64,000 bases of DNA, taken from contig NZ_CP106869.1 of NCBI RefSeq assembly GCF_025665335.1, forward strand, positions 646,501-710,500. Direction: 5' to 3'. A model generated the notes under the pieces. It searched no databases, was not told the origin of the DNA, and saw only the letters and a program-made list of their open reading frames with translations. Below are positions 1 through 64,000 of this stretch, one piece after another (position 1 is the first letter of the stretch; every line of letters starts with the position of its first letter). Source of the stretch: Xanthomonas sp. AM6 (GTDB taxonomy: Bacteria; Pseudomonadota; Gammaproteobacteria; Xanthomonadales; Xanthomonadaceae). Made by a program: the position numbers and the translations under genes.

Positions 1-714
1 CAGGCGGTGCCGGACCTGGCCGATGCGATCCGCCTGGACGCGTCGCTGGCGATGAGCGCCTTGCCCGGTTTCGCCGACGGCTGGGTGTCGGTGCAGGACG
101 GCGCGGCGCAACAGGTCGCCGACGTGCTGGCGCCGGCAGCGGGCGCCCGCGTGCTGGACGCCTGCGCCGCGCCCGGCGGCAAGTCCGCGCACCTGCTCGA
201 GCGCGACCCGAGCCTGCGCCTGACCGCGCTGGACGTGGACGCGCGGCGCCTGGCACGGGTGCGCGAGACCTTCGCCCGCACCGGCGCCGGCGCGCAGGCG
301 CAGCTGCAGGTGGCCGACGCGGCGCAGCCCGAGGCCTGGTGGGATGGCGTGCCGTTCGACGCGGTGCTGCTCGACGCGCCGTGTTCGGCCACCGGCATCG
401 TGCGCCGCCAGCCCGACGTGCTGCTGCACCGGCGACGCGAGGACGTGATCGCGCTGCAGGCCGTGCAGGCGCGGCTGCTGGACGCCGGCTGGCGGGTGCT
501 GCGGCCGGGCGGGGTGCTGGTCTATGCGACCTGCTCGCTGCTCAAGGACGAGAACGAACGCCAGCTGCAGGCGTTCCTGGCGCGCACCGCAGATGCCGCG
601 GCCGAGGATCCCGGCGCCGCCTGCGGCCATGCGTCCGGCGGCGGCCGCCAGCGCCTGCCCGGCGAGCAGGACCGCGACGGTTTCTTCTATGCGCGGCTGC
701 GCAAGACGGCGTGA
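1..714 (+). CDS. rsmB: 16S rRNA (cytosine-C5) methyltransferase RsmB, 3' part
   Basis: RsmB methylates a cytosine (C967 in E. coli numbering) of 16S rRNA using S-adenosylmethionine. Only the C-terminal catalytic part is present: the reading frame is open from base 1, so the start and the NusB-like N-terminal domain lie outside the window. The SAM-binding motif [15 protein letters not shown], the DAPCSATG motif and the [12 protein letters not shown] motif with the second conserved cysteine are all visible, followed by the usual DGFFYARL ending. These motifs define the RsmB/RsmF (NOL1/NOP2/sun) family. The next gene begins 25 bases downstream on the same strand. Confidence 0.93.
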
Positions 715-739
715 AGCGGCCCCGGTATCATCCCGTCCC

Positions 740-2455
740 ATGCTGAAGACCCGCGCGTCCCGAGAATTCTGGTTGCTGGCCCTGCTCGCGCTGCTGGTGC
801 TCGGCGCCGGGCTCGGCCTGCGCGATCCGCACCCGGCCGACGAGCCGCGTTTCGCGCTGGTCGCCAAGCAGATGGTGGACAGCGGCAACTGGCTGTTCCC
901 GCACCGCGGCACCGAGCTGTACTCGGACAAGCCGCCGATGCTGATGTGGCTGCAGGCCTCGTTCTACACCCTGTTCGGCAACTGGCGGGTGGCGTTCCTG
1001 CTGCCGTCGCTGCTGGCCGCGCTGGGCACGCTGGCCTGCGTCTACGACCTGGGCCGGCGCCTGTGGACGCGCCGGGTCGGCATGTACGCGGCGTATGCGC
1101 TGCTGTTCGCGTTCCACTTCACCTACCAGGCGAAGAAGGCGCAGATCGATCCGCTGGTGGTGTTCTACATCACCCTGGCCAACTACGGCCTGCTGCGCCA
1201 CGTGTTGCGCGGCCCCGACTGGCGGATGTGGACGCTGGGCTGGTTCGCCGCCGGCCTGGGCACGATCACCAAGGGCGTGGGCGCGCTGGCCTTGCTGATG
1301 CTGCTGCCGGCCGCAGTGGCGTCGCTGGCGCAGTGGCGCGGGGTCAAGGTCGGCGTGCGCAACCCGCGCTTCTGGCTGGGGCCGCTGGCGTTCCTGGGCG
1401 CGGTGTCGCTCTGGCTGGTGCCGATGGTGGCCACCGCGCTGTCGGCGCACGAGCCCGAATACCGCGCCTACCTCGACGACATCCTGTTCCGGCAGACCGC
1501 TGGGCGCTACGCCAGGTCCTGGGACCATCCGCACGGGCCGTTCTACTTCTTCGGGGTGATGCCGAGCATGTGGCTGCCGCTGCTGCTGGCCTTGCCGTGG
1601 GCGGTCCCGGCCTGGGCGCGGCGGCTGCGCCGGCGCGATCCGCGCTACCTGCTGCCGCTGGCCTGGTGGGCATTGATCGTGCTGTTCTTCTCGATTCCCA
1701 CCGGCAAGCGCGACGTCTACATCCTGCCGGCGCTGCCGATGCTGTGCCTGGCGATGGCGCCGCTGATCCCCGGGCTGCTGCGCAGGACCGGGGTCAGGCG
1801 CCTGCTGCTGGCGTTCACCGTGGCGCTGACCGTGGCCGTGCTCGGCGTCGGCGCGGCGGTCCTGGCCGGGCACGGCTTCCGCGCGCGGATGATGGAGGAG
1901 CGCGGCGTCGACCTGGCGACCGTGCAGGCGCTGGGCTGGATCCTGCTGGCGATCGGGCTGTGGGGCGTGGCCAGCCTGGCGGTGTTCGCGCGGCGGCGTC
2001 CGCACCTGGCGATGGTGTCCACGCTGAGCATGCTGTGGGTGCTGGTCGGGCTGCTGGTGTATCCGTTGATCAACTTCTCCAGCTCCGCGCGCGGGGTGAT
2101 GGAGGCGGCCGGCCGCCGCATCGGCCCGGACGCGGAACTGGGCCTGGTGGCGTGGAAGGAGCAGAACCTGTTGATGGCCGACCGCGCCGCGACCACGTTC
2201 GGCTTCGTGGTGCCGTGGGACCAGCAGCTGCGCCGCGGCGTGGCCTGGCAGGCGCAGGCGCCGCAGCGCCGCTGGCTGCTGGTGCAGGAGGCGGCGATGC
2301 TCGGCTGCATCGATCGCCGCGCCAGCACCCTGGCCGGCGTGTCCAACCGCCGCAACTGGTGGCTGGTGCCGGCCAGCGCCGTGCACGGCCAGTGCGTGGT
2401 CACCAGCGGCGACCGCGACCGCCTGCGCGAGCAGGACAAGGACCGTTTCGAGTGA
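740..2455 (+). CDS. ArnT/PMT-family integral membrane glycosyltransferase
   Basis: This 571-residue multi-spanning inner membrane protein looks like a GT-C fold transferase of the ArnT/PMT_2 type, which moves a sugar from a polyprenyl-phosphate donor to an acceptor on the periplasmic side. The first membrane helix is followed by the acidic motif HPADEPRFALVAKQM (residues about 33-47) and LYSDKPPMLMWLQA, which is the layout of the conserved first periplasmic loop. Many further hydrophobic helices follow. The ATG at 740 is chosen because a membrane helix begins a few residues later; the frame is open further upstream but overlaps rsmB. Its position before other glycan genes suggests LPS or lipid A decoration. 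The sugar transferred cannot be told from sequence. Confidence 0.82.
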   Translation: MLKTRASREFWLLALLALLVLGAGLGLRDPHPADEPRFALVAKQMVDSGNWLFPHRGTELYSDKPPMLMWLQASFYTLFGNWRVAFLLPSLLAALGTLACVYDLGRRLWTRRVGMYAAYALLFAFHFTYQAKKAQIDPLVVFYITLANYGLLRHVLRGPDWRMWTLGWFAAGLGTITKGVGALALLMLLPAAVASLAQWRGVKVGVRNPRFWLGPLAFLGAVSLWLVPMVATALSAHEPEYRAYLDDILFRQTAGRYARSWDHPHGPFYFFGVMPSMWLPLLLALPWAVPAWARRLRRRDPRYLLPLAWWALIVLFFSIPTGKRDVYILPALPMLCLAMAPLIPGLLRRTGVRRLLLAFTVALTVAVLGVGAAVLAGHGFRARMMEERGVDLATVQALGWILLAIGLWGVASLAVFARRRPHLAMVSTLSMLWVLVGLLVYPLINFSSSARGVMEAAGRRIGPDAELGLVAWKEQNLLMADRAATTFGFVVPWDQQLRRGVAWQAQAPQRRWLLVQEAAMLGCIDRRASTLAGVSNRRNWWLVPASAVHGQCVVTSGDRDRLREQDKDRFE

Positions 2456-2513
2456 GCCGCAGCCGCGCCCGCGCGCTGCGCAACGCTGCTGCCGCGCAGG
2501 CGGGAGGCCCGGC

Positions 2514-3551
2514 ATGCCGATGCGCCTGATCCGGGTCATCAGCCGCGACAACGGCGGCGGCCTGAGCCGCGACCTGCAGGTGGTCGCCGAGACGCTGCGC
2601 AACAGCGGCCGCTACCGGGTGGAAGTGCTCGGCTTCGGCACGGTGCGCCTGGCCAACCACCTGCGCGAACTGCGCCTGGCCCTGCGCAGCCTGCTGCGCG
2701 GCCGCGCCGACCTGCAGATCTTCCTGGAGCGGGTCTATCCGCGCTGCCTGGGCGCCGGCCGGCGCAACGCGCTGGTGCCCAATCCGGAGTGGTTCCGCAG
2801 CAAGTGGCTGCGCTGGCTGCCGCGCTTCGAGCGGGTGCTGTGCAAGACCTGGCAGGCCGAACAGCGCTTCGCCACGCTGGGCCCGGCGACCGCGTTCATC
2901 GGGTTCTGCAGCGACGACTGCTACCGCCCGGAGGTGCCGCGCGAGCGCGCCTGCCTGCACGTGGCCGGGCGCAGTTCGGCCAAGGGCACCGCGGTGCTGC
3001 TGCAGACCTGGGCACGGCATCCGGAATGGCCGCGGCTGACCGTGGTGCAGAGCGCCAAGAAGTCGCGCCCGATCGAGGCCGAGAACATCGACTACCTGAC
3101 CGGCTACCTGGAGCAGCGCGAGCTGCGCCGCCTGCAGAACGCGCACCGCTTCCACCTGTGCCCGTCCGAGGTCGAGGGCTTCGGCCACTACATCATGGAA
3201 GCGCTGAGCGTCGGCGCAGTGGTGATCACCACCGACGGCGCGCCGATGAACGAACTGGTCAGCGCCGAGCGCGGCATCCTGATCGCGCCGATCGGCGAGC
3301 GCGCGGACAACTTCGGCGTGCGCTACCAGATCGATGCGGCCGGCATCGAACGGGCCATGGCGCAGGCGCTGGCGCTGGCGCCGATGCAGTGCGATGCGCT
3401 GGGCACCGCGGCGCGCGGTTTCTTCGAATCGCGCCAGCGCGAGTTCGGCGAGTGCCTGCAGGCGGCGGTGGCCGATCTGCTCGGCGACGCGCCGCCGCCG
3501 GCCGCGCCTGCGCCGGCCGGCGGCGGCCGCGTGCAGGTCAGGTCGGGTTAG
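2514..3551 (+). CDS. glycosyltransferase, GT-B (GT4-like)
   Basis: This 345-residue cytoplasmic protein resembles family 4 glycosyltransferases. The C-terminal half contains HLCPSEVEGFGHYIMEALSVGAVVITTDGAPMNELV (shown by its key parts CPSEVEGFGH and EALSVGAVVITTDG), which is the nucleotide-sugar-binding E-x7-E region of GT-B enzymes. The N-terminus has a GGGLSRDLQVVAE stretch typical of the acceptor-side loop. A second in-frame ATG lies two codons in (2520). The gene lies 58 bases after the ArnT-like gene and before a ligase-like gene. Donor and acceptor are unknown; an LPS core or surface glycan role is inferred from context. Confidence 0.8.
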   Translation: MPMRLIRVISRDNGGGLSRDLQVVAETLRNSGRYRVEVLGFGTVRLANHLRELRLALRSLLRGRADLQIFLERVYPRCLGAGRRNALVPNPEWFRSKWLRWLPRFERVLCKTWQAEQRFATLGPATAFIGFCSDDCYRPEVPRERACLHVAGRSSAKGTAVLLQTWARHPEWPRLTVVQSAKKSRPIEAENIDYLTGYLEQRELRRLQNAHRFHLCPSEVEGFGHYIMEALSVGAVVITTDGAPMNELVSAERGILIAPIGERADNFGVRYQIDAAGIERAMAQALALAPMQCDALGTAARGFFESRQREFGECLQAAVADLLGDAPPPAAPAPAGGGRVQVRSG

Positions 3552-3604
3552 GGGTCGCGCTTGGATCATCGCGCCCCACCGCCTTTCCCTCCGTTCTCTC
3601 CCCC

Positions 3605-4897
3605 ATGACCGAACACGCCCCGCCTCGCGCCGCGCCGCTGGTCGCGTCCCATCGCCACAGGTTGGTCGAACGGGCGGCGGCGCTGGGCATGCTGTGCCTG
3701 CCGGCGCTGGTGGTCAGCATGCCGGGCGGGCTGCTGCCGTTCGGCCTGCTGTTGCTGGCGACCAGCGTGCTGGCGCTGGGGCGCCTGCGCCGCGCGGCCG
3801 CCGGGCTGCAGCCCTCGCTGCGCTGGCTGGGCGTGCTGGCGCTGCTGGTGATCGGGCTGTCGGTGGCGTCGCTGCTGTACTTCGGCCAGCCGCTGAAGGA
3901 CATCGACAACCGCACCCGGTTCCTGGTGCTGCCCTGGGCCGCGCTGTGGGTCTACGCGCTGCGTCCGCCGCGGCAGCTGCTGTGGTGGGGCGCGCTGCTG
4001 GGCATCTTCGCCACGCTGGCGCTGGCGATCGTGCAGGTGCTGCACGGCGCGCCGCGCGCCGAAGGCTGGACCAACGCGATCGTGTTCGCCGACGTGGTGC
4101 TGATGCTGATGGTGGTGGCGGTGTTCTGCCGGCCGCACGGGCGCTGGCCGTGGACGGTCGCGGCGATCGCCGCCGGCTGCGCGACCATCCTGCTCAGCGG
4201 CAGCCGCGGCGTGTGGCTGGGCATGCTGTTGCTGCTGGTGGCCACCGCGCTGTGCGTGCGTTGGCGCAGCGGCGGGGCGCGGCTGGTGATCCTGGGCGTG
4301 CTCACCGCGCTGGCGGCGACCCTGGTGCTGAGCGTGCCGGCGCTGACCCGGCAGACCCGCCTGGCCGAACTGCATCACGACGTGCTGCGCTACGAGCGCG
4401 GCGACAGCGATTCCTCAGCCGGCGCGCGCATCGAGCGCCTGCAGGTGGCGGCGGCGACCTTCGTCGAGCATCCGCTGGTCGGGGTCGGCGTGGGCCGCTT
4501 CGACAAGGCGATGCTGCGCCTGCCCGATTGCCGCCTCAAAACCTGGGTGGAGCGTTGCCACCTGGGCCACGCGCACAACGACCTGGCCGAATGGAGCGCG
4601 ACCCAGGGCCTGCCCGGCACGCTGCTGATCGTGCTGGTCTACGGCGTGCCGTTGTGGCTGCTGGTGCGCCTGTACCGGTGCCGGCCGCGGCCCGAGTTCC
4701 ATGGCCCGGCCGCGACCGGGATCCTGGTGGTGGCGGCGTACGTCCTGTGCGGCATGACCCAGTCGATGTTCGCGCACCAGGTCACCACCGGTTTCTACGT
4801 GTCCCTGGTCGGCGTGCTGATCGGCCTGGCGGCCTGCGATGCGCAGGCGCCGCGCGGCCGCGGCGGCGCCGCTGAAGGCGCCGCCGGAAGCCGGTAG
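3605..4897 (+). CDS. O-antigen ligase/polymerase-like membrane protein (WaaL family)
   Basis: This 430-residue protein has about ten or more hydrophobic helices and a large loop near the C-terminus. That loop contains DSDSSAGARIERLQVAAATF, then HPLVGVGVGRFDKA and a late HLGHAHNDLAEW. The helix pattern, the loop and the HxHND motif are characteristic of the Wzy_C/O-antigen ligase family, which joins undecaprenyl-linked glycans to lipid A-core in the periplasm. The start at 3605 gives a short basic N-terminus before the first helix. The neighbouring transferases fit LPS assembly. A polymerase rather than ligase role cannot be excluded, because the two are not separable by eye. Confidence 0.82.
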   Translation: MTEHAPPRAAPLVASHRHRLVERAAALGMLCLPALVVSMPGGLLPFGLLLLATSVLALGRLRRAAAGLQPSLRWLGVLALLVIGLSVASLLYFGQPLKDIDNRTRFLVLPWAALWVYALRPPRQLLWWGALLGIFATLALAIVQVLHGAPRAEGWTNAIVFADVVLMLMVVAVFCRPHGRWPWTVAAIAAGCATILLSGSRGVWLGMLLLLVATALCVRWRSGGARLVILGVLTALAATLVLSVPALTRQTRLAELHHDVLRYERGDSDSSAGARIERLQVAAATFVEHPLVGVGVGRFDKAMLRLPDCRLKTWVERCHLGHAHNDLAEWSATQGLPGTLLIVLVYGVPLWLLVRLYRCRPRPEFHGPAATGILVVAAYVLCGMTQSMFAHQVTTGFYVSLVGVLIGLAACDAQAPRGRGGAAEGAAGSR

Positions 4898-4981
4898 ACT
4901 GCCGGTCCCGCATCGCCGCCGGCGCGGCGCCGTCCGCGCCGCGACCGCCGCTTGCACCGCTCTTTCCGGATACCGAGCGCC

Positions 4982-5815
4982 ATGGCCGACGCCGCCGCGA
5001 CCACCCTGCCGCTCAGCCTGGTGGTGATGACCTACAACGAGGCCGCCAACATCGCGCGCTGCCTGGACAGCGTGCCATTCGCCGCCGACAAGCTGGTGGT
5101 GGACTGCGGCAGCAGCGACGACACCGTGGCGATCGCGCGCGCGCATGGCGCGCGCGTGGTCGAGCAGGCCTGGCTGGGTTTCGGCGCGCAGCGCAACTTC
5201 GCTTCCACCCAGGCCGCGCACGACTGGATCCTGGTGCTGGACGCGGACGAGTTCCTGTCCGACGCGCTGCGCGCCGAATGCCTGGCGCGGTTGCCGCAGC
5301 TGCTGGCCGAGGACCGGCTGGACGCGGTGTGGCTGCGCCGCAGCACCTGGTACATGGGCGCGCCGATGCGCTGGTACCGGCCGATGGTCGGCGAGCGCCT
5401 GGCGCGGCTGTACCACCGCGGCCGCGCGCGCTGGAGCGATGCGCGGGTGCACGAGTCGCTGCGCTTCGACGGCGCCAGCGCCGAGTTCGCGCCGCCGTTC
5501 AACCACCTGCACAACCCGACCCTGGTGCACAAGCAACTGAAGGTGCTGCGCTACGCCGAACTGAAGGCGCTCGGCTGGCGCGACAAGCGCAAGCCGGTGA
5601 GAATGTGGCAGAGCCCGTTCGTGTTCGTCGGCGCCTTCCTGAAGGACTACCTGCTGCGCTTGGCGGTGCTCGATGGCTGGCGCGGTTTCGTGGTGGCGCA
5701 GACCGCGGCCAGCTACGCGCTGTACAAGCGCATGCGCTACTACGAGATGCAGTACAACCCGGCCTCGGTGGAGCAGGCGCGGGCGCAACTGCAACGGCAC
5801 GACCTGGAGCACTGA
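4982..5815 (+). CDS. glycosyltransferase family 2 (WaaE/KdtX-like)
   Basis: This is a 277-residue GT-A fold glycosyltransferase. It begins LSLVVMTYNEAANIARCLDSV and continues with KLVVDCGSSDDTVAIA and the metal-binding WILVLDADEFLSD. The later part, with RLYHRGRARWSDARVHESL, matches the WaaE-type lipopolysaccharide core glucosyltransferases, which are usually near 260-280 residues. The ATG at 4982 is preferred over an upstream TTG at 4952 because the family begins directly at the LSLVVMTYNE strand. Its stop overlaps the next start by one base (TGATG), so the two are probably translated together. Confidence 0.86.
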   Translation: MADAAATTLPLSLVVMTYNEAANIARCLDSVPFAADKLVVDCGSSDDTVAIARAHGARVVEQAWLGFGAQRNFASTQAAHDWILVLDADEFLSDALRAECLARLPQLLAEDRLDAVWLRRSTWYMGAPMRWYRPMVGERLARLYHRGRARWSDARVHESLRFDGASAEFAPPFNHLHNPTLVHKQLKVLRYAELKALGWRDKRKPVRMWQSPFVFVGAFLKDYLLRLAVLDGWRGFVVAQTAASYALYKRMRYYEMQYNPASVEQARAQLQRHDLEH

Positions 5816-6852
5816 TGAGCAAGCACTATCTGCTGTACGGATCGGAGCGTTACGCGCTGGCGATCCTGCGCCCGCTGCAGGCGGCGATCCGTGCGCGCGG
5901 CGACCAGGCGGCGTGGTTCTTCGACGGCCCCGGCGCCGCCGACCTGAACGCCGACGAGCGCCACCTGGCCACGGTCGAGGAGGTGCTGGCGTGGAATCCG
6001 TACGCGGTGATCACCTCCAGCAACGCGGTGCCGCATTTCTTCCCAGGGGTGAAGGTCGAGACCTTCCACGGCTTCGACGCCGGCAAGCCGCGGCACATCT
6101 ACGTGCGCGGCTTCTTCGACCTGTATTGCACCACCGGCCCGCGCGACACCGCCGCGTTCGGCGCGCTGGCGCGCAAGCTGGGCCACTTCGCGGTGAAGGA
6201 AACCGGCTTTCCGAAGATCGACCCGTTCATGCGCGAGATCGGCGGCGAACTGGCGCCGGTGCGGCAGCCGCCGGTGATCCTGTACCACTCCACGTTCTCG
6301 CCGTCGTGGAGCGCGGCCGGCATCCTCCACGACGAGGTCGCGCGGCTGTCGCGCACGGGCGAGTGGCGCTGGATCGTGACCTTCCACCCGAAGATGGATC
6401 CGGAAGTGGTGGCGCGCTACCGCGCGCTGGAGAACGCGTACCTGCGCTTCGCCGACAACGACAACATCCTGGAGCTGTTCCCGCAGGTGGACATGATGTG
6501 CTCGGACACCTCTTCGGCGCTCAACGAGTTCCTGCTCACCTACAAGCCGGTGGTGACCTTCAAGAACCGGCGCCCGGGCCCGCAGCTGATCGACATCGAC
6601 GACCCGGCGCAGTTCGAGCCGGCGATCCGCCGCGCGCTGGCGCGGCCGCCGGAACTGATGGCGGCGATCCGCGACTTCGCCGACGGCCTGCATCCCTACC
6701 GCGACGGCCAGTCGAGCGAGCGCGTGCTGCGCGCGATCGACGACTTCGTCGCCGAGGGCGCGCGCAATCCGAAGCCCAAGCCGTGGAATTTCTGGCGCAA
6801 GCTGAAGATCCGCCGGCGCATCGGCTACTGGGGCCGCGGCGCGCGCGGCTGA
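5815..6852 (+). CDS. CDP-glycerol glycerophosphotransferase-like protein
   Basis: This 345-residue protein resembles the CDP-glycerol:poly(glycerophosphate) transferase family (TagB/TagF-like, GT-B fold). Supporting segments are the HGFDAGKPRHIYVRGFFDLY region, TFHPKMDPE, and VDMMCSDTSSALNEFLL, which corresponds to the conserved loop that binds the CDP donor. It has no clear signal peptide and would act at the cytoplasmic membrane face. It overlaps the preceding GT2 gene by one base. Teichoic acids are absent from Gram-negative bacteria, so the likely role is adding glycerol phosphate or a similar group to LPS core or another surface glycan; that is inference from context. Confidence 0.75.
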   Translation: MSKHYLLYGSERYALAILRPLQAAIRARGDQAAWFFDGPGAADLNADERHLATVEEVLAWNPYAVITSSNAVPHFFPGVKVETFHGFDAGKPRHIYVRGFFDLYCTTGPRDTAAFGALARKLGHFAVKETGFPKIDPFMREIGGELAPVRQPPVILYHSTFSPSWSAAGILHDEVARLSRTGEWRWIVTFHPKMDPEVVARYRALENAYLRFADNDNILELFPQVDMMCSDTSSALNEFLLTYKPVVTFKNRRPGPQLIDIDDPAQFEPAIRRALARPPELMAAIRDFADGLHPYRDGQSSERVLRAIDDFVAEGARNPKPKPWNFWRKLKIRRRIGYWGRGARG

Positions 6853-6933
6853 CGCCCGTCGCTGCGCTGCGCCGGCTGCGGCCGGCACGCCATTGGCCGC
6901 GCCCGCACGAGTTCGCCGGCGCGGCGGTTGCCG

Positions 6934-8445
6934 CTACCAGCGCAGCCGCCGCCGCGCCAGCGCCCGGCTGAGCTGCAGGTAGACCGCCTGCGCTTCGGCC
7001 TCGGGCAACAGCCGAATCCGCAGCGCTGGCGCACCGCTGCCGATGCCGGCGCCGGCGGTGTCCAGCCACAGCGTCGCGGTGCCGCAGCAGCGGTCCAGCG
7101 GCGAGCGGGTCAGCTGCAGCGCCTGCAGCTTGTCGATCTCGGCCAGCCGCCACCAGCGCGTCCACCAGCCGCCGCGCACCGCCACGTAGCGATCGTCCAG
7201 CGCATAGCCCATGCGCTGCGCCTGGCGCCAGGCCTTGAACGCCGACCACGGCAGCCACAGCAGCGCCAGCGCGGCCCAGGCGCCGAACGCCCGCCACAGC
7301 CCGGCGCAGGCCAGCGGCACCAGGCACGCCGCCGGCAGGCACAGCCGCCACCAGCCGCGCGTGGCGATCGCCTGCCATTGCGGCGGCGGCCAGGCGATCT
7401 GCGGCAGCAGCCGGTGCAGCAGCGCATCGCAGGCGGCCGGGGTCGCCAGCGGCGCCAGTTCCTTCAGCGCGCGGCCGTGCTCGCCATGCGCCTCCATCAC
7501 CGCGGTGTCGATGTGCAGGCTGCGCCGCCGCAGCAGGCGGTGCAGCACGCCTTCCTGCAGGGTCCAGGCCTGGATGCGGCGCCGCGCCACGCTGGTGCGC
7601 AGCCGCGCCAGCAGGCCGCGCTCCACGGTCAGCCGGCGCTCGCTCTCGCTGAGCCGGAAGCCGTGGTACTGCAGCAGCGCCAGCGCCATCGACAGCACGC
7701 GCATGATCAGCAGCAGCGTCGCCAGCATCAGCGCCAGGGTCACCGCGCCGGCCATCCAGCCCAGGTGCAGGTGGCTGGCGTAGCCGAACAGCTGCCGCCC
7801 GTAGTGCTCGATCGCATTGGAGACCATGCGTTCGGGGAACAGCTGGTAGGTGGCGCCGAACGCGGCCGCCACCACCACCATGCCGCGGTTGGAGATCAGG
7901 CCCTGGCGCAGCACTTCGGAGGTGGGCAGCGCCAGCAGCACGTCGCTGGCCGGCGCGGCATCGGCGGCCGCGGCGCCGGCCTGCACGCGATGGCGGATCT
8001 GCCGCTCCAGGGCCAGCGCCTGGTCCAGCCGCAGCACCCGCATCTCCGCTTCCGGCTTGGCACCGCCGGCCGATTCCAGGCGCACCTCGGCCACGCCGAA
8101 CAGGCGGTGCAGCAGCGACTGGTGCACCACCACGTTGTGGATGCGCGCGAACGGGATCTCGCGCAGGCTGCGTTGCAGCCAGCCGCTGCGGATGCTCAGG
8201 CTGTCGCGGCCGATCCGGTAGTGGTAGGTGAGGTAGCGCAGCAGCGACACGGCGATCAGCGCGCTGCCCGCGGCCAGCATCATCAGCTGGTCGATGTGGT
8301 CGTTGCGCCCGTCGCGGCCGCCGAACACCGCCAGCACCAGCAGCGGCAGCAGGAACTGCTTGAGGTGCTGCAGCAGCACGAACAGCCACGACCACGGATG
8401 CAGGCGCCGGACCGCGATGTCCTCGGCGTCCACGGCGGTGCTCAC
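6934..8445 (-). CDS. bPH2 (YdbT-like) membrane protein
   Basis: This 503-residue membrane protein has alternating hydrophobic pairs and soluble segments that resemble bacterial PH-like (bPH2, YdbT/DUF304) domains. Examples are YRIGRDSLSIRSGWLQRSLREIPFARIHNV near residue 65 and YALDDRYVAVRGGWWTRWWRLAEIDKLQAL near the C-terminus, each following a membrane hairpin. The predicted GTG start at 8445 overlaps the stop of the upstream gene (GTGA), which is a common coupling arrangement for the YdbS/YdbT pair. An open frame runs on to 9114, but that part overlaps the neighbouring gene. Function is not known; homologues are membrane proteins of unclear role. Confidence 0.82.
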   Translation of the reverse strand: MSTAVDAEDIAVRRLHPWSWLFVLLQHLKQFLLPLLVLAVFGGRDGRNDHIDQLMMLAAGSALIAVSLLRYLTYHYRIGRDSLSIRSGWLQRSLREIPFARIHNVVVHQSLLHRLFGVAEVRLESAGGAKPEAEMRVLRLDQALALERQIRHRVQAGAAAADAAPASDVLLALPTSEVLRQGLISNRGMVVVAAAFGATYQLFPERMVSNAIEHYGRQLFGYASHLHLGWMAGAVTLALMLATLLLIMRVLSMALALLQYHGFRLSESERRLTVERGLLARLRTSVARRRIQAWTLQEGVLHRLLRRRSLHIDTAVMEAHGEHGRALKELAPLATPAACDALLHRLLPQIAWPPPQWQAIATRGWWRLCLPAACLVPLACAGLWRAFGAWAALALLWLPWSAFKAWRQAQRMGYALDDRYVAVRGGWWTRWWRLAEIDKLQALQLTRSPLDRCCGTATLWLDTAGAGIGSGAPALRIRLLPEAEAQAVYLQLSRALARRRLRW

Positions 8446-8990
8446 AGCGCGTCGTCGTCGTGGTCGAGCTGGTGCGCCAGACGCTCGCGCAGGCGCTCGG
8501 CATCGGCCTGGTCCAGGCCCGGCACCGCCACCGCGTTGTGGCGGGTGCCGGCGGTGTGCACCACCAGCGTGGACAGGCGCGCGGCGCGCTCCAGCGGACC
8601 GTGGCGCAGGTCCAGGTGCTGCACGCGCGAGATCGGGATGCGCGCTTCGCTCTGCCACCAGCGCCCGCGGCGCAGCGCCAGGCCCTGCGCATCGAGCCGC
8701 CAGCGGATCAGGCGGTGGCGCTTGAACGCCACCCAGCCGCCGCCCAGCGCACCCAGCGCGGCCGCCGCCGCGCCCAGCGGCAGCGCCTGCGCGCTGCGCA
8801 GGCCGAGGCCGGCGATGGCCGCGCCGATCAGGATGCACACGGCGAGCATGCTGCCGCCGCCGAGCGCGGCCAGCCAGGCGCCGCGCACCGGCAGCGGCTG
8901 CCAGCCGTCGTCGGCCGGGCCCGCGGCGGCCGATGGCGCATCGGCGCCAAGCGTGGCGGCGGAGGAATCCAGGAGCGGCGGTACGGTCAC
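8442..8990 (-). CDS. bPH2 (YdbS-like) membrane protein
   Basis: This 182-residue protein has two hydrophobic helices followed by one bPH2/DUF304 domain (WRLDAQGLALRRGRWWQSEA, then RIPISRVQHLDLRHGPLER), the usual YdbS layout. The GTG at 8990 is chosen because it has a GAGAAG ribosome site seven bases upstream and gives the normal family length; an ATG at 9083 would add a basic non-conserved leader. It is the first gene of a two-gene unit with the larger bPH2 protein and overlaps it by four bases. The C-terminus ends in a short acidic run, HDDDAL. Function is unknown beyond membrane association. Confidence 0.8.
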   Translation of the reverse strand: MTVPPLLDSSAATLGADAPSAAAGPADDGWQPLPVRGAWLAALGGGSMLAVCILIGAAIAGLGLRSAQALPLGAAAAALGALGGGWVAFKRHRLIRWRLDAQGLALRRGRWWQSEARIPISRVQHLDLRHGPLERAARLSTLVVHTAGTRHNAVAVPGLDQADAERLRERLAHQLDHDDDAL

Positions 8991-9199
8991 GGCGGGCTTC
9001 TCGAAGCGAGGGGCGGCATGGCGTGCGCGCCGGCAGACCCGGATCGTAACGCGAGCGGCGCCTGGCTGCGCTGCCATCGGCATGCGGCGCCGTGCCGGCA
9101 CGCTGGTGGCGCATCGCAGGCGCGGCGCCGGGCCTGCTTGGGCGCGCCTCGCCGCCGCTCGGGCGCTGCCCGTCGCTGCGGATCGCCGGGAGCTGCGGC

Positions 9200-10324
9200 T
9201 CAGCGCACGGCGCGGATCAGCGCGTCCACGTCCAGCGCATGGCCGGCGCGGCTGGCCTTGGTGCGCAGGTAGCCTTCGTTCTCGGCGGTGATCGTGCCGG
9301 TGACCGGGATGCGTTCGACCACCTCGATCCCGGCCGCGCGCAGGCGCTCGGCCTTGGACGGATTGTTGGTCAGCAGGCGCACGCGCTGGATGCCGAGCCC
9401 GCGCAGCATCGCCACCGCGCTGCCGTAGCGGCGCTCGTCGGCGCCGAAACCCAGCTGCGCGTCGGCGTCGATGGTGTCCAGGCCGTCGTGCTGGTAGCCG
9501 TAGGCGCGCATCTTGGTGGCGATGCCGGTGCCGCGGCCTTCCTGGTCCAGGTACAGCAGCACGCCGCCGCCGAGCTCCTTGAGCTTGGCCAGGCCGTGCC
9601 GCAGCTGGTCGCCGCAGTCGCACTTCAGCGAGCCGAACAGGTCGCCGGTGAGGCAGGAGGAGTGCACCCGCACCGGCACCGGCGCGGACAGGTCGGGCTG
9701 GCCGATCAGGATCGCGACCTGGTCGCGCTGCGCCACGCCGCCGCGGAACACCGCGAACTCGCTGTCGCCCAGGTCGCGCAGCGGCACCCGGGTGCGGGTC
9801 ACCAGTTCGTAGTTGCCGGCGGCGCTCATCGCGCAGCCGTGCTCCAGGTCGTCCAGCTGCAGCGACTGGCAGCCCTGGAAGGCGCTGGTGTCCGCGCCCA
9901 GGTCCACCGCGATCATCGCCGGCAGCAGCAGGCCCAGGCGCGCGATCTCCACCGCGCCGGCGTCCAGCGCATCGCCCGGCAGCCACTGCGCCGGCACCGG
10001 GCCGTCGCGCAGGTAGGCCAGCGCCGCCAGCGCGTCGTAGGACTGGCCGGCGAGGGCGATGCGCGCGCCCTGCGGCGCGGCCAGGCCCAGCACCTGCGCG
10101 CGCGGCGGGGTCAGGAACAGGTAGTGCCGCTGCGCCGCCGCCTGCGCGAAGCTCTGGTAGGACTGCGCGGTGCTGCTGTCCAGCGCCAGCACCGCCCGCG
10201 CATGGCCGTGGCGGTCCTCGATGACCACCGGACGGCCGGCACGCAGCTCCGAGGCCGCGCGCTCGCTGCGGATCGCGGCCGGGTCGCCGAAGGCATGCAC
10301 GGAGGTGGGGGCGGGGCTGGTCAT
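9200..10324 (-). CDS. ribA: GTP cyclohydrolase II
   Basis: GTP cyclohydrolase II opens the imidazole ring of GTP in the first step of riboflavin synthesis. The zinc site is clear (VHSSCLTGDLFGSLKCDCG, three cysteines), followed by YLDQEGRGTGIATKMRAY with the catalytic and GTP-contacting residues, and LLTNNPSKAERL. At 374 residues it is longer than a single-domain RibA (about 200). The N-terminal 160 residues look like a degenerate DHBP-synthase-like domain (RAASELRAGRPVVIEDRHG) without the acidic metal motif of active RibB. I therefore call only the cyclohydrolase activity. It stands alone, with bPH2 genes downstream and a divergent acetyltransferase upstream. Confidence 0.9.
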   Translation of the reverse strand: MTSPAPTSVHAFGDPAAIRSERAASELRAGRPVVIEDRHGHARAVLALDSSTAQSYQSFAQAAAQRHYLFLTPPRAQVLGLAAPQGARIALAGQSYDALAALAYLRDGPVPAQWLPGDALDAGAVEIARLGLLLPAMIAVDLGADTSAFQGCQSLQLDDLEHGCAMSAAGNYELVTRTRVPLRDLGDSEFAVFRGGVAQRDQVAILIGQPDLSAPVPVRVHSSCLTGDLFGSLKCDCGDQLRHGLAKLKELGGGVLLYLDQEGRGTGIATKMRAYGYQHDGLDTIDADAQLGFGADERRYGSAVAMLRGLGIQRVRLLTNNPSKAERLRAAGIEVVERIPVTGTITAENEGYLRTKASRAGHALDVDALIRAVR

Positions 10325-10583
10325 GCACGACTCCAGATGGGGGAACTGCCGCGCCGCTTCAAGGCCGGCGCCCGGCCTCGTCGGCGCGCGGGCGCGCGGG
10401 GCGATGCCGGGCCGCCCATTGTCGCGTGGTTTGGCCGCATCGCCAGCACCGGGCGCTGGAACGCACTGTGCGCCGCTGCGCTCGCACCCCTGCGACCGCC
10501 CCGCCGATCGCGGTGCGGCGCCGGGCATGGTCAACCGCGGCCATTTCATTTCTACTACGCCGGTATCGTTTCGGGACCCCCGC

Positions 10584-11105
10584 ATGCACCTCGTCGAATG
10601 CACAGAACAGCGCCACGCCGCCGCGATCCTGGAGATCTTCAACGAGGCCATCGTCCACTCCACCGCCCTGTACGACTACCGGCCGCGCCCGTCGGAGAGC
10701 ATGGTCGGCTGGTTCGCGGCCAAGCGCGCCGGCGGCTTCCCGGTGATCGGGGTCGAGGACGCGGCCGGCAGCCTGCTCGGCTTCGCCAGCTACGGCACCT
10801 TCCGCGCCTGGCCGGCGTTCAAGTACAGCGTCGAGCATTCGGTCTACGTGCACCGCGACCACCGCGGCAAGGGCCTGGGGCGGCGCCTGCTGCTGGCGCT
10901 GGTGGAGGCGGCGCAGGCGCGCGGCGTGCACGTGCTGGTGGGCGGCATCGACGCCAGCAACGCCGGCAGCATCGCGCTGCACGAACAACTGGGTTTCGTG
11001 CATGCCGGCACCGTGCGCGAGGCCGGCTTCAAGTTCGGGCGCTGGCTGGACCTGGCCTTCTACCAGCGCATTCTGGCCAGCCCGGCGGATCCGCACGACG
11101 ACTGA
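10584..11105 (+). CDS. GNAT N-acetyltransferase, phosphinothricin acetyltransferase-like
   Basis: This 173-residue GNAT acetyltransferase resembles the Pat/Bar/MnaT group, which acetylates phosphinothricin, methionine sulfoximine or similar amino-acid analogues with acetyl-CoA. Typical segments are ILEIFNEAIVHSTALYDYRPR at the N-terminus, SVYVHRDHRGKGLGRRLLLAL (the acetyl-CoA loop, R/Q-x-x-G-x-G/A) and GGIDASNAGSIALHEQLGFVHAGTVREAGFKFGRW in pieces near the C-terminus. The ATG at 10584 matches the usual family start. It reads away from ribA, so the 10325-10583 interval probably carries both promoters. The natural substrate cannot be read from sequence. Confidence 0.85.
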   Translation: MHLVECTEQRHAAAILEIFNEAIVHSTALYDYRPRPSESMVGWFAAKRAGGFPVIGVEDAAGSLLGFASYGTFRAWPAFKYSVEHSVYVHRDHRGKGLGRRLLLALVEAAQARGVHVLVGGIDASNAGSIALHEQLGFVHAGTVREAGFKFGRWLDLAFYQRILASPADPHDD

Positions 11106-11258
11106 GCGGTGCCGGGAAAGGCGGGCATTCGCCATGTCGCCGCAATGTCGTGTCGTGGGCGAGCAGGCAGGAGCAGCGGCACGAAACGAGCCGGTGCCGC
11201 CGTCGGGCGGTGAATTCGGCCCCGCCACACGCGCGACGCGGTTGCCGCCGGTGGAGCG

Positions 11259-12173
11259 CTAGTGCGGGTGCCTGGCCGTGGCGTAGGGATTGGGTTCGGC
11301 CGGGTCCGGACGCAGCGTGTAGCGCTTGTAGGTCCACTGGTATTGCGCCGGGTCGCGGCGCGCCACCCGCTCCACGCCTTCGTTCAGCGCAGTGGCGGCG
11401 CGCAGCGGATCCGGGTCGGCGATCGCCTCCGGCGCCGGCCGGACCTGTAGCGCGAACTCCAGGTCGTTGCCGACGCGCTCGCACCAGGCGAACAGCACGA
11501 TCGCGCCGGTGCGCTCGGCCAGCCGGTTGACCAGGGTCATGGTCAGCGCCGGCACGCCGAAGAACGGCGCGAACACGCCGTCGCCGGCCTTGGGCTGCTG
11601 GTCGGGCAGGATGCCGACCGCGCCGCCGTCCTTGAGCACCTTGAACAGCTGCCGCACCGCCGGGCCCTCGGCGCGCACCTGGCGCACGTTGTCGCCGCTG
11701 CGCACCTTCTGCAGGAAGGCGTCGCCGACGTCGGAGGCCGGCGCGCGGTAGACGATGGCGATGTCCCCGCGCGAGGCCAGCCACTGGTTGAGCAGCTCCC
11801 AGTTGCCGAAGTGCGGCGCGGCCACGATCACCCCGCGCCCGGAGGCCAGCGCGGCGTCGTACAGCTCCTGGCCGTGGCGCTGGCGCAGCCGCGCCAGGTT
11901 CTGCGCCGGCGGCCGGGTCCACAGCACCAGGGTCTCGAACGCCTGCCGCGCGGTGGAGCGCAGCACGTCGCGGTGCAGCGCGACGCGCTCGCTGGGCAGC
12001 AGCTCGGGGTAGGCCAGTTCCAGGTTGCGGCGGGTGACCCGGCTCTCGCGCGCGTCCTGGCGCAGCCACAGCCACGCCAGGCCGTCGGCCAGGCGCCGCA
12101 GCCACGGCCAGGGCAGGCGTGCCACGGCGGCGGCGCAGCGGTACAGCACGGTAGCGAGCGTTGTGGGTTTCAT
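11259..12173 (-). CDS. lipid A acyltransferase (LpxL/HtrB family)
   Basis: This 304-residue membrane-associated acyltransferase belongs to the LpxL/LpxM (HtrB/MsbB) family, which transfers a secondary fatty acyl chain to Kdo-lipid A at the cytoplasmic face of the inner membrane. The catalytic HX4E motif is present as APHFGNWE (H121, E126). It is preceded by a hydrophobic N-terminus and followed by YRAPASD and [18 protein letters not shown], which is the expected order. It could instead be one of several paralogous acyltransferases; chain length and position cannot be read. It is transcribed away from dtd. Confidence 0.88.
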
Positions 12174-12333
12174 CGCCCCAGTTTATCCGCTGCGCCGAGC
12201 GCGCCCCACGCGGGCGCCGGCCCAGCGCCCGAACCCCGTCACGGATCGGGCCGGTGGCAGCACCGCCCGGCTTCCGCCCGCCGCCATCCCTCGGCATGAT
12301 GCGGCGAGAACGGCAGCGATTCGCCGGATGCTT

Positions 12334-12368
12334 CGAGTCCCGAGTCCCAATCCCCAATCCCCAATCCC
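12334..12368 (+). repeat. heptamer tandem repeats upstream of dtd
   Basis: Two perfect copies of CGAGTCC (12334-12347) run directly into three perfect copies of CAATCCC (12348-12368). The whole 35-base stretch keeps an exact seven-base period and ends seven bases before the dtd start codon. The repeat is pyrimidine-rich on the plus strand. No protein is encoded here. The function is unknown; it may be a simple slippage-prone repeat. Confidence 0.85.
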
Positions 12369-12375
12369 AGCCCCC

Positions 12376-12816
12376 ATGCTCTCCCTGATCCAACGCGTCA
12401 CCCAGGCCTCGGTCAGCGTCGACGGCCATGTCGTCGGCCGCATCGGCCCCGGCCTGCTGGCGCTGGTCGCGGTGGAGCCGGGCGACGACGAGGCCAGGTT
12501 CCAGCGCATGGCCGAGCGCCTGCTGGGCTACCGGGTGTTCGCCGACGCCGCCGGGCGCATGAACCGCTCGCTGCGCGACACCGGCGGCGGCCTGCTGCTG
12601 GTCAGCCAGTTCACCCTGGCCGCGGATACCGGCTCGGGAATGCGGCCCAGCTTCACCACCGCCGCGCCGCCGCTCGAGGCTGAACGCGGCTTCAACCGAT
12701 TGCTGGAAATCTGCCGGGAACGTCACCCGCCGGGGGTGGAAAGCGGGCGCTTCGGTGCCCATATGATCGTCAGCCTGGTCAACGACGGCCCGGTCACCTT
12801 CCTGCTCCGGCCTTAA
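12376..12816 (+). CDS. dtd: D-aminoacyl-tRNA deacylase
   Basis: Dtd removes D-amino acids wrongly attached to tRNA, as well as glycine from tRNA-Ala. The 146-residue length is exactly that of the family. The start [17 protein letters not shown], the motif [21 protein letters not shown] and the C-terminal [15 protein letters not shown] with the conserved Gly-Pro are all present. The ATG at 12376 follows directly after a tandem heptamer repeat. rpoD begins about 110 bases downstream on the same strand but has its own promoter. Confidence 0.95.
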
Positions 12817-12875
12817 TCCGGGGCGCTCCTGGCGGAGCGGTTCATGCTCCTCGTCCGGCAAGCGGCGGTCCGGGC

Positions 12876-12884
12876 TGTTATAAT
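12876..12884 (+). promoter_or_regulatory. extended -10 promoter of rpoD
   Basis: TGTTATAAT matches the extended -10 consensus TGnTATAAT exactly. No convincing -35 hexamer occurs 16-18 bases upstream (CGGCAA at 12856-12861), which fits an extended -10 promoter. It lies 44 bases before the rpoD ATG. Confidence 0.75.
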
Positions 12885-12928
12885 GCTAGGTTCACTCATT
12901 CATCTACCTGCCGGTGGCGCGAGCACTC

Positions 12929-14788
<1,860 letters not shown>

Positions 14789-14810
14789 TCGAGCGCGCTT
14801 CGCGGCCACG

Positions 14811-14840
14811 AAAAAGCCCCGCCATGTGCGGGGCTTTTTT
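14811..14840 (+). terminator. intrinsic terminator of rpoD
   Basis: A perfect 12-bp stem (AAAAAGCCCCGC / GCGGGGCTTTTT) with a five-base loop ends in a T run. It starts 22 bases after the rpoD stop codon. The A tract on the other side makes it potentially bidirectional, though no converging gene lies close. Confidence 0.93.
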
Positions 14841-14892
14841 GTGGATGGAGAGCTGCGCCGTTCGCCATATCGAACGGCTCCGCGTGCGCCCC

Positions 14893-14962
14893 TGTAGGAG
14901 CGGCTTCAGCCGCGACCGGGCGTTACCGGTAAGACCCGGTCGCGGCTGAAGCCGCTCCTGCA
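14893..14962. repeat. GTAG-type REP-like palindromic element
   Basis: The sequence TGTAGGAGCGGCTTCAGCCG and its near-perfect inverted copy face each other across a short spacer (about 14921-14934). Each arm is about 28 bases and also contains its own small GCGGCTtcAGCCGC hairpin. This is the GTAG-type REP/BIME pattern that is widespread in Xanthomonas, Stenotrophomonas and Pseudomonas intergenic DNA. It lies between rpoD and the converging epimerase gene, where it could act as a bidirectional barrier or mRNA stabiliser. Confidence 0.85.
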
Positions 14963-15003
14963 GGAGGCGGAGGCACCGGATCGCCGGAGCCCCGCGTGTA
15001 CGC

Positions 15004-16290
15004 CTACGCGAACGCCCGGCTGCCGCGCATCACCGCCAGCACGTCGTGGCAGGCGCCCATCGTGTGGTAGTCGGTCTTGCCGGCCGGGCTCTTCTCGTCG
15101 CTGTAGCTGCGGTTGTCGCGGCTGAGGATGCGGAACCAGGCGCCGTAGCGGTGGTCGACCAGGTGCTCCCACGCGTACGCCCACAGCGTGTCGTAGGCGC
15201 CGCGGTAACTCGCATCGCCGGTCGCGGCCAGCAGCCGCGCGGCGGCGGCGATCGCTTCGGCCTGCACCCAGAAATACTTGTCGTCGTCGCAGAAGTAGGT
15301 CGGCGCCTGCGCCACGTCGGGCACGCCGACGACCGGCGCAGCTTCCGTGCCGGAGGCGAAGCCGTAGACGATGCCGCCGTGCTGCGCGTCCCAGCCGTGC
15401 GCCAGCGCGGTGTCGAACAGGTGCCGCGCGGTCGGCAGCAGCCACTCCGGCGCAGCGCCGGAGGCGGCCTGCAGATGCCCGTGCAGCAGCACCAGCAGCT
15501 TCGACCATTCGACCTGGTGGCCGGGCTGGAAGCCCCACGGCCGGAACAGGTGCTTGGGGTTGTCGCGGTTGTAGTCCCAGTCCACCTGCCAGTTGGCGTC
15601 GTAGTGTTCCCACACCAGGCCGCCGGCCAGCGCCGCCTGGCGGCGGGTGATGTGGTCGGCCAGCAGCAGCGCGCGCTGCAGGTAGCGCGCCTGGCCGCTG
15701 GCCTCGTACGCGGCGATCAGCGCCTCGCACAGGTGCATGTTGGCGTTCTGCCCGCGGTAGCTGGAGAACTGCCACTCGGGCGTGGCCTCGTCGCGGTACA
15801 GGCCGGCGGCGGCGTCCCAGTAGCGGGTTTCCAGCAGGTGCCAGGTCTCTTCCATCCACGCGTCGGTGTCCAGGCCGGCCTTCTTCGCGGTGGCATAGGC
15901 CAGCAGCACGAACGCGGCGCCGTAGGCGTGCTGGGTACGGTCCTCGGCGACGCCGTCGCGCAGGGTCCACACGTAGCCGCCGCTGGCCGCGTCGCGGTGT
16001 ACCTCGCGCAGGTAGCGCAGGCCGTGGCGCGCGGCATCCAGGTACTCGGCGGCCAGCGGCGAATCGGCGAATTCGATGGCCGCCATCGCGTAGTTGAAGA
16101 CGAAGCGGGTGCTGCTGACCAGGTGGCGGTGGCCGGCGTCGTACACGCTGCCGTCGTCGCGGAAGTAGTGGAAGAAGCCGCCGGCCGGATCGATCGCGCG
16201 CGGGTGGTAGAAGGCCATGGTGTCGGCGATGTGCGCGCGCAGCACGGCGGCGTCGGCGAAGTCGGGCAGGGGCGTGGCAGGCAGGTTCAT
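15004..16290 (-). CDS. AGE-family epimerase/isomerase, probable D-mannose isomerase
   Basis: This 428-residue protein is an (alpha/alpha)6-barrel enzyme of the N-acylglucosamine 2-epimerase superfamily. Conserved segments include SSTRFVFNYAMA, WRYRGQNANMHLCEAL-like SSYRGQNANMHLCEALIAAY, the QPGHQVEWSKLL motif with one catalytic histidine, and KTDYHTMGACHDVL with the second. The pattern with DYH..GACHD is closer to YihS/mannose isomerase enzymes (mannose to fructose) than to renin-binding-protein type epimerases. It is the last gene of a unit with a GluP-type transporter and a LacI regulator, next to an alpha-mannosidase, which favours mannose as substrate. N-acyl sugar epimerisation is the main alternative. 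Confidence 0.82.
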   Translation of the reverse strand: MNLPATPLPDFADAAVLRAHIADTMAFYHPRAIDPAGGFFHYFRDDGSVYDAGHRHLVSSTRFVFNYAMAAIEFADSPLAAEYLDAARHGLRYLREVHRDAASGGYVWTLRDGVAEDRTQHAYGAAFVLLAYATAKKAGLDTDAWMEETWHLLETRYWDAAAGLYRDEATPEWQFSSYRGQNANMHLCEALIAAYEASGQARYLQRALLLADHITRRQAALAGGLVWEHYDANWQVDWDYNRDNPKHLFRPWGFQPGHQVEWSKLLVLLHGHLQAASGAAPEWLLPTARHLFDTALAHGWDAQHGGIVYGFASGTEAAPVVGVPDVAQAPTYFCDDDKYFWVQAEAIAAAARLLAATGDASYRGAYDTLWAYAWEHLVDHRYGAWFRILSRDNRSYSDEKSPAGKTDYHTMGACHDVLAVMRGSRAFA

Positions 16291-16377
16291 GCGGTCGCTG
16301 GGAGCCAGATGGTGGGGAAGGGGAAGAACAGCCGAGCGCGGGCCGGCGGCAACGCGCCGCCGCGCCCGTGTGGTGGG

Positions 16378-17682
16378 TCAATGCATCGCGCGCGCCGCCG
16401 GCGTGGCGCCCGGCGCGTCGGCCGGCAGGGTGGCCGACAGCCGCGAGCCGCGCAGGCCGTACCAGAGGATGTAGGCGTAGCACAGCAGCGGGATCACGAA
16501 GGCGTGCTGGATGCCGATCACGTCGGCCAGCGCGCCCTGCGCCAGCGGCACCAGCGCGCCGCCGACGATGCCCATGATCAGCAGGCTCGAGGCCTTGCTG
16601 GTCAGCGGGCCGAGGCGTTCGATCGCCACGGTGAAGATGGTCGGGAACATGATCGAGTTGAACAGGCCGATCGCGATCACGCTCCACATCGCCACGTGGC
16701 CGGTGCTGATCATGGTGACGATCAGCAGCAGCGAGGCGACGCCGGCGAAGGCGGCCAGCAGCTTGCGCGCCGGGATCACCTGCAGCAGCGCGGCGCCGGC
16801 GAAGCGGCCGACCATCGCGCCGCCCCAGTAGAACGACAGGTAGCGGCTGGCGGTGGCCTCGGTCAGGCCGCCGGTGGTGGGGCCGGAGATGTAGTTGATC
16901 AGGAAGCTGCCGATCGACACTTCCGCGCCGACGTACATGAAGATCGCGACCACGCCCCACAGCAGGTGCGAATGGCGCAGCGCGTCGCCGAAGCTGTGGT
17001 GCGACTCGGCGCTGGCTTCGCCGTCGTCGCGCAGCGACGGGATGCGCATCACCAGCACGAACACCGCCAGCAGCAACAGGCCGCCGGCCAGCATCAGGTA
17101 CGGAATCTCCACCGAGCGCGCCTGCTCGATGCGGTAGGCCGACAACTGCTCGGCGTTCATCGCCGCCAACTGGTCCGCACCGAGCACCACCCCGGCCAGG
17201 ATCAGCGGGCCGATCAGCCACGGGAACACGGTGGTGCCCAGCGAGTTCAGCGCCTGCGCGAAGTTCAGCCGGCTCGGCGCGGTGGCCGGGTTGCCGATCA
17301 GGCTGATGTACGGATTGGCCGCCACCTGCAGCAGGGTGATGCCGCTGGCCAGCACGAACAGCGCGGTCAGGAACAGCGGGTACGACGGCAGCCGCGCGGC
17401 CGGGTAGAACATCGCCGCGCCGATCGCCGCGATCACCAAGCCGATGACGATGCTGGCCTTGTAGCCGACCCGCGCCACCACCGCACCGGCCGGCAGCGAC
17501 ATCAGGAAGTACGCGCCGAAGAAGGTGAACTGGATCAGCATCGACTGCGCGTAGTTCATCTGGAACACGGCTTTCAAATGCGGGATCAGCACATCGTTGA
17601 GGCTGGTCAGGCCGCCCCAGGTGAAGAAGATCATGCTGACCACCGCGATGGCGGCAGTGTTGGACAGCGGACGACGGCTCAT
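16378..17682 (-). CDS. sugar MFS transporter (FucP/GluP family)
   Basis: This 434-residue inner membrane permease has about twelve transmembrane helices and belongs to the FucP/GluP branch of the major facilitator superfamily (sugar:H+ or sugar:Na+ symport). Diagnostic segments are FFTWGGLTSLNDVLIPHLKA near the N-terminus, LQVAANPYISLIGNPATAPSRLNFAQA, and MFPTIFTVAIERLGPLTSKASSLLIMGIVGGA in pieces near the C-terminus. Its ATG overlaps the stop of the LacI gene by four bases (ATGA), so the two are co-translated. Mannose released by the neighbouring mannosidase is the likely cargo; this is inference. Confidence 0.88.
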   Translation of the reverse strand: MSRRPLSNTAAIAVVSMIFFTWGGLTSLNDVLIPHLKAVFQMNYAQSMLIQFTFFGAYFLMSLPAGAVVARVGYKASIVIGLVIAAIGAAMFYPAARLPSYPLFLTALFVLASGITLLQVAANPYISLIGNPATAPSRLNFAQALNSLGTTVFPWLIGPLILAGVVLGADQLAAMNAEQLSAYRIEQARSVEIPYLMLAGGLLLLAVFVLVMRIPSLRDDGEASAESHHSFGDALRHSHLLWGVVAIFMYVGAEVSIGSFLINYISGPTTGGLTEATASRYLSFYWGGAMVGRFAGAALLQVIPARKLLAAFAGVASLLLIVTMISTGHVAMWSVIAIGLFNSIMFPTIFTVAIERLGPLTSKASSLLIMGIVGGALVPLAQGALADVIGIQHAFVIPLLCYAYILWYGLRGSRLSATLPADAPGATPAARAMH

Positions 17683-18728
17683 GCAGCGACTCCGGGAACG
17701 GGCGATAGGGCGACACGGCTGCTGGCACGCAGGCACAACCGGGACGGGGCGATGGTAAGCGCAGGCAGCGCCCGTTGCTGGCGCAAGGCGTCCAGCACCA
17801 GTTGCGCGGCCTGCATGCCGCGCTCGCGCGGGGCGACGGCGACGGTGGACAGCGGCGGGGTGGCGACGGCGGCTTCGGCGATGTCGTCGAAGCCGATCAG
17901 CGCGTAGTCGCGGCCGGCGTGGCGGCCGCGTTCGGCCAGGCCGCTGGCCAGGCCCAGCGCGACCACGTCGTTGTAGCAGACCAGCGCGGTCGGCAGCGGG
18001 TCGCGCGCGCACAGCGCGCCGGCCTGGCGCGCCGCTTCCAGCCGGGTCGGCGCGCATTCGATCAGCCAGTCCGGATCGGCGGCGATGCCGGCGGCGGCGA
18101 GCGCGTCGCGGTAGCCGGCGCGGCGCTCGGCGCAGGAACTGGACTGGCGGTGCCCGCCGAAGAAGGCGATCGTGCGGTGGCCCAGCGCCAGCAGGTGCTC
18201 GGTGGCCAGGCGCGCGCCGCGGCGGTTGTCCAGCGCCAGCAGCGGCCAGTCGCCGTCCAGCGCGCGGTTGAACAGCAGCACCGGCAGCCGCGTGCCCAGC
18301 AGCTGGCGCAGCCGCGCCGCGTCGGTGTGCTCGGTCGGCGAGAGGATCATCGCCGCCGGCTGGTGCTCGATCAGCGAGGCCAGCACGGTGTGCTGGCGCT
18401 CCGGCGATTCGCCGGTGCTGCCCATCAGCATCACGTAGCCGGCCTCGGCCAGCGCCGCATCCACGCCGCCGGCGAATTCGGCGAAGAACGGATTGGCCAG
18501 GTCGTTGACCACCAGCGCCACCGCGTTGGAGGCGCGCCCGCGCAGGCTGGCCGCGCCGCGGTGGTAGACGTAGCCCTGCCGGGCGATCTCCGCCGCCACC
18601 CGCGCGCGCGTGTCCGCATGCACCAGCGGGCTGTTGCGCAGCACCAGCGACACGGTCGCCCGCGACACGCCGCAGGCGGCGGCGATGTCGGACACGGTGA
18701 CGCGTTTGTCGGCGGGGGACGACGGCAC
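17679..18728 (-). CDS. LacI-family transcriptional regulator
   Basis: This 349-residue regulator has an N-terminal helix-turn-helix (TVSDIAAACGVSRATVSLVLRNS), a hinge, and a periplasmic-binding-protein-like sensor domain (VALVVNDLANPFFAEFAGGVDAAL through ALICYNDVVALGL-type segments and YALIGFDDIAEAA). It most likely represses the transporter and epimerase genes behind it and the divergent mannosidase, with a mannose-related sugar as inducer. The sequence proves only the family. It overlaps the transporter by four bases. Confidence 0.9.
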   Translation of the reverse strand: MPSSPADKRVTVSDIAAACGVSRATVSLVLRNSPLVHADTRARVAAEIARQGYVYHRGAASLRGRASNAVALVVNDLANPFFAEFAGGVDAALAEAGYVMLMGSTGESPERQHTVLASLIEHQPAAMILSPTEHTDAARLRQLLGTRLPVLLFNRALDGDWPLLALDNRRGARLATEHLLALGHRTIAFFGGHRQSSSCAERRAGYRDALAAAGIAADPDWLIECAPTRLEAARQAGALCARDPLPTALVCYNDVVALGLASGLAERGRHAGRDYALIGFDDIAEAAVATPPLSTVAVAPRERGMQAAQLVLDALRQQRALPALTIAPSRLCLRASSRVALSPVPGVAA

Positions 18729-18857
18729 GGCGATTAGACCGGTTCAAAAGGCCGCCCATCCTGCGCCGTCGTGCTCCCCTGCGCATTTTGCAGTGCAGCA
18801 AAAGTCCGGAGGGCTTTTGTGGTATCCGTTTGGACCGATTCGATCCGGGGAGACACC
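18729..18857. promoter_or_regulatory. divergent control region between lacI-type gene and GH92 gene
   Basis: This 129-base interval must carry both promoters. It contains three imperfect or perfect dyads that could be LacI-family operators: one centred on ACCGGT (TTAGACCGGTTCAA, about 18734-18747), TTTTGC-N6-GCAAAA (18786-18803, perfect arms), and GGACCGATTCGATCC (18832-18846), which lies just before the GH92 ribosome site GGGGAG. Which dyad is bound cannot be decided from one sequence. Confidence 0.45.
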
Positions 18858-21212
18858 ATGCGTAGCACCTTGACCAAGCGCGCTGCCGCCGCGCTGCTGC
18901 TGGCCACGCTGTGGCCGGCGGCGCACGCCGCCGCCCGCCAGGCCGCCACCGATGCCGGCGAGCGCGCGGTCGCCGCGGTGGACCCGTTCATCGGCACCGG
19001 CGGCGAAGGCCACACCTATCCCGGCGCCACGGTGCCGTTCGGCATGGTCCAGCTGAGCCCGGACACGCGCATCCAGCCGCGCAAGGACGCCTACGGCTGG
19101 GCCGCCGGCTACCGCTACGACGACCGCAGCCTGGTCGGCTTCTCGCACACGCACTTCTCCGGCAGCGGCCATTCGGACCTGGGCGACGTGCTGCTGATGC
19201 CGATCAGCGGCGCGGTGCGGCTGGAGCGCGGCGATCCGGACAAACCCGGCAGCGGCTACAGCTCGCGCTTCCGCCACGACGACGAGCGCGCCGAGCCCGG
19301 CTACTACGCGGTGACCCTGGACGACTACAAGGTGCGCGCCGAACTCACCGCCAGCGCGCGCGCCGGCGTGCACCGCTACACCTTCCCCAAGGGCCAGCCG
19401 GCGCACGTGCTGCTGGACCTGCGCACCAGCATGTACGACTACCCGGGCAAGATCAGCTGGTCGCGGCTGCGCCTGCGCGCCGACGGCACCGTCACCGGCT
19501 TCCGCGAAACCCGCGGCTGGGCGCCGGGGCGGCAGCTGTACTTCGCCCTGCGCTTCTCGCAGCCGCTGCGCGGCCACGCCTTCCACAACACCGAGCAGGA
19601 CATCCCCTACAAGGGCTTCCCGCCGCCGGGCGACAACGACCCCGCGCAGCGCGCGCAGATCGAAGGCCGCCAGCTGGTGGCCAGCTTCGACTTCGGCCAG
19701 GCCGCGCGCGCGCCGCTGCTGGTGAAGGTGTCGATCTCGCCGGTCAGCGAGGACAGCGCCATCGCCAACCTCGACGCCGAGGTGCCGGGCTGGGACTTCG
19801 ACGGCGTGCGCCGCGCCGCCCGCGCGCAGTGGGCGCAGGCATTGGGCGCGGTGGAAGTGGACGCGCCGCCGCAACAGCGCACCCAGTTCTACACCGCGCT
19901 GTACCACAGCCTGCTTGGCCCCACCCTGTTCATGGACAGCGACGGCCGCTACCGCGGGCCGGACAACGCCGTGCACCAGGCGCAGGGCTACACCAACTAC
20001 TCCACGTTCTCGCTGTGGGACACCTACCGCGCGCTGCACCCGCTGCTGACCCTGGTGCAGCCGCCGCAACGCACCAACGACATCGTCAACTCGCTGCTCG
20101 CGCATCGCAAGAACAGCCCGTACGGCGTGCTGCCGGTGTGGTCGTTCCATGGCCTGGAGACCTGGTGCATGATCGGCTACCACGCCGTGCCGGTGATCGC
20201 CGATGCCTACATGAAGGGCATCCGCGGCTACGACACCGACGCGGCGCTGGACGCGATGGTGGCCAGCGCCGACTACGGCCCGTACGACGGCATCGCCCAG
20301 TACCGCGCCCTGGGCTACGTGCCGATCGACGAGGAAGGCGAGGCCGCCTCCAAGACCCTGGAATACGCGTTCGACGACTGGACCATCTCACGGATGGCGC
20401 AATCGATGGGCCGCACCGAGGTGGCCAGCGCATTCGCCAAGCGCGCCGGCAACTGGCGCCACGCCTTCGACGCGAAGACCGGCTTCATGCGCGCGCGCAA
20501 GCGCGACGGCAGTTTCCGCGAACCGTTCGATCCCAGCGCCAGCGGCTACGGCAGCGACTACACCGAAGGCAATGCCTGGCAGTACTCGTGGTACGTGCCG
20601 CAGGACGTGGCCGGCCTGGCCCGCGCACACGGCGGCGAGGACAAGCTGCTGGCGCGGCTGGACCAGGTGTTCGAGGCCAAGGTCGATCCCAAGGTGTTCG
20701 AGCACATGGAGGACATCACCGGGCTGATCGGCTGGTACGCGCACGGCAACGAACCCAGCCACCACGTCGCGTATCTCTATGCGTACGCCGGGCAGCCGTG
20801 GCGCACCCAGGCGCGGCTGCAGCAGATCATGCGCAGCCAGTATGCGGCGCGTCCCGACGGCCTGGCCGGCAACGACGACCTGGGGCAGATGTCGGCCTGG
20901 TACGTGTTCACCGCGCTGGGCTTCTACCCGGTGGCGCCGGCCAGCAACCAATACATCATCGGCCGCCCGTTCCTGCCGCACGCCACGCTGGCGCTGCCCA
21001 ACGGCAAGCGCTTCAGCGTGGTCGCCGAGGGCCTGGACGACGCGCATCCGTACATCGGCAGCGTCACCCTCAACGGCCGTCCGCTGGACCGCGCGTTCCT
21101 GCGCCACGAGGAGATCATGGCCGGCGGCGAACTGCGCTTCACCCTGCAGGCCGAGCCGAACACCACGTGGGCGACGGCCGGGGCGCAGCGCGCCTACTCG
21201 ATGAGCGAGTGA
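18858..21212 (+). CDS. GH92 alpha-mannosidase, secreted
   Basis: This 784-residue exo-alpha-mannosidase of glycoside hydrolase family 92 is a calcium-dependent enzyme that trims mannose from N-glycan-type chains. A signal peptide is evident (MRSTLTKRAAAALLLATLWPAAHAAA). The mature protein starts with VDPFIGTGGEGHTYPGATVPFGMVQLSPDT, a GH92 hallmark. The catalytic domain has WDTYRALHPLL, EGNAWQYSWYVPQD and GNDDLGQMSAWYVFTALGFYPV in the expected order. The ATG at 18858 has a GGGGAG ribosome site. It diverges from the LacI-transporter-isomerase unit, so the locus as a whole would release, import and isomerise mannose, perhaps from plant glycoproteins. Confidence 0.93.
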   Translation: MRSTLTKRAAAALLLATLWPAAHAAARQAATDAGERAVAAVDPFIGTGGEGHTYPGATVPFGMVQLSPDTRIQPRKDAYGWAAGYRYDDRSLVGFSHTHFSGSGHSDLGDVLLMPISGAVRLERGDPDKPGSGYSSRFRHDDERAEPGYYAVTLDDYKVRAELTASARAGVHRYTFPKGQPAHVLLDLRTSMYDYPGKISWSRLRLRADGTVTGFRETRGWAPGRQLYFALRFSQPLRGHAFHNTEQDIPYKGFPPPGDNDPAQRAQIEGRQLVASFDFGQAARAPLLVKVSISPVSEDSAIANLDAEVPGWDFDGVRRAARAQWAQALGAVEVDAPPQQRTQFYTALYHSLLGPTLFMDSDGRYRGPDNAVHQAQGYTNYSTFSLWDTYRALHPLLTLVQPPQRTNDIVNSLLAHRKNSPYGVLPVWSFHGLETWCMIGYHAVPVIADAYMKGIRGYDTDAALDAMVASADYGPYDGIAQYRALGYVPIDEEGEAASKTLEYAFDDWTISRMAQSMGRTEVASAFAKRAGNWRHAFDAKTGFMRARKRDGSFREPFDPSASGYGSDYTEGNAWQYSWYVPQDVAGLARAHGGEDKLLARLDQVFEAKVDPKVFEHMEDITGLIGWYAHGNEPSHHVAYLYAYAGQPWRTQARLQQIMRSQYAARPDGLAGNDDLGQMSAWYVFTALGFYPVAPASNQYIIGRPFLPHATLALPNGKRFSVVAEGLDDAHPYIGSVTLNGRPLDRAFLRHEEIMAGGELRFTLQAEPNTTWATAGAQRAYSMSE

Positions 21213-21728
21213 GCCAGCGCCACGCGGCGGCCGGCTGGTAGCCGGTCGTCGCGACGGCGAGGGCGACCAGACCGGCTGGCTCGCTCCCCGGCGGACGCCG
21301 TGCGCGCGTCCACGCACACGACAGCCCACGGCTGCGCGCGAGCGCAGCCGTCGCGAGCGCGTGAACGCAGGCATGTCAGGACGGTGAGGTTAAGACGCCT
21401 GCACCGTCGTGGGCGCAGGTGGAGTCGGTGGCAAACCTCCGCGCTGCCGCGCCGTGCGGTCTTCGAGGCGCGCCGAGGGCCGCCTTTCACGCCTGGCGGC
21501 GTATGCGCGCACTTAATGCCATGAACACATTTCATTGGCATCGCCTGTGGTCTTGTGGCGCTGTCGCATCGCATCGAGCGGCATCGGCGCCCGGCACCGG
21601 ATCCGATTGCGGATGCGGCACATCGTGCAGGTGCATTCCGTCTCCGTCTTGTGCGACGGCCGATCCGGCTGCCGATGGCAAGCGCTGCCTGGATCGTGCA
21701 CTCCCCATCACGCGAACGGGATCTCCGA
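21213..21728. other. 516-base interval before glgE
   Basis: No convincing gene is seen in this stretch. Open frames through it have no recognisable motifs and belong to overlapping shadow frames. It should contain the promoter of the glgE operon, but I cannot identify -35/-10 boxes with confidence. One imperfect hairpin is noted at 21516-21541: ten-base arms ATGCCATGAA and its complement, with a single bulged T and a five-base loop. Confidence 0.6.
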
Positions 21729-24700
21729 ATGCATGTCTGCCTGCTGTCCCCCTTGACCCCCCACGATGCGTCCGCGCTGGAAGCCGCCATGGCGGCCGCA
21801 AAAGCCAATGGCTGCGACCACGTGGTGTTGCCCAACCCGTTCGCGCAGGACCCGCACGGCCGGTTGGCCGATCCGGCCGCCGACGATGCCGCCGGCGACG
21901 CGCAGCTGCAGCAGTGGTTGGCGCTGGCGCAGACGCACGGCCTGAAGCTGCTGGTCGATCTTCGCATCGACGAGATCGGCGGCGGCAGTCGCCTGCTGCA
22001 GGAGCATCCGCACTGGTTCCGCGCGCGCACCTCGGCGCTGCCGGACCCGCGTACGCAGCGCGGCGCGCCGGAGATCGCCCAGGGCCGCTTCGCCTATGCC
22101 GAGGAAGGCGCGGGCCTGGCGCAGTGGTGGAGCGTGCGCCTGCGCGACTGGTTGCGCGGCGGCCTGGCCGGGTTCCGCGTGCTGCAACCGCAGCGCGTGC
22201 CGGCCTCGCTGTGGCGCAGCCTGATCGCCGACGTGCAGGCGCAGGTGCCGGAGGCGACGTTCCTGGCCTGGACCCCGGGCGTGGGCCTGGAGGCGCTGCG
22301 CGGGCTGCACGGCGCCGGCTTCGACGCGGCGTTCTCCTCGCTAGCCTGGTGGGACGGGCGCGGCGGCTGGTTCTTCGACGAGGACGTGGCGCTGCGCAGC
22401 CTGGCGCGCCGGGTCGTGGCCACCATCGATTCCGATGCCCCGTCCGACGCGGTGCCGCCGCTGCAGCGCGCACAACGTCTTCGTCTGGCCACCGCCTTCG
22501 GCGACGCCTGGGCGATCGCCGCGCCGGCCGCGTTGCCGGCACCGGGCGAGGCCGACGATGCAGCCGCTGCCACCCCCCTCGCGCCGGCCGGGGCCATGGC
22601 CGACCTGCGCCTGCGCCCGCTGCTGCGCGATGGCGCGCTGACCGCCGTGGCGGTGGAACCGCGCGGCGCTGCGCCGTGGCTGGTACTGCTCAACAGCGAC
22701 CGCGACCACCTGCTGCCGGTGCCTGGCTCGGCCCTGCTGCGCCTGCTCGGCGACAGCGAAGCCCTGCTCAGCGACCAGGGCGAGCCGATCCAGGGCGACC
22801 AGGGCGGCACTCTGGAGGCGGGCGAGGTGCGGGTCTACCGCAGCGTGCCGGCGCGGCCGGTGCTGGCCGCCGCGCGCGCCCGCACGCCGGCCGACGTCGC
22901 CGCAGGCGCGGCGCGCGTCTGCATCGAGGCGGTGACGCCGTCGGTGGACGACGGCCGCTTCCCGGTCAAGCGCACCGTCGGCGATCGCATCTGCGTGGAG
23001 GCCGACGCGTTCTGCGACGGCCACGACCGCATCGCGGTGGCGCTGCTGTGGCGCGCCGCCGATGCGCGCACCTGGACCAGCGCGCCGATGCGTGCGCTGG
23101 GCAACGACCGCTGGCGCGGCGAGTTCCCGCTGGAACGGCTGGGCCGCTACGAGTTCCGCATCGAGGCCTGGCGCGACGTGTTCGCCACCACCCACGCCGA
23201 CCTGGAAAAGAAGCGCGCCGCCGGCACCCTGCTCCCGGTGGACGTGCAGGAAGCCCTGGCCCAGGTCGAGGCGGCGCGCGCGCGCAGCCGCGGCGCCCTG
23301 GCCGCGCGGCTGAAGGCCATCGTCGCCCGCGCCACGCGCGCCGACGATCCGGCCGCGCGCGCCGAGATCCTGCTGGAACCGGGCACCGCCGAGGCGATGG
23401 CGCGCGCCGACGACAAGCCGTTCCGCACCGAATACCCGATGACCTTCCGGGTCGAGGCCGAGCGTCGCGGCGCGCATTTCTCCAGCTGGTACGAACTGTT
23501 CCCGCGCTCGCAGAGCGGCGACCCGGCGCGCCACGGCACCTTCGACGACGTGATCGCGCGTCTGCCGCACATCCGCGCGATGGGCTTCGACGTGCTGTAC
23601 ATGCCGCCGATCCACCCGATCGGCGAGAAGAACCGCAAGGGCCGCAACAACGCGGTCACCGCGCAGCCCGGCGAACCCGGCAGCCCGTACGCGATCGGCT
23701 CGGCCGAGGGCGGGCACACCGCGGTGCACGCCGAACTGGGCGGGCTGGAAGGCTTCCGCCGGCTGCGCGCCGCCGCCGCCGCGCAGGGCTTGGAACTGGC
23801 GCTGGATTTCGCGATCCAGTGCGCGCCGGACCATCCGTGGCTGCGCGAGCATCCGGACTGGTTCACCTGGCGCGCCGACGGCTCGATCCCGTACGCGGAG
23901 AACCCGCCGAAGAAGTACCAGGACATCGTCAACGTCGATTTCTACGCCAGCGGCGCGGTGCCGGAGCTGTGGAACGCGCTGCGCGACGCGGTGCTGTTCT
24001 GGGTCAACGAAGGCGTGCACCTGTTCCGGGTCGACAACCCGCACACCAAGCCGTTCCCGTTCTGGGAATGGCTGATCGCCGAAGTGCGCGGCCGCCATCC
24101 GCAGGTGGTGTTCCTGTCCGAGGCCTTCACCCGGCCCAAGCCGATGTACCGGCTGGCCAAGGTCGGCTTCTCGCAGTCCTACACCTACTTCACCTGGCGC
24201 CAGCACAAGGCCGAACTGCAGGCCTACATCGAAGAACTCAACACGGGCACGCCGCGCGAGTGCTTCCGCCCGCATTTCTTCGTCAACACCCCGGACATCA
24301 ACCCGGTGTTCCTGCAGCAGAGCGGACGTGCCGGCCACCTGATCCGCGCCGCGCTGGCGACCACGCTGTCCGGCCTGTGGGGCATGTACCAGGGCTTTGA
24401 ACTGTGCGAGGCCACGCCGTTGGCGCCGGGCAAGGAGGAGTACCTGGATTCGGAGAAGTACCAGCTGCGCGCCTGGCCCGAGCGCGCGCCCGGCGACATC
24501 GTCGACGAGATCACCCGCCTGAACCTGCTGCGGCGCCAGCACCCGGAACTGCAGTCGCACCTGGGCACGCGCTTCTATACCGCGCACAACGGCCAGGTGC
24601 TGTATTTCGGCAAGTTCCTCGACGAGGCGCACCTGGCGCGCAGCCGCAGCCTGGTGCTGGTGGCGATCAGTCTCGACCCGCATGCGGCGCAGGAAGCGCA

Positions 24701-24865
24701 GATCGAAGTGCCGCTGTGGGAGCTGGGCCTGCCCGACCACGCCAGCGTCGCCGCGCAGGACCTGTGGGACGGCCATGAATTCGCCTGGCACGGCAAGCAG
24801 CAAACCATTCGCCTCGATCCCTCGCGGCCGTTTTCCCTATGGCGTATCCGCGCCGGAGCCACTTC

Positions 24866-24869
<4 letters not shown>
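21729..24869 (+). CDS. glgE: alpha-1,4-glucan:maltose-1-phosphate maltosyltransferase with extra N-terminal GH13-like domain
   Basis: GlgE extends alpha-1,4-glucans with maltosyl units from maltose-1-phosphate. The GlgE part spans residues about 395-1046: an N-terminal beta domain (DUF3416-like, from [20 protein letters not shown]), then [32 protein letters not shown], the nucleophile in [17 protein letters not shown] (D769), and the acid/base in [20 protein letters not shown] (E798). Residues 1-390 form an additional domain that looks like a GH13 barrel without its catalytic residues. The ATG at 21729 is chosen because the upstream in-frame extension is arginine-rich and not barrel-like; an ATG at 21675 is possible. 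The stop overlaps treS by four bases (ATGA). Confidence 0.93.
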
Positions 24870-28218
<3,349 letters not shown>

Positions 28219-28222
<4 letters not shown>

Positions 28223-30405
28223 GTGACGCCGTCCACGTCTGGGACGAGGCGACGTTGCGCGCCTTCGCCAACGCCCGCCACGGCGATCCGTTCGCCGTGC
28301 TCGGTGCGCACCGCATCGGCGACGCGCGCGTGCTGCGCAGCTACCTGCCCGGCGCCGAGGCGGTGACCGCGATGCTCGACGACGGCCGCGAAGTGCCGTT
28401 GCAGGAAGGCCCCAGCCCCGGCTTCTTCGCCGCGCCGCTGCCCGGCGAGGGACGCTACCGGCTGCGCATCCGCTGGCCTGGCGGCGAGCAGGACACCGAG
28501 GACGCCTACGCGTTCGGCCCGCAGCTGAGCGATTTCGACCTGCACCTGATCAGCGAAGGCCACCACCTGCGCCTGGCCGACGCGCTGGGCGCCAACGTGG
28601 TGGAAGTGGACGGCGTGCGCGGCACCCGTTTCGCGGTGTGGGCGCCCAACGCCACCCGCGCGGCGGTGATCGGCGACTTCAACAGCTGGGACGCGCGCCG
28701 CCACCCGATGCGCCTGCGCCACCAGGCCGGCGTATGGGAACTGTTCGTGCCCGGCGTCGAGGCCGGCGCGCACTACAAGTACGCCCTGCGCGGCCCGCGC
28801 GGCGAAGACCTGCCGGCCAAGGCCGACCCGGTCGCGCGCCGCGCCGAACTGGCGCCGGGCACCGCCTCGATCGTGCCCGATCCGGCCCCGTTCCAGTGGC
28901 GCGACGACGCCTGGATGGCCACGCGCGCCCGCCGCCACGGCCCCAACGCGCCGCTGAGCGTGTACGAGATCCACGCCGGCTCGTGGATGCACGCCGCCGA
29001 CGGCGGCATGCTCGACTGGGACGCCCTGGCCGACCGCCTGATTCCCTACGTCGCCGACATGGGCTTCACCCACATCGAACTGATGCCGGTCACCGAGCAC
29101 CCGTTCGGCGGCTCCTGGGGCTACCAGCCGCTGGGCCTGTTCGCGCCCACCGCGCGCTTCGGCTCGCCCGACGGCTTCGCCCGCTTCGTCGACCGCTGCC
29201 ACCGCGAGGACATCGGCGTCATCGTCGATTGGGTGCCGGCGCATTTCCCTACCGATGCCCACGGCCTGGCCCACTTCGACGGCACCTCGCTGTACGAACA
29301 CGCCGATCCGCGCGAAGGCTTCCACCGCGACTGGAACACGCTCATCTACAACCACGGCCGGCGCGAAGTCTCCGGCTTCCTGATCGCCAGCGCCCTGGAA
29401 TTCCTGCAGCGCTACCACGTCGACGGCCTGCGCGTGGATGCGGTGGCCTCCATGCTCTACCGCGACTACAGCCGCAACGCCGGCGAGTGGGTGCCCAACA
29501 TCCACGGCGGCCGCGAGAACTACGAGACCATCGCCTTCCTGCGCCGGCTCAACCAGGTCGTCGCCGAGCATGCCCCGGGCGCCATCACCATCGCCGAGGA
29601 ATCCACCGCATGGCCCGGCGTCACCGCCGACCTCGCGCACGGCGGCCTGGGCTTCAACTACAAGTGGAACATGGGCTGGATGCACGACAGCCTGCACTAC
29701 ATCGAACTGGACCCGATCTACCGCCGCTACCACCATGGCGAACTGACCTTCAGCATGGTCTACGCGTACTCCGAGCGCTTCATGCTGCCGATCTCCCACG
29801 ATGAAGTGGTGCACGGCAAGCGCTCCCTGCTCGGGCGCATGCCCGGCGACGACTGGCAGCGCTTCGCCAACCTGCGCGCCTACCTGGGCTACATGTACAC
29901 CCACCCCGGGGGCAAATTGCTGTTCATGGGCTGCGAAATCGCCCAGCCCACCGAATGGAACCACGACGCCGCGCTGCCCTGGCAACTGCTCGACGACCCG
30001 CGCCACCGCGGCATCCAGCGCCTGGTCCGCGACCTCAACCGCCTCTACGCCGAACACCCCGCATTGCACGCGCTCGACGACAACCCCGACGGCTTCGCCT
30101 GGGTCATCGGCGACGACGCCGGCAACAGCCTGTTCGCCTACCTGCGCAAGGCCCAGGGCAGCGACACCCCGCTGCTGGTGGTGGCCAACCTCACCCCGCT
30201 AGTGCACCACGCCTACCGCATCGGCGTCCCCCGCGGCGGCCGCTGGCGCGAACTGCTGAACTCCGATTCGGAGATCTACGGCGGCAGCAACACCGGCAAC
30301 GGCGGCAGCGTGCGCACCGAGAGCGTCGGCGCGCATGGGCATCCGGCCTCGCTGGTGCTGACCGTGCCGCCGCTGGGGGTGCTGGTGTTGGGGTTGGAGG
30401 ATTGA
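28219..30405 (+). CDS. glgB: 1,4-alpha-glucan branching enzyme
   Basis: GlgB cuts alpha-1,4-glucan chains and rejoins them as alpha-1,6 branches. The 728-residue protein has two N-terminal beta modules (the second a CBM48: [24 protein letters not shown] in parts) and a GH13_9 barrel. The barrel shows [13 protein letters not shown], nucleophile D407 ([15 protein letters not shown]), acid/base E460 ([12 protein letters not shown]) and [14 protein letters not shown]. The length is standard. Its start overlaps the treS stop by four bases (ATGA), which makes glgE-treS-glgB a translationally coupled operon. It is the last gene of the operon here. Confidence 0.97.
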
Positions 30406-30744
30406 GGGGAGGGTGGTTGAGCGATAGCAGCGTCGCATCGGCCGTCGATGCGGCGCTGTTGTGGGAGGGACTTCAGTCCCGACGCGTGTTCGCGGTCCAC
30501 CATCAGAGCTGACGCTCTTCCATTGCGGATTGCCGGGTGCATCCAATCAAGCGCCGCCTTGCCATTTGCCCTGGGTAGCCAACACGCATGCGAGCCGGCG
30601 GTTGCACACGCACCGACAGCCCCGGGAAGACACGACGCCGCCGCGGACGTTAAACTCACGCCCGCCTCGGCGCCTTCCTCTGCATGCACGCCAGAGGCGC
30701 CAAGCCGGCGGCCGCCGCATCGCCCGCCCGCTCCGGACGCTTCC
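30406..30744. other. interval between glgB and the tRNA
   Basis: No gene is seen in these 339 bases. A short REP-like element occurs at about 30459-30485: GTGGGAGGGACTTCAGTCCC, with a perfect six-bp hairpin GGGACT-TC-AGTCCC at 30467-30480. It resembles the GTAG repeat family found after rpoD. The tRNA promoter should lie in the last 60 bases, but no clear -35/-10 pair could be picked. Confidence 0.6.
30467..30480. repeat. short REP-like hairpin
   Basis: GGGACTTCAGTCCC forms a perfect six-bp stem with a two-base TC loop, flanked upstream by GTGGGA. The arrangement GTGGGAG-stem-TC-stem-GACGC parallels GTAGGAG-GCGGCT-TC-AGCCGC-GAC in the element at 14893, so it is probably a variant of the same repeat family present as a single unit. 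Confidence 0.6.
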
Positions 30745-30820
30745 GGGCCTATAGCTCAACGGTTAGAGCAGAGGACTCATAATCCTTTGGTTCCAGGTTC
30801 GAATCCTGGTGGGCCCACCA
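30745..30820 (+). tRNA. tRNA with CAU anticodon, probably tRNA-Ile2 (lysidine type)
   Basis: The 76-base sequence folds into a full cloverleaf. The acceptor is GGGCCTA/TGGGCCC with encoded CCA, the anticodon loop is CTCATAA with CAT at 30778-30780, and the T arm is CCAGG-TTCGAAT-CCTGG. A CAU anticodon can mean initiator Met, elongator Met or Ile2. It lacks the unpaired position 1-72 and the GGG/CCC anticodon stem of an initiator. The consecutive C4-G69 and C5-G68 pairs are features known to be recognised by TilS in tRNA-Ile2, so Ile2 is preferred, with elongator Met as the alternative. Confidence 0.85.
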
Positions 30821-31188
30821 CTATGCAGTCCAGGGGCACCTGGGTTAGTCCGGAGATTCCAGTAAATTTGCTGGAAATAGCTGTTCGTCGCTCTATGAGG
30901 TCCAGTGATCTCAATTGCACGCTGAAACCTAAGAGCCCACCTTTCGAGTAGCCGACTCGAATGGGCTGTGCGCAGAGGTGCGTCCCACCGGCTCAAGGCG
31001 TGGCGCCATCGCCATGCCGGCAAGCCAAGCATCGTGACCATCGACGACTACCCGGCCATGCCACGCATGCAGGCACGCGCTGAGCGCGACAAGCTACGCA
31101 TGCTGCTGAAGGGGCCGGGGCGCACGAAGAGCACTAGAGCAAGCTTGAGGGCCAGGCTTGACGTGGCGCGGCTTCGCTGCGGCTTGCC
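30821..31188. other. interval after the tRNA; possible gene remnant
   Basis: No intact gene is supported in these 368 bases. The plus strand has an open stretch from about 30968 to 31140 reading RLKAWRHRHAGKPSIVTIDD and then YPAMPRMQARAERDKLRMLL. It has codon use like a real gene, but it runs on into the antisense of the TetR gene and has no recognisable family. It may be the remains of a mobile gene beside the tRNA, because tRNA 3' ends are common integration sites. No second copy of the tRNA 3' end was found within the window. Confidence 0.4.
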
Positions 31189-31806
31189 TCAGCCTTCCAG
31201 CGCCAGCGGCACCACGCGCTGCAGCAAGGCTTCGACCAAGGCCGGGTCGAAGTCCGGTTCGCGCGCAGCCATCAGGGCCAGGCCGTCGGAAAAGCACTGG
31301 ATCATGGCGGCGGCCAGTTCCAGTTCGTCCGCAGCACGGCTTCGCCCCTGCTGGGCGTCGCGCTGTTGCAACCAACCCACGACCATCTGGCGCATGTCCC
31401 GGCCGTTGCGCTGCAGGTCGCGCGCGACGTGGACATCGCGCATGCCCAGCGCGGTGATCTCGCTCTGCAGGCCGACATGGAACGCGCTGACCTTGCGGCT
31501 GCGCCACAGTTCGAACGCCGATTGCAGCGCCTCGGCCAAGCCATCCGCGGCCTGGATCCGCGCCAGGCCCTGGCGGCTTTCCTCCAGATGCTGCTCGATC
31601 AGCGCCAATACGATCGCGCGCTTGTTCTCGAAATAGTGATAGGGCAGGCCGGTGCTCAGGCCCGCGCGCGCTGCGATCTTCGCCATCGACGCAGCCTCGA
31701 AGCCGTCTTCGATGAAGCACTCGCGCGCGGCATCGAGGATGCGCTGGCGCTTCTGTCTGGCGTGTTCGTTTTCCGAAGCGGCGTCGCTGCTGGCGAATGA
31801 AGGCAT
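31189..31806 (-). CDS. TetR/AcrR-family transcriptional regulator
   Basis: This 205-residue regulator has an N-terminal TetR DNA-binding domain (RQKRQRILDAARECFIEDGF, then MAKIAARAGLSTGLPYHYFENK) and a variable ligand-binding domain. The ATG at 31806 is preferred to a TTG at 31872, which would put start and promoter inside the operator-like palindrome. It diverges from the TonB-dependent receptor gene, and the interval between them holds an 18-base dyad with perfect six-base arms, a plausible operator. The ligand is unknown; neighbours suggest it controls the receptor and the phosphatase as well as itself. Confidence 0.88.
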   Translation of the reverse strand: MPSFASSDAASENEHARQKRQRILDAARECFIEDGFEAASMAKIAARAGLSTGLPYHYFENKRAIVLALIEQHLEESRQGLARIQAADGLAEALQSAFELWRSRKVSAFHVGLQSEITALGMRDVHVARDLQRNGRDMRQMVVGWLQQRDAQQGRSRAADELELAAAMIQCFSDGLALMAAREPDFDPALVEALLQRVVPLALEG

Positions 31807-31855
31807 GGATTCGCTCGCACGTGGGAGTGACGCCGATGGTAGCCCAGGGAAGTGC

Positions 31856-31873
31856 GTTGAACGGTCATTCAAC
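31856..31873. promoter_or_regulatory. palindrome, candidate TetR operator
   Basis: GTTGAA-N6-TTCAAC has perfect six-base arms and sits midway between the divergent TetR and receptor genes, where TetR operators are normally found. It overlaps the Pho-box-like sequence described separately, so only one of the two proteins might bind at a time. Confidence 0.5.
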
Positions 31874-31879
31874 TGTCAA
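31862..31879 (+). promoter_or_regulatory. Pho-box-like site upstream of the TonB-dependent receptor
   Basis: CGGTCAT-TCAA-CTGTCAA matches the PhoB binding consensus (two CTGTCAT heptamers with a four-base spacer) at 12 of 14 positions. A possible -10 (AAGATT, 31891-31896) lies 11 bases downstream, which is the usual spacing for PhoB-activated promoters without a -35 box. This would place the receptor and the secreted phosphatase under phosphate-starvation control. Inference from a single sequence. Confidence 0.5.
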
Positions 31880-31931
31880 CCGCGGCTCGCAAGATTGCCG
31901 GCTATTCCCACCCCCTTCAGGAACCACCACG

Positions 31932-34193
31932 ATGCGTCATCCTCTTTCCCGCGCTGTCGCCCTGGCGCTGGCCGCGTTGGTCGCCGGGCCGGTGTTCGCG
32001 CAGGAAGTCCCGCAGGAAACCGCGACCCGGCAGGCGTCCGATCCGGTCACGCTCGACCAGGTCGTGGTGAGCGCGCAGAAGCGCGTGACCAACCTGCAGG
32101 AAACGCCGATCTCGGTGTCGGTGCTCAACGACGAGGAACTGAAGGATCGCAGTGCGATTTCCCTCGGCAGCCTGGCCGACGGCTCGATTCCCTCGCTGCG
32201 TATCGCGCCGTTCGCCACCCGCAGCTCGGCGCTGAACATCGGCATCCGCGGCATCGGCGCCAGCGGCGATGCCAACCAGCCGGCGCGCGACCAGGGCGTG
32301 GGCGTGTACGTCGACGGCGTGTTCCTCGGCCGCGCCCAGGGACTGGGGACCGCGCTGTACGACGTGGAACGCATCGAGGTGCTGAAGGGGCCGCAAGGCA
32401 CGCTGTTCGGCCGCAACACCGAAGGCGGCGCCATCAGCATCGTGACCAAGGCGCCGACCGGCGAGTTCGGGCTGAGGACCAACGTCGGCGTCTCCAATTA
32501 CGACGGCTACAGCAGCGGCATGCACCTGGATCTGCCGCGCGTGGGCGATGTCAGCTTCAAGATCGACGCGGTGCAGGCGCATCGCGGCGGCACCACCGAC
32601 AATCCGATGCGCGGTGAGGAGGATTTCAACGGCTACAACAAGCGCGGCGCGCGCCTCAGTGCGCTGTGGCAGCCGAGCGACGACTTCGAGGCCCTGTACG
32701 CGCTCGACCATTCCTACGACGCGACCACGCCCTACCATGCCCAGTACCTGGGCGGCGGCAGCGCTCGGCGTGGTCCGTTGCTGAGCGCCGGCGCGCAGCG
32801 CGACCGGCGCGACTCGGCCATCATCGGCGTGCCGCAGGAAGAGAACGTCGGCAAGACCGATGGCCACCTGTTGAACCTGACCTGGACGCTGTCGGACGAT
32901 CTGCAGCTGAAGTCGATCAGTTCGTACCGCCAACTGGAACAGGGCCAGTTCGACAACGGCCTGAACGATGCGATCTCCTCGTTCGCGCCGAACGGCGAGT
33001 TCGGGCGCTACAGCCTGGCCCAGTTCTACCAGCATCAGTACAGCCAGGAATTCCAGTTGATCGGCAACACCGCGCAGGTGGAATACGTCGCCGGCGCGTT
33101 CTACTACCACGAAACCGTGGGCGACAACGCGCAGACACCGAACACCCTACGCTGGAATGCCGACGGCACCGCCTACACCACGATCAACCAGCCGCTGGAC
33201 CTGGGCAAGGTGCGCATCGACCGCGCCAGCAAGGCCAAGGCCGACAGCCTCGGCGTCTTCGGCCAGGCCACCTGGACTCCGGCCTCGATCGAGGACCTGC
33301 ACCTGACCGCCGGCGGGCGCTGGACCAAGGACGATAAGGAAGGGCGGCTGCACACCTTGAACGGCGCAGCGTCCAACCTGGGATTCGAAGGCTCGTGGAG
33401 CCGCTTCGACCCGATGCTCAACGTGGCCTACGACCTGGGCGACGACACGATGGTCTACGCCAAGTGGAGCACCGGCTTCAAGGCCGGCGGCGCCAATTCG
33501 CGTTCGATCAGCTACCGCGCGTTCGCGCCGGAAGAGGTCGAAGCGATCGAGCTCGGCGCCAAGACCCAGTTCTGGGACGACCGCGCGCGGCTGAACCTGG
33601 CGCTGTTCTCCGCCACGGTCAAGGACCGGCAGATGGACTTCTTCCTGCCGCTGGCGCCAGGCCAGACCCGTACCGTGTCCGACACCACCAATGCCAGCAC
33701 CGACGGCAAGTCCAAGGGCGCGGAACTGGAGTTCAGCATCATGCCGCTGGACGGCCTGACCCTGAGCGTGGACTACGCCTACACCAAGGCCGACCCGCTG
33801 AGCGCGCCCAATCCGTATGTGCCCGGCAATCCCCTGGTCACCGTGCTGCCGCTGTACGCACCGGAAAACGCCGGCAGCATCGGCATCGACTACCTGGTGC
33901 CGCTGGGCGCTTCGGCGCTGAAGTTCCACCTCGACGGCAACTGGTCCGACGGCTACTACACCAGCGAGGTCGAGCAGACCCTCACCGACAGTTCCTTCGT
34001 CGTCAACGCGCGCGTGGCCTTGATCGACGTGTCGCTGGGCGGCAGCGGGGCCACGGCGGAATTCTCGCTGTGGTCGCGCAACCTGCTGGACGAGGAGCAC
34101 CTGTTCTACACCAGCAATACCGCGAGCCTGGGCACCTACGGCATCTTCAACGACCCGCGCACCTTCGGGCTCGACGTTGCCATCCGCTTCTGA
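31932..34193 (+). CDS. TonB-dependent outer membrane receptor
   Basis: This 753-residue protein is an outer membrane active transporter powered by TonB. It has a signal peptide (MRHPLSRAVALALAALVAGPVFA), then a TonB-box-like DPVTLDQVVVSAQKR, the plug domain (LQETPISVSVLNDEEL, VLKGPQGTLFGRNTEGGAI) and a 22-strand-type barrel ending in FGLDVAIRF with a terminal aromatic. There is no N-terminal STN signalling domain, so it is not itself a cell-surface-signalling receptor. The phosphatase gene follows after 11 bases. Substrate unknown; with a phosphatase partner and a Pho-box-like promoter, a phosphorylated organic compound is a reasonable guess. Confidence 0.92.
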   Translation: MRHPLSRAVALALAALVAGPVFAQEVPQETATRQASDPVTLDQVVVSAQKRVTNLQETPISVSVLNDEELKDRSAISLGSLADGSIPSLRIAPFATRSSALNIGIRGIGASGDANQPARDQGVGVYVDGVFLGRAQGLGTALYDVERIEVLKGPQGTLFGRNTEGGAISIVTKAPTGEFGLRTNVGVSNYDGYSSGMHLDLPRVGDVSFKIDAVQAHRGGTTDNPMRGEEDFNGYNKRGARLSALWQPSDDFEALYALDHSYDATTPYHAQYLGGGSARRGPLLSAGAQRDRRDSAIIGVPQEENVGKTDGHLLNLTWTLSDDLQLKSISSYRQLEQGQFDNGLNDAISSFAPNGEFGRYSLAQFYQHQYSQEFQLIGNTAQVEYVAGAFYYHETVGDNAQTPNTLRWNADGTAYTTINQPLDLGKVRIDRASKAKADSLGVFGQATWTPASIEDLHLTAGGRWTKDDKEGRLHTLNGAASNLGFEGSWSRFDPMLNVAYDLGDDTMVYAKWSTGFKAGGANSRSISYRAFAPEEVEAIELGAKTQFWDDRARLNLALFSATVKDRQMDFFLPLAPGQTRTVSDTTNASTDGKSKGAELEFSIMPLDGLTLSVDYAYTKADPLSAPNPYVPGNPLVTVLPLYAPENAGSIGIDYLVPLGASALKFHLDGNWSDGYYTSEVEQTLTDSSFVVNARVALIDVSLGGSGATAEFSLWSRNLLDEEHLFYTSNTASLGTYGIFNDPRTFGLDVAIRF

Positions 34194-34204
34194 GGACACA
34201 TCAC

Positions 34205-35377
34205 ATGAAGAACAGCAAGCCACTGTTGGCCCTCGCCATTGCCGCCCTCGCGTTCGACGCACAGGCGCAGTTGCCGACCGACATCGCCGTCGAGCGCGTT
34301 TCGCCGACCAGGATCGCCGTGGTCTGGACCGGCGCGCTGGCCGCCGACGAAAAACTCGACCTCGTGCTCAGCGATGCCCAGGGCAAGGTTCCCGGCAACG
34401 CCAAGCGGATCGACGATGCGCCCGGCGCCAGCGGCCGCGTGGAGCTCGAACATGTCGCCGGCACGCGCCCCTACGTGCTGGTCGACGACAACGAAGGCCA
34501 CAAGGAAATCGTCGCCGAACGCGTGCTGCCGCTGGAAGGCGGAGTCAACTTCCGCGACCTCGGCGGCTACCGCACCACCGACGGCCGCAGCGTCAAGTGG
34601 GGCAGGCTCTACCGTTCCGGGGTGATGAGCGACCTGACCGATGCCGACTACGCCTACCTGCAGAAGCTCGGCATCAAGACCATCTGCGACCTGCGTTCGC
34701 AGGAAGAGCGAAAGGTCGAGCCGACCGATGCGCAGCGCATCACCCAAGGTGGCGACTACTACAGCCTGGACTACAAGCTGGATTTCGACCCGGGCGCCTT
34801 CGCCAAGGCGTTCTCCACGCCGTCGGCCAACCCGGAAATGGCCGCGCTGCGCGTGTTCGGCAGTTTCTACCGGACGATGCCGAAGATGTACGCGGCGCAG
34901 TTCAAGCAGGCCTTCGCCGATCTGCAGGAAGGCAACGGCCTGCTGTTCAACTGCAGCGCCGGCAAGGACCGCACCGGCGTGCTGGGTGCACTGGTGCTCA
35001 CCGCGCTGGGCGTGGCCCCGGACACGGTCAGCGCCGACTACGCGCTGAGCGCCCTCGTCTATCCGAAGCAGGAAGCGGCACGCCAGGCCAAGCATGCCGC
35101 GTCCAAGGCCAAGGGCGCGCCCAAGGCCGACGGCCCGCACAGTGCGACCATGGAAGCGATGAGCAAGCTGCCGCCGGAAGCGCTGAAGGTGCTGTCGGGC
35201 ACCGACGCCTCGCTGATCGCGGCCGCGTTCGACCAGATCCGCAACGACTACGGCTCGCTCGACGCCTACTTCGAGAAAGAACTGGGCGTGAGCCGCGAAG
35301 ACCGCAAGCGACTGCAGGCGATCTACCTGGAGCCGGCCCCGCTGGTGGCCGCAAGCGAAAGGCGCGCCGCCCGCTAG
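34205..35377 (+). CDS. secreted tyrosine/lipid phosphatase (CX5R, MptpB-like)
   Basis: This 390-residue protein starts with a signal peptide (MKNSKPLLALAIAALAFDAQA), so it acts in the periplasm or outside. An N-terminal beta domain of about 95 residues precedes a phosphatase domain with GGVNFRDLGGYRTTDGRSVKWGRLYRSGVMSDL in parts and the P-loop NCSAGKDRTG (C-S-A-G-K-D-R). The lysine and aspartate in the loop are typical of the MptpB/LipA group (Y_phosphatase3), some of which also act on phosphoinositides. A lysine/alanine-rich insertion (KHAASKAKGAPK) precedes the C-terminal helices. It is 11 bases after the receptor gene and presumably co-transcribed. Confidence 0.88.
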   Translation: MKNSKPLLALAIAALAFDAQAQLPTDIAVERVSPTRIAVVWTGALAADEKLDLVLSDAQGKVPGNAKRIDDAPGASGRVELEHVAGTRPYVLVDDNEGHKEIVAERVLPLEGGVNFRDLGGYRTTDGRSVKWGRLYRSGVMSDLTDADYAYLQKLGIKTICDLRSQEERKVEPTDAQRITQGGDYYSLDYKLDFDPGAFAKAFSTPSANPEMAALRVFGSFYRTMPKMYAAQFKQAFADLQEGNGLLFNCSAGKDRTGVLGALVLTALGVAPDTVSADYALSALVYPKQEAARQAKHAASKAKGAPKADGPHSATMEAMSKLPPEALKVLSGTDASLIAAAFDQIRNDYGSLDAYFEKELGVSREDRKRLQAIYLEPAPLVAASERRAAR

Positions 35378-35509
35378 CGGACGCGGCTTCCTGGGCGTCA
35401 TCGCCAGCGCCGCGGTTGCGATCATCGCGGTGGCGATGCGGTCGGCAGCGCAAGGGCGCGGCGCAGTTGCGCACGGCATGCGGGCGAGACTTTGCAAGGA
35501 AGGGAAGAT

Positions 35510-36010
35510 ATGCAACAGGACAAGAGGGGACGCCGGCAATCTGGCTGGCGGCGTCGCTTGCGCATGCTATCGCTGGCGAGGGCGTGCGGCATCTTCGTGG
35601 GCGGCGCGATGCTGGCCGCTGGCGCCGGGGCAACGGCGACGCCGGTGCCGGCACCGGTGCCTACGCACTGGGTGCCCTACGCCGCGCTCGCCAGCGGCGA
35701 ATTGCAGCACCGCCTCAGCGACGAAGGTGGCGACCTGGTGACGCGGTTGCATGCGTGGCTGGAGCAGCCGCAGGTGGTGGCGGCGCATGCCGAGCCGTGG
35801 GTGGTGCGTATCTGGATATCGGCGCAGGGTCGCATCGAACGCGCCGAGTTCCGGACGCTCGGCAGCCCCCAGGCCGACGCCGACCTGCGCGCGCTGCTGG
35901 CCGCCAAGCCGCTGTCGGCACTGCCGCCGGCCGACATGCAGCAACCGCTGGTGCTAGGGCTGTCGCTGCGCGCGAATCCGGATTACGCCCCGTCTGGCTC
36001 GCAGCGCTGA
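35510..36010 (+). CDS. small TonB C-terminal-domain-like exported protein
   Basis: This 166-residue protein has a basic N-terminus and one hydrophobic segment (about residues 22-45, SLARACGIFVGGAMLAAGAG), then a soluble domain with VVRIWISAQGRIERAEFRTL and QADADLRALLAAKPLSALPP. This aligns by eye with the C-terminal domain of the TonB-like protein encoded at 56889 (VHVWLDGSGALTRVELLRGS), so I read it as a TonB_C fold anchored to or released from the inner membrane. It lacks the long proline-rich spanner of TonB. The start at 35510 has a strong AAGGAAGGGAAG ribosome site; a TTG at 35492 is less likely. It may work with the sigma/anti-sigma genes nearby. Confidence 0.65.
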   Translation: MQQDKRGRRQSGWRRRLRMLSLARACGIFVGGAMLAAGAGATATPVPAPVPTHWVPYAALASGELQHRLSDEGGDLVTRLHAWLEQPQVVAAHAEPWVVRIWISAQGRIERAEFRTLGSPQADADLRALLAAKPLSALPPADMQQPLVLGLSLRANPDYAPSGSQR

Positions 36011-36061
36011 GGCGCCTCGGCCACGCGACGCTCCATCGCGCGCCGCCGCTCCTTCGCCGTT

Positions 36062-36445
36062 TCAGCGGTTGGGCACGACCGGGCGCGGCGCGGGCGGCGG
36101 CGGCCGTTGCGGGGTGGTGGACTTGCCGAAGGCATTGCCCATCCGTTGGCTGGTGGCGGCGCGATCCGCCAGTCCCAGTTCCGCCGGCGGGCGCCGGGCG
36201 ATGCGCTCGGAGGCTGTCATGGCGGCGGGCCGGCCGTCGGTGGCCATGTGTTGGCCGGCGAGCATTTGGCTGAAGCAACCGTAGTCCGGAATGCGTTCGC
36301 CGTTCACTTCGACTTCGATGCAATGAAGCGCCGCCGCGTCCGCATCCTGCGGTTCCGGATCGACCGCGTGCGCATCGGCCGCAAGCAATGCCAGGGCGAT
36401 CGGCAGGATGGACAGGCGGGGACGCGGCGGTCCAGGTCGGGACAT
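36062..36445 (-). CDS. small secreted protein of unknown function
   Basis: This 127-residue protein starts with a signal peptide (RPRLSILPIALALLAADAHA). The mature part has two cysteines in LHCIEVEVNGERIPDYGCF and a proline-rich end (PQRPPPPAPRPVVPNR). I do not recognise a family. It reads opposite to, and lies between, the TonB_C-like gene and the STN/sigma/anti-sigma genes, starting 54 bases from the STN gene. The two-cysteine, proline-tailed exported layout suggests a periplasmic protein, perhaps a partner of the signalling module. That is inference from position only. Confidence 0.65.
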   Translation of the reverse strand: MSRPGPPRPRLSILPIALALLAADAHAVDPEPQDADAAALHCIEVEVNGERIPDYGCFSQMLAGQHMATDGRPAAMTASERIARRPPAELGLADRAATSQRMGNAFGKSTTPQRPPPPAPRPVVPNR

Positions 36446-36499
36446 GAATGTCACTGGATTGAAATCGAGCCCGATTAGTGTGATGGATTCCGCGTTGCG

Positions 36500-37288
36500 A
36501 TGGTGGCGCGTCTTGCATGCAGTTTGATGACACCTGGACGCGACGCCATCGGTAGCCACACGCCGCGGCATGCGTCCGGATCATCCAGGGGTAGGCGCTA
36601 CGCGCTCGTCGTGTTGGCGCTCGCCTGGCTGCATCCACCGGCAGCGTTCGCGCACGCGCCGCGATCGGGCAACGGTGCGGAGGCGCGGGTGGAGGCGGTG
36701 CGCGCGTTCGACATTCCTTCGCAACCGTTGGCCGATGCGTTGCAGGCGTTCGGGGAGGCGACCGGATTGGCCGTGCTGATCGATTCGCGCCTGCTGGTCG
36801 GGCTGGAGTCCTCGCCGGTCTCGGGACGCTATCGGCAAAGGGAGGCACTGCAGTTGATGTTGGTCGGCACAGGGCTTGCGCCCAGGTACGTGGAGGACGG
36901 GGCGTTCACCCTGGTGGCGACTGGCACCGTCTCGTCCGCCACCGAAAACGCGCATGCGGTGCCCGCGACGACGGCGGGGAGCGTGGCTGCGCGCGCGAGG
37001 AGCGCGCGCGTCATCCAGCGCTCGCTGGAGCAGGCCTTGTGCGCGTCGGCGCTGGCGCGTCCCGGCCGTTATCGCGCCGGGGTGCGCTTCTGGCTGGACG
37101 AAGGCGATCGGATCCGGCAGCCGGAACTGTTCGAATCCAGCGGCGATGCGCAACGCGACTTGGAGATCGTGCGGCGCCTGGCCGGATTGCCGCTGCGCGG
37201 CCTGCCGAGCGAGGTACCGCAACCGGTGATGCTGTTGTTGCTGCCGGAATCGGACACGTCCACGCCACCATGCAAGCGATCGCAATGA
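36500..37288 (+). CDS. STN-domain signalling protein with TonB_C-like end (VreA-like)
   Basis: This 262-residue protein has a signal sequence (RRYALVVLALAWLHPPAAFAHA) followed by an STN domain (AFDIPSQPLADALQAFGEATGLAVLIDSRL in parts, then GLESSPVSGRYRQREALQLMLVGTGL). This is the periplasmic domain that cell-surface-signalling receptors use to contact FecR proteins. No barrel follows; the C-terminal 80 residues (RYRAGVRFWLDEGDRIRQPE, LEIVRRLAGLPLRGLP) resemble a TonB C-terminal domain. The same combination without a barrel is known for P. aeruginosa VreA. The start could also be the ATG at 36527. The stop overlaps the sigma gene by four bases. Confidence 0.8.
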   Translation: MVARLACSLMTPGRDAIGSHTPRHASGSSRGRRYALVVLALAWLHPPAAFAHAPRSGNGAEARVEAVRAFDIPSQPLADALQAFGEATGLAVLIDSRLLVGLESSPVSGRYRQREALQLMLVGTGLAPRYVEDGAFTLVATGTVSSATENAHAVPATTAGSVAARARSARVIQRSLEQALCASALARPGRYRAGVRFWLDEGDRIRQPELFESSGDAQRDLEIVRRLAGLPLRGLPSEVPQPVMLLLLPESDTSTPPCKRSQ

Positions 37289-37821
37289 GCGCCGGCCTGC
37301 GCAGCCTGTTCCTCGACAACTACGAGGCCTTCCGCAAGCGCCTGAGGCGGCGGCTGGGTTCGGACGATCTGGCCTTGGACGCGTTGCAGGAAACCTGGTT
37401 GCGGGTGGAGCGCATGGGCGCTGCGACCCACCCGCAGCGCAATCCGGTCGCCTACCTGTTCCGGATGGCGGTGAACGTCGCCTCGGACCAGCGTGCCAGC
37501 CAGGCGCGGGTGCTGACCGGCGAAGAAATCGAGGCGCTGATGGACGAGGACACCGGCGGCATCGACCCGGCGGTGGTCGCCTTCGGCCAGTCGGAACTGC
37601 TGCTGCTCGCGCAAGCGCTGCAGGAACTCAGCCCGCGGCAGCGCGCCATCCTGGTGGCGGCGCGGATCGAACAGCAGCCTTTGGACGCCATCGCCCAGCA
37701 GCACGGCGTATCGCTGCGGATGATCGGCAAGGAATTGAAGAGGGCGCTGCAACACTGCGCCACGCGGCTGGACCGGAAAGCCGTGCAGCGGTTCGGTCCG
37801 GGGGCGGGAAAACCGTCCTGA
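37285..37821 (+). CDS. ECF sigma factor, FecI-like (VreI-like)
   Basis: This 178-residue extracytoplasmic-function sigma factor contains region 2 (LFLDNYEAFRKRLRRRLGSD, LDALQETWLRVERMG, NPVAYLFRMAVNVASDQ) and region 4 (ALQELSPRQRAILVAARIEQQPLDAIAQQHGVSLRMIGKELKRAL). The FecI-type pattern agrees with the FecR-like gene immediately after it. The ATG at 37285 overlaps the STN gene stop (ATGA); an ATG at 37270 is also in frame. The likely target is the huge exoprotein gene 1.4 kb downstream and perhaps its own operon. Confidence 0.87.
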   Translation: MSAGLRSLFLDNYEAFRKRLRRRLGSDDLALDALQETWLRVERMGAATHPQRNPVAYLFRMAVNVASDQRASQARVLTGEEIEALMDEDTGGIDPAVVAFGQSELLLLAQALQELSPRQRAILVAARIEQQPLDAIAQQHGVSLRMIGKELKRALQHCATRLDRKAVQRFGPGAGKPS

Positions 37822-38864
37822 TGAATATGAAGACCACAGAACCGATGCCCACTGGTGCGTCCGTCAGGGAGCAGGCGCAGCACTGGCTGCTGCGGCTGAC
37901 GTCCGGTCGCGCCACCGTGGACGATGCGGAGGCGTTTCGCCGCTGGCGCCAGGCCGATCCGCTGCATGCGCGCGCTTTCGCCGAAGCCCGGCAGGTGTGG
38001 CGGGCGCTGGAGCCGGCGCACGGGCTGGCGGTGGCTGCCGAGCGCGGGCGGGCCGATGCTGCCGCGCCTGGCAACGCCGCCACGCCGCTTGCGCCACGCC
38101 CGGGCGCCACGCTTGGGCGCCGGCATGGGCGTGAGGTGCGCATGGGACGCCGCGCGTTCCTCGGCGGCGCGGTGGCGGCCGCCACGGGCTGGATGGTCGC
38201 CAAATCGCCGCTGGGCCTGTGGCCGGACTGGCAGGAAATGTCGGCCGACTATCGCACCGCCACCGGCGAAAGCCTCGAATTCGACGTGCAGGGATTGACG
38301 ATCGCGATGGCCACCCGGACCGCGCTGAAGCGCCAGCCCGGCGGCGGCCGTTCGGTCGGCATTGAACTGCTCGAAGGCGAAGCGCAGTTCGAACTGCCGC
38401 GCGCCGCGGCGGCGGGTTTCTCGGTTCTGGTCGCGGGCGCCGAGGTCGTCCCCTCGCCCGGCTCGCGCATCAACGTGCGTTGCGTGGACGACGACATCAG
38501 GGTGACCTGCCTGCAGGGCGCGGCACGGGTCAGCCGCAACGGACGCAACGTGGTGCTGCAGTCGGCCTGGCAGGCGCGGTTGGCGCCGAACCGGATCGCG
38601 TCGGTGGCGCAGGTCGATGCCGAGCGCATCGACGGTTGGCGGCACGGCCTGCTGATCTTCAACAACGAGCCGCTGGCGGCGGTCGTGGACGAGATCAACC
38701 GCCATCGCGGCGGCCGGATCGTCGTGACCAACAGCGCACTGGCCGAGCGGCTGGTGCAGGCGCGGATCCCGCTCGATCGCCTGGACACTTTCGTCGACCT
38801 GGTGCGCGATGCCTATGGGGCAAGGATCCTGTCGATGCCCGGCGGCGTGATCGTGATGAGCTGA
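37821..38864 (+). CDS. FecR-like anti-sigma factor (VreR-like)
   Basis: This 347-residue inner membrane sigma regulator has a cytoplasmic N-terminal domain (REQAQHWLLRLTSGRATVDDAEAFRRWRQADPLHARAF in parts, the DUF4880 pattern), one membrane segment near residues 108-128 (GRRAFLGGAVAAATGWMVA), and a periplasmic FecR domain (LLEGEAQFELPRAAAAGFSV through GAARVSRNGRNVVLQSA). It ends in an STN-like module (FNNEPLAAVVDEINRHRGGR). A twin arginine precedes the membrane segment, as in FecR proteins known to need Tat export. It overlaps the sigma gene by one base (TGATG). It would receive a signal from the STN protein and release the sigma factor. Confidence 0.87.
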   Translation: MNMKTTEPMPTGASVREQAQHWLLRLTSGRATVDDAEAFRRWRQADPLHARAFAEARQVWRALEPAHGLAVAAERGRADAAAPGNAATPLAPRPGATLGRRHGREVRMGRRAFLGGAVAAATGWMVAKSPLGLWPDWQEMSADYRTATGESLEFDVQGLTIAMATRTALKRQPGGGRSVGIELLEGEAQFELPRAAAAGFSVLVAGAEVVPSPGSRINVRCVDDDIRVTCLQGAARVSRNGRNVVLQSAWQARLAPNRIASVAQVDAERIDGWRHGLLIFNNEPLAAVVDEINRHRGGRIVVTNSALAERLVQARIPLDRLDTFVDLVRDAYGARILSMPGGVIVMS

Positions 38865-39187
38865 GGCGCTCTGCGGCCGGTTTCGGGCGATTGCAGGCGT
38901 CGGTCTTCGCGTGCCGCGTATGCCGCAGGATCGCCGGGCGCGCGCGGTATAGCGCGTCCACATGACACCGGCATGAAACGCGCCAGGCGATTTGCGGCTG
39001 TTTCGCGGCGCGCATGAAATTTTTGTTGCAGCGGTTCAGTCCGCGCCGCAAGCGCCGGTCTTATCCCTCGTAACGAGCGCAACGCGGTGCATTGCGAAGA
39101 TCGTGGCCGCGCGATGCGCGGCCGCGATCGGCATGGATCGAAGGCGCTCGTCCATATCAGCGAACGATATTCCGACGGGTGGATGCA
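38865..39187 (+). promoter_or_regulatory. 323-base control region before the exoprotein gene
   Basis: No gene is seen here. Candidate sites include a GAAATTTTTGTT sequence (39016-39027) that resembles the -35 of FecI-type ECF promoters. An inverted Pho-box-like pair, ATGACAC-CGGC-ATGAAAC (38962-38979; 11 of 14 positions on the minus strand), is also present. GCATGAAA occurs twice (38971 and 39012). None is proven. The region is long enough to hold both an ECF-sigma promoter and upstream activator sites for tpsA. Confidence 0.4.
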
Positions 39188-42100
39188 ATGGTGAAACAGG
39201 CGAACCAGGCTGGCCGCAACTCCGCGAACCGCGGCTTGCGGATCAAGCCGCTGGCACATGCGATCACCGCGCTGCTGGTGGCCGGCGGCATGGCCGGCAG
39301 CGTGCACGCGCAGCAAGCGTTCAGTGCCGGCTGGTTCGCCACCAAGGGCGCGCAGCAGCAGGCCGCGGCCCAGACCGGGCAGTTGCCCAATGGCATGCCG
39401 GCCAACCTGCCGCGTCCGCAGCAGCAGACCCAGGAGGCGCGCGACAGGCTCAAGACGTCGCTGGAGAACCTGGGCACGGCGGCGCAGGCCATCGCCGTGC
39501 AGCAGCGTATGCAGCAGGCCGCGCGCGAAGCGGCGCGGTCGCGCCCGGGCGGCGTGCCCGACGGACTGGGCGAAGGCGGCCTGAAGATCGACGACAACGC
39601 GCTGACCAGCGGTTGGCACAACGCGAAGGACCCCACCCAGGCGGTCGCCGGCGGCAAGACCACCGTCACCATCGAACAGACGGCCGACAAGGCGGTGCTC
39701 AACTGGGAGACGTTCAACGTCGGCCGCGACACCCTGGTGGATTTCCGCCAGGACGCGAGCTGGTCGGTGCTCAACCGCATCAACGATCCGCTGGCGCGGC
39801 CGTCGCAGATCCAGGGCCAGATCAACGCGCCCGGCACGGTGTTCCTGATCAACCGCAACGGCGTGGTGTTCGGCGGCAGCAGCCAGGTCAACGTGAAGAA
39901 CCTGGCCGCATCGGCGGTGAACATCAGCGATCAGCAGTTCGCCAAGGGGCTCTACAGCGAGGCGAAGGGCACTGGATTCGTTCCCACCTTCGCCAACGAT
40001 CTGGACAGCGCGACGAACCGCTTCGGCCAGGCCACCGGCAGCGTCATCGTGGAGCGCGGCGCGCAGATCACCACGCACACCCCGTCCACGGTGACCGAGG
40101 GCGGCGGCTACGTGATGCTGCTCGGCGCCGAGGTCCACAACCACGGCGAGATCGCCACGGCCAACGGCCAGACCACGCTGGCGGCCGGCGATGCCTTCGT
40201 GATCCGCAAGGGCCTGGGCACCGAGCAGAACCAGACCTCGACCACGCGCGGCAACGTGGTGACCGCGTTGCGGTCCGCGCCCGCCCCGGGCGGGGACGAA
40301 GCACCGGCGCCGCGTGCCAGCGGCGTAGTGAGCAATACCGGCCTGATCCAGGCCAAGACCGGCGACATCACCTTGACCGGACGCGATGTGCGCCAGCAAG
40401 GAACGCTGCTGTCGACCACGTCGGTGCATACCCGCGGCACCATCCACCTGAGCAACGACGCAGGCGACGCGGACGGCCAGGTTCGCCTGGGCGAAGGCAG
40501 CCTGACCGCGATCGTGCTCGACGACAGCGCGACCACCGCGCTGGACGTGCAGCGCGAGACCCTGGTCAAGGACGCGGACAAGCCGGGCGACGGCGTGCAG
40601 CACCGGCGCGACCAGTCGCTGGTGCAGATCGGCAGCGGCGGCGACGTGACCTTCGACGGCGGCAGCCTGACCCTGGCCACCAGCGGCCAGGTGCTGGTCG
40701 AGGCCGCGGGTACCAGCCGCGTGCAGGAGGACGCGCGCATCGACGTGTCCGGCTATGTCGGCGTGAAGATCGCGATGGAGGCGAACAACGTCCAGATCAA
40801 CGTGCAGGGCAACGAGCAGCGCGACGCCCCGGTGAACCGCGACGGCAAGGCGCTCAACAACAACGACATCTGGCTGGACCGGCGCGACCTGGTGCTGGTC
40901 CCGGCGGGCACCAACGGCTACGAAGCCGATCGCTGGTACACCGCCGGCGGGCTGCTGGAAGTGGGCGGTTACCTGGGCATCACCGGCCATGGCATCGGCG
41001 AATGGTCGGCGCAGGGCGGCACCGTGCAGTTCGGCGGCGGCGAGCTGGTCAGCCAGCGGGGTTCCAGCATCAACCTGTCTGGCGGCACCCTCGACGTGCA
41101 GACCGGCTATGTCAACCAGACCCACCTCAAGGGCGCCGACGGCAAGCTCTACAACGCGTCGACCGCGCCCGGCGACCTGCTGTACACCGGCCTGTACCGC
41201 GGTTTCGAGGATACCCATGCGCGTTGGGGCAGTGCCGCCACCGCGTACTACTACAGTCCGTTGATCGGCAGGCAGAAGCGGCTGGAGAACGGCTACACCG
41301 TCGGCCGCGACGCCGGCAGGCTGGTGGTCGCCACCCGCGCCGCCACGCTGGAAGGCGACATCGAGACCGCCACGTTCCAGGGCGACCGGCAGACCCAGGC
41401 GCGCGAGCAGGATCTGGACGGGTATCGGCAAAGCCAGACGGCCGCCGCGCGCAACGGCGAACTGATCGTCGGCAGCTATGCGACGGTGTACGACAAGGAC
41501 GCCCAGGACCTGCGCTACAGCGCCGGCGCGGTCACGAAGGAGATCGTCATCGGACAGGTTGCCGACGACGAAACGGGGCAGACCGGCACCGATGCGCAGG
41601 GGAGCGACACCGATGCGCAACGCATCGTGCTGGACGCGGGCTGGCTCAACCGCCAGGAACTGGGTTCGCTGAAGGCCTACGCGACCGCCGGCGTGGAGGT
41701 GAACGAGGCGGTCGCGGTGGCAGCCGGTGGGCAAATCGCCTTGCATGCCACGCAGGTGGACGTCGGCGCCGATCTCACCGCGCGCGGTGGTCGCATCGCT
41801 CTGGGCAACGTGGTCGAGAAATGGACCAGCAACCTGGGATGGATCGAAACGGCGGTGGCGCCCGTGCCGGACGGCATGTCCGCGCGCACCGCGATCGATG
41901 AAGATGTGGTGCTCGATGCGCGCGGCCTGTGGACCAACCTGGCGCGGGACGGGGGTGACATCGGCGGCATGCCGTATGCGGGCGGCGGCGACATCGACGT
42001 GCGCAGCAGCGGCAGCGTGAGCGTGGGCAAGGGCGCGCTGCTGGACGCCTCGGCGGGCGCGGTGCTGATGGCCGACGACACCCTGCGCGGCGGGCGCGGC

Positions 42101-45100
42101 GGCGACATCGCGCTGATCGCCAGCGATCTGCCGACCAGCGAGACCGTCGACGACGCCAAGCCGGGACGGTTGACGCTGGCAGGCGAAGTGCGCAGCCAGG
42201 GCGTCAAGGGCGGCGGCCGGCTGACCTTGCAGTCCGGCGGTTCGGTGGTGATCGGCGGTCAGGTGCCGGGCAGCGATGGCGTGCTGAGGCAGGGCGAGGC
42301 CTCGCTGATCGATCTGATCACCGAATCGGACTTCAGCGTGGCCGAGGGCGCCGTGCTGCCGTCGGACTATCGCTACACGCGCAGCCACGCCAAGCCGGGC
42401 GAGGCGGTGGGTTCGGCCCCGGCGATCACGCTGGGCCAAGCGGACAGCTACGTGACGCTCGGTGCCGCCTGGGCGCTGCCGAGGCCGGATACGGGCGCCA
42501 GTTATTGGGTCAACACGGCGAGCGGAGAGCAGATCGCCGTGTACTCGTATGCCACGCCGCCGGAATTGCCCGCGGGCACGGTCATCACCGGTATCGGCGG
42601 CACTTTCCCCACCGGCTATGTGGTCCAGGGCGAGGTGTTCCCCAACGGCCTGGCGGTCAAGCCGGCGACGGCGGTGGTGAAGGCCGGCGATCGGGCACCG
42701 GTCGCGGTGGTGTTCGAGGCGGGAAGCCGCATCGCCGCGGGCAGGGTGCTCGAGCAGGACGTCGCGGTGGCCGCGCCGCTGCACCTGGATGCGGACCTGC
42801 TCGCGCAGGGTTTTTCTTCCTACGACATCGCCGGACAGCAGAGCCTGGCAGTTGCCGAAGGCGCGACGATCGACGTGCGCATGCCGGTGCTGCAGTGGGA
42901 CCGTTCCAGTGCGCGAGGGGTGGAAACGGGCGCCGACCCGAGCGCGGCATTGACGTTGTGGCAGCCGCCGCAGTTCCAGGAAGACGTGACCGCGGCGCGG
43001 CTATCCCTTCGCGATGGCGCCGACCTGCAACTGCACGCGGGCAGTCGTTACGGCGCGCCATCGACCCTGTCGATCGGACAGGGCGCGCGCGTCAGCGTCG
43101 ATCCCGGGCGCAGCATCGGCTTGACCGGCAATGGGCAAATCACCGTGGAAGGCACGTTGCGCGCTGCGAGCGGCCACATCGATCTGCAGATCGACGACTT
43201 CGATCCCGCGCTGAACACGGGCCAGTCGCATGATCGCTCGCTGTGGATCGGCGAAACCGCGCTGCTGGATGTCGCCGGTCTCGCGCATGTCGCGCTGGAC
43301 GCGCAGGGCCGCCGCTATGGACAGGTGACCGATGGCGGCCGCATCCAGATCGGCGCCAAGTACAACGCCGATGCCACAGAGGTCGGCGCAGCCGACGCGT
43401 TCGTAGTGGTGCGTCCCGGTGCGCGGCTGGATGCGTCCGGCGCGGCGGCCACGCTCGACGTTCCGCAAGGGCAGGCGGCCCCGATCGCCTCCGATGGCGG
43501 AATGATCCATCTGGCCAGTTCCAATGGCCTGTTCGTCGATGGCGACCTGCGCGCGGCGGCAGGCGGCGCCGGCGCGGCGGGCGGCACCCTGGCGCTGGCG
43601 CTGGAAACGCCGAACTATCTGCTCGCCGACAGGCCGGATGCGCGCGTGCGCAGCGTGCGCGAAATGCATCTGGTGGCCGAGCAGGAGCGCGAAGCGCTGC
43701 CGGAACGGCTGCAACCGGGGCACGCGGGGACGGGGCTGGACTACGGCCATGCGCGCATCGGCGTGGACCGGATCCAAGCCGGCGGTTTCGACAATCTTTC
43801 GCTGCTGGTCAACGGCGTTCTCGGCATCGGCGATGGCGTGGACCTGCAGCTGGGCCAGAGCCTGCGCCTGACCGCCGGCAGCATCAGTCTTGCGCCGGGT
43901 TCGCAAGGCGCCGACATCGCGCTGGCGGCCCCCTACGTGCGGCTGGCCGGCGCCACCCGTTCGCAGAAAGATCACCACACCATGCCGTACCCGACGCCTT
44001 CGGGCCTGCCGGAGGTCCTGGAAGGCTCGCGCCTGACGATCGACAGCAGCCTGCTGGACGTCATCGAGGACGTCGGCTTCGGCACCGCCGGCGCCGCCGA
44101 GCAGGCGGACGGCACGCGGCTGGAGGTGCGGCGCGACGGTTTCGAGACGGTGGAACTGCGCAGCCAGGGCGATCTGCGTTTCCTCAAGGCCATCGCCAAG
44201 GACCGCACGTCGCTGGACACCGGCGGCGACCTGGTGCTTGCGGCCAGCCAGGTCTATCCGGCGACCCACGCGCTCGCCGAGGTGAATGTGGGCCGCTATC
44301 CCTACTTGAACCAGTGGGGCGGCGAAGCGGTGGCGTTCGACGGCGAGCGCAGCCTGCGCATCGAGCGCACCGGCAGCGCCGAGCCGCGCGTGCCGTTCTC
44401 CGTCTTCGGCAGCCTGTATCTGCGCTCCGGCGCGATCGACCATGGCGGCGTCCTGCGCGCGCCGCTGGGCACGATCGTCATGGGCAGTGGCAACACGTTG
44501 GTGGATCCGGACGAACACGACGTCGGCCAGCCCAGCAGCGTGGTCCTTCGTCCCGGCAGCATCACCTCGGCCAGCGCCGCCGGATTGACCATGCCCTACG
44601 GCGGCACCGTCGACGGCCTGACCTACACCTACGACGGCCGCGACGTGACCTACCAGGGCCTCGGCAGCCTGATGGGGTCCGTGCAGCTGGACGGCGGAAG
44701 GATCGAGGTGCAGGAAGGCGCATCGATCGATCTTTCCGGTGGCGGAAAACTGACCGGCGCGGCGTTCCTGTCCGGGCGCGGCGGCTCCACCGATGCGCGC
44801 CTGAATCCGCTGGTGCAGATGGCGGCCGATGGCGGTGGCTTCGTGCTGCCGGGCCTGTCGACCAATCCGGTCTATGCGATCGTCCCGGGCACGCAGCCGG
44901 GCTACGCGCCGGTGGCGCAGGAACATGGCGCCGGCGATCCCGCGATCGGTCGGCAGATCACCCTGGGCGAAGGCGTGCCCGGCCTGCCCGCCGGCACCTA
45001 CACGCTGCTGCCGTCCTCGTACGCCTTGCTGCCCGGCGCGTTCCGCGTCGAGCTCAACGGCCTGGCCAACAGCGTGGCGGCCGCCGGCGCGGTCAGCCCG

Positions 45101-48100
45101 ATGCGCAACGGCTCCTACGGCGCATCCGCGCGGCTGAGCGTCGCCGGTACCGATATCGCGGACGCCTTGCCGACCCAGGCGATCCTCACCTCGGCCGACA
45201 CGCTGCGCGCCTATTCGCAGTACAACGAAACCAGTTTTGCCGAGTTCGGCCTGGCCTGGGCCCAGCGCGACGGCGTGCCGCGGCCGCTGCTCGAGCGCGA
45301 CGCCAAGACCCTGCACCTGGCGCCGGGCAACGGCCTGGACGATCGCCACGGCCTGCAGATGGCGGACGGCACGGTGCGCTTCGCGGCGGCCGAAGGCGGT
45401 TACGGCGGCACCTTGGTGGTGCGTGGCCGGGACATCGAAATCCTGGGCGAAGGCGCGGCCGCGACCGAAGGATTCGACGGCGTCTCGCTGCATGCCGATG
45501 TGCTCAACGGAGTGGGTGCTTCCACCCTCAGCATCGGCAACGAGTTGATATCGCAGTTCACGGACGGGCAGCGCAGGACGCAGGACGCGCACCTGGTCAG
45601 TCTCGGCAGCAGCTTCACCAGCGCGCGTTCGATCACGCTGCGCGAAGGCGCCGTGCTGTCCGCGGCCCAGGTGTTCCTGATCAGCGGGCAGCCCGCGGGC
45701 GGCATCACCGTGGAGCAAGGCGCCTCCATCGACACGCTGGGCCGCGGCGCGGCGGCCTGGGACTCGAAGCTGGGCTATGTGTTCGACCCGGGCCTCAATG
45801 GCGTATTGGCGCTGTCCAATGGTTGGCTGGACATGCTGGCACCGAAAGCCGGCGATGGCCTCTACGGTTCCGGCAAGATCGATATCGGCGCCTGCGCCGA
45901 GGGCGCCAGCTGCACGGGCAGCACCCGGCTCTACGCCGAGGGCACGATCACCGCCGCCACCGAGAAGTCGTTCCTGCTGGACGAGTCGGTGCGTTATGGC
46001 ACCCGCAACCTGGTATTGGCGGTGGGCGGCATCAACATCGGCAGCGAACAGGCGCTGGCCGATGCCGCCGCGCGCGGCGTCCTGCCCAATGGCCTGACCC
46101 TGAACCAGCAGGTGCTCGACCGCCTGTTGGCGGGCGACACCAGCACCGGCGCGCCGGCGCTGGAGAATCTGGTGCTCACCGCGCGCGATTCGGTGAACTT
46201 CTTCGATTCGGTGGAACTGTCCACGTTCGACGCCATCACCGGCAAGTCGTCGTTGAAGCAGTTGGTGCTGGGCACCCCCGCGCTCTACGGCTACGGCGAT
46301 GCGGCGGACGTGGCACGCATCGAAACCGATACGCTGGTCTGGAACGGCGCCAAGGGCGCCGCCGGCAGCCTGGTCGCCGGCGGCCCGGGTTCCGGCAGCG
46401 GCCAACTGGTCGTCGATGCGCGCCAGATCGAGTTCGGCTACGGGCCGCGCAGCCAAGCGGACACGCTGGCCACGCACGACCGCCTGGCCCTGGGGTTCGC
46501 CGGCGTCGCGCTCAATGCCAGCGAACGGATCACCGCCAACCACAAGGGCAGCCTGTCGGTTTACCAGTCCCGCGATGGCTGGGACGACGCCAGCAAGTCG
46601 TTCCGCCACAGCGGTGGCGATCTCAGCATCTCCACGCCCTTGCTGACCGGCCATGCCGGTTCGGTGAACACGATCAAGGCCGGCGGCAACATCACCGCCA
46701 CGGCACCCACGGGCGCCGCCCGGCCCTCGCCGGACAACACCGCGCTGGCCGATGCGCTGGGTGCCGAACTGGTCCTGGACGCGCGCGGCGCGCTGACGCT
46801 GGACACCGCCGTCCTGCTGCCCAGCGGCAAGCTGACACTGGCGGCGGACGGCGATGTGGCGCTGGCCGATGGCGCATGGCTGGATCTGGCCGGCAGGAAG
46901 ATCGATTTCTACGACGTCAGCAAGTACAGCTGGGGCGGCGACGTCGTCCTCGACAGCCGCCAGGGCGACGTTTTGCAGTCGTCGGCGTCGCGCATCGATA
47001 TCTCCGCCGACTTCAACCGCGCCGGCAAGCTGACGGCGATGGCGCTGGAAGGCGGCGTCGACCTGGCCGGCGCGATAGCCGCCGGCAGCAGCGGGCACTA
47101 CGACGCCGGCGGCACCGCGGTGCCGTTCGCTTCCGGCTACATCGACGTGCGCGGCCAGCGCATCGCCGACTTCAGCGGCCTCAACGCCAGGCTGACCGCA
47201 GGCGAAGCGTTCGGCGGCCGCAGCTTCCAGTTCAGGCAGGGCGACCTGGTCGTCGGCGACGAACTCAAGGCGCGCGAGATCAACGTCTCCGTCGACAACG
47301 GCAGCCTCACCGTCAACGGCACGGTCGATGCCAGCGGCGAGCAGGTGGGCAGCATCCGCCTGGCGGCGAACGCGGGCGTCACCGTGGCCGGCAGCGCGGT
47401 GCTCGACGCCAGCGGCAGCGTGTTGCGCACGGACAGCTATGGCAAGGCGATCGAGGCGCCGAACCGCGCGACGATCGAAATAGATTCCGGCGATGGCCGC
47501 CTGGCGATCGGCAGCGGGGCGCGCATGGACCTGGGCGTGGCCGGCGCGAGCGCCGACTACGGCACCGTCACGCTCAATGCGCCACGCCTGGGTGGCACCA
47601 CCGGCAACGACGTGGACATCGACGCGTCGGGCACGGTGCGGATCGCCGGCGCCCGTGCGGTCACCGTCAATGCCTTCCAGCGCTACGACGACGCCGCTGC
47701 CGGGACGGATATCGGCGTGGACGGCCGCGGTTACCAGACCATCGACCAGGCCTACCTGGACCGCAAGCATGCCGACAGCCAGCAGTTCGTCGCCAACGCG
47801 CTGGCGAACGGCGGCCTGATGAACGGCAAGCTGGGCGGACTGCGCGCCTACGGCAACCAGTTCCATCTCCGCCCGGGTATCGAGATCGTCAGCAGCACGG
47901 CCGATGGCGATCTGCACATCGATGGCGACATCGATCTGTCCGGCCATCGCTACGCCAGCGTCAATCCGCATGCGCAGCTGACCGGCGCGTACGGCTCGGG
48001 CGAAGCGGGCGCACTGCTGATCCGCGCGGGCGGCGACCTGCAAATCTTCGGCAGCCTGAGCGACGGCTTCGACGGATCGAAACTGCCGGTCTCGCCGGAC

Positions 48101-51100
48101 GACAAGGGCTGGGTGCTGCCGGCCGGGCGCATGCCCTGGGGCGGGGACCTGATCATTCCGCATGGCGGCCTGGTCACCCTGGCCGAAGGCACGCAGTTCG
48201 CGGCCGGGCGCACACTCAACTACGACCTGCCCACCCAGGGCATGGCCCTGCCGGCGGGCACGGTGCTGCCCGTCGCGATGCCGCTGGAGCAGGCGCTCAC
48301 GCTGCCGGCTGGCAGCGTGCTCGGCGCGGCGGTGCGTGATGCCGGCGACAACATCGTCCATGCGGCGGGCACGGTGCTGCAGCAGCCGGTCGAACTACAG
48401 CCCGGCATGCGATTGGGCGCGGGGTTTCGCCTGCCATCGGACACGCAGATGGCGGCCGCCGTGTGGCCAGGCGGCGTGCCGTTGCCGGCGATCGCGACCC
48501 TGGACCGGCCGCTGGCGCTGGGCAAGGGCGCCCTCGTGCCGGCCGAAACCGACGTCAAGCTTCCCGGCGGCGCGGTCATGGTCAACCTGCGTCCGGCGGC
48601 CGATGCCGACGGCAACCAGGGCAGGACCTGGGCGTTGGCGCCGATGCTGCCGCAAGGGTCGCAATCGTGGGATCTGCGCCTGGTCGCCGCTGCGGACACG
48701 GCGGCGGCGGACACGCGGCTGGTCCGGCACGACAGCGGCGCGCGCCTGCACCTGGCCGATACGCATTTTGGGCTGGGCTTCATGGAAGTGGAGGTTCCCG
48801 GCACCGGCAGGCCGACGACCTATCACTGGGCGCCGGATGTCGACGTGGCGACCTGGGAGGCGATGGGGCTTTTCGGCATCGTGCCGGGGGAACAGATTCC
48901 GGCGGATCTGCTGCAGACGCTGCGCGACATGGGCGTCTTTTCCGAAACGCCGTTGGAACTCAACGACTGGGGTGTCGGCGCCACGGTCGGGGTCCTGGAC
49001 CCCGGCAAGCCCGCCGAGACCCGGATGGAAGGCCGGCCGGCACGCCAGCAACTGTTCAGCGTGCTGCGCACCGGCACCGGCGATCTGGACCTGATCTCCG
49101 GCGGCGATTTCCAGATGAGTTCGCCCTATGGCATCTACACCGCAGGCACCGCGTCGGCATCGCTGGGCGCTGCGTACGACCAGCGCCGGGGCCGCCTGGC
49201 CGATGGCAGCGTGCTCGGCAGCGAAGGCACGGAGTACGAGGCCTGGGTCGACGGGGGCAACGGCAGCCTGTACCAGGCGTGGTACCCGGAGCATGGCGGC
49301 AACGTGCTGCTGCGCGCGCAGGGCGACGTCATCGGCGATCTCATCGGTCACAACGCCGGGCAGTACCGGTACAACGTGCCGCTGGGCAACGTCCGCGAAC
49401 ATATCGGCACCACCGCGGTGGGCAGCTGGCTCTGGCGCCAGGGCACCGGCAGCGTGGACACCGGCGCGGACGCCGTGCCGGCGGCCTGGTGGATCAACTT
49501 CGGCACGTATGTGGCCGGGCCGGCCAATGGCCAGCGGGACGAGACCGGACAACGGTTGTTCGCCAATACGCCGTTCCTCACCGGATTCACCGGGATCGGC
49601 ACGCTGGGCGGCGGCAACCTCAGGCTGGAAACGGATGGCGACGCCGGCATGATCAGCGCGCGCGGCGATGCCGCGCTCACCGGACAGACGGGGAATCCCC
49701 GCTCCCATGCGCCGCGCAGCCAGGGCCTGCACCTGGCGGTCGCCAGCACCGGACGGATGACGGCAGCCGGCGAGCTGGTGCAGACCGGCGGTGGCGATCT
49801 GGACATCCGCCTCGGCGGCGCGCTCAATCCCAACCCGGCCCTGCAGCGCAACGAGCACGATCTCAACAGCACCTTCGTCAACCTGCGGGGCGCGCTGAAC
49901 CTGCAGGCCGGCGCCGTCGGCGGCGTGCAGCTGCGCTATGGCGTGCTCGACCAGCTGGACTCGCGCGGCGGCGATCCCTTCGCCGCCGGACGTTCGCTGT
50001 CCGGCGGCGGACCGGTGCTGGTGGTCGGCGATGCGACCGCACGCCTGGACAGCCGCGGCGATCTGGTCCTGGGCGGCGTGGTCGACCCCGGCCGCAGCCT
50101 GCAGTACAACGCCACGCCGTTCTCCTACCAAGGCGTCGCACACGAGGGCGAGGGCTGGAGCTGGTTCTCGCTGTGGACGCCGGCCAGTGCGGTGGATCTG
50201 TTCAGCGCCGGCGGAAATCTGACCCCGACCACGGCGTGGGCCGAGAGCGGCGTGACGGAAGACATGGTCAGTCCTTCCCGCGGCCGCAACCAGTCGGCCA
50301 CCCTGGACGGCCATTTCTATCCTTCGATCCTGCGCGCGGTCGCGGCCAACGGCAGCATGTACTACGGCGTGGGCACCACCCCGCTGCTCAACTCGATAGC
50401 CCCCCAGTCGCCATTGCGAGTGTCGATGGGCCTGACCCTGGCGCCGTCGCCGCACGGCGAGCAGTTCGTCAACGTCACCGGCAAGGGCGAACTGCAACTG
50501 CTGGCGATGGACTCGATCTACGCCAGCGGCTATCCGATCACCGCCTCGACCGCCGACCCGCTGGCGCTGACCAGTCCGTTCCGTCCCGGCTTCTCCGGCC
50601 TGCTGTCCTACACCGGCGGCGGCCAGTGGGGCTTCGATCCGGTGCGCGTGCACAACGTGGCCCCGGAAGCGGCGGCCTATAGCGACTGGGCGCTGGAGGG
50701 CGGGCGCCACAACGGCGCCGCGCTGTTCACCTTCGCCAGTGCGGCCACGTCTGCCTATGCGCCGCAGGCGCAGCAGCCGGCGCAGTACTACGCGGTGGAA
50801 GGCGACATCGTCGGGCTGCGTACCGGCAACATCGCCTCGCTGGGCTACCAGGGCCGCGACGGCGTGCGCTACGAAGGTTCCATTCCGGTGGCCATCCGCG
50901 CCGGCCGCGACATCACCGATTCCGGCACGCCCCTGGGCAAGAACGACACCGTCGTCGCCGGCAAGGGCAACCTGGTCTCGCACGCGCATGCCGACGACAT
51001 CTCGGTGGTGGAAGCGGGCCGCGATATCCGCCACAGCAGCTTCTACATCACCGGTCCGGGCCTGCTGGAAGTCACCGCCGGGCGCCATCTCTACTTCGCG

Positions 51101-52729
51101 GACAAGGGCGAGTTGAAGAGCCTTGGGTCGGTGGTGGACGGCGCGCCGGGCGATCGCAGCAGCGGTGCGAGCATCGCCGTCGCCGCCGGCATGGGCGAGG
51201 GCGCGAACTGGTCCGGCTTCGCGGAGCGCTACCTGGATCCCGGCAACCAGGCCGATTCAGAACGGCCGTTCGCCGATCAGCCCGGCAAGGCGTTGACCAT
51301 CTACAGCGGCGAGTTGACATTGGCGCGCTGGTTGCAGCGCGAATTCGGCTACAGCGGCGATGACGCCGGCGCCGCGTCGTTCCTGGCCTGCAAGCAGGCC
51401 GAGCTGGATCAGCAGCGCAGCGACGCCGTGGCGCAGGGGCGGGCCGCCAGCAACCGCTCGCTGTCCCGCGAGTACAAGGTCGAGAGCCGGCTGCATCTGG
51501 TGAACTGGCTGAGCGAACGCTTCGGCGGCGACAACGGCCTGGGCCTGCGCTTCGATGCGGCGACGATGGACGCGCGCGCATTCTTCGACGGGCTGCCGCC
51601 GGAACAGCAGCGCGCGTTCCTGCGCAACGTCTACTACGCCGAACTGAAGACCGCCGGCCGCGAATACAACGACCGCGACGGCCAGCGTTTCGGCAGCTAC
51701 CTGCGCGGCCGCGAGGCCATCGCCACGCTGTTGCCGGAGCGCGACGCCGCAGGCCACACGCGCGTCTACGAAGGGGACCTGACCCTGTTCAGCAGTGCGC
51801 TCTACTACGACGACTGGGTGAACTCCCAGGGCATCGGCAAGGACCGTCCGACACCCGGCAAGACCTACATCACCAAAGCCGAATGGGAGGCGTTGGGCAG
51901 CCCGGGCTACGACGTGGCGTTCTACGACGTGCTCGACGCCGGCATCCACACCAACTTCGGCGGCGACATCAGCATCATGACGCCCGGCGGACGCACCCTG
52001 GTGGGCGTGGACGGCGGATTCGTCCCGGGCGCCGGATCGGGCGTGATGACCCAGGGCGAGGGCGACATCAACCTGTACGCGCTCGACGACATCCTCATGG
52101 GCCAGAGCCGCATCTTCACCACCTTCGGCGGCGACATCCTGGCGTGGTCCGCGCAGGGCGACATCAACGCCGGCCGCGGCAGCAAGACCACGGTGGTGTA
52201 TACGCCGCAACGCCGCGCCTACGACGATGTCGGCAACGTCAGCCTGTCGCCGAGCGCGCCGAACACCGGTGCGGGCATCGCCACGCTCAATCCCGTTCCC
52301 GAAGTGCCGCCGGGCGACATCGACCTGATCGCGCCGCTGGGCACCATCGATGCGGGCGAGGCGGGCATCCGCGTGTCGGGCAACGTGAACCTGGCCGCGC
52401 TGCAGGTGCTCAATGCCGAGAACATCCAGACCCAGGGCGAAGCCACCGGCATCCCGGTGGCGGCGGCGGTGAACGTCAGCGCGCTGACCTCGGCCAGCGC
52501 GGCGGCCAACAGCGCGGTGCAGGCCGCGCAGGACATGGTGAAACGGCAGACGCAGCAGTCGCGGCCCTCGGTGATCAGCGTGCAGGTGCTGGGTTTCGGC
52601 GAGGATTCCAGCAGTGTCGAACCGCCGCGCAAGGACGAGGGCTACGACAGCAACAGCGTGGTGCAGGTGGTCGGCATGGGAGAGCTGACGCCCGAGCAAC
52701 GCGCGCGCTTGGCGCCGGACACGCAATGA
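39188..52729 (+). CDS. giant two-partner-secretion exoprotein (TpsA, filamentous-haemagglutinin type)
   Basis: This 4513-residue protein is predicted to be exported by the TpsB transporter encoded next. It has an extended signal peptide (GLRIKPLAHAITALLVAGGM...SVHAQQ) and then a TPS domain (about residues 130-400) with NWETFNVGRDTLVDFRQDAS, NRINDPLARPSQIQGQINAP and VFLINRNGVVFGGSSQVNVK. A very long beta-helical body of FHA-like repeats follows. Near residues 4245-4400 lies a DUF3739-like region (GEGDINLYALDDILMGQSRI, IFTTFGGDILAWSAQGDINA), typical of this exoprotein class. Only three cysteines were noticed, two as CAEGASC (2236, 2242). The ATG at 39188 starts just before the signal peptide. 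Adhesion or another surface role is likely but unproven. Confidence 0.93.
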   Translation: MVKQANQAGRNSANRGLRIKPLAHAITALLVAGGMAGSVHAQQAFSAGWFATKGAQQQAAAQTGQLPNGMPANLPRPQQQTQEARDRLKTSLENLGTAAQAIAVQQRMQQAAREAARSRPGGVPDGLGEGGLKIDDNALTSGWHNAKDPTQAVAGGKTTVTIEQTADKAVLNWETFNVGRDTLVDFRQDASWSVLNRINDPLARPSQIQGQINAPGTVFLINRNGVVFGGSSQVNVKNLAASAVNISDQQFAKGLYSEAKGTGFVPTFANDLDSATNRFGQATGSVIVERGAQITTHTPSTVTEGGGYVMLLGAEVHNHGEIATANGQTTLAAGDAFVIRKGLGTEQNQTSTTRGNVVTALRSAPAPGGDEAPAPRASGVVSNTGLIQAKTGDITLTGRDVRQQGTLLSTTSVHTRGTIHLSNDAGDADGQVRLGEGSLTAIVLDDSATTALDVQRETLVKDADKPGDGVQHRRDQSLVQIGSGGDVTFDGGSLTLATSGQVLVEAAGTSRVQEDARIDVSGYVGVKIAMEANNVQINVQGNEQRDAPVNRDGKALNNNDIWLDRRDLVLVPAGTNGYEADRWYTAGGLLEVGGYLGITGHGIGEWSAQGGTVQFGGGELVSQRGSSINLSGGTLDVQTGYVNQTHLKGADGKLYNASTAPGDLLYTGLYRGFEDTHARWGSAATAYYYSPLIGRQKRLENGYTVGRDAGRLVVATRAATLEGDIETATFQGDRQTQAREQDLDGYRQSQTAAARNGELIVGSYATVYDKDAQDLRYSAGAVTKEIVIGQVADDETGQTGTDAQGSDTDAQRIVLDAGWLNRQELGSLKAYATAGVEVNEAVAVAAGGQIALHATQVDVGADLTARGGRIALGNVVEKWTSNLGWIETAVAPVPDGMSARTAIDEDVVLDARGLWTNLARDGGDIGGMPYAGGGDIDVRSSGSVSVGKGALLDASAGAVLMADDTLRGGRGGDIALIASDLPTSETVDDAKPGRLTLAGEVRSQGVKGGGRLTLQSGGSVVIGGQVPGSDGVLRQGEASLIDLITESDFSVAEGAVLPSDYRYTRSHAKPGEAVGSAPAITLGQADSYVTLGAAWALPRPDTGASYWVNTASGEQIAVYSYATPPELPAGTVITGIGGTFPTGYVVQGEVFPNGLAVKPATAVVKAGDRAPVAVVFEAGSRIAAGRVLEQDVAVAAPLHLDADLLAQGFSSYDIAGQQSLAVAEGATIDVRMPVLQWDRSSARGVETGADPSAALTLWQPPQFQEDVTAARLSLRDGADLQLHAGSRYGAPSTLSIGQGARVSVDPGRSIGLTGNGQITVEGTLRAASGHIDLQIDDFDPALNTGQSHDRSLWIGETALLDVAGLAHVALDAQGRRYGQVTDGGRIQIGAKYNADATEVGAADAFVVVRPGARLDASGAAATLDVPQGQAAPIASDGGMIHLASSNGLFVDGDLRAAAGGAGAAGGTLALALETPNYLLADRPDARVRSVREMHLVAEQEREALPERLQPGHAGTGLDYGHARIGVDRIQAGGFDNLSLLVNGVLGIGDGVDLQLGQSLRLTAGSISLAPGSQGADIALAAPYVRLAGATRSQKDHHTMPYPTPSGLPEVLEGSRLTIDSSLLDVIEDVGFGTAGAAEQADGTRLEVRRDGFETVELRSQGDLRFLKAIAKDRTSLDTGGDLVLAASQVYPATHALAEVNVGRYPYLNQWGGEAVAFDGERSLRIERTGSAEPRVPFSVFGSLYLRSGAIDHGGVLRAPLGTIVMGSGNTLVDPDEHDVGQPSSVVLRPGSITSASAAGLTMPYGGTVDGLTYTYDGRDVTYQGLGSLMGSVQLDGGRIEVQEGASIDLSGGGKLTGAAFLSGRGGSTDARLNPLVQMAADGGGFVLPGLSTNPVYAIVPGTQPGYAPVAQEHGAGDPAIGRQITLGEGVPGLPAGTYTLLPSSYALLPGAFRVELNGLANSVAAAGAVSPMRNGSYGASARLSVAGTDIADALPTQAILTSADTLRAYSQYNETSFAEFGLAWAQRDGVPRPLLERDAKTLHLAPGNGLDDRHGLQMADGTVRFAAAEGGYGGTLVVRGRDIEILGEGAAATEGFDGVSLHADVLNGVGASTLSIGNELISQFTDGQRRTQDAHLVSLGSSFTSARSITLREGAVLSAAQVFLISGQPAGGITVEQGASIDTLGRGAAAWDSKLGYVFDPGLNGVLALSNGWLDMLAPKAGDGLYGSGKIDIGACAEGASCTGSTRLYAEGTITAATEKSFLLDESVRYGTRNLVLAVGGINIGSEQALADAAARGVLPNGLTLNQQVLDRLLAGDTSTGAPALENLVLTARDSVNFFDSVELSTFDAITGKSSLKQLVLGTPALYGYGDAADVARIETDTLVWNGAKGAAGSLVAGGPGSGSGQLVVDARQIEFGYGPRSQADTLATHDRLALGFAGVALNASERITANHKGSLSVYQSRDGWDDASKSFRHSGGDLSISTPLLTGHAGSVNTIKAGGNITATAPTGAARPSPDNTALADALGAELVLDARGALTLDTAVLLPSGKLTLAADGDVALADGAWLDLAGRKIDFYDVSKYSWGGDVVLDSRQGDVLQSSASRIDISADFNRAGKLTAMALEGGVDLAGAIAAGSSGHYDAGGTAVPFASGYIDVRGQRIADFSGLNARLTAGEAFGGRSFQFRQGDLVVGDELKAREINVSVDNGSLTVNGTVDASGEQVGSIRLAANAGVTVAGSAVLDASGSVLRTDSYGKAIEAPNRATIEIDSGDGRLAIGSGARMDLGVAGASADYGTVTLNAPRLGGTTGNDVDIDASGTVRIAGARAVTVNAFQRYDDAAAGTDIGVDGRGYQTIDQAYLDRKHADSQQFVANALANGGLMNGKLGGLRAYGNQFHLRPGIEIVSSTADGDLHIDGDIDLSGHRYASVNPHAQLTGAYGSGEAGALLIRAGGDLQIFGSLSDGFDGSKLPVSPDDKGWVLPAGRMPWGGDLIIPHGGLVTLAEGTQFAAGRTLNYDLPTQGMALPAGTVLPVAMPLEQALTLPAGSVLGAAVRDAGDNIVHAAGTVLQQPVELQPGMRLGAGFRLPSDTQMAAAVWPGGVPLPAIATLDRPLALGKGALVPAETDVKLPGGAVMVNLRPAADADGNQGRTWALAPMLPQGSQSWDLRLVAAADTAAADTRLVRHDSGARLHLADTHFGLGFMEVEVPGTGRPTTYHWAPDVDVATWEAMGLFGIVPGEQIPADLLQTLRDMGVFSETPLELNDWGVGATVGVLDPGKPAETRMEGRPARQQLFSVLRTGTGDLDLISGGDFQMSSPYGIYTAGTASASLGAAYDQRRGRLADGSVLGSEGTEYEAWVDGGNGSLYQAWYPEHGGNVLLRAQGDVIGDLIGHNAGQYRYNVPLGNVREHIGTTAVGSWLWRQGTGSVDTGADAVPAAWWINFGTYVAGPANGQRDETGQRLFANTPFLTGFTGIGTLGGGNLRLETDGDAGMISARGDAALTGQTGNPRSHAPRSQGLHLAVASTGRMTAAGELVQTGGGDLDIRLGGALNPNPALQRNEHDLNSTFVNLRGALNLQAGAVGGVQLRYGVLDQLDSRGGDPFAAGRSLSGGGPVLVVGDATARLDSRGDLVLGGVVDPGRSLQYNATPFSYQGVAHEGEGWSWFSLWTPASAVDLFSAGGNLTPTTAWAESGVTEDMVSPSRGRNQSATLDGHFYPSILRAVAANGSMYYGVGTTPLLNSIAPQSPLRVSMGLTLAPSPHGEQFVNVTGKGELQLLAMDSIYASGYPITASTADPLALTSPFRPGFSGLLSYTGGGQWGFDPVRVHNVAPEAAAYSDWALEGGRHNGAALFTFASAATSAYAPQAQQPAQYYAVEGDIVGLRTGNIASLGYQGRDGVRYEGSIPVAIRAGRDITDSGTPLGKNDTVVAGKGNLVSHAHADDISVVEAGRDIRHSSFYITGPGLLEVTAGRHLYFADKGELKSLGSVVDGAPGDRSSGASIAVAAGMGEGANWSGFAERYLDPGNQADSERPFADQPGKALTIYSGELTLARWLQREFGYSGDDAGAASFLACKQAELDQQRSDAVAQGRAASNRSLSREYKVESRLHLVNWLSERFGGDNGLGLRFDAATMDARAFFDGLPPEQQRAFLRNVYYAELKTAGREYNDRDGQRFGSYLRGREAIATLLPERDAAGHTRVYEGDLTLFSSALYYDDWVNSQGIGKDRPTPGKTYITKAEWEALGSPGYDVAFYDVLDAGIHTNFGGDISIMTPGGRTLVGVDGGFVPGAGSGVMTQGEGDINLYALDDILMGQSRIFTTFGGDILAWSAQGDINAGRGSKTTVVYTPQRRAYDDVGNVSLSPSAPNTGAGIATLNPVPEVPPGDIDLIAPLGTIDAGEAGIRVSGNVNLAALQVLNAENIQTQGEATGIPVAAAVNVSALTSASAAANSAVQAAQDMVKRQTQQSRPSVISVQVLGFGEDSSSVEPPRKDEGYDSNSVVQVVGMGELTPEQRARLAPDTQ

Positions 52730-52955
52730 CTGCAATCGTCATGGCGATCGTGGCGAAGGTGCCCATCGAGCGCCTTCGCCGCGAGACAGGACCGGAAGCG
52801 CGGCGCTTTGCAACGTCGGCGATACATGCGCACGCCATGATGCCCGGGCCGCAGGAAACACGCGGGGGGATCCGTTTCCGCGCGCTCGGGTCGACACCTG
52901 CATGAAGCGGAGCCGCGACGGCTTCTTCACCCTTTCCCGTTTCGAGAATTAACCG
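52730..52955. other. interval between tpsA and tpsB
   Basis: These 226 bases carry no supported gene. Open frames across it are continuations of frames shadowing tpsA. No strong terminator is seen, so tpsB may be reached by read-through from tpsA or have its own weak promoter. Confidence 0.5.
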
Positions 52956-54584
52956 ATGTTCCAATCGAACAAGGCGCTTGCGTTCGCGCCATTGACCCTG
53001 TGCATCCTGGCCGGCCTCGACGTGGCCAGTGCACAGTCGGCGCCGCCGGCAGGGCCGGACGCCGTGGCGGCGCAGGCCGCTGCGCCGCCGCCGGCGCAGC
53101 GCGTCAACATCAACGAGTACCTGGTGCGCGGCAACACGGTGCTGGCGGCCCGCGACATCGAAAAGGCGGTCTCCGCGTACCTGGGGCCGGGACGGACGTT
53201 GCAGGACGTGGAAGCGGCGCGCGGCGCGCTGCAGGCGGCCTATCAGGGCAAAGGCTACCAGTCGGTGTACGTGGACCTGCCGGAACAGCAGGTCAGCGGC
53301 GGCGTGGTGATCCTGCAGGTGACCGAAACGCGCATCGGTCAGGTCAGCGTGAGCGGCGCCGAGCACAACGGCAGCGACGCGCTGCGCGAGCGCGTGCCCG
53401 CGTTGCGGCCGGGCAGCGTGCCCGACTTCGAGCAGGCGCAGGTGCAGCTGGCGGCGTTGAACCGCACCGCCAAGCGCCAGGTGGTGCCCCTGGTCAAGCA
53501 AGGCCAGGCCGACGGCACCATGGACGTGGACCTGAAAGTGCAGGACAAATCGCCTTGGCGGTTCGGCGCCACGCTCAACAACGACCACAGCGCCGACACC
53601 GAGCCGCTGCGGTCGATCCTCACCATCGGCCACGACAACCTGTGGCAGAAGGAGCACGTGGCGTCGCTGACGTTCTTCGCCGCGCCGCAGGACCTGGACC
53701 AGGCGAACGTGTGGTCCGGGTCCTACGCCATGCCGTTGGGCAGCCCGGACTGGACGCTGGAGTTCTCCGGCTACAAGTCCGACAGCAACGTCGTGTCCAT
53801 CGGCGACACCAACGTCACCGGCAAGGGGCATGCGCTGGGCGCCAAGCTGGTGCGTTCGCTGCCGATGACCGGCGCTTGGTGGCACCAGTTGTCGATCGGC
53901 GTGGAGTTCAAGGACCTGGACGAGTCGGTGGCGATGGTCGGCATGCCGTCGGACTTCGCCCCGCTGAAGTACGCGCCGGTGACATTCGCCTACAACGGCT
54001 TCCGGCAGGGCGACAAGCACCACCTCAGCGTCGGCCTGCAGACCGTGTTCGGCACGCGCAGCCTGCTGGGCTACGGCAGCAGCGACGATGAGTTCGACTG
54101 GAAGCGCGCGCATGCCGACGGCAGCTTCTTCGCGGTCAAGGCCGACCTCAGCGACACCTACACGATGGAGAACGGCGCGCAATGGTTCGCGCGGATCTCC
54201 GCGCAGCTGACCGACCAGCCGCTGGTGTCCGGCGAACAATTCGCCGCCGGCGGCATGTACACGACCCGCGGCTACCGTTCCGCCGAAGGCATCGGCGACT
54301 ACGGCGGCCTGGCCACCATCGAGTGGCGCAGCCGCCCGCTCGCGCTGTGGGACCTGCAGGACTGGCGCGTCTACGGCTTCCTCGACGGCGCCTGGCTGGG
54401 ATTGCGCAGGCCGCTGGCCGAGCAGGACGACGCATCGTCGATGGCGGCGATCGGCGTGGGCACCAGCTTCCGCGTCACTGAACACTTCAACGTCCGCCTC
54501 GACTACGGCCACACGCTGACCGACGGGCCGACCACGACCAAGGACGCCGACCGCCTGCATATCAGCGTTGGCGCCAACTACTGA
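52956..54584 (+). CDS. two-partner-secretion transporter (TpsB, ShlB/FhaC/HecB family)
   Basis: This 542-residue outer membrane Omp85-family transporter exports the neighbouring TpsA. It has a signal peptide (LTLCILAGLDVASAQ), an alanine/proline-rich linker, POTRA domains (INEYLVRGNTVLAARDIEKA, YQGKGYQSVYVDLPEQQVSGG, VVILQVTETRIGQVSVSGAE) and a 16-stranded barrel. The VRGY-type tip motif of loop 6 is present as T437-R-G-Y in TTRGYRSAEGIGDYGG. The protein ends in DRLHISVGANY with a C-terminal aromatic, as expected for barrel assembly. Close pairing with tpsA makes it the dedicated partner. Confidence 0.92.
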   Translation: MFQSNKALAFAPLTLCILAGLDVASAQSAPPAGPDAVAAQAAAPPPAQRVNINEYLVRGNTVLAARDIEKAVSAYLGPGRTLQDVEAARGALQAAYQGKGYQSVYVDLPEQQVSGGVVILQVTETRIGQVSVSGAEHNGSDALRERVPALRPGSVPDFEQAQVQLAALNRTAKRQVVPLVKQGQADGTMDVDLKVQDKSPWRFGATLNNDHSADTEPLRSILTIGHDNLWQKEHVASLTFFAAPQDLDQANVWSGSYAMPLGSPDWTLEFSGYKSDSNVVSIGDTNVTGKGHALGAKLVRSLPMTGAWWHQLSIGVEFKDLDESVAMVGMPSDFAPLKYAPVTFAYNGFRQGDKHHLSVGLQTVFGTRSLLGYGSSDDEFDWKRAHADGSFFAVKADLSDTYTMENGAQWFARISAQLTDQPLVSGEQFAAGGMYTTRGYRSAEGIGDYGGLATIEWRSRPLALWDLQDWRVYGFLDGAWLGLRRPLAEQDDASSMAAIGVGTSFRVTEHFNVRLDYGHTLTDGPTTTKDADRLHISVGANY

Positions 54585-54622
54585 ACACGCCTTCCATCGC
54601 TGCACCTCGGAGATTCCATCAA

Positions 54623-56461
54623 ATGCAACGCCTGATCACCCTGTTGTTGTTCCTCCTGGGCATGTTGATGCTCGGCGCGGCCCATGCCGAAACCCCGTGG
54701 TGGCAGGCGGACTGGAAGTACCGCAAGCCGATCACGATCGACGCCGGTCCGCAGGGCGCGGCGCTGGGCGGCAACGTCGGCCGGGTGCCGGTGCTGATCC
54801 GCCTGCACAGCGGCAACTTCGCCTTCGACGGCCTGGCCGATGGCGGCAAGGACATCCGCTTCGTCGGCAGCGACGGCCGCACCATCCTCAACCACCAGAT
54901 CGAGCAGTACGACGCCAACCTGGCCATGGCGCTGATCTGGGTGGACGTGCCTGCCGTCAACGGCACCGGCGCGCAGACGATCTGGATGTACTACGGGAAT
55001 CCGAACGCGCCGGCGGCGGGCAACGGCCAGTTGGCGTTCGACCCGGACTACACCGCGGTCTACCACTTCGCCGAAGCGGGCGCCGAGCCGCGCGACACCA
55101 CCGCCTATGCCAACCATGCGGCGGGCGAGCTGGCCGCTGCGGAAGGCGCGGTGATCGGGCGCGGCGCGCTGCTCGCCGGACAGCCGATGCGCCTGCCGGG
55201 ATCGCCATCGCTGGCGACCACCGCCGGCGGCGCGATGACCTTCTCGGCGTGGATCAAACCGGAACAGCTGGGCGCCAACCAGGCCATCTACGCGCGCCGC
55301 GAAGCGGGCAATGCGCTGCTGGTCGGTCTCGACAACGGCGTGCCGTACGTCCAGATCGGCCAGAGCCGCAGCGTCGCCGTGCCGCCGTTGAAGGCGGGCC
55401 AATGGGCGCATGTTGCGCTGGTCGCCAGCGAAGGCGCGGCGATCCTGTACGTAGGCGGACGCGAGGCCGCGCGCATCGATGCCGCGTTGCCAGCGTTCGG
55501 CGGCGAAGCGCTGATCGGCGGCGATGCCGCCGCTGCCGCCGCTGCCGCCGCGTCGCCGGCCGATTCGGTCGCGCCCACCGCCGCCGTCGCGCCGGCCAAC
55601 CCGTTCGCAGGCGCGATCGACGAAGTGCGCCTGTCCAAGGTCGCCCGTCCCGCCGCCGTGCTGCTGGCCGATGCCAGCGCGCAGGGCGCCGATTCGCGCC
55701 TGACCGCGTTTGGCGAGGACGAACAGACCGCCGGCGTAAGCCACTTCGGCTTCATCCTCAAGGCGATGCCGGTCGATGCCTGGGTGGTGGTGATCGTGCT
55801 GGGCATCATGCTGTTGCTGTCGTGGGCCATCATGGTCGCCAAGAGCCGCTACTTCGGTGCGGTGGCCAAGGCCAACGCCGCGTTCACCCAGCAGTACAAG
55901 AAGGTCGTGGGCGCGCCGGTCGCCACGCTGCAGGACCTGGAGAAGCAGGGCGCGATCGGCGCGCAGATCCGCGACACCTCCACGCTGTGGCGGCTCTACC
56001 GGATCGCGATGGACGAACTGCAGGGCCGCCAGGCGCGCGGTGCGCACGGGCTGTCGGCGGCGGCCATCACCTCGATCCGCGCGTCGATGGACGCGGAGGT
56101 CACCCGCGAAGCCGAGCGCATGACCAAGCGCATGAACTGGTTGTCCACCACCATCGAAGGTGCGCCCTACATCGGCCTGTTCGGCACCGTCATCGGCATC
56201 ATGCTGGTGTTCGCGGTCGCGGCGATGGCCGGCGCCGTCGACATCAACTCGGTGGCGCCCGGCATGGCCGCCGCGCTGTTGTGCACGGCCGCGGGCCTGG
56301 GCGTCGCGATCCCGGCGCTGTTCGGCTACAACTGGCTGGCGTCGCGCTCCGAGTCCATCGCCGCCGACATGTCGGTCTTCGTCGACGAGTTCACCGCACG
56401 CCTGGCCGAAGAGTTCGACCGTCCCGGCTCGCCGGCGCCGCACGCGTCGGTCCAGGCCTGA
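54623..56461 (+). CDS. ExbB/TolQ/MotA-type proton channel fused to DUF2341 and LamG-like ectodomain
   Basis: This 612-residue protein starts with a signal peptide (LITLLLFLLGMLMLGAAHA). Residues about 25-140 are a DUF2341-like beta domain (WWQADWKYRKPITIDAGPQG, WMYYGNPNAP). Residues about 150-350 are a concanavalin/LamG-like domain (YTAVYHFAEAG, AMTFSAWIKPEQLG, GAIDEVRLSKVARP) interrupted by an alanine-rich run. A membrane helix follows near 380-400, then the ExbB core (WLSTTIEGAPYIGLFGTVIG, AALLCTAAGLGVAIPALFGY) with the usual three-helix pattern. Normal ExbB is about 240 residues. With ExbD and TonB genes next, it forms the proton-driven motor of this locus, with an unusual sensor-like periplasmic part. 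Confidence 0.88.
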   Translation: MQRLITLLLFLLGMLMLGAAHAETPWWQADWKYRKPITIDAGPQGAALGGNVGRVPVLIRLHSGNFAFDGLADGGKDIRFVGSDGRTILNHQIEQYDANLAMALIWVDVPAVNGTGAQTIWMYYGNPNAPAAGNGQLAFDPDYTAVYHFAEAGAEPRDTTAYANHAAGELAAAEGAVIGRGALLAGQPMRLPGSPSLATTAGGAMTFSAWIKPEQLGANQAIYARREAGNALLVGLDNGVPYVQIGQSRSVAVPPLKAGQWAHVALVASEGAAILYVGGREAARIDAALPAFGGEALIGGDAAAAAAAAASPADSVAPTAAVAPANPFAGAIDEVRLSKVARPAAVLLADASAQGADSRLTAFGEDEQTAGVSHFGFILKAMPVDAWVVVIVLGIMLLLSWAIMVAKSRYFGAVAKANAAFTQQYKKVVGAPVATLQDLEKQGAIGAQIRDTSTLWRLYRIAMDELQGRQARGAHGLSAAAITSIRASMDAEVTREAERMTKRMNWLSTTIEGAPYIGLFGTVIGIMLVFAVAAMAGAVDINSVAPGMAAALLCTAAGLGVAIPALFGYNWLASRSESIAADMSVFVDEFTARLAEEFDRPGSPAPHASVQA

Positions 56462-56470
56462 GGACGCGCG

Positions 56471-56884
56471 ATGGCCAGGCCCAAGAGATTCGGTATCAAG
56501 AAACGCGAGAAGGGGATCAACGTCACCCCGTTCGTCGATGTGCTGCTGGTGGTGCTGGTGATCTTCATCCTGACCAGCAACGCGACCATTCCCGGCATCC
56601 AGGTGAACCTGCCCAAGGCCAGCTCGAGCATGGCGTTGGAGAAGCCGAAGACCAAGGCCATCACCGTCGACAACGCCGGCCAGATCTTCCTGGACGCCTT
56701 TCCGGTCAGCCTGTCCGAACTGGAAGACCGGCTGCGCAGCGAGAAGGCGGTCAATCCGGAGTTTCCGGTGATCGTGCGCGGCGACGCGCAGGTGCAGTAC
56801 GCGCGCGTGGTCGAGGTGCTGGACCTGCTGCGCAAGGTGGAGATCAGCCAGGTCGGGCTGGTCACCGGCAAGCCTCAGGGGTGA
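56471..56884 (+). CDS. ExbD/TolR-family motor protein
   Basis: This 137-residue inner membrane protein has one helix near the N-terminus (INVTPFVDVLLVVLVIFILT), which includes the conserved aspartate of the ExbD/TolR proton path, and a periplasmic domain (QIFLDAFPVSLSELEDRLRS, VIVRGDAQVQYARVVEVLDL). Length and layout are standard. It starts ten bases after the ExbB-like gene and is followed four bases later by the TonB-like gene, so the three are one operon. Confidence 0.93.
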   Translation: MARPKRFGIKKREKGINVTPFVDVLLVVLVIFILTSNATIPGIQVNLPKASSSMALEKPKTKAITVDNAGQIFLDAFPVSLSELEDRLRSEKAVNPEFPVIVRGDAQVQYARVVEVLDLLRKVEISQVGLVTGKPQG

Positions 56885-56888
56885 CGGC

Positions 56889-57593
56889 GTGACTTCCTCC
56901 CACCCCGGTCGCGGCCGACCCACGCGTCCATGGCCACGCTGGCTTCCGGCGGTCCTGGCCTCCATCGGCCTGATCGCGGCGCTGGGCTTTCTGGCCTGGT
57001 ACCTGCTCTTCAAGGACGCCGCGAGCACGCGGCGCCCGGTCGCGGACACGCCGATGGTGATGTTGCCGCCACCGCCGCCACCGCCGCCGCCGGAACCGGA
57101 GCCCGAACCGGAGCCGGAGAAGGAACCGGAAGAGACGATGCCCGAACCCGAACCGCTGGAAGAAGCGCCCAAGCCGGCCGAGGAAGCGCCCACGCCGGAC
57201 ACGGCGGACCCGGTGACCATGGACGCCGACGCGCAGGCCGGCACCGACAACTTCGGCATCCAGTCCGGCAGCGGCGGCGGCATGAGCGGCGCCGGCGCCG
57301 GCGGGGGCGGCGGCAACGCGTCCTACGGCCGCTATCTGGGCTACGTGCTGCAGCAGGCGGTCTCGCGCGACGAACGGATCCGCCGGCTGGCCTTCCAGTT
57401 GACGGTGCACGTGTGGCTGGACGGTTCCGGCGCACTGACCCGCGTCGAGCTGTTGCGCGGCAGCGGCAACCAGGAAGCCGACGAGGCGGTACTCGCCGTC
57501 ATCCGCGCCGTCGGGCGCGTGGACGAGATTCCGCCGGCCTCGTTGAAATTTCCCGCGCGCGTGCTGGTGCAGGGACGGCGTCCGGCCGGATGA
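56889..57593 (+). CDS. TonB-like energy transducer
   Basis: This 234-residue protein has one N-terminal membrane anchor (WLPAVLASIGLIAALGFLAWYLLF), then a proline and glutamate-rich spanner (PPPPPPPPPEPEPEPEPEKE), a glycine-rich patch, and a TonB C-terminal domain (LTVHVWLDGSGALTRVELLR, NQEADEAVLAVIRAVGR). It uses a GTG start (56889). Genes for ExbB-like and ExbD proteins lie directly upstream, so it would carry energy from that motor to an outer membrane partner. Which partner is unknown; candidates are the receptor at 31932, the porin that follows, or the secretion pair. Its stop is followed by an ATG in the ATGA overlap pattern. Confidence 0.88.
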   Translation: MTSSHPGRGRPTRPWPRWLPAVLASIGLIAALGFLAWYLLFKDAASTRRPVADTPMVMLPPPPPPPPPEPEPEPEPEKEPEETMPEPEPLEEAPKPAEEAPTPDTADPVTMDADAQAGTDNFGIQSGSGGGMSGAGAGGGGGNASYGRYLGYVLQQAVSRDERIRRLAFQLTVHVWLDGSGALTRVELLRGSGNQEADEAVLAVIRAVGRVDEIPPASLKFPARVLVQGRRPAG

Positions 57594-57646
57594 GCACGCG
57601 TTCGAACCAAACCTTTCGAAGACTTCCAAACCTTGTGAGCAAGCAG

Positions 57647-59371
57647 ATGACCCGTTCGACCATACGATCCGCCTTGCGCGGACTGCACACCACCGCTGTC
57701 GCCACCGGTATCGGCCTCGTCCTCTTCGCCGCGGGCGCGCAGGCGCAGAACGCCAAGGGCGGCGAAAGCACGATGATCAAGCTGATCCGCGGCCTGATCG
57801 ACAGCGGCGCGCTGAAGCCGGACGTGGGGCAGGCCCTGCTGGCGGAAGCGCAGCGCGAGGCCGGATCGGCCGCAGCGGCCTCGGCGATCGCCGCGCAGCC
57901 GGGCGACGTGCGGGTTCCGTACATCCCGGACACCGTGCGCGACGGCATCCGCGACGAAGTCAAAGCCCAGGTCATGGCACAGGCCAAGGCCGAGCGCTGG
58001 GCGGCGCCGGAGCAGGTGCCGGAGTGGACGCAGCGCCTGCGCGTGCAGGGCGACGTGCGCGTGCGCAACGAATCGCGCCTGTACTCCGAGCGCAACAGCG
58101 ACATCGAGGTCGACTGGAGCCGCATCAACGCCGGTTCCGGCTACGACATCAACGAGAACACCAATCTCAACTTGCCGCCGCTGCGCAATACCCGCGAGGA
58201 CCGCAACAATTCCTGGCGCATCCGCGCGCGCATCGGCGTGGTCGCCGACCTGGGCGAACACACTCGCGCCGGCGTGCGCCTGGCGTCGGGCAGCGACGAC
58301 GGCCCGGTGTCCACCACGCAGACCCTGGGTGGCGGCCTGGCCAAGAAGGACGCATGGCTGGATCAAGCGTGGCTGTCCTGGTCGCCGGTCGACTGGATGG
58401 AGATCGTCGGCGGCCGCTTCGGCAATCCCTACTGGTCCACCGACACCCTGTTCTCCAACGACCTGAACTTCGACGGCATCGCGTTCAAGTACGCCGACGA
58501 AGTGGGGCCCGACGGCCTGTCGCTGTTCGCCACGCTGGGCCTCACCCCGCTGGAGTATTCGTCCGACGGTTTCCCCAGCACCAGCCAGAACAAGATGCAG
58601 AGCGAGAACAAGTGGCTCAACGGCCTGCAGGTGGGCGCGGACTGGGCGTTCGGCAACGAGCAGAAGCTGCGCGCGGCGGTGGCCTACTACGACTTCCGCA
58701 ACGTCGCCGGCGAACTGTCCCAGCCCTGCGCGCTGTATGCCGGCGCCGACCACTGCAGCACCGACTGGTCGCGTCCGGCGTTCATGCAGAAAGGCAATAC
58801 GCTGATGCTGCTGCGCGACATCGCGCTGGATCCGCTGGACCCGGCCAACACGCCGCTGCCGCAGTATGTGGGCCTGGCGTCGGAGTTCGAACTGCTGGAT
58901 GTCAACCTGAAATGGGAGACGCCCGCGTTCGCCGGCTACGGCGTGCGCCTGGAAGCGAACTGGCTGCAGAACCTGGCCTACGACCCGGCCGAGATGTGGA
59001 AGCGCGCCAACGGCGGGATCGTCACCAACCTGGGCGCAGCGGCGGGCGCCGTCGCCGGACCGCAGGATATCCGCAGCGGCGATACCGCCTATCTGGCACA
59101 GGCCACGTTCGGCAACCTGGCGCTCAAGCAGTCTGGGGACTGGAATGCGTGGCTGGGCTACAAGCGGATCGAAGCCGATGCGCTGCCCGACGGTTTCAAC
59201 GACTCCAACTTCCATCTGGGCGGAACCAATGCCAAGGGCTACTACCTCGGCGCCTCCTACATGTTCGACAGGAACGTCTGGTTGAGCGGCCGCTGGATGG
59301 CGGCCAAGGAAGTGACCGGCGCGCCGTTGTCGATCGACCTGTTCCAATTGGAAGTCAACGCCGGCTTCTGA
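57647..59371 (+). CDS. outer membrane porin-like protein
   Basis: This 574-residue beta-barrel protein matches the layout of 'putative porin' families (Porin_5-like). It has a signal peptide (GLHTTAVATGIGLVLFAAGAQAQ), a helical or coiled segment of about 80 residues (MIKLIRGLIDSGALKPDVGQ) and then many beta strands rich in aromatic girdle residues (WRIRARIGVVADLGEHTRAG, EIVGGRFGNPYWSTDTLFSN). The C-terminus is LFQLEVNAGF, ending in phenylalanine as barrel proteins do. The start could instead be the ATG at 57590, which overlaps the TonB stop, but the shorter version gives a normal signal peptide. Cargo is unknown. Confidence 0.85.
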   Translation: MTRSTIRSALRGLHTTAVATGIGLVLFAAGAQAQNAKGGESTMIKLIRGLIDSGALKPDVGQALLAEAQREAGSAAAASAIAAQPGDVRVPYIPDTVRDGIRDEVKAQVMAQAKAERWAAPEQVPEWTQRLRVQGDVRVRNESRLYSERNSDIEVDWSRINAGSGYDINENTNLNLPPLRNTREDRNNSWRIRARIGVVADLGEHTRAGVRLASGSDDGPVSTTQTLGGGLAKKDAWLDQAWLSWSPVDWMEIVGGRFGNPYWSTDTLFSNDLNFDGIAFKYADEVGPDGLSLFATLGLTPLEYSSDGFPSTSQNKMQSENKWLNGLQVGADWAFGNEQKLRAAVAYYDFRNVAGELSQPCALYAGADHCSTDWSRPAFMQKGNTLMLLRDIALDPLDPANTPLPQYVGLASEFELLDVNLKWETPAFAGYGVRLEANWLQNLAYDPAEMWKRANGGIVTNLGAAAGAVAGPQDIRSGDTAYLAQATFGNLALKQSGDWNAWLGYKRIEADALPDGFNDSNFHLGGTNAKGYYLGASYMFDRNVWLSGRWMAAKEVTGAPLSIDLFQLEVNAGF

Positions 59372-59392
59372 CGCATCCGGCGACCAGGAACG

Positions 59393-59413
59393 CCCTGCGC
59401 CGATACGCAGGGC
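59393..59413 (+). other. perfect hairpin between porin and sapC genes
   Basis: GCCCTGCG and CGCAGGGC form an eight-bp perfect stem with a five-base loop, 22 bases after the porin stop. No T run follows, so it is more likely an mRNA-stabilising or attenuating hairpin than a full terminator. It could lower expression of the SapC gene relative to the porin. Confidence 0.6.
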
Positions 59414-59463
59414 AATGCGCTACCCCTTGTAGCACCAACGACATCGAACCAGACGGACACGAC

Positions 59464-60258
59464 ATGACTTCCGAAACAATGGACGACGCATCCACACCGC
59501 CGACGGACCACGCCGCCAGCGCGCCGCCTCACCCCGCCACGCCGCCGCCGCTGCCGGCTTCTCCATGGCCGATGTTCTATCGCCGGCCGGTGTTGCTGTC
59601 CTCGCACGAACACGCGGATTGGCGGGTCCGCCCGGCCGGCGTGGGCTTCGCCGCGCACAGCCATTCGGTCCCGGTGGTGGCCGGCGAGTTCGCCGCGGCC
59701 TCGCGTTCCTACCCGCTGGTCTTCGCTGGCGGCGACTACATGCCGATGGCGTTGCTGGGGCTGCAAGCGGACAGCAACCGCTTCGCCGACGGGAACGACT
59801 GGAAGGCCGGCGCCTATGTTCCCGCCTACGTGCGCCGCTATCCGTTCGTGTTCGTGCAGATGAACGAACCGGAAGGCTATGCGCTGGCGATCGACGCCGA
59901 TGCCGACATGGTGGTTGCGTCCGGTGAGGAGGGACTCCCCTTGTTCGAAGGCGGCCAGCCCAGCGAGCTGACCCGGCAGGCGCTGCAGTTCTGCGAAACC
60001 TTCACCCGAGAAGACCGGGCGACCCGGCAGTTCACCGCGCAACTGGCCGCACAGGGCCTGCTGCTGGAGCGCACCGCCAACATCACCTTCCCCGATGGCC
60101 GCAAGGCCAGCATCGACGGCTTCCATGTGGTGGATACGGAAAAGTTCGCCACGCTGTCGGAGGAGGTCATCGTCCAATGGCACCGCAACGGATGGCTGTC
60201 GCTGGTGCATTTCCATCTGGCCTCACTGGCGCGCTTCACCGACCTGATGGCGAGTTGA
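59464..60258 (+). CDS. SapC-family protein
   Basis: This 264-residue protein resembles the SapC family, named after a protein encoded near Campylobacter S-layer genes and common beside outer membrane receptor genes in other proteobacteria. Recognisable parts are YRRPVLLSSHEHADWRVRPA, SYPLVFAGGDYMPMALLGLQ, YVPAYVRRYPFVFVQMNEPE and LTRQALQFCETFTREDRATR. No signal peptide is seen; the first 30 residues are proline/alanine-rich. It is the last gene of the exoprotein-motor-porin series. Biochemical function is not established for this family. Confidence 0.82.
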   Translation: MTSETMDDASTPPTDHAASAPPHPATPPPLPASPWPMFYRRPVLLSSHEHADWRVRPAGVGFAAHSHSVPVVAGEFAAASRSYPLVFAGGDYMPMALLGLQADSNRFADGNDWKAGAYVPAYVRRYPFVFVQMNEPEGYALAIDADADMVVASGEEGLPLFEGGQPSELTRQALQFCETFTREDRATRQFTAQLAAQGLLLERTANITFPDGRKASIDGFHVVDTEKFATLSEEVIVQWHRNGWLSLVHFHLASLARFTDLMAS

Positions 60259-60731
60259 GCCGGCAGGTCGGCATCGCCGGTCAATCAGTCCGGTTAGGCC
60301 GTGACGATGGCGGGCGGGAGGCGTGGATCGCGGCTTTGCGAGTGCCAGATTTTTAGGCGGGGCCGTAGAACTCTTGGCCCCAGAGTCCTTTGAGCTCATG
60401 TGCAGCAATCGAGACGATTGGGAATCGCTGTCCAAGGTGGTGTTATTCGGTCGCTGCAAAAATGATCAGGCGCCCGGTCCGGCGCTTCGATTTGTACCGC
60501 CCTAATGCGGCAACAGTCTGGATTGATGGTCGCGAATACACTCGGTACGCTTCTCGTTCCCATAGAGTGCAAGCGCCTATGCCATCCGGGGCGAGGCGCG
60601 ATGAGCGAATAGCTATATGGTGCCCATTCTTCGACTGGCGGTGTTCAGCATTTCAAAGCCGGCGATCACGCCGCACATACCATCGGTGCCATGAGCGGAT
60701 ACATCCAAGCGTTTGATATGGTCAATGATCC
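60259..60731. other. AT-richer intergenic stretch after sapC
   Basis: No supported gene. Short open frames here (for example 60323-60505) lack motifs and ribosome sites. A 35-codon frame from ATGAGCGGATACATCCAAGC near 60691 crosses the terminator and is not counted. Base composition is clearly richer in A and T than the flanking genes, which suggests acquired or decayed DNA. Confidence 0.5.
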
Positions 60732-60764
60732 GAAACGGCCCATCATCAGATGGGCCGTTTCTTT
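60732..60764 (-). terminator. strong hairpin terminator, probably bidirectional
   Basis: GAAACGGCCCAT and ATGGGCCGTTTC form a perfect 12-bp stem with a six-base loop (CATCAG). On the minus strand it lies about 37 bases after the stop of the small cysteine-rich gene. On the plus strand it is followed by TTT and lies well beyond sapC. T runs are short on both sides, but the GAAAC/GTTTC ends supply A and T at the stem base. Confidence 0.75.
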
Positions 60765-60800
60765 GCCCTTTCAGGAAAAAGGAAATTTCGGAAATTGAAG

Positions 60801-61100
60801 TTAGGGCGTGACAATGCCTGGAGAATGAATAACCGTTCCGTTGTAAAGAATGTTCATGCAGGTGCAAGTGGTCCCGACTAAAGCAGGAACTGTCATTGTG
60901 CATGCGCTATTGGGCGTAGAACAGATGAATCCACGATTTAGTGTTTGCCCGGCCTGCCCATTGCAATGGCAGAGTAATCCGCCAGGGCCTGGAGCAGGCA
61001 TTGAGCACCATTGTGATGGCGTTTGGCAGATGGTTTCTGCGTTAGCCGGTGCGAAAGGTAGAAGCGACAACAACAGCACAGTCAGGCCCAAGAATTTCAT
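60801..61100 (-). CDS. small cysteine-rich secreted protein
   Basis: This 99-residue protein has a clear signal peptide (MKFLGLTVLLLSLLPFAPANA) and a GGGAG ribosome site eight bases before the ATG. The mature 78 residues contain eight cysteines. They fall into two similar halves: CSMPAPGPGGLLCHCNGQAG and CTMTVPALVGTTCTCMNILY, sharing C-x-M-x(2)-P, then C-x-C-x-N. I do not recognise a family. The paired CxC motifs suggest disulfide bonds or metal binding in the periplasm or outside the cell. It lies alone in AT-richer DNA and is followed by a strong terminator. Function unknown. Confidence 0.72.
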   Translation of the reverse strand: MKFLGLTVLLLSLLPFAPANAETICQTPSQWCSMPAPGPGGLLCHCNGQAGQTLNRGFICSTPNSACTMTVPALVGTTCTCMNILYNGTVIHSPGIVTP

Positions 61101-61535
61101 GTGCTACTCCCTGTTTGTTGTGGCAAAGGCCGCCCAACAGGCGGCCTGTTGTTTATCTAGCACGGCGCAAGAGCGATCTCAACTACCGTTCGTCCGCAGT
61201 ATCGAGGGTGGATGGCTTAGTCCGCACCGGCAGAATGTCGTATGGATGTCTACAGGAGTCCTGCTTTAAGCGTTGACAGCTTATTTTGGTCGAGTAACTA
61301 TTTATTCGCTGCGGCGAACTCCGCCGCCGGGTTTGGTCTCCCGAAATCACTTGGCGATTCCCACTCAAAAGGGAGGACGTCATGCCCGGTAGTGATTCCG
61401 CTCTTTCAAAGACCAGCGCCTCTCGACGCGCCGCCAAGGCGCCGCTGCTGGCTCAATCTTGAATCCCCCGATCCCTTGGATGCGATTGCCGCCGAACGGC
61501 TGCCTGGCGGATCGGCAACGCCGTTATGTCTCGAT
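61101..61535. other. interval between cysteine-rich gene and symE-like remnant
   Basis: No supported gene in these 435 bases. Open frames on both strands are short and lack motifs. Part of it must hold the promoter for the cysteine-rich gene on the minus strand. Composition shifts back from AT-richer to GC-rich near 61430. Confidence 0.5.
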
Positions 61536-61808
61536 GCCGACAGGAATCCCGGGTCCAGGCGCTCAGTCCCACGCCGGCCCACGCACTGCACCATCGGCTA
61601 TCGCTATTACGATGTGAACCGCAATGGCATGCGGGTCGGGCGGCAGGTGCCCAGCCTGCGCTTGCATGGCTTGTGGCTGTAAGGCCTCGGCTTCGCGGTG
61701 GGCGGCAAGCTGCGCATCACGATGGCCGATGGCGCCCTGCTGATCACGGCCGTGCCGGCGGCGCCGCCTGCGGCGAAGACGCGGCGCGGATCCAGACCGG
61801 CGCCATAG
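61536..61808 (+). pseudogene. SymE-like toxin gene with in-frame stop
   Basis: The frame reads TIGYRYYDVNRNGMRVGRQV-PSLRLHGLWL, then a TAA stop (61680-61682), then GLGFAVGGKLRITMADGALL-ITAVP before a final TAG (61806-61808). This is the SymE toxin pattern (YYP-type start, RL-x-G-x-WL-x-x-x-GF, then a basic strand and an 'ITxG-ALLIT' strand), with one sense codon changed to TAA where the family has E or Q. No good in-frame ATG was found upstream. SymE is an AbrB-fold toxin of type I toxin-antitoxin systems in E. coli; here it looks inactive unless the stop is read through. Confidence 0.65.
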
Positions 61809-61902
61809 CCGCCGCCATCAGGAGTGCGCTGGCGGGGCGGTCGTCGCACGCCGAGCCGCCAGGCGCATGGCATGGCCTTGCTTCATCGGGGTTTCTCACG
61901 CG

Positions 61903-63372
61903 CTAGGTGGAAACCCGATCTCGCCCCGCCTGCTTGGCCCGGTACAGCGCCGCGTCCGCCCTGCCGACCAGTTCCGCGGCCGACCAGCGTTGGTCCTCCA
62001 TGCTCGCGCATGCGACGCCGATGCTCACCGTCACGTGGGAGCTCGTCGGGCTGGAGGCGTGCGGGAGGTTCAGGGCGCGCACCGCCGCGCGCACCTGTTC
62101 GGCCAGTTTCTCCGCGCCGGCCTGGTCGGTGAACGGCAAGACGAGCGCGAATTCCTCGCCGCCGTAGCGCGCGGCGGCGTCGTGCGGCCGCAGTGCGCAG
62201 GAGGCCATGGCCTGGCCCACCTGGCGCAGGCAGGCGTCGCCGTTCACGTGTCCGTAGGTGTCGTTGTAGAGCTTGAAGTGGTCGATGTCGATCATCAGCA
62301 GCGAGACGGGCGAGTGCACGGCTTCGCTCTGCTGCAGCGCGCGCCGCAGTTTGTGGTCGAAGCCGCGGCGGTTGTAGATGCCGGTGAGCGTGTCGATCCA
62401 CGCTTCCGTGCTCAGCTTGGTCTCGCTGGCGTGCATGCGCCGCAGTTGCTGGTCCAGCCAGATGCCGAGGCCGACGAACAGGACGCAGCCCACGAGGGTG
62501 ATGATGGAGCGGCGCACGGCCAGTTCGCGCCATGGCGCGAGCACTTCGCTGGAGGACACGCCGGCCAGCACCGATAGCGGATACGGCCGCGCCTGGGCGA
62601 ATCCGGAGATGCGCTCCACGCCGTCCAGCGGCGACATGTAGATGACCCAGCCGCGGTGCAGGGTCTGCATCGTCCGGTGGATCGGCGTGCCGGCGATGCT
62701 GCTGCCGCTGAGGCTCTCGTCGCCGGGGTGGCGCGAGACGATGGTGCCGTCGTCGTGGATGATGGCGATCGAGCCGCGCTGGCCGACGTCGAAGGTGCTA
62801 TGGAAGCGCTTGAAGTACTCCACGCGGATGCTGGCCAGCACGACGCCGCCGAAGGAACCGTCGGGATTGTTGATGCGCCGGGTCAGAGTGACGATCCACG
62901 AGCCGTCGGACCGGCTCTGGATCGGATGGCCGACGAACGCCATGGCGTTGTTGTGGGCCTTGTGGTGCCGGAAGTAGGCCCGGTCGGAATTGTTGTGGTG
63001 CCGGGGCCCGCCCGGCAGCGACGAGTTCACCCAGTTGCCGGCCGCGTCGTAGACGAAGATGGCGTGCACGCGGTCGGAGCGGTTGGCTTCCTCCACCAGG
63101 AAGGTGTGCAGCGCCTTCGGCTCGGTGTTGCCGGTCTCCACGCGCGCGACGATGCCCGACAGCACGGTCTCGGCGATCGCGAACGAGTCGCTGGTGTGCT
63201 GGGCGAGGGAACTGGCCAGGTTCAGCGAGCTGGTCTGGGCGGTGCGCAACGCCGTGCTTCTGGCATCGCGCAGCGACGAGTACTCCGAGGCGACCAGCAT
63301 CGCCCACGCCGCGGTGACGAACAGGTGCAGCGCCACCCGTTGGGCCAGGTACCTTCGATGCTTGCCTATCAT
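61903..63372 (-). CDS. membrane diguanylate cyclase (dCACHE-GGDEF)
   Basis: This 489-residue protein makes the second messenger cyclic di-GMP. It has a first membrane helix near residues 12-30, a periplasmic dCACHE-like sensor of about 250 residues (RAYFRHHKAHNNAMAFVGHP, SWIVTLTRRINNPDGSFGGV), a second helix (SIITLVGCVLFVGLGIWL) and a C-terminal GGDEF domain (DTLTGIYNRRGFD, MIDIDHFKLYNDTYGH). The active motif is intact as GGEEF, and the inhibitory I-site RxxD is present five residues before it (RPHD-AAARY-GGEEF), so product inhibition is expected. It would link an external small-molecule signal to biofilm or motility control. Confidence 0.93.
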   Translation of the reverse strand: MIGKHRRYLAQRVALHLFVTAAWAMLVASEYSSLRDARSTALRTAQTSSLNLASSLAQHTSDSFAIAETVLSGIVARVETGNTEPKALHTFLVEEANRSDRVHAIFVYDAAGNWVNSSLPGGPRHHNNSDRAYFRHHKAHNNAMAFVGHPIQSRSDGSWIVTLTRRINNPDGSFGGVVLASIRVEYFKRFHSTFDVGQRGSIAIIHDDGTIVSRHPGDESLSGSSIAGTPIHRTMQTLHRGWVIYMSPLDGVERISGFAQARPYPLSVLAGVSSSEVLAPWRELAVRRSIITLVGCVLFVGLGIWLDQQLRRMHASETKLSTEAWIDTLTGIYNRRGFDHKLRRALQQSEAVHSPVSLLMIDIDHFKLYNDTYGHVNGDACLRQVGQAMASCALRPHDAAARYGGEEFALVLPFTDQAGAEKLAEQVRAAVRALNLPHASSPTSSHVTVSIGVACASMEDQRWSAAELVGRADAALYRAKQAGRDRVST

Positions 63373-63559
63373 GTCCGTCTCCCGCTAGGGGCCAATGGAC
63401 CTGTCCTTGCAATCCCTGTGCCGATGCTGGCGCCGCCGCTCCGACACGCGCCGGCCGGCCCGCCGGGCATCGCTTTGCGCCAAGTGCCGGACGGCCGTCA
63501 GGGGCCGTGAGGGCCGGAACGTCGCAGTGGCGCCGCCTGCCGATGAACGCTGGCAACGA

Positions 63560-63588
63560 TTGCCCGGCATATACGAAATGTATATGAT
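63560..63588 (+). promoter_or_regulatory. promoter with embedded inverted repeat upstream of parD-like gene
   Basis: TTGCCC (63560-63565) and TATGAT (63583-63588) form a sigma-70 promoter with a 17-base spacer. A perfect inverted repeat CATATAC-N5-GTATATG (63568-63586) fills the spacer and overlaps the -10. A further half-like ATGTATA follows at 63591. The dyad is well placed for repression by a ribbon-helix-helix protein such as the one encoded next. Confidence 0.65.
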
Positions 63589-63616
63589 CCATGTATAAAT
63601 TCCATCGGGAGCCGAC

Positions 63617-63829
63617 ATGGGCATCGTCAACATCGACGACGAGTTGCACGACCAGCTGCGCCGCGCCTGCACGGTGACCAGCCGCTCCATCAATGCGCAG
63701 GCCAACTTCTGGATCAAGATCGGCATGTTGTGCGAACTGCATCCGGAACTTTCGTTCCAGGACCTGGTGGCGCGCGAGCTGCGCGCGGCCGGGGTGCAGC
63801 CGCAGGCGTTGACGCCGGGGCGGGCGTGA
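63617..63829 (+). CDS. ParD-like ribbon-helix-helix protein
   Basis: This 70-residue protein resembles the ParD_like family (antitoxin-type ribbon-helix-helix fold): GIVNIDDELHDQLRRACTVTSRSINAQANFWIKIG, shown in parts as IDDELHDQLRRA and SRSINAQANFWIKIG. No toxin gene follows; instead its stop overlaps the start of map by four bases (GTGA). It probably binds its own promoter, which carries a perfect inverted repeat, and so may set the level of the aminopeptidase. A true toxin-antitoxin role is not supported. Confidence 0.82.
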   Translation: MGIVNIDDELHDQLRRACTVTSRSINAQANFWIKIGMLCELHPELSFQDLVARELRAAGVQPQALTPGRA

Positions 63830-64000
63830 TCAAGCGGCCGGACGAACTCGCATTGATGGCCGAGTCCGGCCGGCTGCTGGCGCAGGTGTTCCATGCGCTG
63901 GACCAGCTGCCGCTGGAAGGCCGCAGCACGCTGCAGATCAACGACTTCGTCGAACGGATGATCGTCGACGAGCTGGGCGCGCGGCCGGCCAGCAAGGGCC
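63826..64000 (+). CDS. map: type I methionyl aminopeptidase, 5' part
   Basis: Only the first 58 codons are in the window. VIKRPDELALMAESGRLLAQVFHAL and STLQINDFVERMIVDELGARPASKG match the N-terminus of type I methionine aminopeptidases, which remove initiator methionine. The GTG start at 63826 overlaps the ParD-like stop. The metal-binding residues lie beyond the window. A second map gene elsewhere is likely in such organisms, because this ParD-coupled copy is usually an extra one; that is from memory of related genomes. Confidence 0.8.
   Translation, partial: MIKRPDELALMAESGRLLAQVFHALDQLPLEGRSTLQINDFVERMIVDELGARPASKG

Follow-up and report, generated by a model that had tools for sequence, protein, structure and literature searches.

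The closest described counterpart of the locus analysed here is the PUMA3 system of Pseudomonas aeruginosa, in which vreAIR encodes a sensor, a sigma factor and an anti-sigma factor, as in the window, i.e. the whole stretch of 64,000 nucleotides that was analysed (PMC2729926, PMC7035377). The PUMA3 set further comprises pdtA, phdA, pdtB, exbB2-exbD2-tonB4 and the porin PA0696, and sigma-VreI is reported to drive pdtA and the phdA-pdtB-exbB2D2-tonB4 unit (PMC4971064). A 2009 paper likened the C-terminal domain of VreA to TolA, and the accessible part of that paper states no connection with the PdtA tail. A Mot/Exb-kind proton channel beside a giant secreted adhesin, the arrangement found here, is also described for SiiA-SiiB and SiiE of Salmonella, where SiiAB controls the surface retention of SiiE and an uncoupler lowers this retention (PMC6272769). 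However, SiiE depends on type I secretion and is unrelated, and the accessible text of that work describes no TonB arm. Two-partner secretion (TPS) of the HMW1/HxuA type also differs, since its periplasmic C-terminal anchor is a disulfide loop, with no motor mentioned in the accessible part of the source. The signalling domain, FecR-like regulator and ECF sigma factor of FecA/FpvA signalling are all present in the window, but here the STN domain is not fused to an outer-membrane receptor barrel and sits on a TonB-like C-terminal domain instead.

The content and order of PUMA3/PdtAB recur in the window, with a vreAIR-like triplet followed by TpsA, TpsB, ExbB, ExbD, TonB and a porin. The sequence-only reading had named this one-strand series, including SapC, and Pfam matches bear it out. 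Its comparison with PUMA3, PdtAB and ExbB2D2 was also apt: in P. aeruginosa PA7 (L040), TpsA is followed by TpsB, ExbB, ExbD, TonB and the porin in identical order, and the PA7 TpsA has a DUF3739-type sequence and the two tail boxes listed below.

36500..37288, + strand: VreA-like sensor with STN domain and TonB-like C-terminal domain (about residues 165-250); Pfam, homologue profile, hhalign and AF2
37270 (or 37285)..37821, + strand: ECF sigma factor; Sigma70_r2 and r4_2 above cut-off
37821..38864, + strand: FecR/VreR-like anti-sigma regulator; DUF4880 48.3 bits, FecR 37.4 bits
39188..52729, + strand: TpsA giant exoprotein, 4513 aa; TPS domain 94.8 bits, C-terminal DUF3739 136.2 bits
52565..52600, + strand: TpsA tail box 1, PSVISVQVLGFG, proposed TonB docking strand; core pattern and covariation with the TonB C-terminal domain
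52652..52687, + strand: TpsA tail box 2, NSVVQVVGMGEL, proposed VreA docking strand; co-occurrence with VreA
52956..54584, + strand: TpsB outer-membrane transporter; POTRA_2 61.5 bits, ShlB 79.5 bits
54623..56461, + strand: ExbB-type channel with N-terminal DUF2341 and LamG/ConA-like part; MotA_ExbB 100.8, DUF2341 68.5, Laminin_G_3 54.3 bits
56471..56884, + strand: ExbD, 108.2 bits, with the membrane aspartate (TPFVDV), its role as in E. coli ExbD
56889..57593, + strand: dedicated TonB of the TonB_2 type; 23.8 bits (cut-off 22)
57647..59371, + strand: Porin_5 putative porin; 622.7 bits
59464..60258, + strand: SapC; 217.7 bits

The TPS domain of TpsA together with the POTRA_2 domain and ShlB barrel of TpsB identifies a type Vb pair, and ExbB, ExbD and TonB make up a complete Ton system. 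The regulators overlap as proposed: the sensor and sigma genes share 19 bases, or 4 if the sigma factor begins at 37285, and the sigma and FecR genes share 1 base, while 9 bases separate ExbB from ExbD and 4 bases ExbD from TonB. The 323 bases between the regulators and TpsA hold no hxc type II genes, in which the window differs from PUMA3, as it does in its additional SapC. The DUF2341 and LamG part of the ExbB fusion is probably periplasmic, judging from its signal-like start and ExbB topology. A profile of the locus TonB gave weak matches to HasB and TolA.

The proposal that the motor belongs with the TPS pair held across genomes. DUF3739 was found in at least 11 and DUF2341 in 10 of 299 genomes, all 10 lying within the 11 (Fisher p 8e-18, without phylogeny correction); at genus level, at least 10 and 9 of 181 genera were positive, with 9 shared (p 2e-14, likewise without phylogeny correction). 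This co-occurrence rules out chance neighbourhood and indicates one unit. The motor is not a general part of TPS, since DUF2341 occurs in 10 of the 111 TPS genomes among the 299; no member of the motor/porin set was found in the fetched DNA of 20 control TPS loci without DUF3739. There are exceptions: G230 and G675 have TpsA and VreA with no DUF2341 found, and G648 and G678 have two-box tails with neither VreA nor DUF2341. The genome of the window contains a second complete cluster (C1:443044-462368), with regulators absent from the stretch read there. The regulators, which the sequence-only reading had counted as part of the locus, are thus present in the window and optional elsewhere, being absent from 20 class-draw stretches and from the G019 locus. 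SapC fared similarly: it is present in the window and was rejected as a core component, occurring in 2 (L021, L023) of 80 named loci, for many of which the fetched DNA is too short to reach its position. These are the best 80 of 537 by likeness to a mostly two-box query and are therefore biased towards two-box tails.

What is new here is a conserved C-terminal box of DUF3739 TpsAs and a second box that goes with a VreA-like sensor. The core pattern of box 1, composed after the tails had been viewed, occurs in 105 of 114 DUF3739 TpsA tails and in 0 of 16 complete control tails, as well as in 2 of 452 and 0 of 464 body windows. The 16 control tails remained from 20 control TpsAs after exclusion of three running off the stretch and of L253, which was in the wrong frame. 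The tail of G378, at a contig edge, was left out of the box table, that of G497 was read outside the 114-row set, the L028 genome was left out, and G484 (25.1 bits, under the cut-off, with one stop) was omitted from the box and VreA counts. Of 60 stretches, 21 lacked a complete tail, 13 being cut by contig ends at about 10 kb or less and 8 being full-length. Ten of the named tails (best 80 of 537), all from Stenotrophomonas, have a degenerate box 2 (SAFQFPQ), as do G094 and G248, both of which have VreA. Compared with the TonB boxes of 30 receptors of the same genome, the boxes have only the VxVxG pattern in common, and a receptor-derived matrix does not single them out. A single-sequence model of 51830-52726 places strands at both boxes, with a low-confidence pLDDT of 35.1 that is too weak to use.

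Two comparisons connect box 1 with TonB. Across 46 paralogous tails from 14 genomes, box 1 identity was 0.866 within genomes against 0.672 between them (0 of 2000 shuffles), compared with 0.385 against 0.402 for box 2 (1600 of 2000) and 0.725 against 0.680 for the DUF3739 core (63 of 2000). Taken singly, all 12 genomes compared showed a higher identity within than between genomes for box 1, but 7 of the 12 did so for box 2. In Mantel tests, which do not fully remove phylogeny, variation in box 1 followed that of the TonB C-terminal domain (71 systems; partial r 0.315, p 0.002). The relation persisted in each of six thinned sets, whose sizes ran from 46 down to 16 (p between 0.002 and 0.030). 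No covariation of box 1 was found with ExbD, the ExbB motor part or the N-terminal part of TonB in the 71 systems, nor with TpsB (POTRA or barrel) or the porin (partial r -0.04) in 47 systems. The covariation and the paralogue patterns point to the TpsA C-terminal tail as the probable client of TonB and its motor. Among the targets that the sequence-only reading had offered for the motor, the exoprotein side is thereby favoured and the porin disfavoured, while a receptor may still be a client.

The porin also bears on nutrient uptake, in which TpsA would gather the substrate at the surface and the Ton-powered import pore, as client of the motor, would be the porin, TpsB or a receptor. Porin_5 regularly comes after TonB in relatives, a TonB-dependent receptor lies upstream on the same strand (31797-34193), and phosphate starvation is reported to induce the P. 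aeruginosa cluster (PMC4971064); control by phosphate through PhoB is known only from this species. With no receptor inside the cluster in a Pfam scan of the window and no box 1-porin covariation, uptake appears improbable.

TonB is not the sole candidate for contact with the tail because the periplasmic part of ExbB also covaries with box 1 (partial r 0.162, p 0.012 in 71 systems; 0.114, p 0.07 in 47), with 0.21-0.31 in the thinned sets (p <0.04 in four of six), as does the ExbB motor part in two thinned sets (p ~0.03). The DUF2341-LamG part of ExbB might therefore read the tail, with the TonB covariation stemming from shared ancestry. We regard this as quite unlikely: the TonB C-terminal domain gives the stronger correlation in each of the full sets and a significant one in all six thinned sets, and VreA, which tends to accompany the second box, has only the TonB C-terminal domain in common.

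Docking of the tail on TonB could alternatively serve export or release, with TonB pulling on the TpsA end or on a TpsB plug to let the final portion through or free it. This shares the docking evidence from paralogues and covariation, and the motor also occurs at loci where no sensor was seen, so signalling is not its sole role. Yet TonB pulls towards the inner membrane, opposite to the direction of export, and box 1 does not covary with either part of TpsB. Type V translocation is, moreover, regarded as independent of electrochemical gradients (PMC5422565). A role in export or release is thus rather unlikely, if somewhat less so than the two preceding alternatives.

The second box leads to the sensor. 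The VreA-like protein of the window has 262 residues, for which AF2 models two confident domains. Its STN match in Pfam is weak (19.3 bits against a cut-off of 28.4), but a profile of 14 homologues matches the FpvA/FecA signalling domains (best E 5e-20). Its C-terminal domain is a copy of that of the locus TonB, judging from the hhalign match (99.2%, E 3.5e-19) and from a domain profile that gives 19 locus TonBs 21.5-85.9 bits, whereas none of 10 further TonB_C proteins from the window's own genome exceeds 19.0. VreA was found in at least 28 of 30 two-box genomes against at least 1 of 22 one-box genomes. A forecast set before the search, that genomes with one-box TpsAs would lack VreA, agreed with 21 of the 22, in which it was not seen; G146 has VreA together with one-box TpsAs, and the absence in G219 is less sure, as 8 of its 17 candidates were scored.

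Box 2 may nevertheless be a mere trait of one TpsA clade, unconnected to VreA. In a quick tree from which G146a, G611, G174a and G174c were left out for long branches, 35 of 36 two-box rows fall into one clade, and box 2 covaries at best weakly with the VreA C-terminal domain (r 0.11, p 0.053; partial p 0.112; 3 of 47 pairs without a box by pattern). Against this, the one-/two-box label requires at least two changes on the quick trees: G270, with two boxes and VreA, groups outside the clade with one-box rows, and its sister row, the second TpsA of the window's own genome, has neither box 2 nor VreA beside it. A clade trait is thus a serious contender, although the less probable one. A deletion of vreA in P. 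aeruginosa is reported to leave the sigma-VreI regulon unchanged under phosphate starvation, which counts against sensing by VreA (PMC4971064).

Our preferred reading, to which we give a probability of about 60 %, is a form of two-partner secretion tethered by the proton-motive force, in which the tail is held by TonB and box 2 is read by VreA. We infer binding, the direction and purpose of the force, and signalling as follows. TpsB would export the giant TpsA fibre, whose C-terminal tail may remain periplasmic by analogy with HMW1/HxuA as covered in a review. Because the pull of TonB is directed inwards, it would most likely use energy to hold the fibre back or keep it under tension, and the fibre would be let go upon loss of energy or of contact with TonB. 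In a subset including the window, VreA, with its receptor-type signalling domain and copy of the TonB C-terminal domain, would read box 2 and thereby keep FecR/VreR and the ECF sigma factor informed of the fibre's state. The whole arrangement would resemble a TonB receptor split over separate proteins. More tentatively, and at somewhat below even odds, we propose a motorised surface fibre: ExbBD-TonB would grip the periplasmic end of a TPS fibre via a docking strand, the proton-motive force would hold or tension it, and a TonB-derived sensor on a second strand would turn its mechanical or contact state into transcription.

The cluster type itself is already known from P. aeruginosa as PUMA3. 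Teaching has it that TPS export is energy-free and that TonB serves receptors. A proposed docking peptide across one TPS subclass, which covaries with its own TonB and is doubled beside a TonB-derived sensor, makes both textbook statements testable. The preferred reading suggests what VreA and the uncharacterised exbB2-exbD2-tonB4 of P. aeruginosa may do, and likewise Pfam DUF3739 and the fusion of DUF2341 to ExbB. If the motorised fibre is real, TonB would gain a class of client that is a secreted protein and not a receptor, and the findings suggest that a cell can hold, move or read the product of a secretion system thought to be energy-free.

The association between the TPS pair and the Ton motor is not a matter of chance. 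Of 299 Pseudomonadota genomes drawn, 111 had a TPS domain match, at least 11 a DUF3739 match and 10 a DUF2341 match; the three counts were made under identical settings on matching genome lists and are taken as one draw. All ten DUF2341 genomes belong to the DUF3739 genomes, so that the TpsA-motor linkage suspected in the sequence-only reading exceeds chance, with Fisher p-values, which ignore kinship, of 8e-18 by genome, 2e-14 by genus and 2e-13 within TPS genomes. The sole DUF3739 genome of this draw without DUF2341, G230, is an assembly of 70 contigs. In the class draw, DUF3739 occurred in at least 24 of 370 genomes, and DUF2341 was present in all 21 DUF3739 genomes searched, a set that left out G000 and G094, where DUF2341 was already known, and the weak G484. 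No motor or porin genes of this set were found in the DNA examined at 20 control TPS loci without DUF3739, 17 of which had a visible TpsB.

When named genomes were scanned with the TpsA end, 537 relatives were confirmed, and the best 80 of these were retained. TpsB lies in the DNA examined at 37 of the best 80 loci, followed in order by ExbB, ExbD, TonB and the porin at 31, while the DNA ends earlier at five. At the remaining locus (L053, S. maltophilia D457), the TonB frame is split into two overlapping frames from 17370, possibly because of a disrupted gene or a sequencing error. For the other 43 loci, which lack TpsB in the DNA examined, 31 genomes were searched, and 28 had one DUF2341 match each, so a single motor seems to serve several TpsA genes. 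The profile search did not find DUF2341 in the other three of these 31 genomes, G648, G675 and G678, the latter two being metagenome-assembled records. SapC was seen in the DNA examined at two of the best 80 loci. One record (L022), bearing the title Bacillus subtilis strain SK7B5, contains genes of this Gram-negative cluster (TpsB, ExbB, ExbD, TonB and porin), and its assembly is probably mislabelled or contaminated.

The plus strand of the window encodes, in this order, a 262-residue STN protein (VreA), an ECF sigma factor, a FecR-type regulator, a 4513-residue TpsA, TpsB, a DUF2341-LamG/ConA-like-ExbB fusion, ExbD, TonB, Porin_5 and SapC, which confirms the single-strand gene set proposed from the sequence. 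The regulator genes overlap one another, and 4 to 38 bases separate neighbouring genes from TpsB to TonB. The 4.92 Mb genome of the strain contains a second cluster, listed here with features adjoining either cluster:

C1:443044-462368, minus strand: second cluster, with TpsB, DUF2341-LamG-ExbB, ExbD, TonB, porin, two small genes and TpsA
C1:441415-442722 (L005), minus strand: 435-residue protein, PstS phosphate-binding-like by eye, directly after the second TpsA
Window 31797-34193, same strand as the window cluster: TonB-dependent receptor upstream of it
Window 61242-61682: ORF with a SymE toxin match of 22.2 bits, below the Pfam cut-off of 29
Window 61903-63372, minus strand: dCache-GGDEF diguanylate cyclase directly past the cluster

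In the second cluster, only DUF2341 and DUF3739 were assigned by profile matches and the remaining genes by reading. Its TpsA, with DUF3739, is 4019 residues long. Reading of this stretch revealed no gene for a sensor, sigma factor or FecR protein. At a third TPS locus (L253), no motor genes of this cluster type were found in the 20 kb examined. The PstS-like neighbour is notable given the phosphate control of the cluster in P. aeruginosa. The window receptor is among 68 Plug matches in the genome, and G+C drops to 0.60 near the ORF with the SymE match.

The C-terminal end of DUF3739 TpsAs is formed by an alanine-rich segment and a short hydrophobic box (box 1), which reads PSVISVQVLGFG in the window TpsA. 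A core box pattern, composed after the tails were read, matches 105 of 114 DUF3739 tails. Eight of the nine other tails have a variant at the same position, such as VRMLDAG in Pandoraea, and the ninth, G146a, is aberrant. The pattern was absent from all 16 complete control TpsA tails and from 464 control TpsA windows, and it occurred in 2 of 452 windows taken from the bodies of DUF3739 proteins. A likeness test of the tail boxes against receptor TonB boxes was negative. In the PdtA-like group, a second box (NSVVQVVGMGEL in the window TpsA) follows about 20-40 residues beyond box 1. It was recognised by eye in all 80 tails of the best 80 of 537 named relatives, in a degenerate form (SAFQFPQ) in ten, all from Stenotrophomonas. 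Only a single box is present in the readable class-draw tails and in those of G019, G219, G146 and the second TpsA of the strain.

Among 21 one-box TpsA stretches (20 from the class draw and G019), 11 have the order TpsB-TpsA-ExbB-ExbD-TonB-porin and two TpsA-TpsB-ExbB-ExbD-TonB-porin; two combine TpsA and motor genes with TpsB out of view, and in six the motor lies elsewhere or past the end of the stretch. Sensor, sigma and FecR genes were seen in none of the 21. In the PdtA-like group, the VreA-sigma-FecR triplet lies upstream of TpsA genes and, at some loci, upstream of the TpsB-ExbB-ExbD-TonB-porin unit. A VreA gene precedes each of three TpsA genes in G174. In the genome of locus L047 (G658, Bordetella ansorpii), at least ten TpsA genes of the DUF3739 kind were counted, every one preceded by a VreA gene on its own strand, and a single DUF2341 match was found.

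Box 1 would be expected to vary little between the TpsAs of a genome if they all rely on one TonB, whereas box 2 could differ where every TpsA is paired with a VreA of its own. A complete tail was found in 39 of 60 stretches downstream of VreA genes, and seven further tails gave 46 in 14 genomes. Twelve of these genomes have at least two tails, and 11 of the 12 have one DUF2341 match (none in G230). Box 1 identity was 0.866 within and 0.672 between genomes (0 of 2000 label shuffles as high), with greater likeness within in 12/12 genomes. For box 2, the values were 0.385 and 0.402 (1600 of 2000 as high) and 7/12 genomes; weak constraint on box 2 would be indistinguishable from private partners. 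Gene conversion of the TpsA 3' end would raise the likeness of the DUF3739 core as well. This 125-residue core was 0.725 identical within and 0.680 between genomes (63 of 2000 as high), and in G671 and G174, where box 1 is more than 0.9 identical, it is 0.53 and 0.43 identical.

Across 71 systems and with the other parts controlled, box 1 covaried with the C-terminal domain of TonB (partial r 0.315, p 0.002) and more weakly with the periplasmic part of ExbB (0.162, p 0.012), and not with ExbD, the ExbB motor part or the TonB N-terminal part. For the 47 systems that also include TpsB and a long porin, the value for the TonB C-domain was 0.325 (p 0.002), compared to 0.114 (p 0.07) for the ExbB periplasmic part, 0.086 (p 0.13) for the ExbB motor, 0.014 for TpsB POTRA, -0.005 for the TpsB barrel and -0.041 for the porin. 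In six runs thinned at ExbB identities of 0.9, 0.8 and 0.7 (n 46 to 16), p ranged from 0.002 to 0.030 for the TonB C-domain in all six and from 0.004 to 0.09 for the ExbB periplasmic part; for the ExbB motor, it was 0.026 and 0.030 in two. In 44 pairs, the VreA C-domain gave r 0.11 with both box 2 (p 0.053, partial p 0.112) and box 1 (p 0.039, partial p 0.073).

By sequence comparison, VreA is a relative of TonB, with a C-domain most like the TonB of its own cluster. The N-terminal half of its profile matches FpvA/FecA signalling domains (best E 5e-20), and the C-terminal half can be aligned to the TonBs of the loci across 93 columns (hhalign probability 99.2, E 3.5e-19). A C-domain profile made without any TonB sequence gave 19 locus TonBs scores of 21.5 to 85.9 bits, with the G146 TonB lowest, and ten other TonB_C proteins of the strain at most 19.0 bits. 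The AlphaFold model from 14 sequences (mean pLDDT 75.9, pTM 0.45) has two well-modelled domains, at residues ~65-142 and ~159-250. The C-domain of P. aeruginosa VreA has been compared with TolA, with a looser likeness to TonB, and an outer-membrane partner has been surmised (PMC2729926, in excerpt); a closest relationship to the own-cluster TonB was not found described in the portions of open-licence literature searched.

It was predicted beforehand that one-box TpsAs come from genomes without VreA. Full-length VreA was found in at least 28 of 30 two-box genomes (8/8 in the phylum draw and at least 21/23 in a further set, G230 being common to both); in the two exceptions, G648 and G678, DUF2341 was not found either. 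Among 22 one-box genomes (20 class-draw genomes with readable tails, G219 and G146), VreA was found only in G146, where the triplet accompanies a TpsA with an aberrant tail and no second box (L205, L206). The best VreA E-value in G219, 5.6e-8 among 8 of 17 candidates scored, is too weak for a full VreA. In 21 class-draw genomes, the C-terminal half of the VreA profile mostly matches the TonB adjoining DUF2341 instead. The association gives a Fisher p of 3e-11, which ignores kinship. On the trees, the box label requires at least two changes, chiefly because G270, with two boxes and VreA at the locus, is sister to the second TpsA of the strain, with one box and no VreA seen there; the branches of this pair are long or compositionally odd. 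The association therefore represents a few independent events, not fifty.

Taken as sequence evidence, these results would best fit a model in which the TpsA tail docks on TonB and possibly makes a second contact with the DUF2341-LamG part of ExbB. The TpsA C-terminus would be periplasmic, carried over from HMW1 and HxuA, whose C-termini are described as such (TPS review PMC5422565, in excerpt). In the regulated form, the receptor would be split, with VreA as its signalling half. Against this, vreA is dispensable for the P. aeruginosa regulon in phosphate starvation (excerpt of PMC4971064), and insertion mutants in tpsA, tpsB, the tonB homologue PA0695 and PA0696 are reported not to have lost virulence in zebrafish embryos when vreI was overexpressed (excerpt of PMC2729926). 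The P. aeruginosa cluster and its regulation were already known, its Ton genes being termed still uncharacterised (PMC7035377), and the function of DUF2341 on ExbB/MotA-type proteins is called unknown (PMC12505986), both in the sections available; the strict pairing of DUF3739 with DUF2341, the boxes of the tail, the relationship between VreA and TonB and the covariation were not found in the parts of the open-licence literature searched. Signalling would be an addition to the motor system, because all 21 class-draw genomes searched have the motor, while no full VreA was found in them. Ton and Tol systems are described as exerting tensile force on the outer membrane, and FhaC-TolB-like proteins have been proposed as relatives of the TolB ancestor (PMC12204202, in part); by analogy, TpsA retention or tension would therefore be a more likely effect of the motor than export. 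SiiAB with SiiE provides a functional precedent, in which a proton channel controls how a giant adhesin is retained at the surface, with retention reduced by an uncoupler (PMC6272769, in part).
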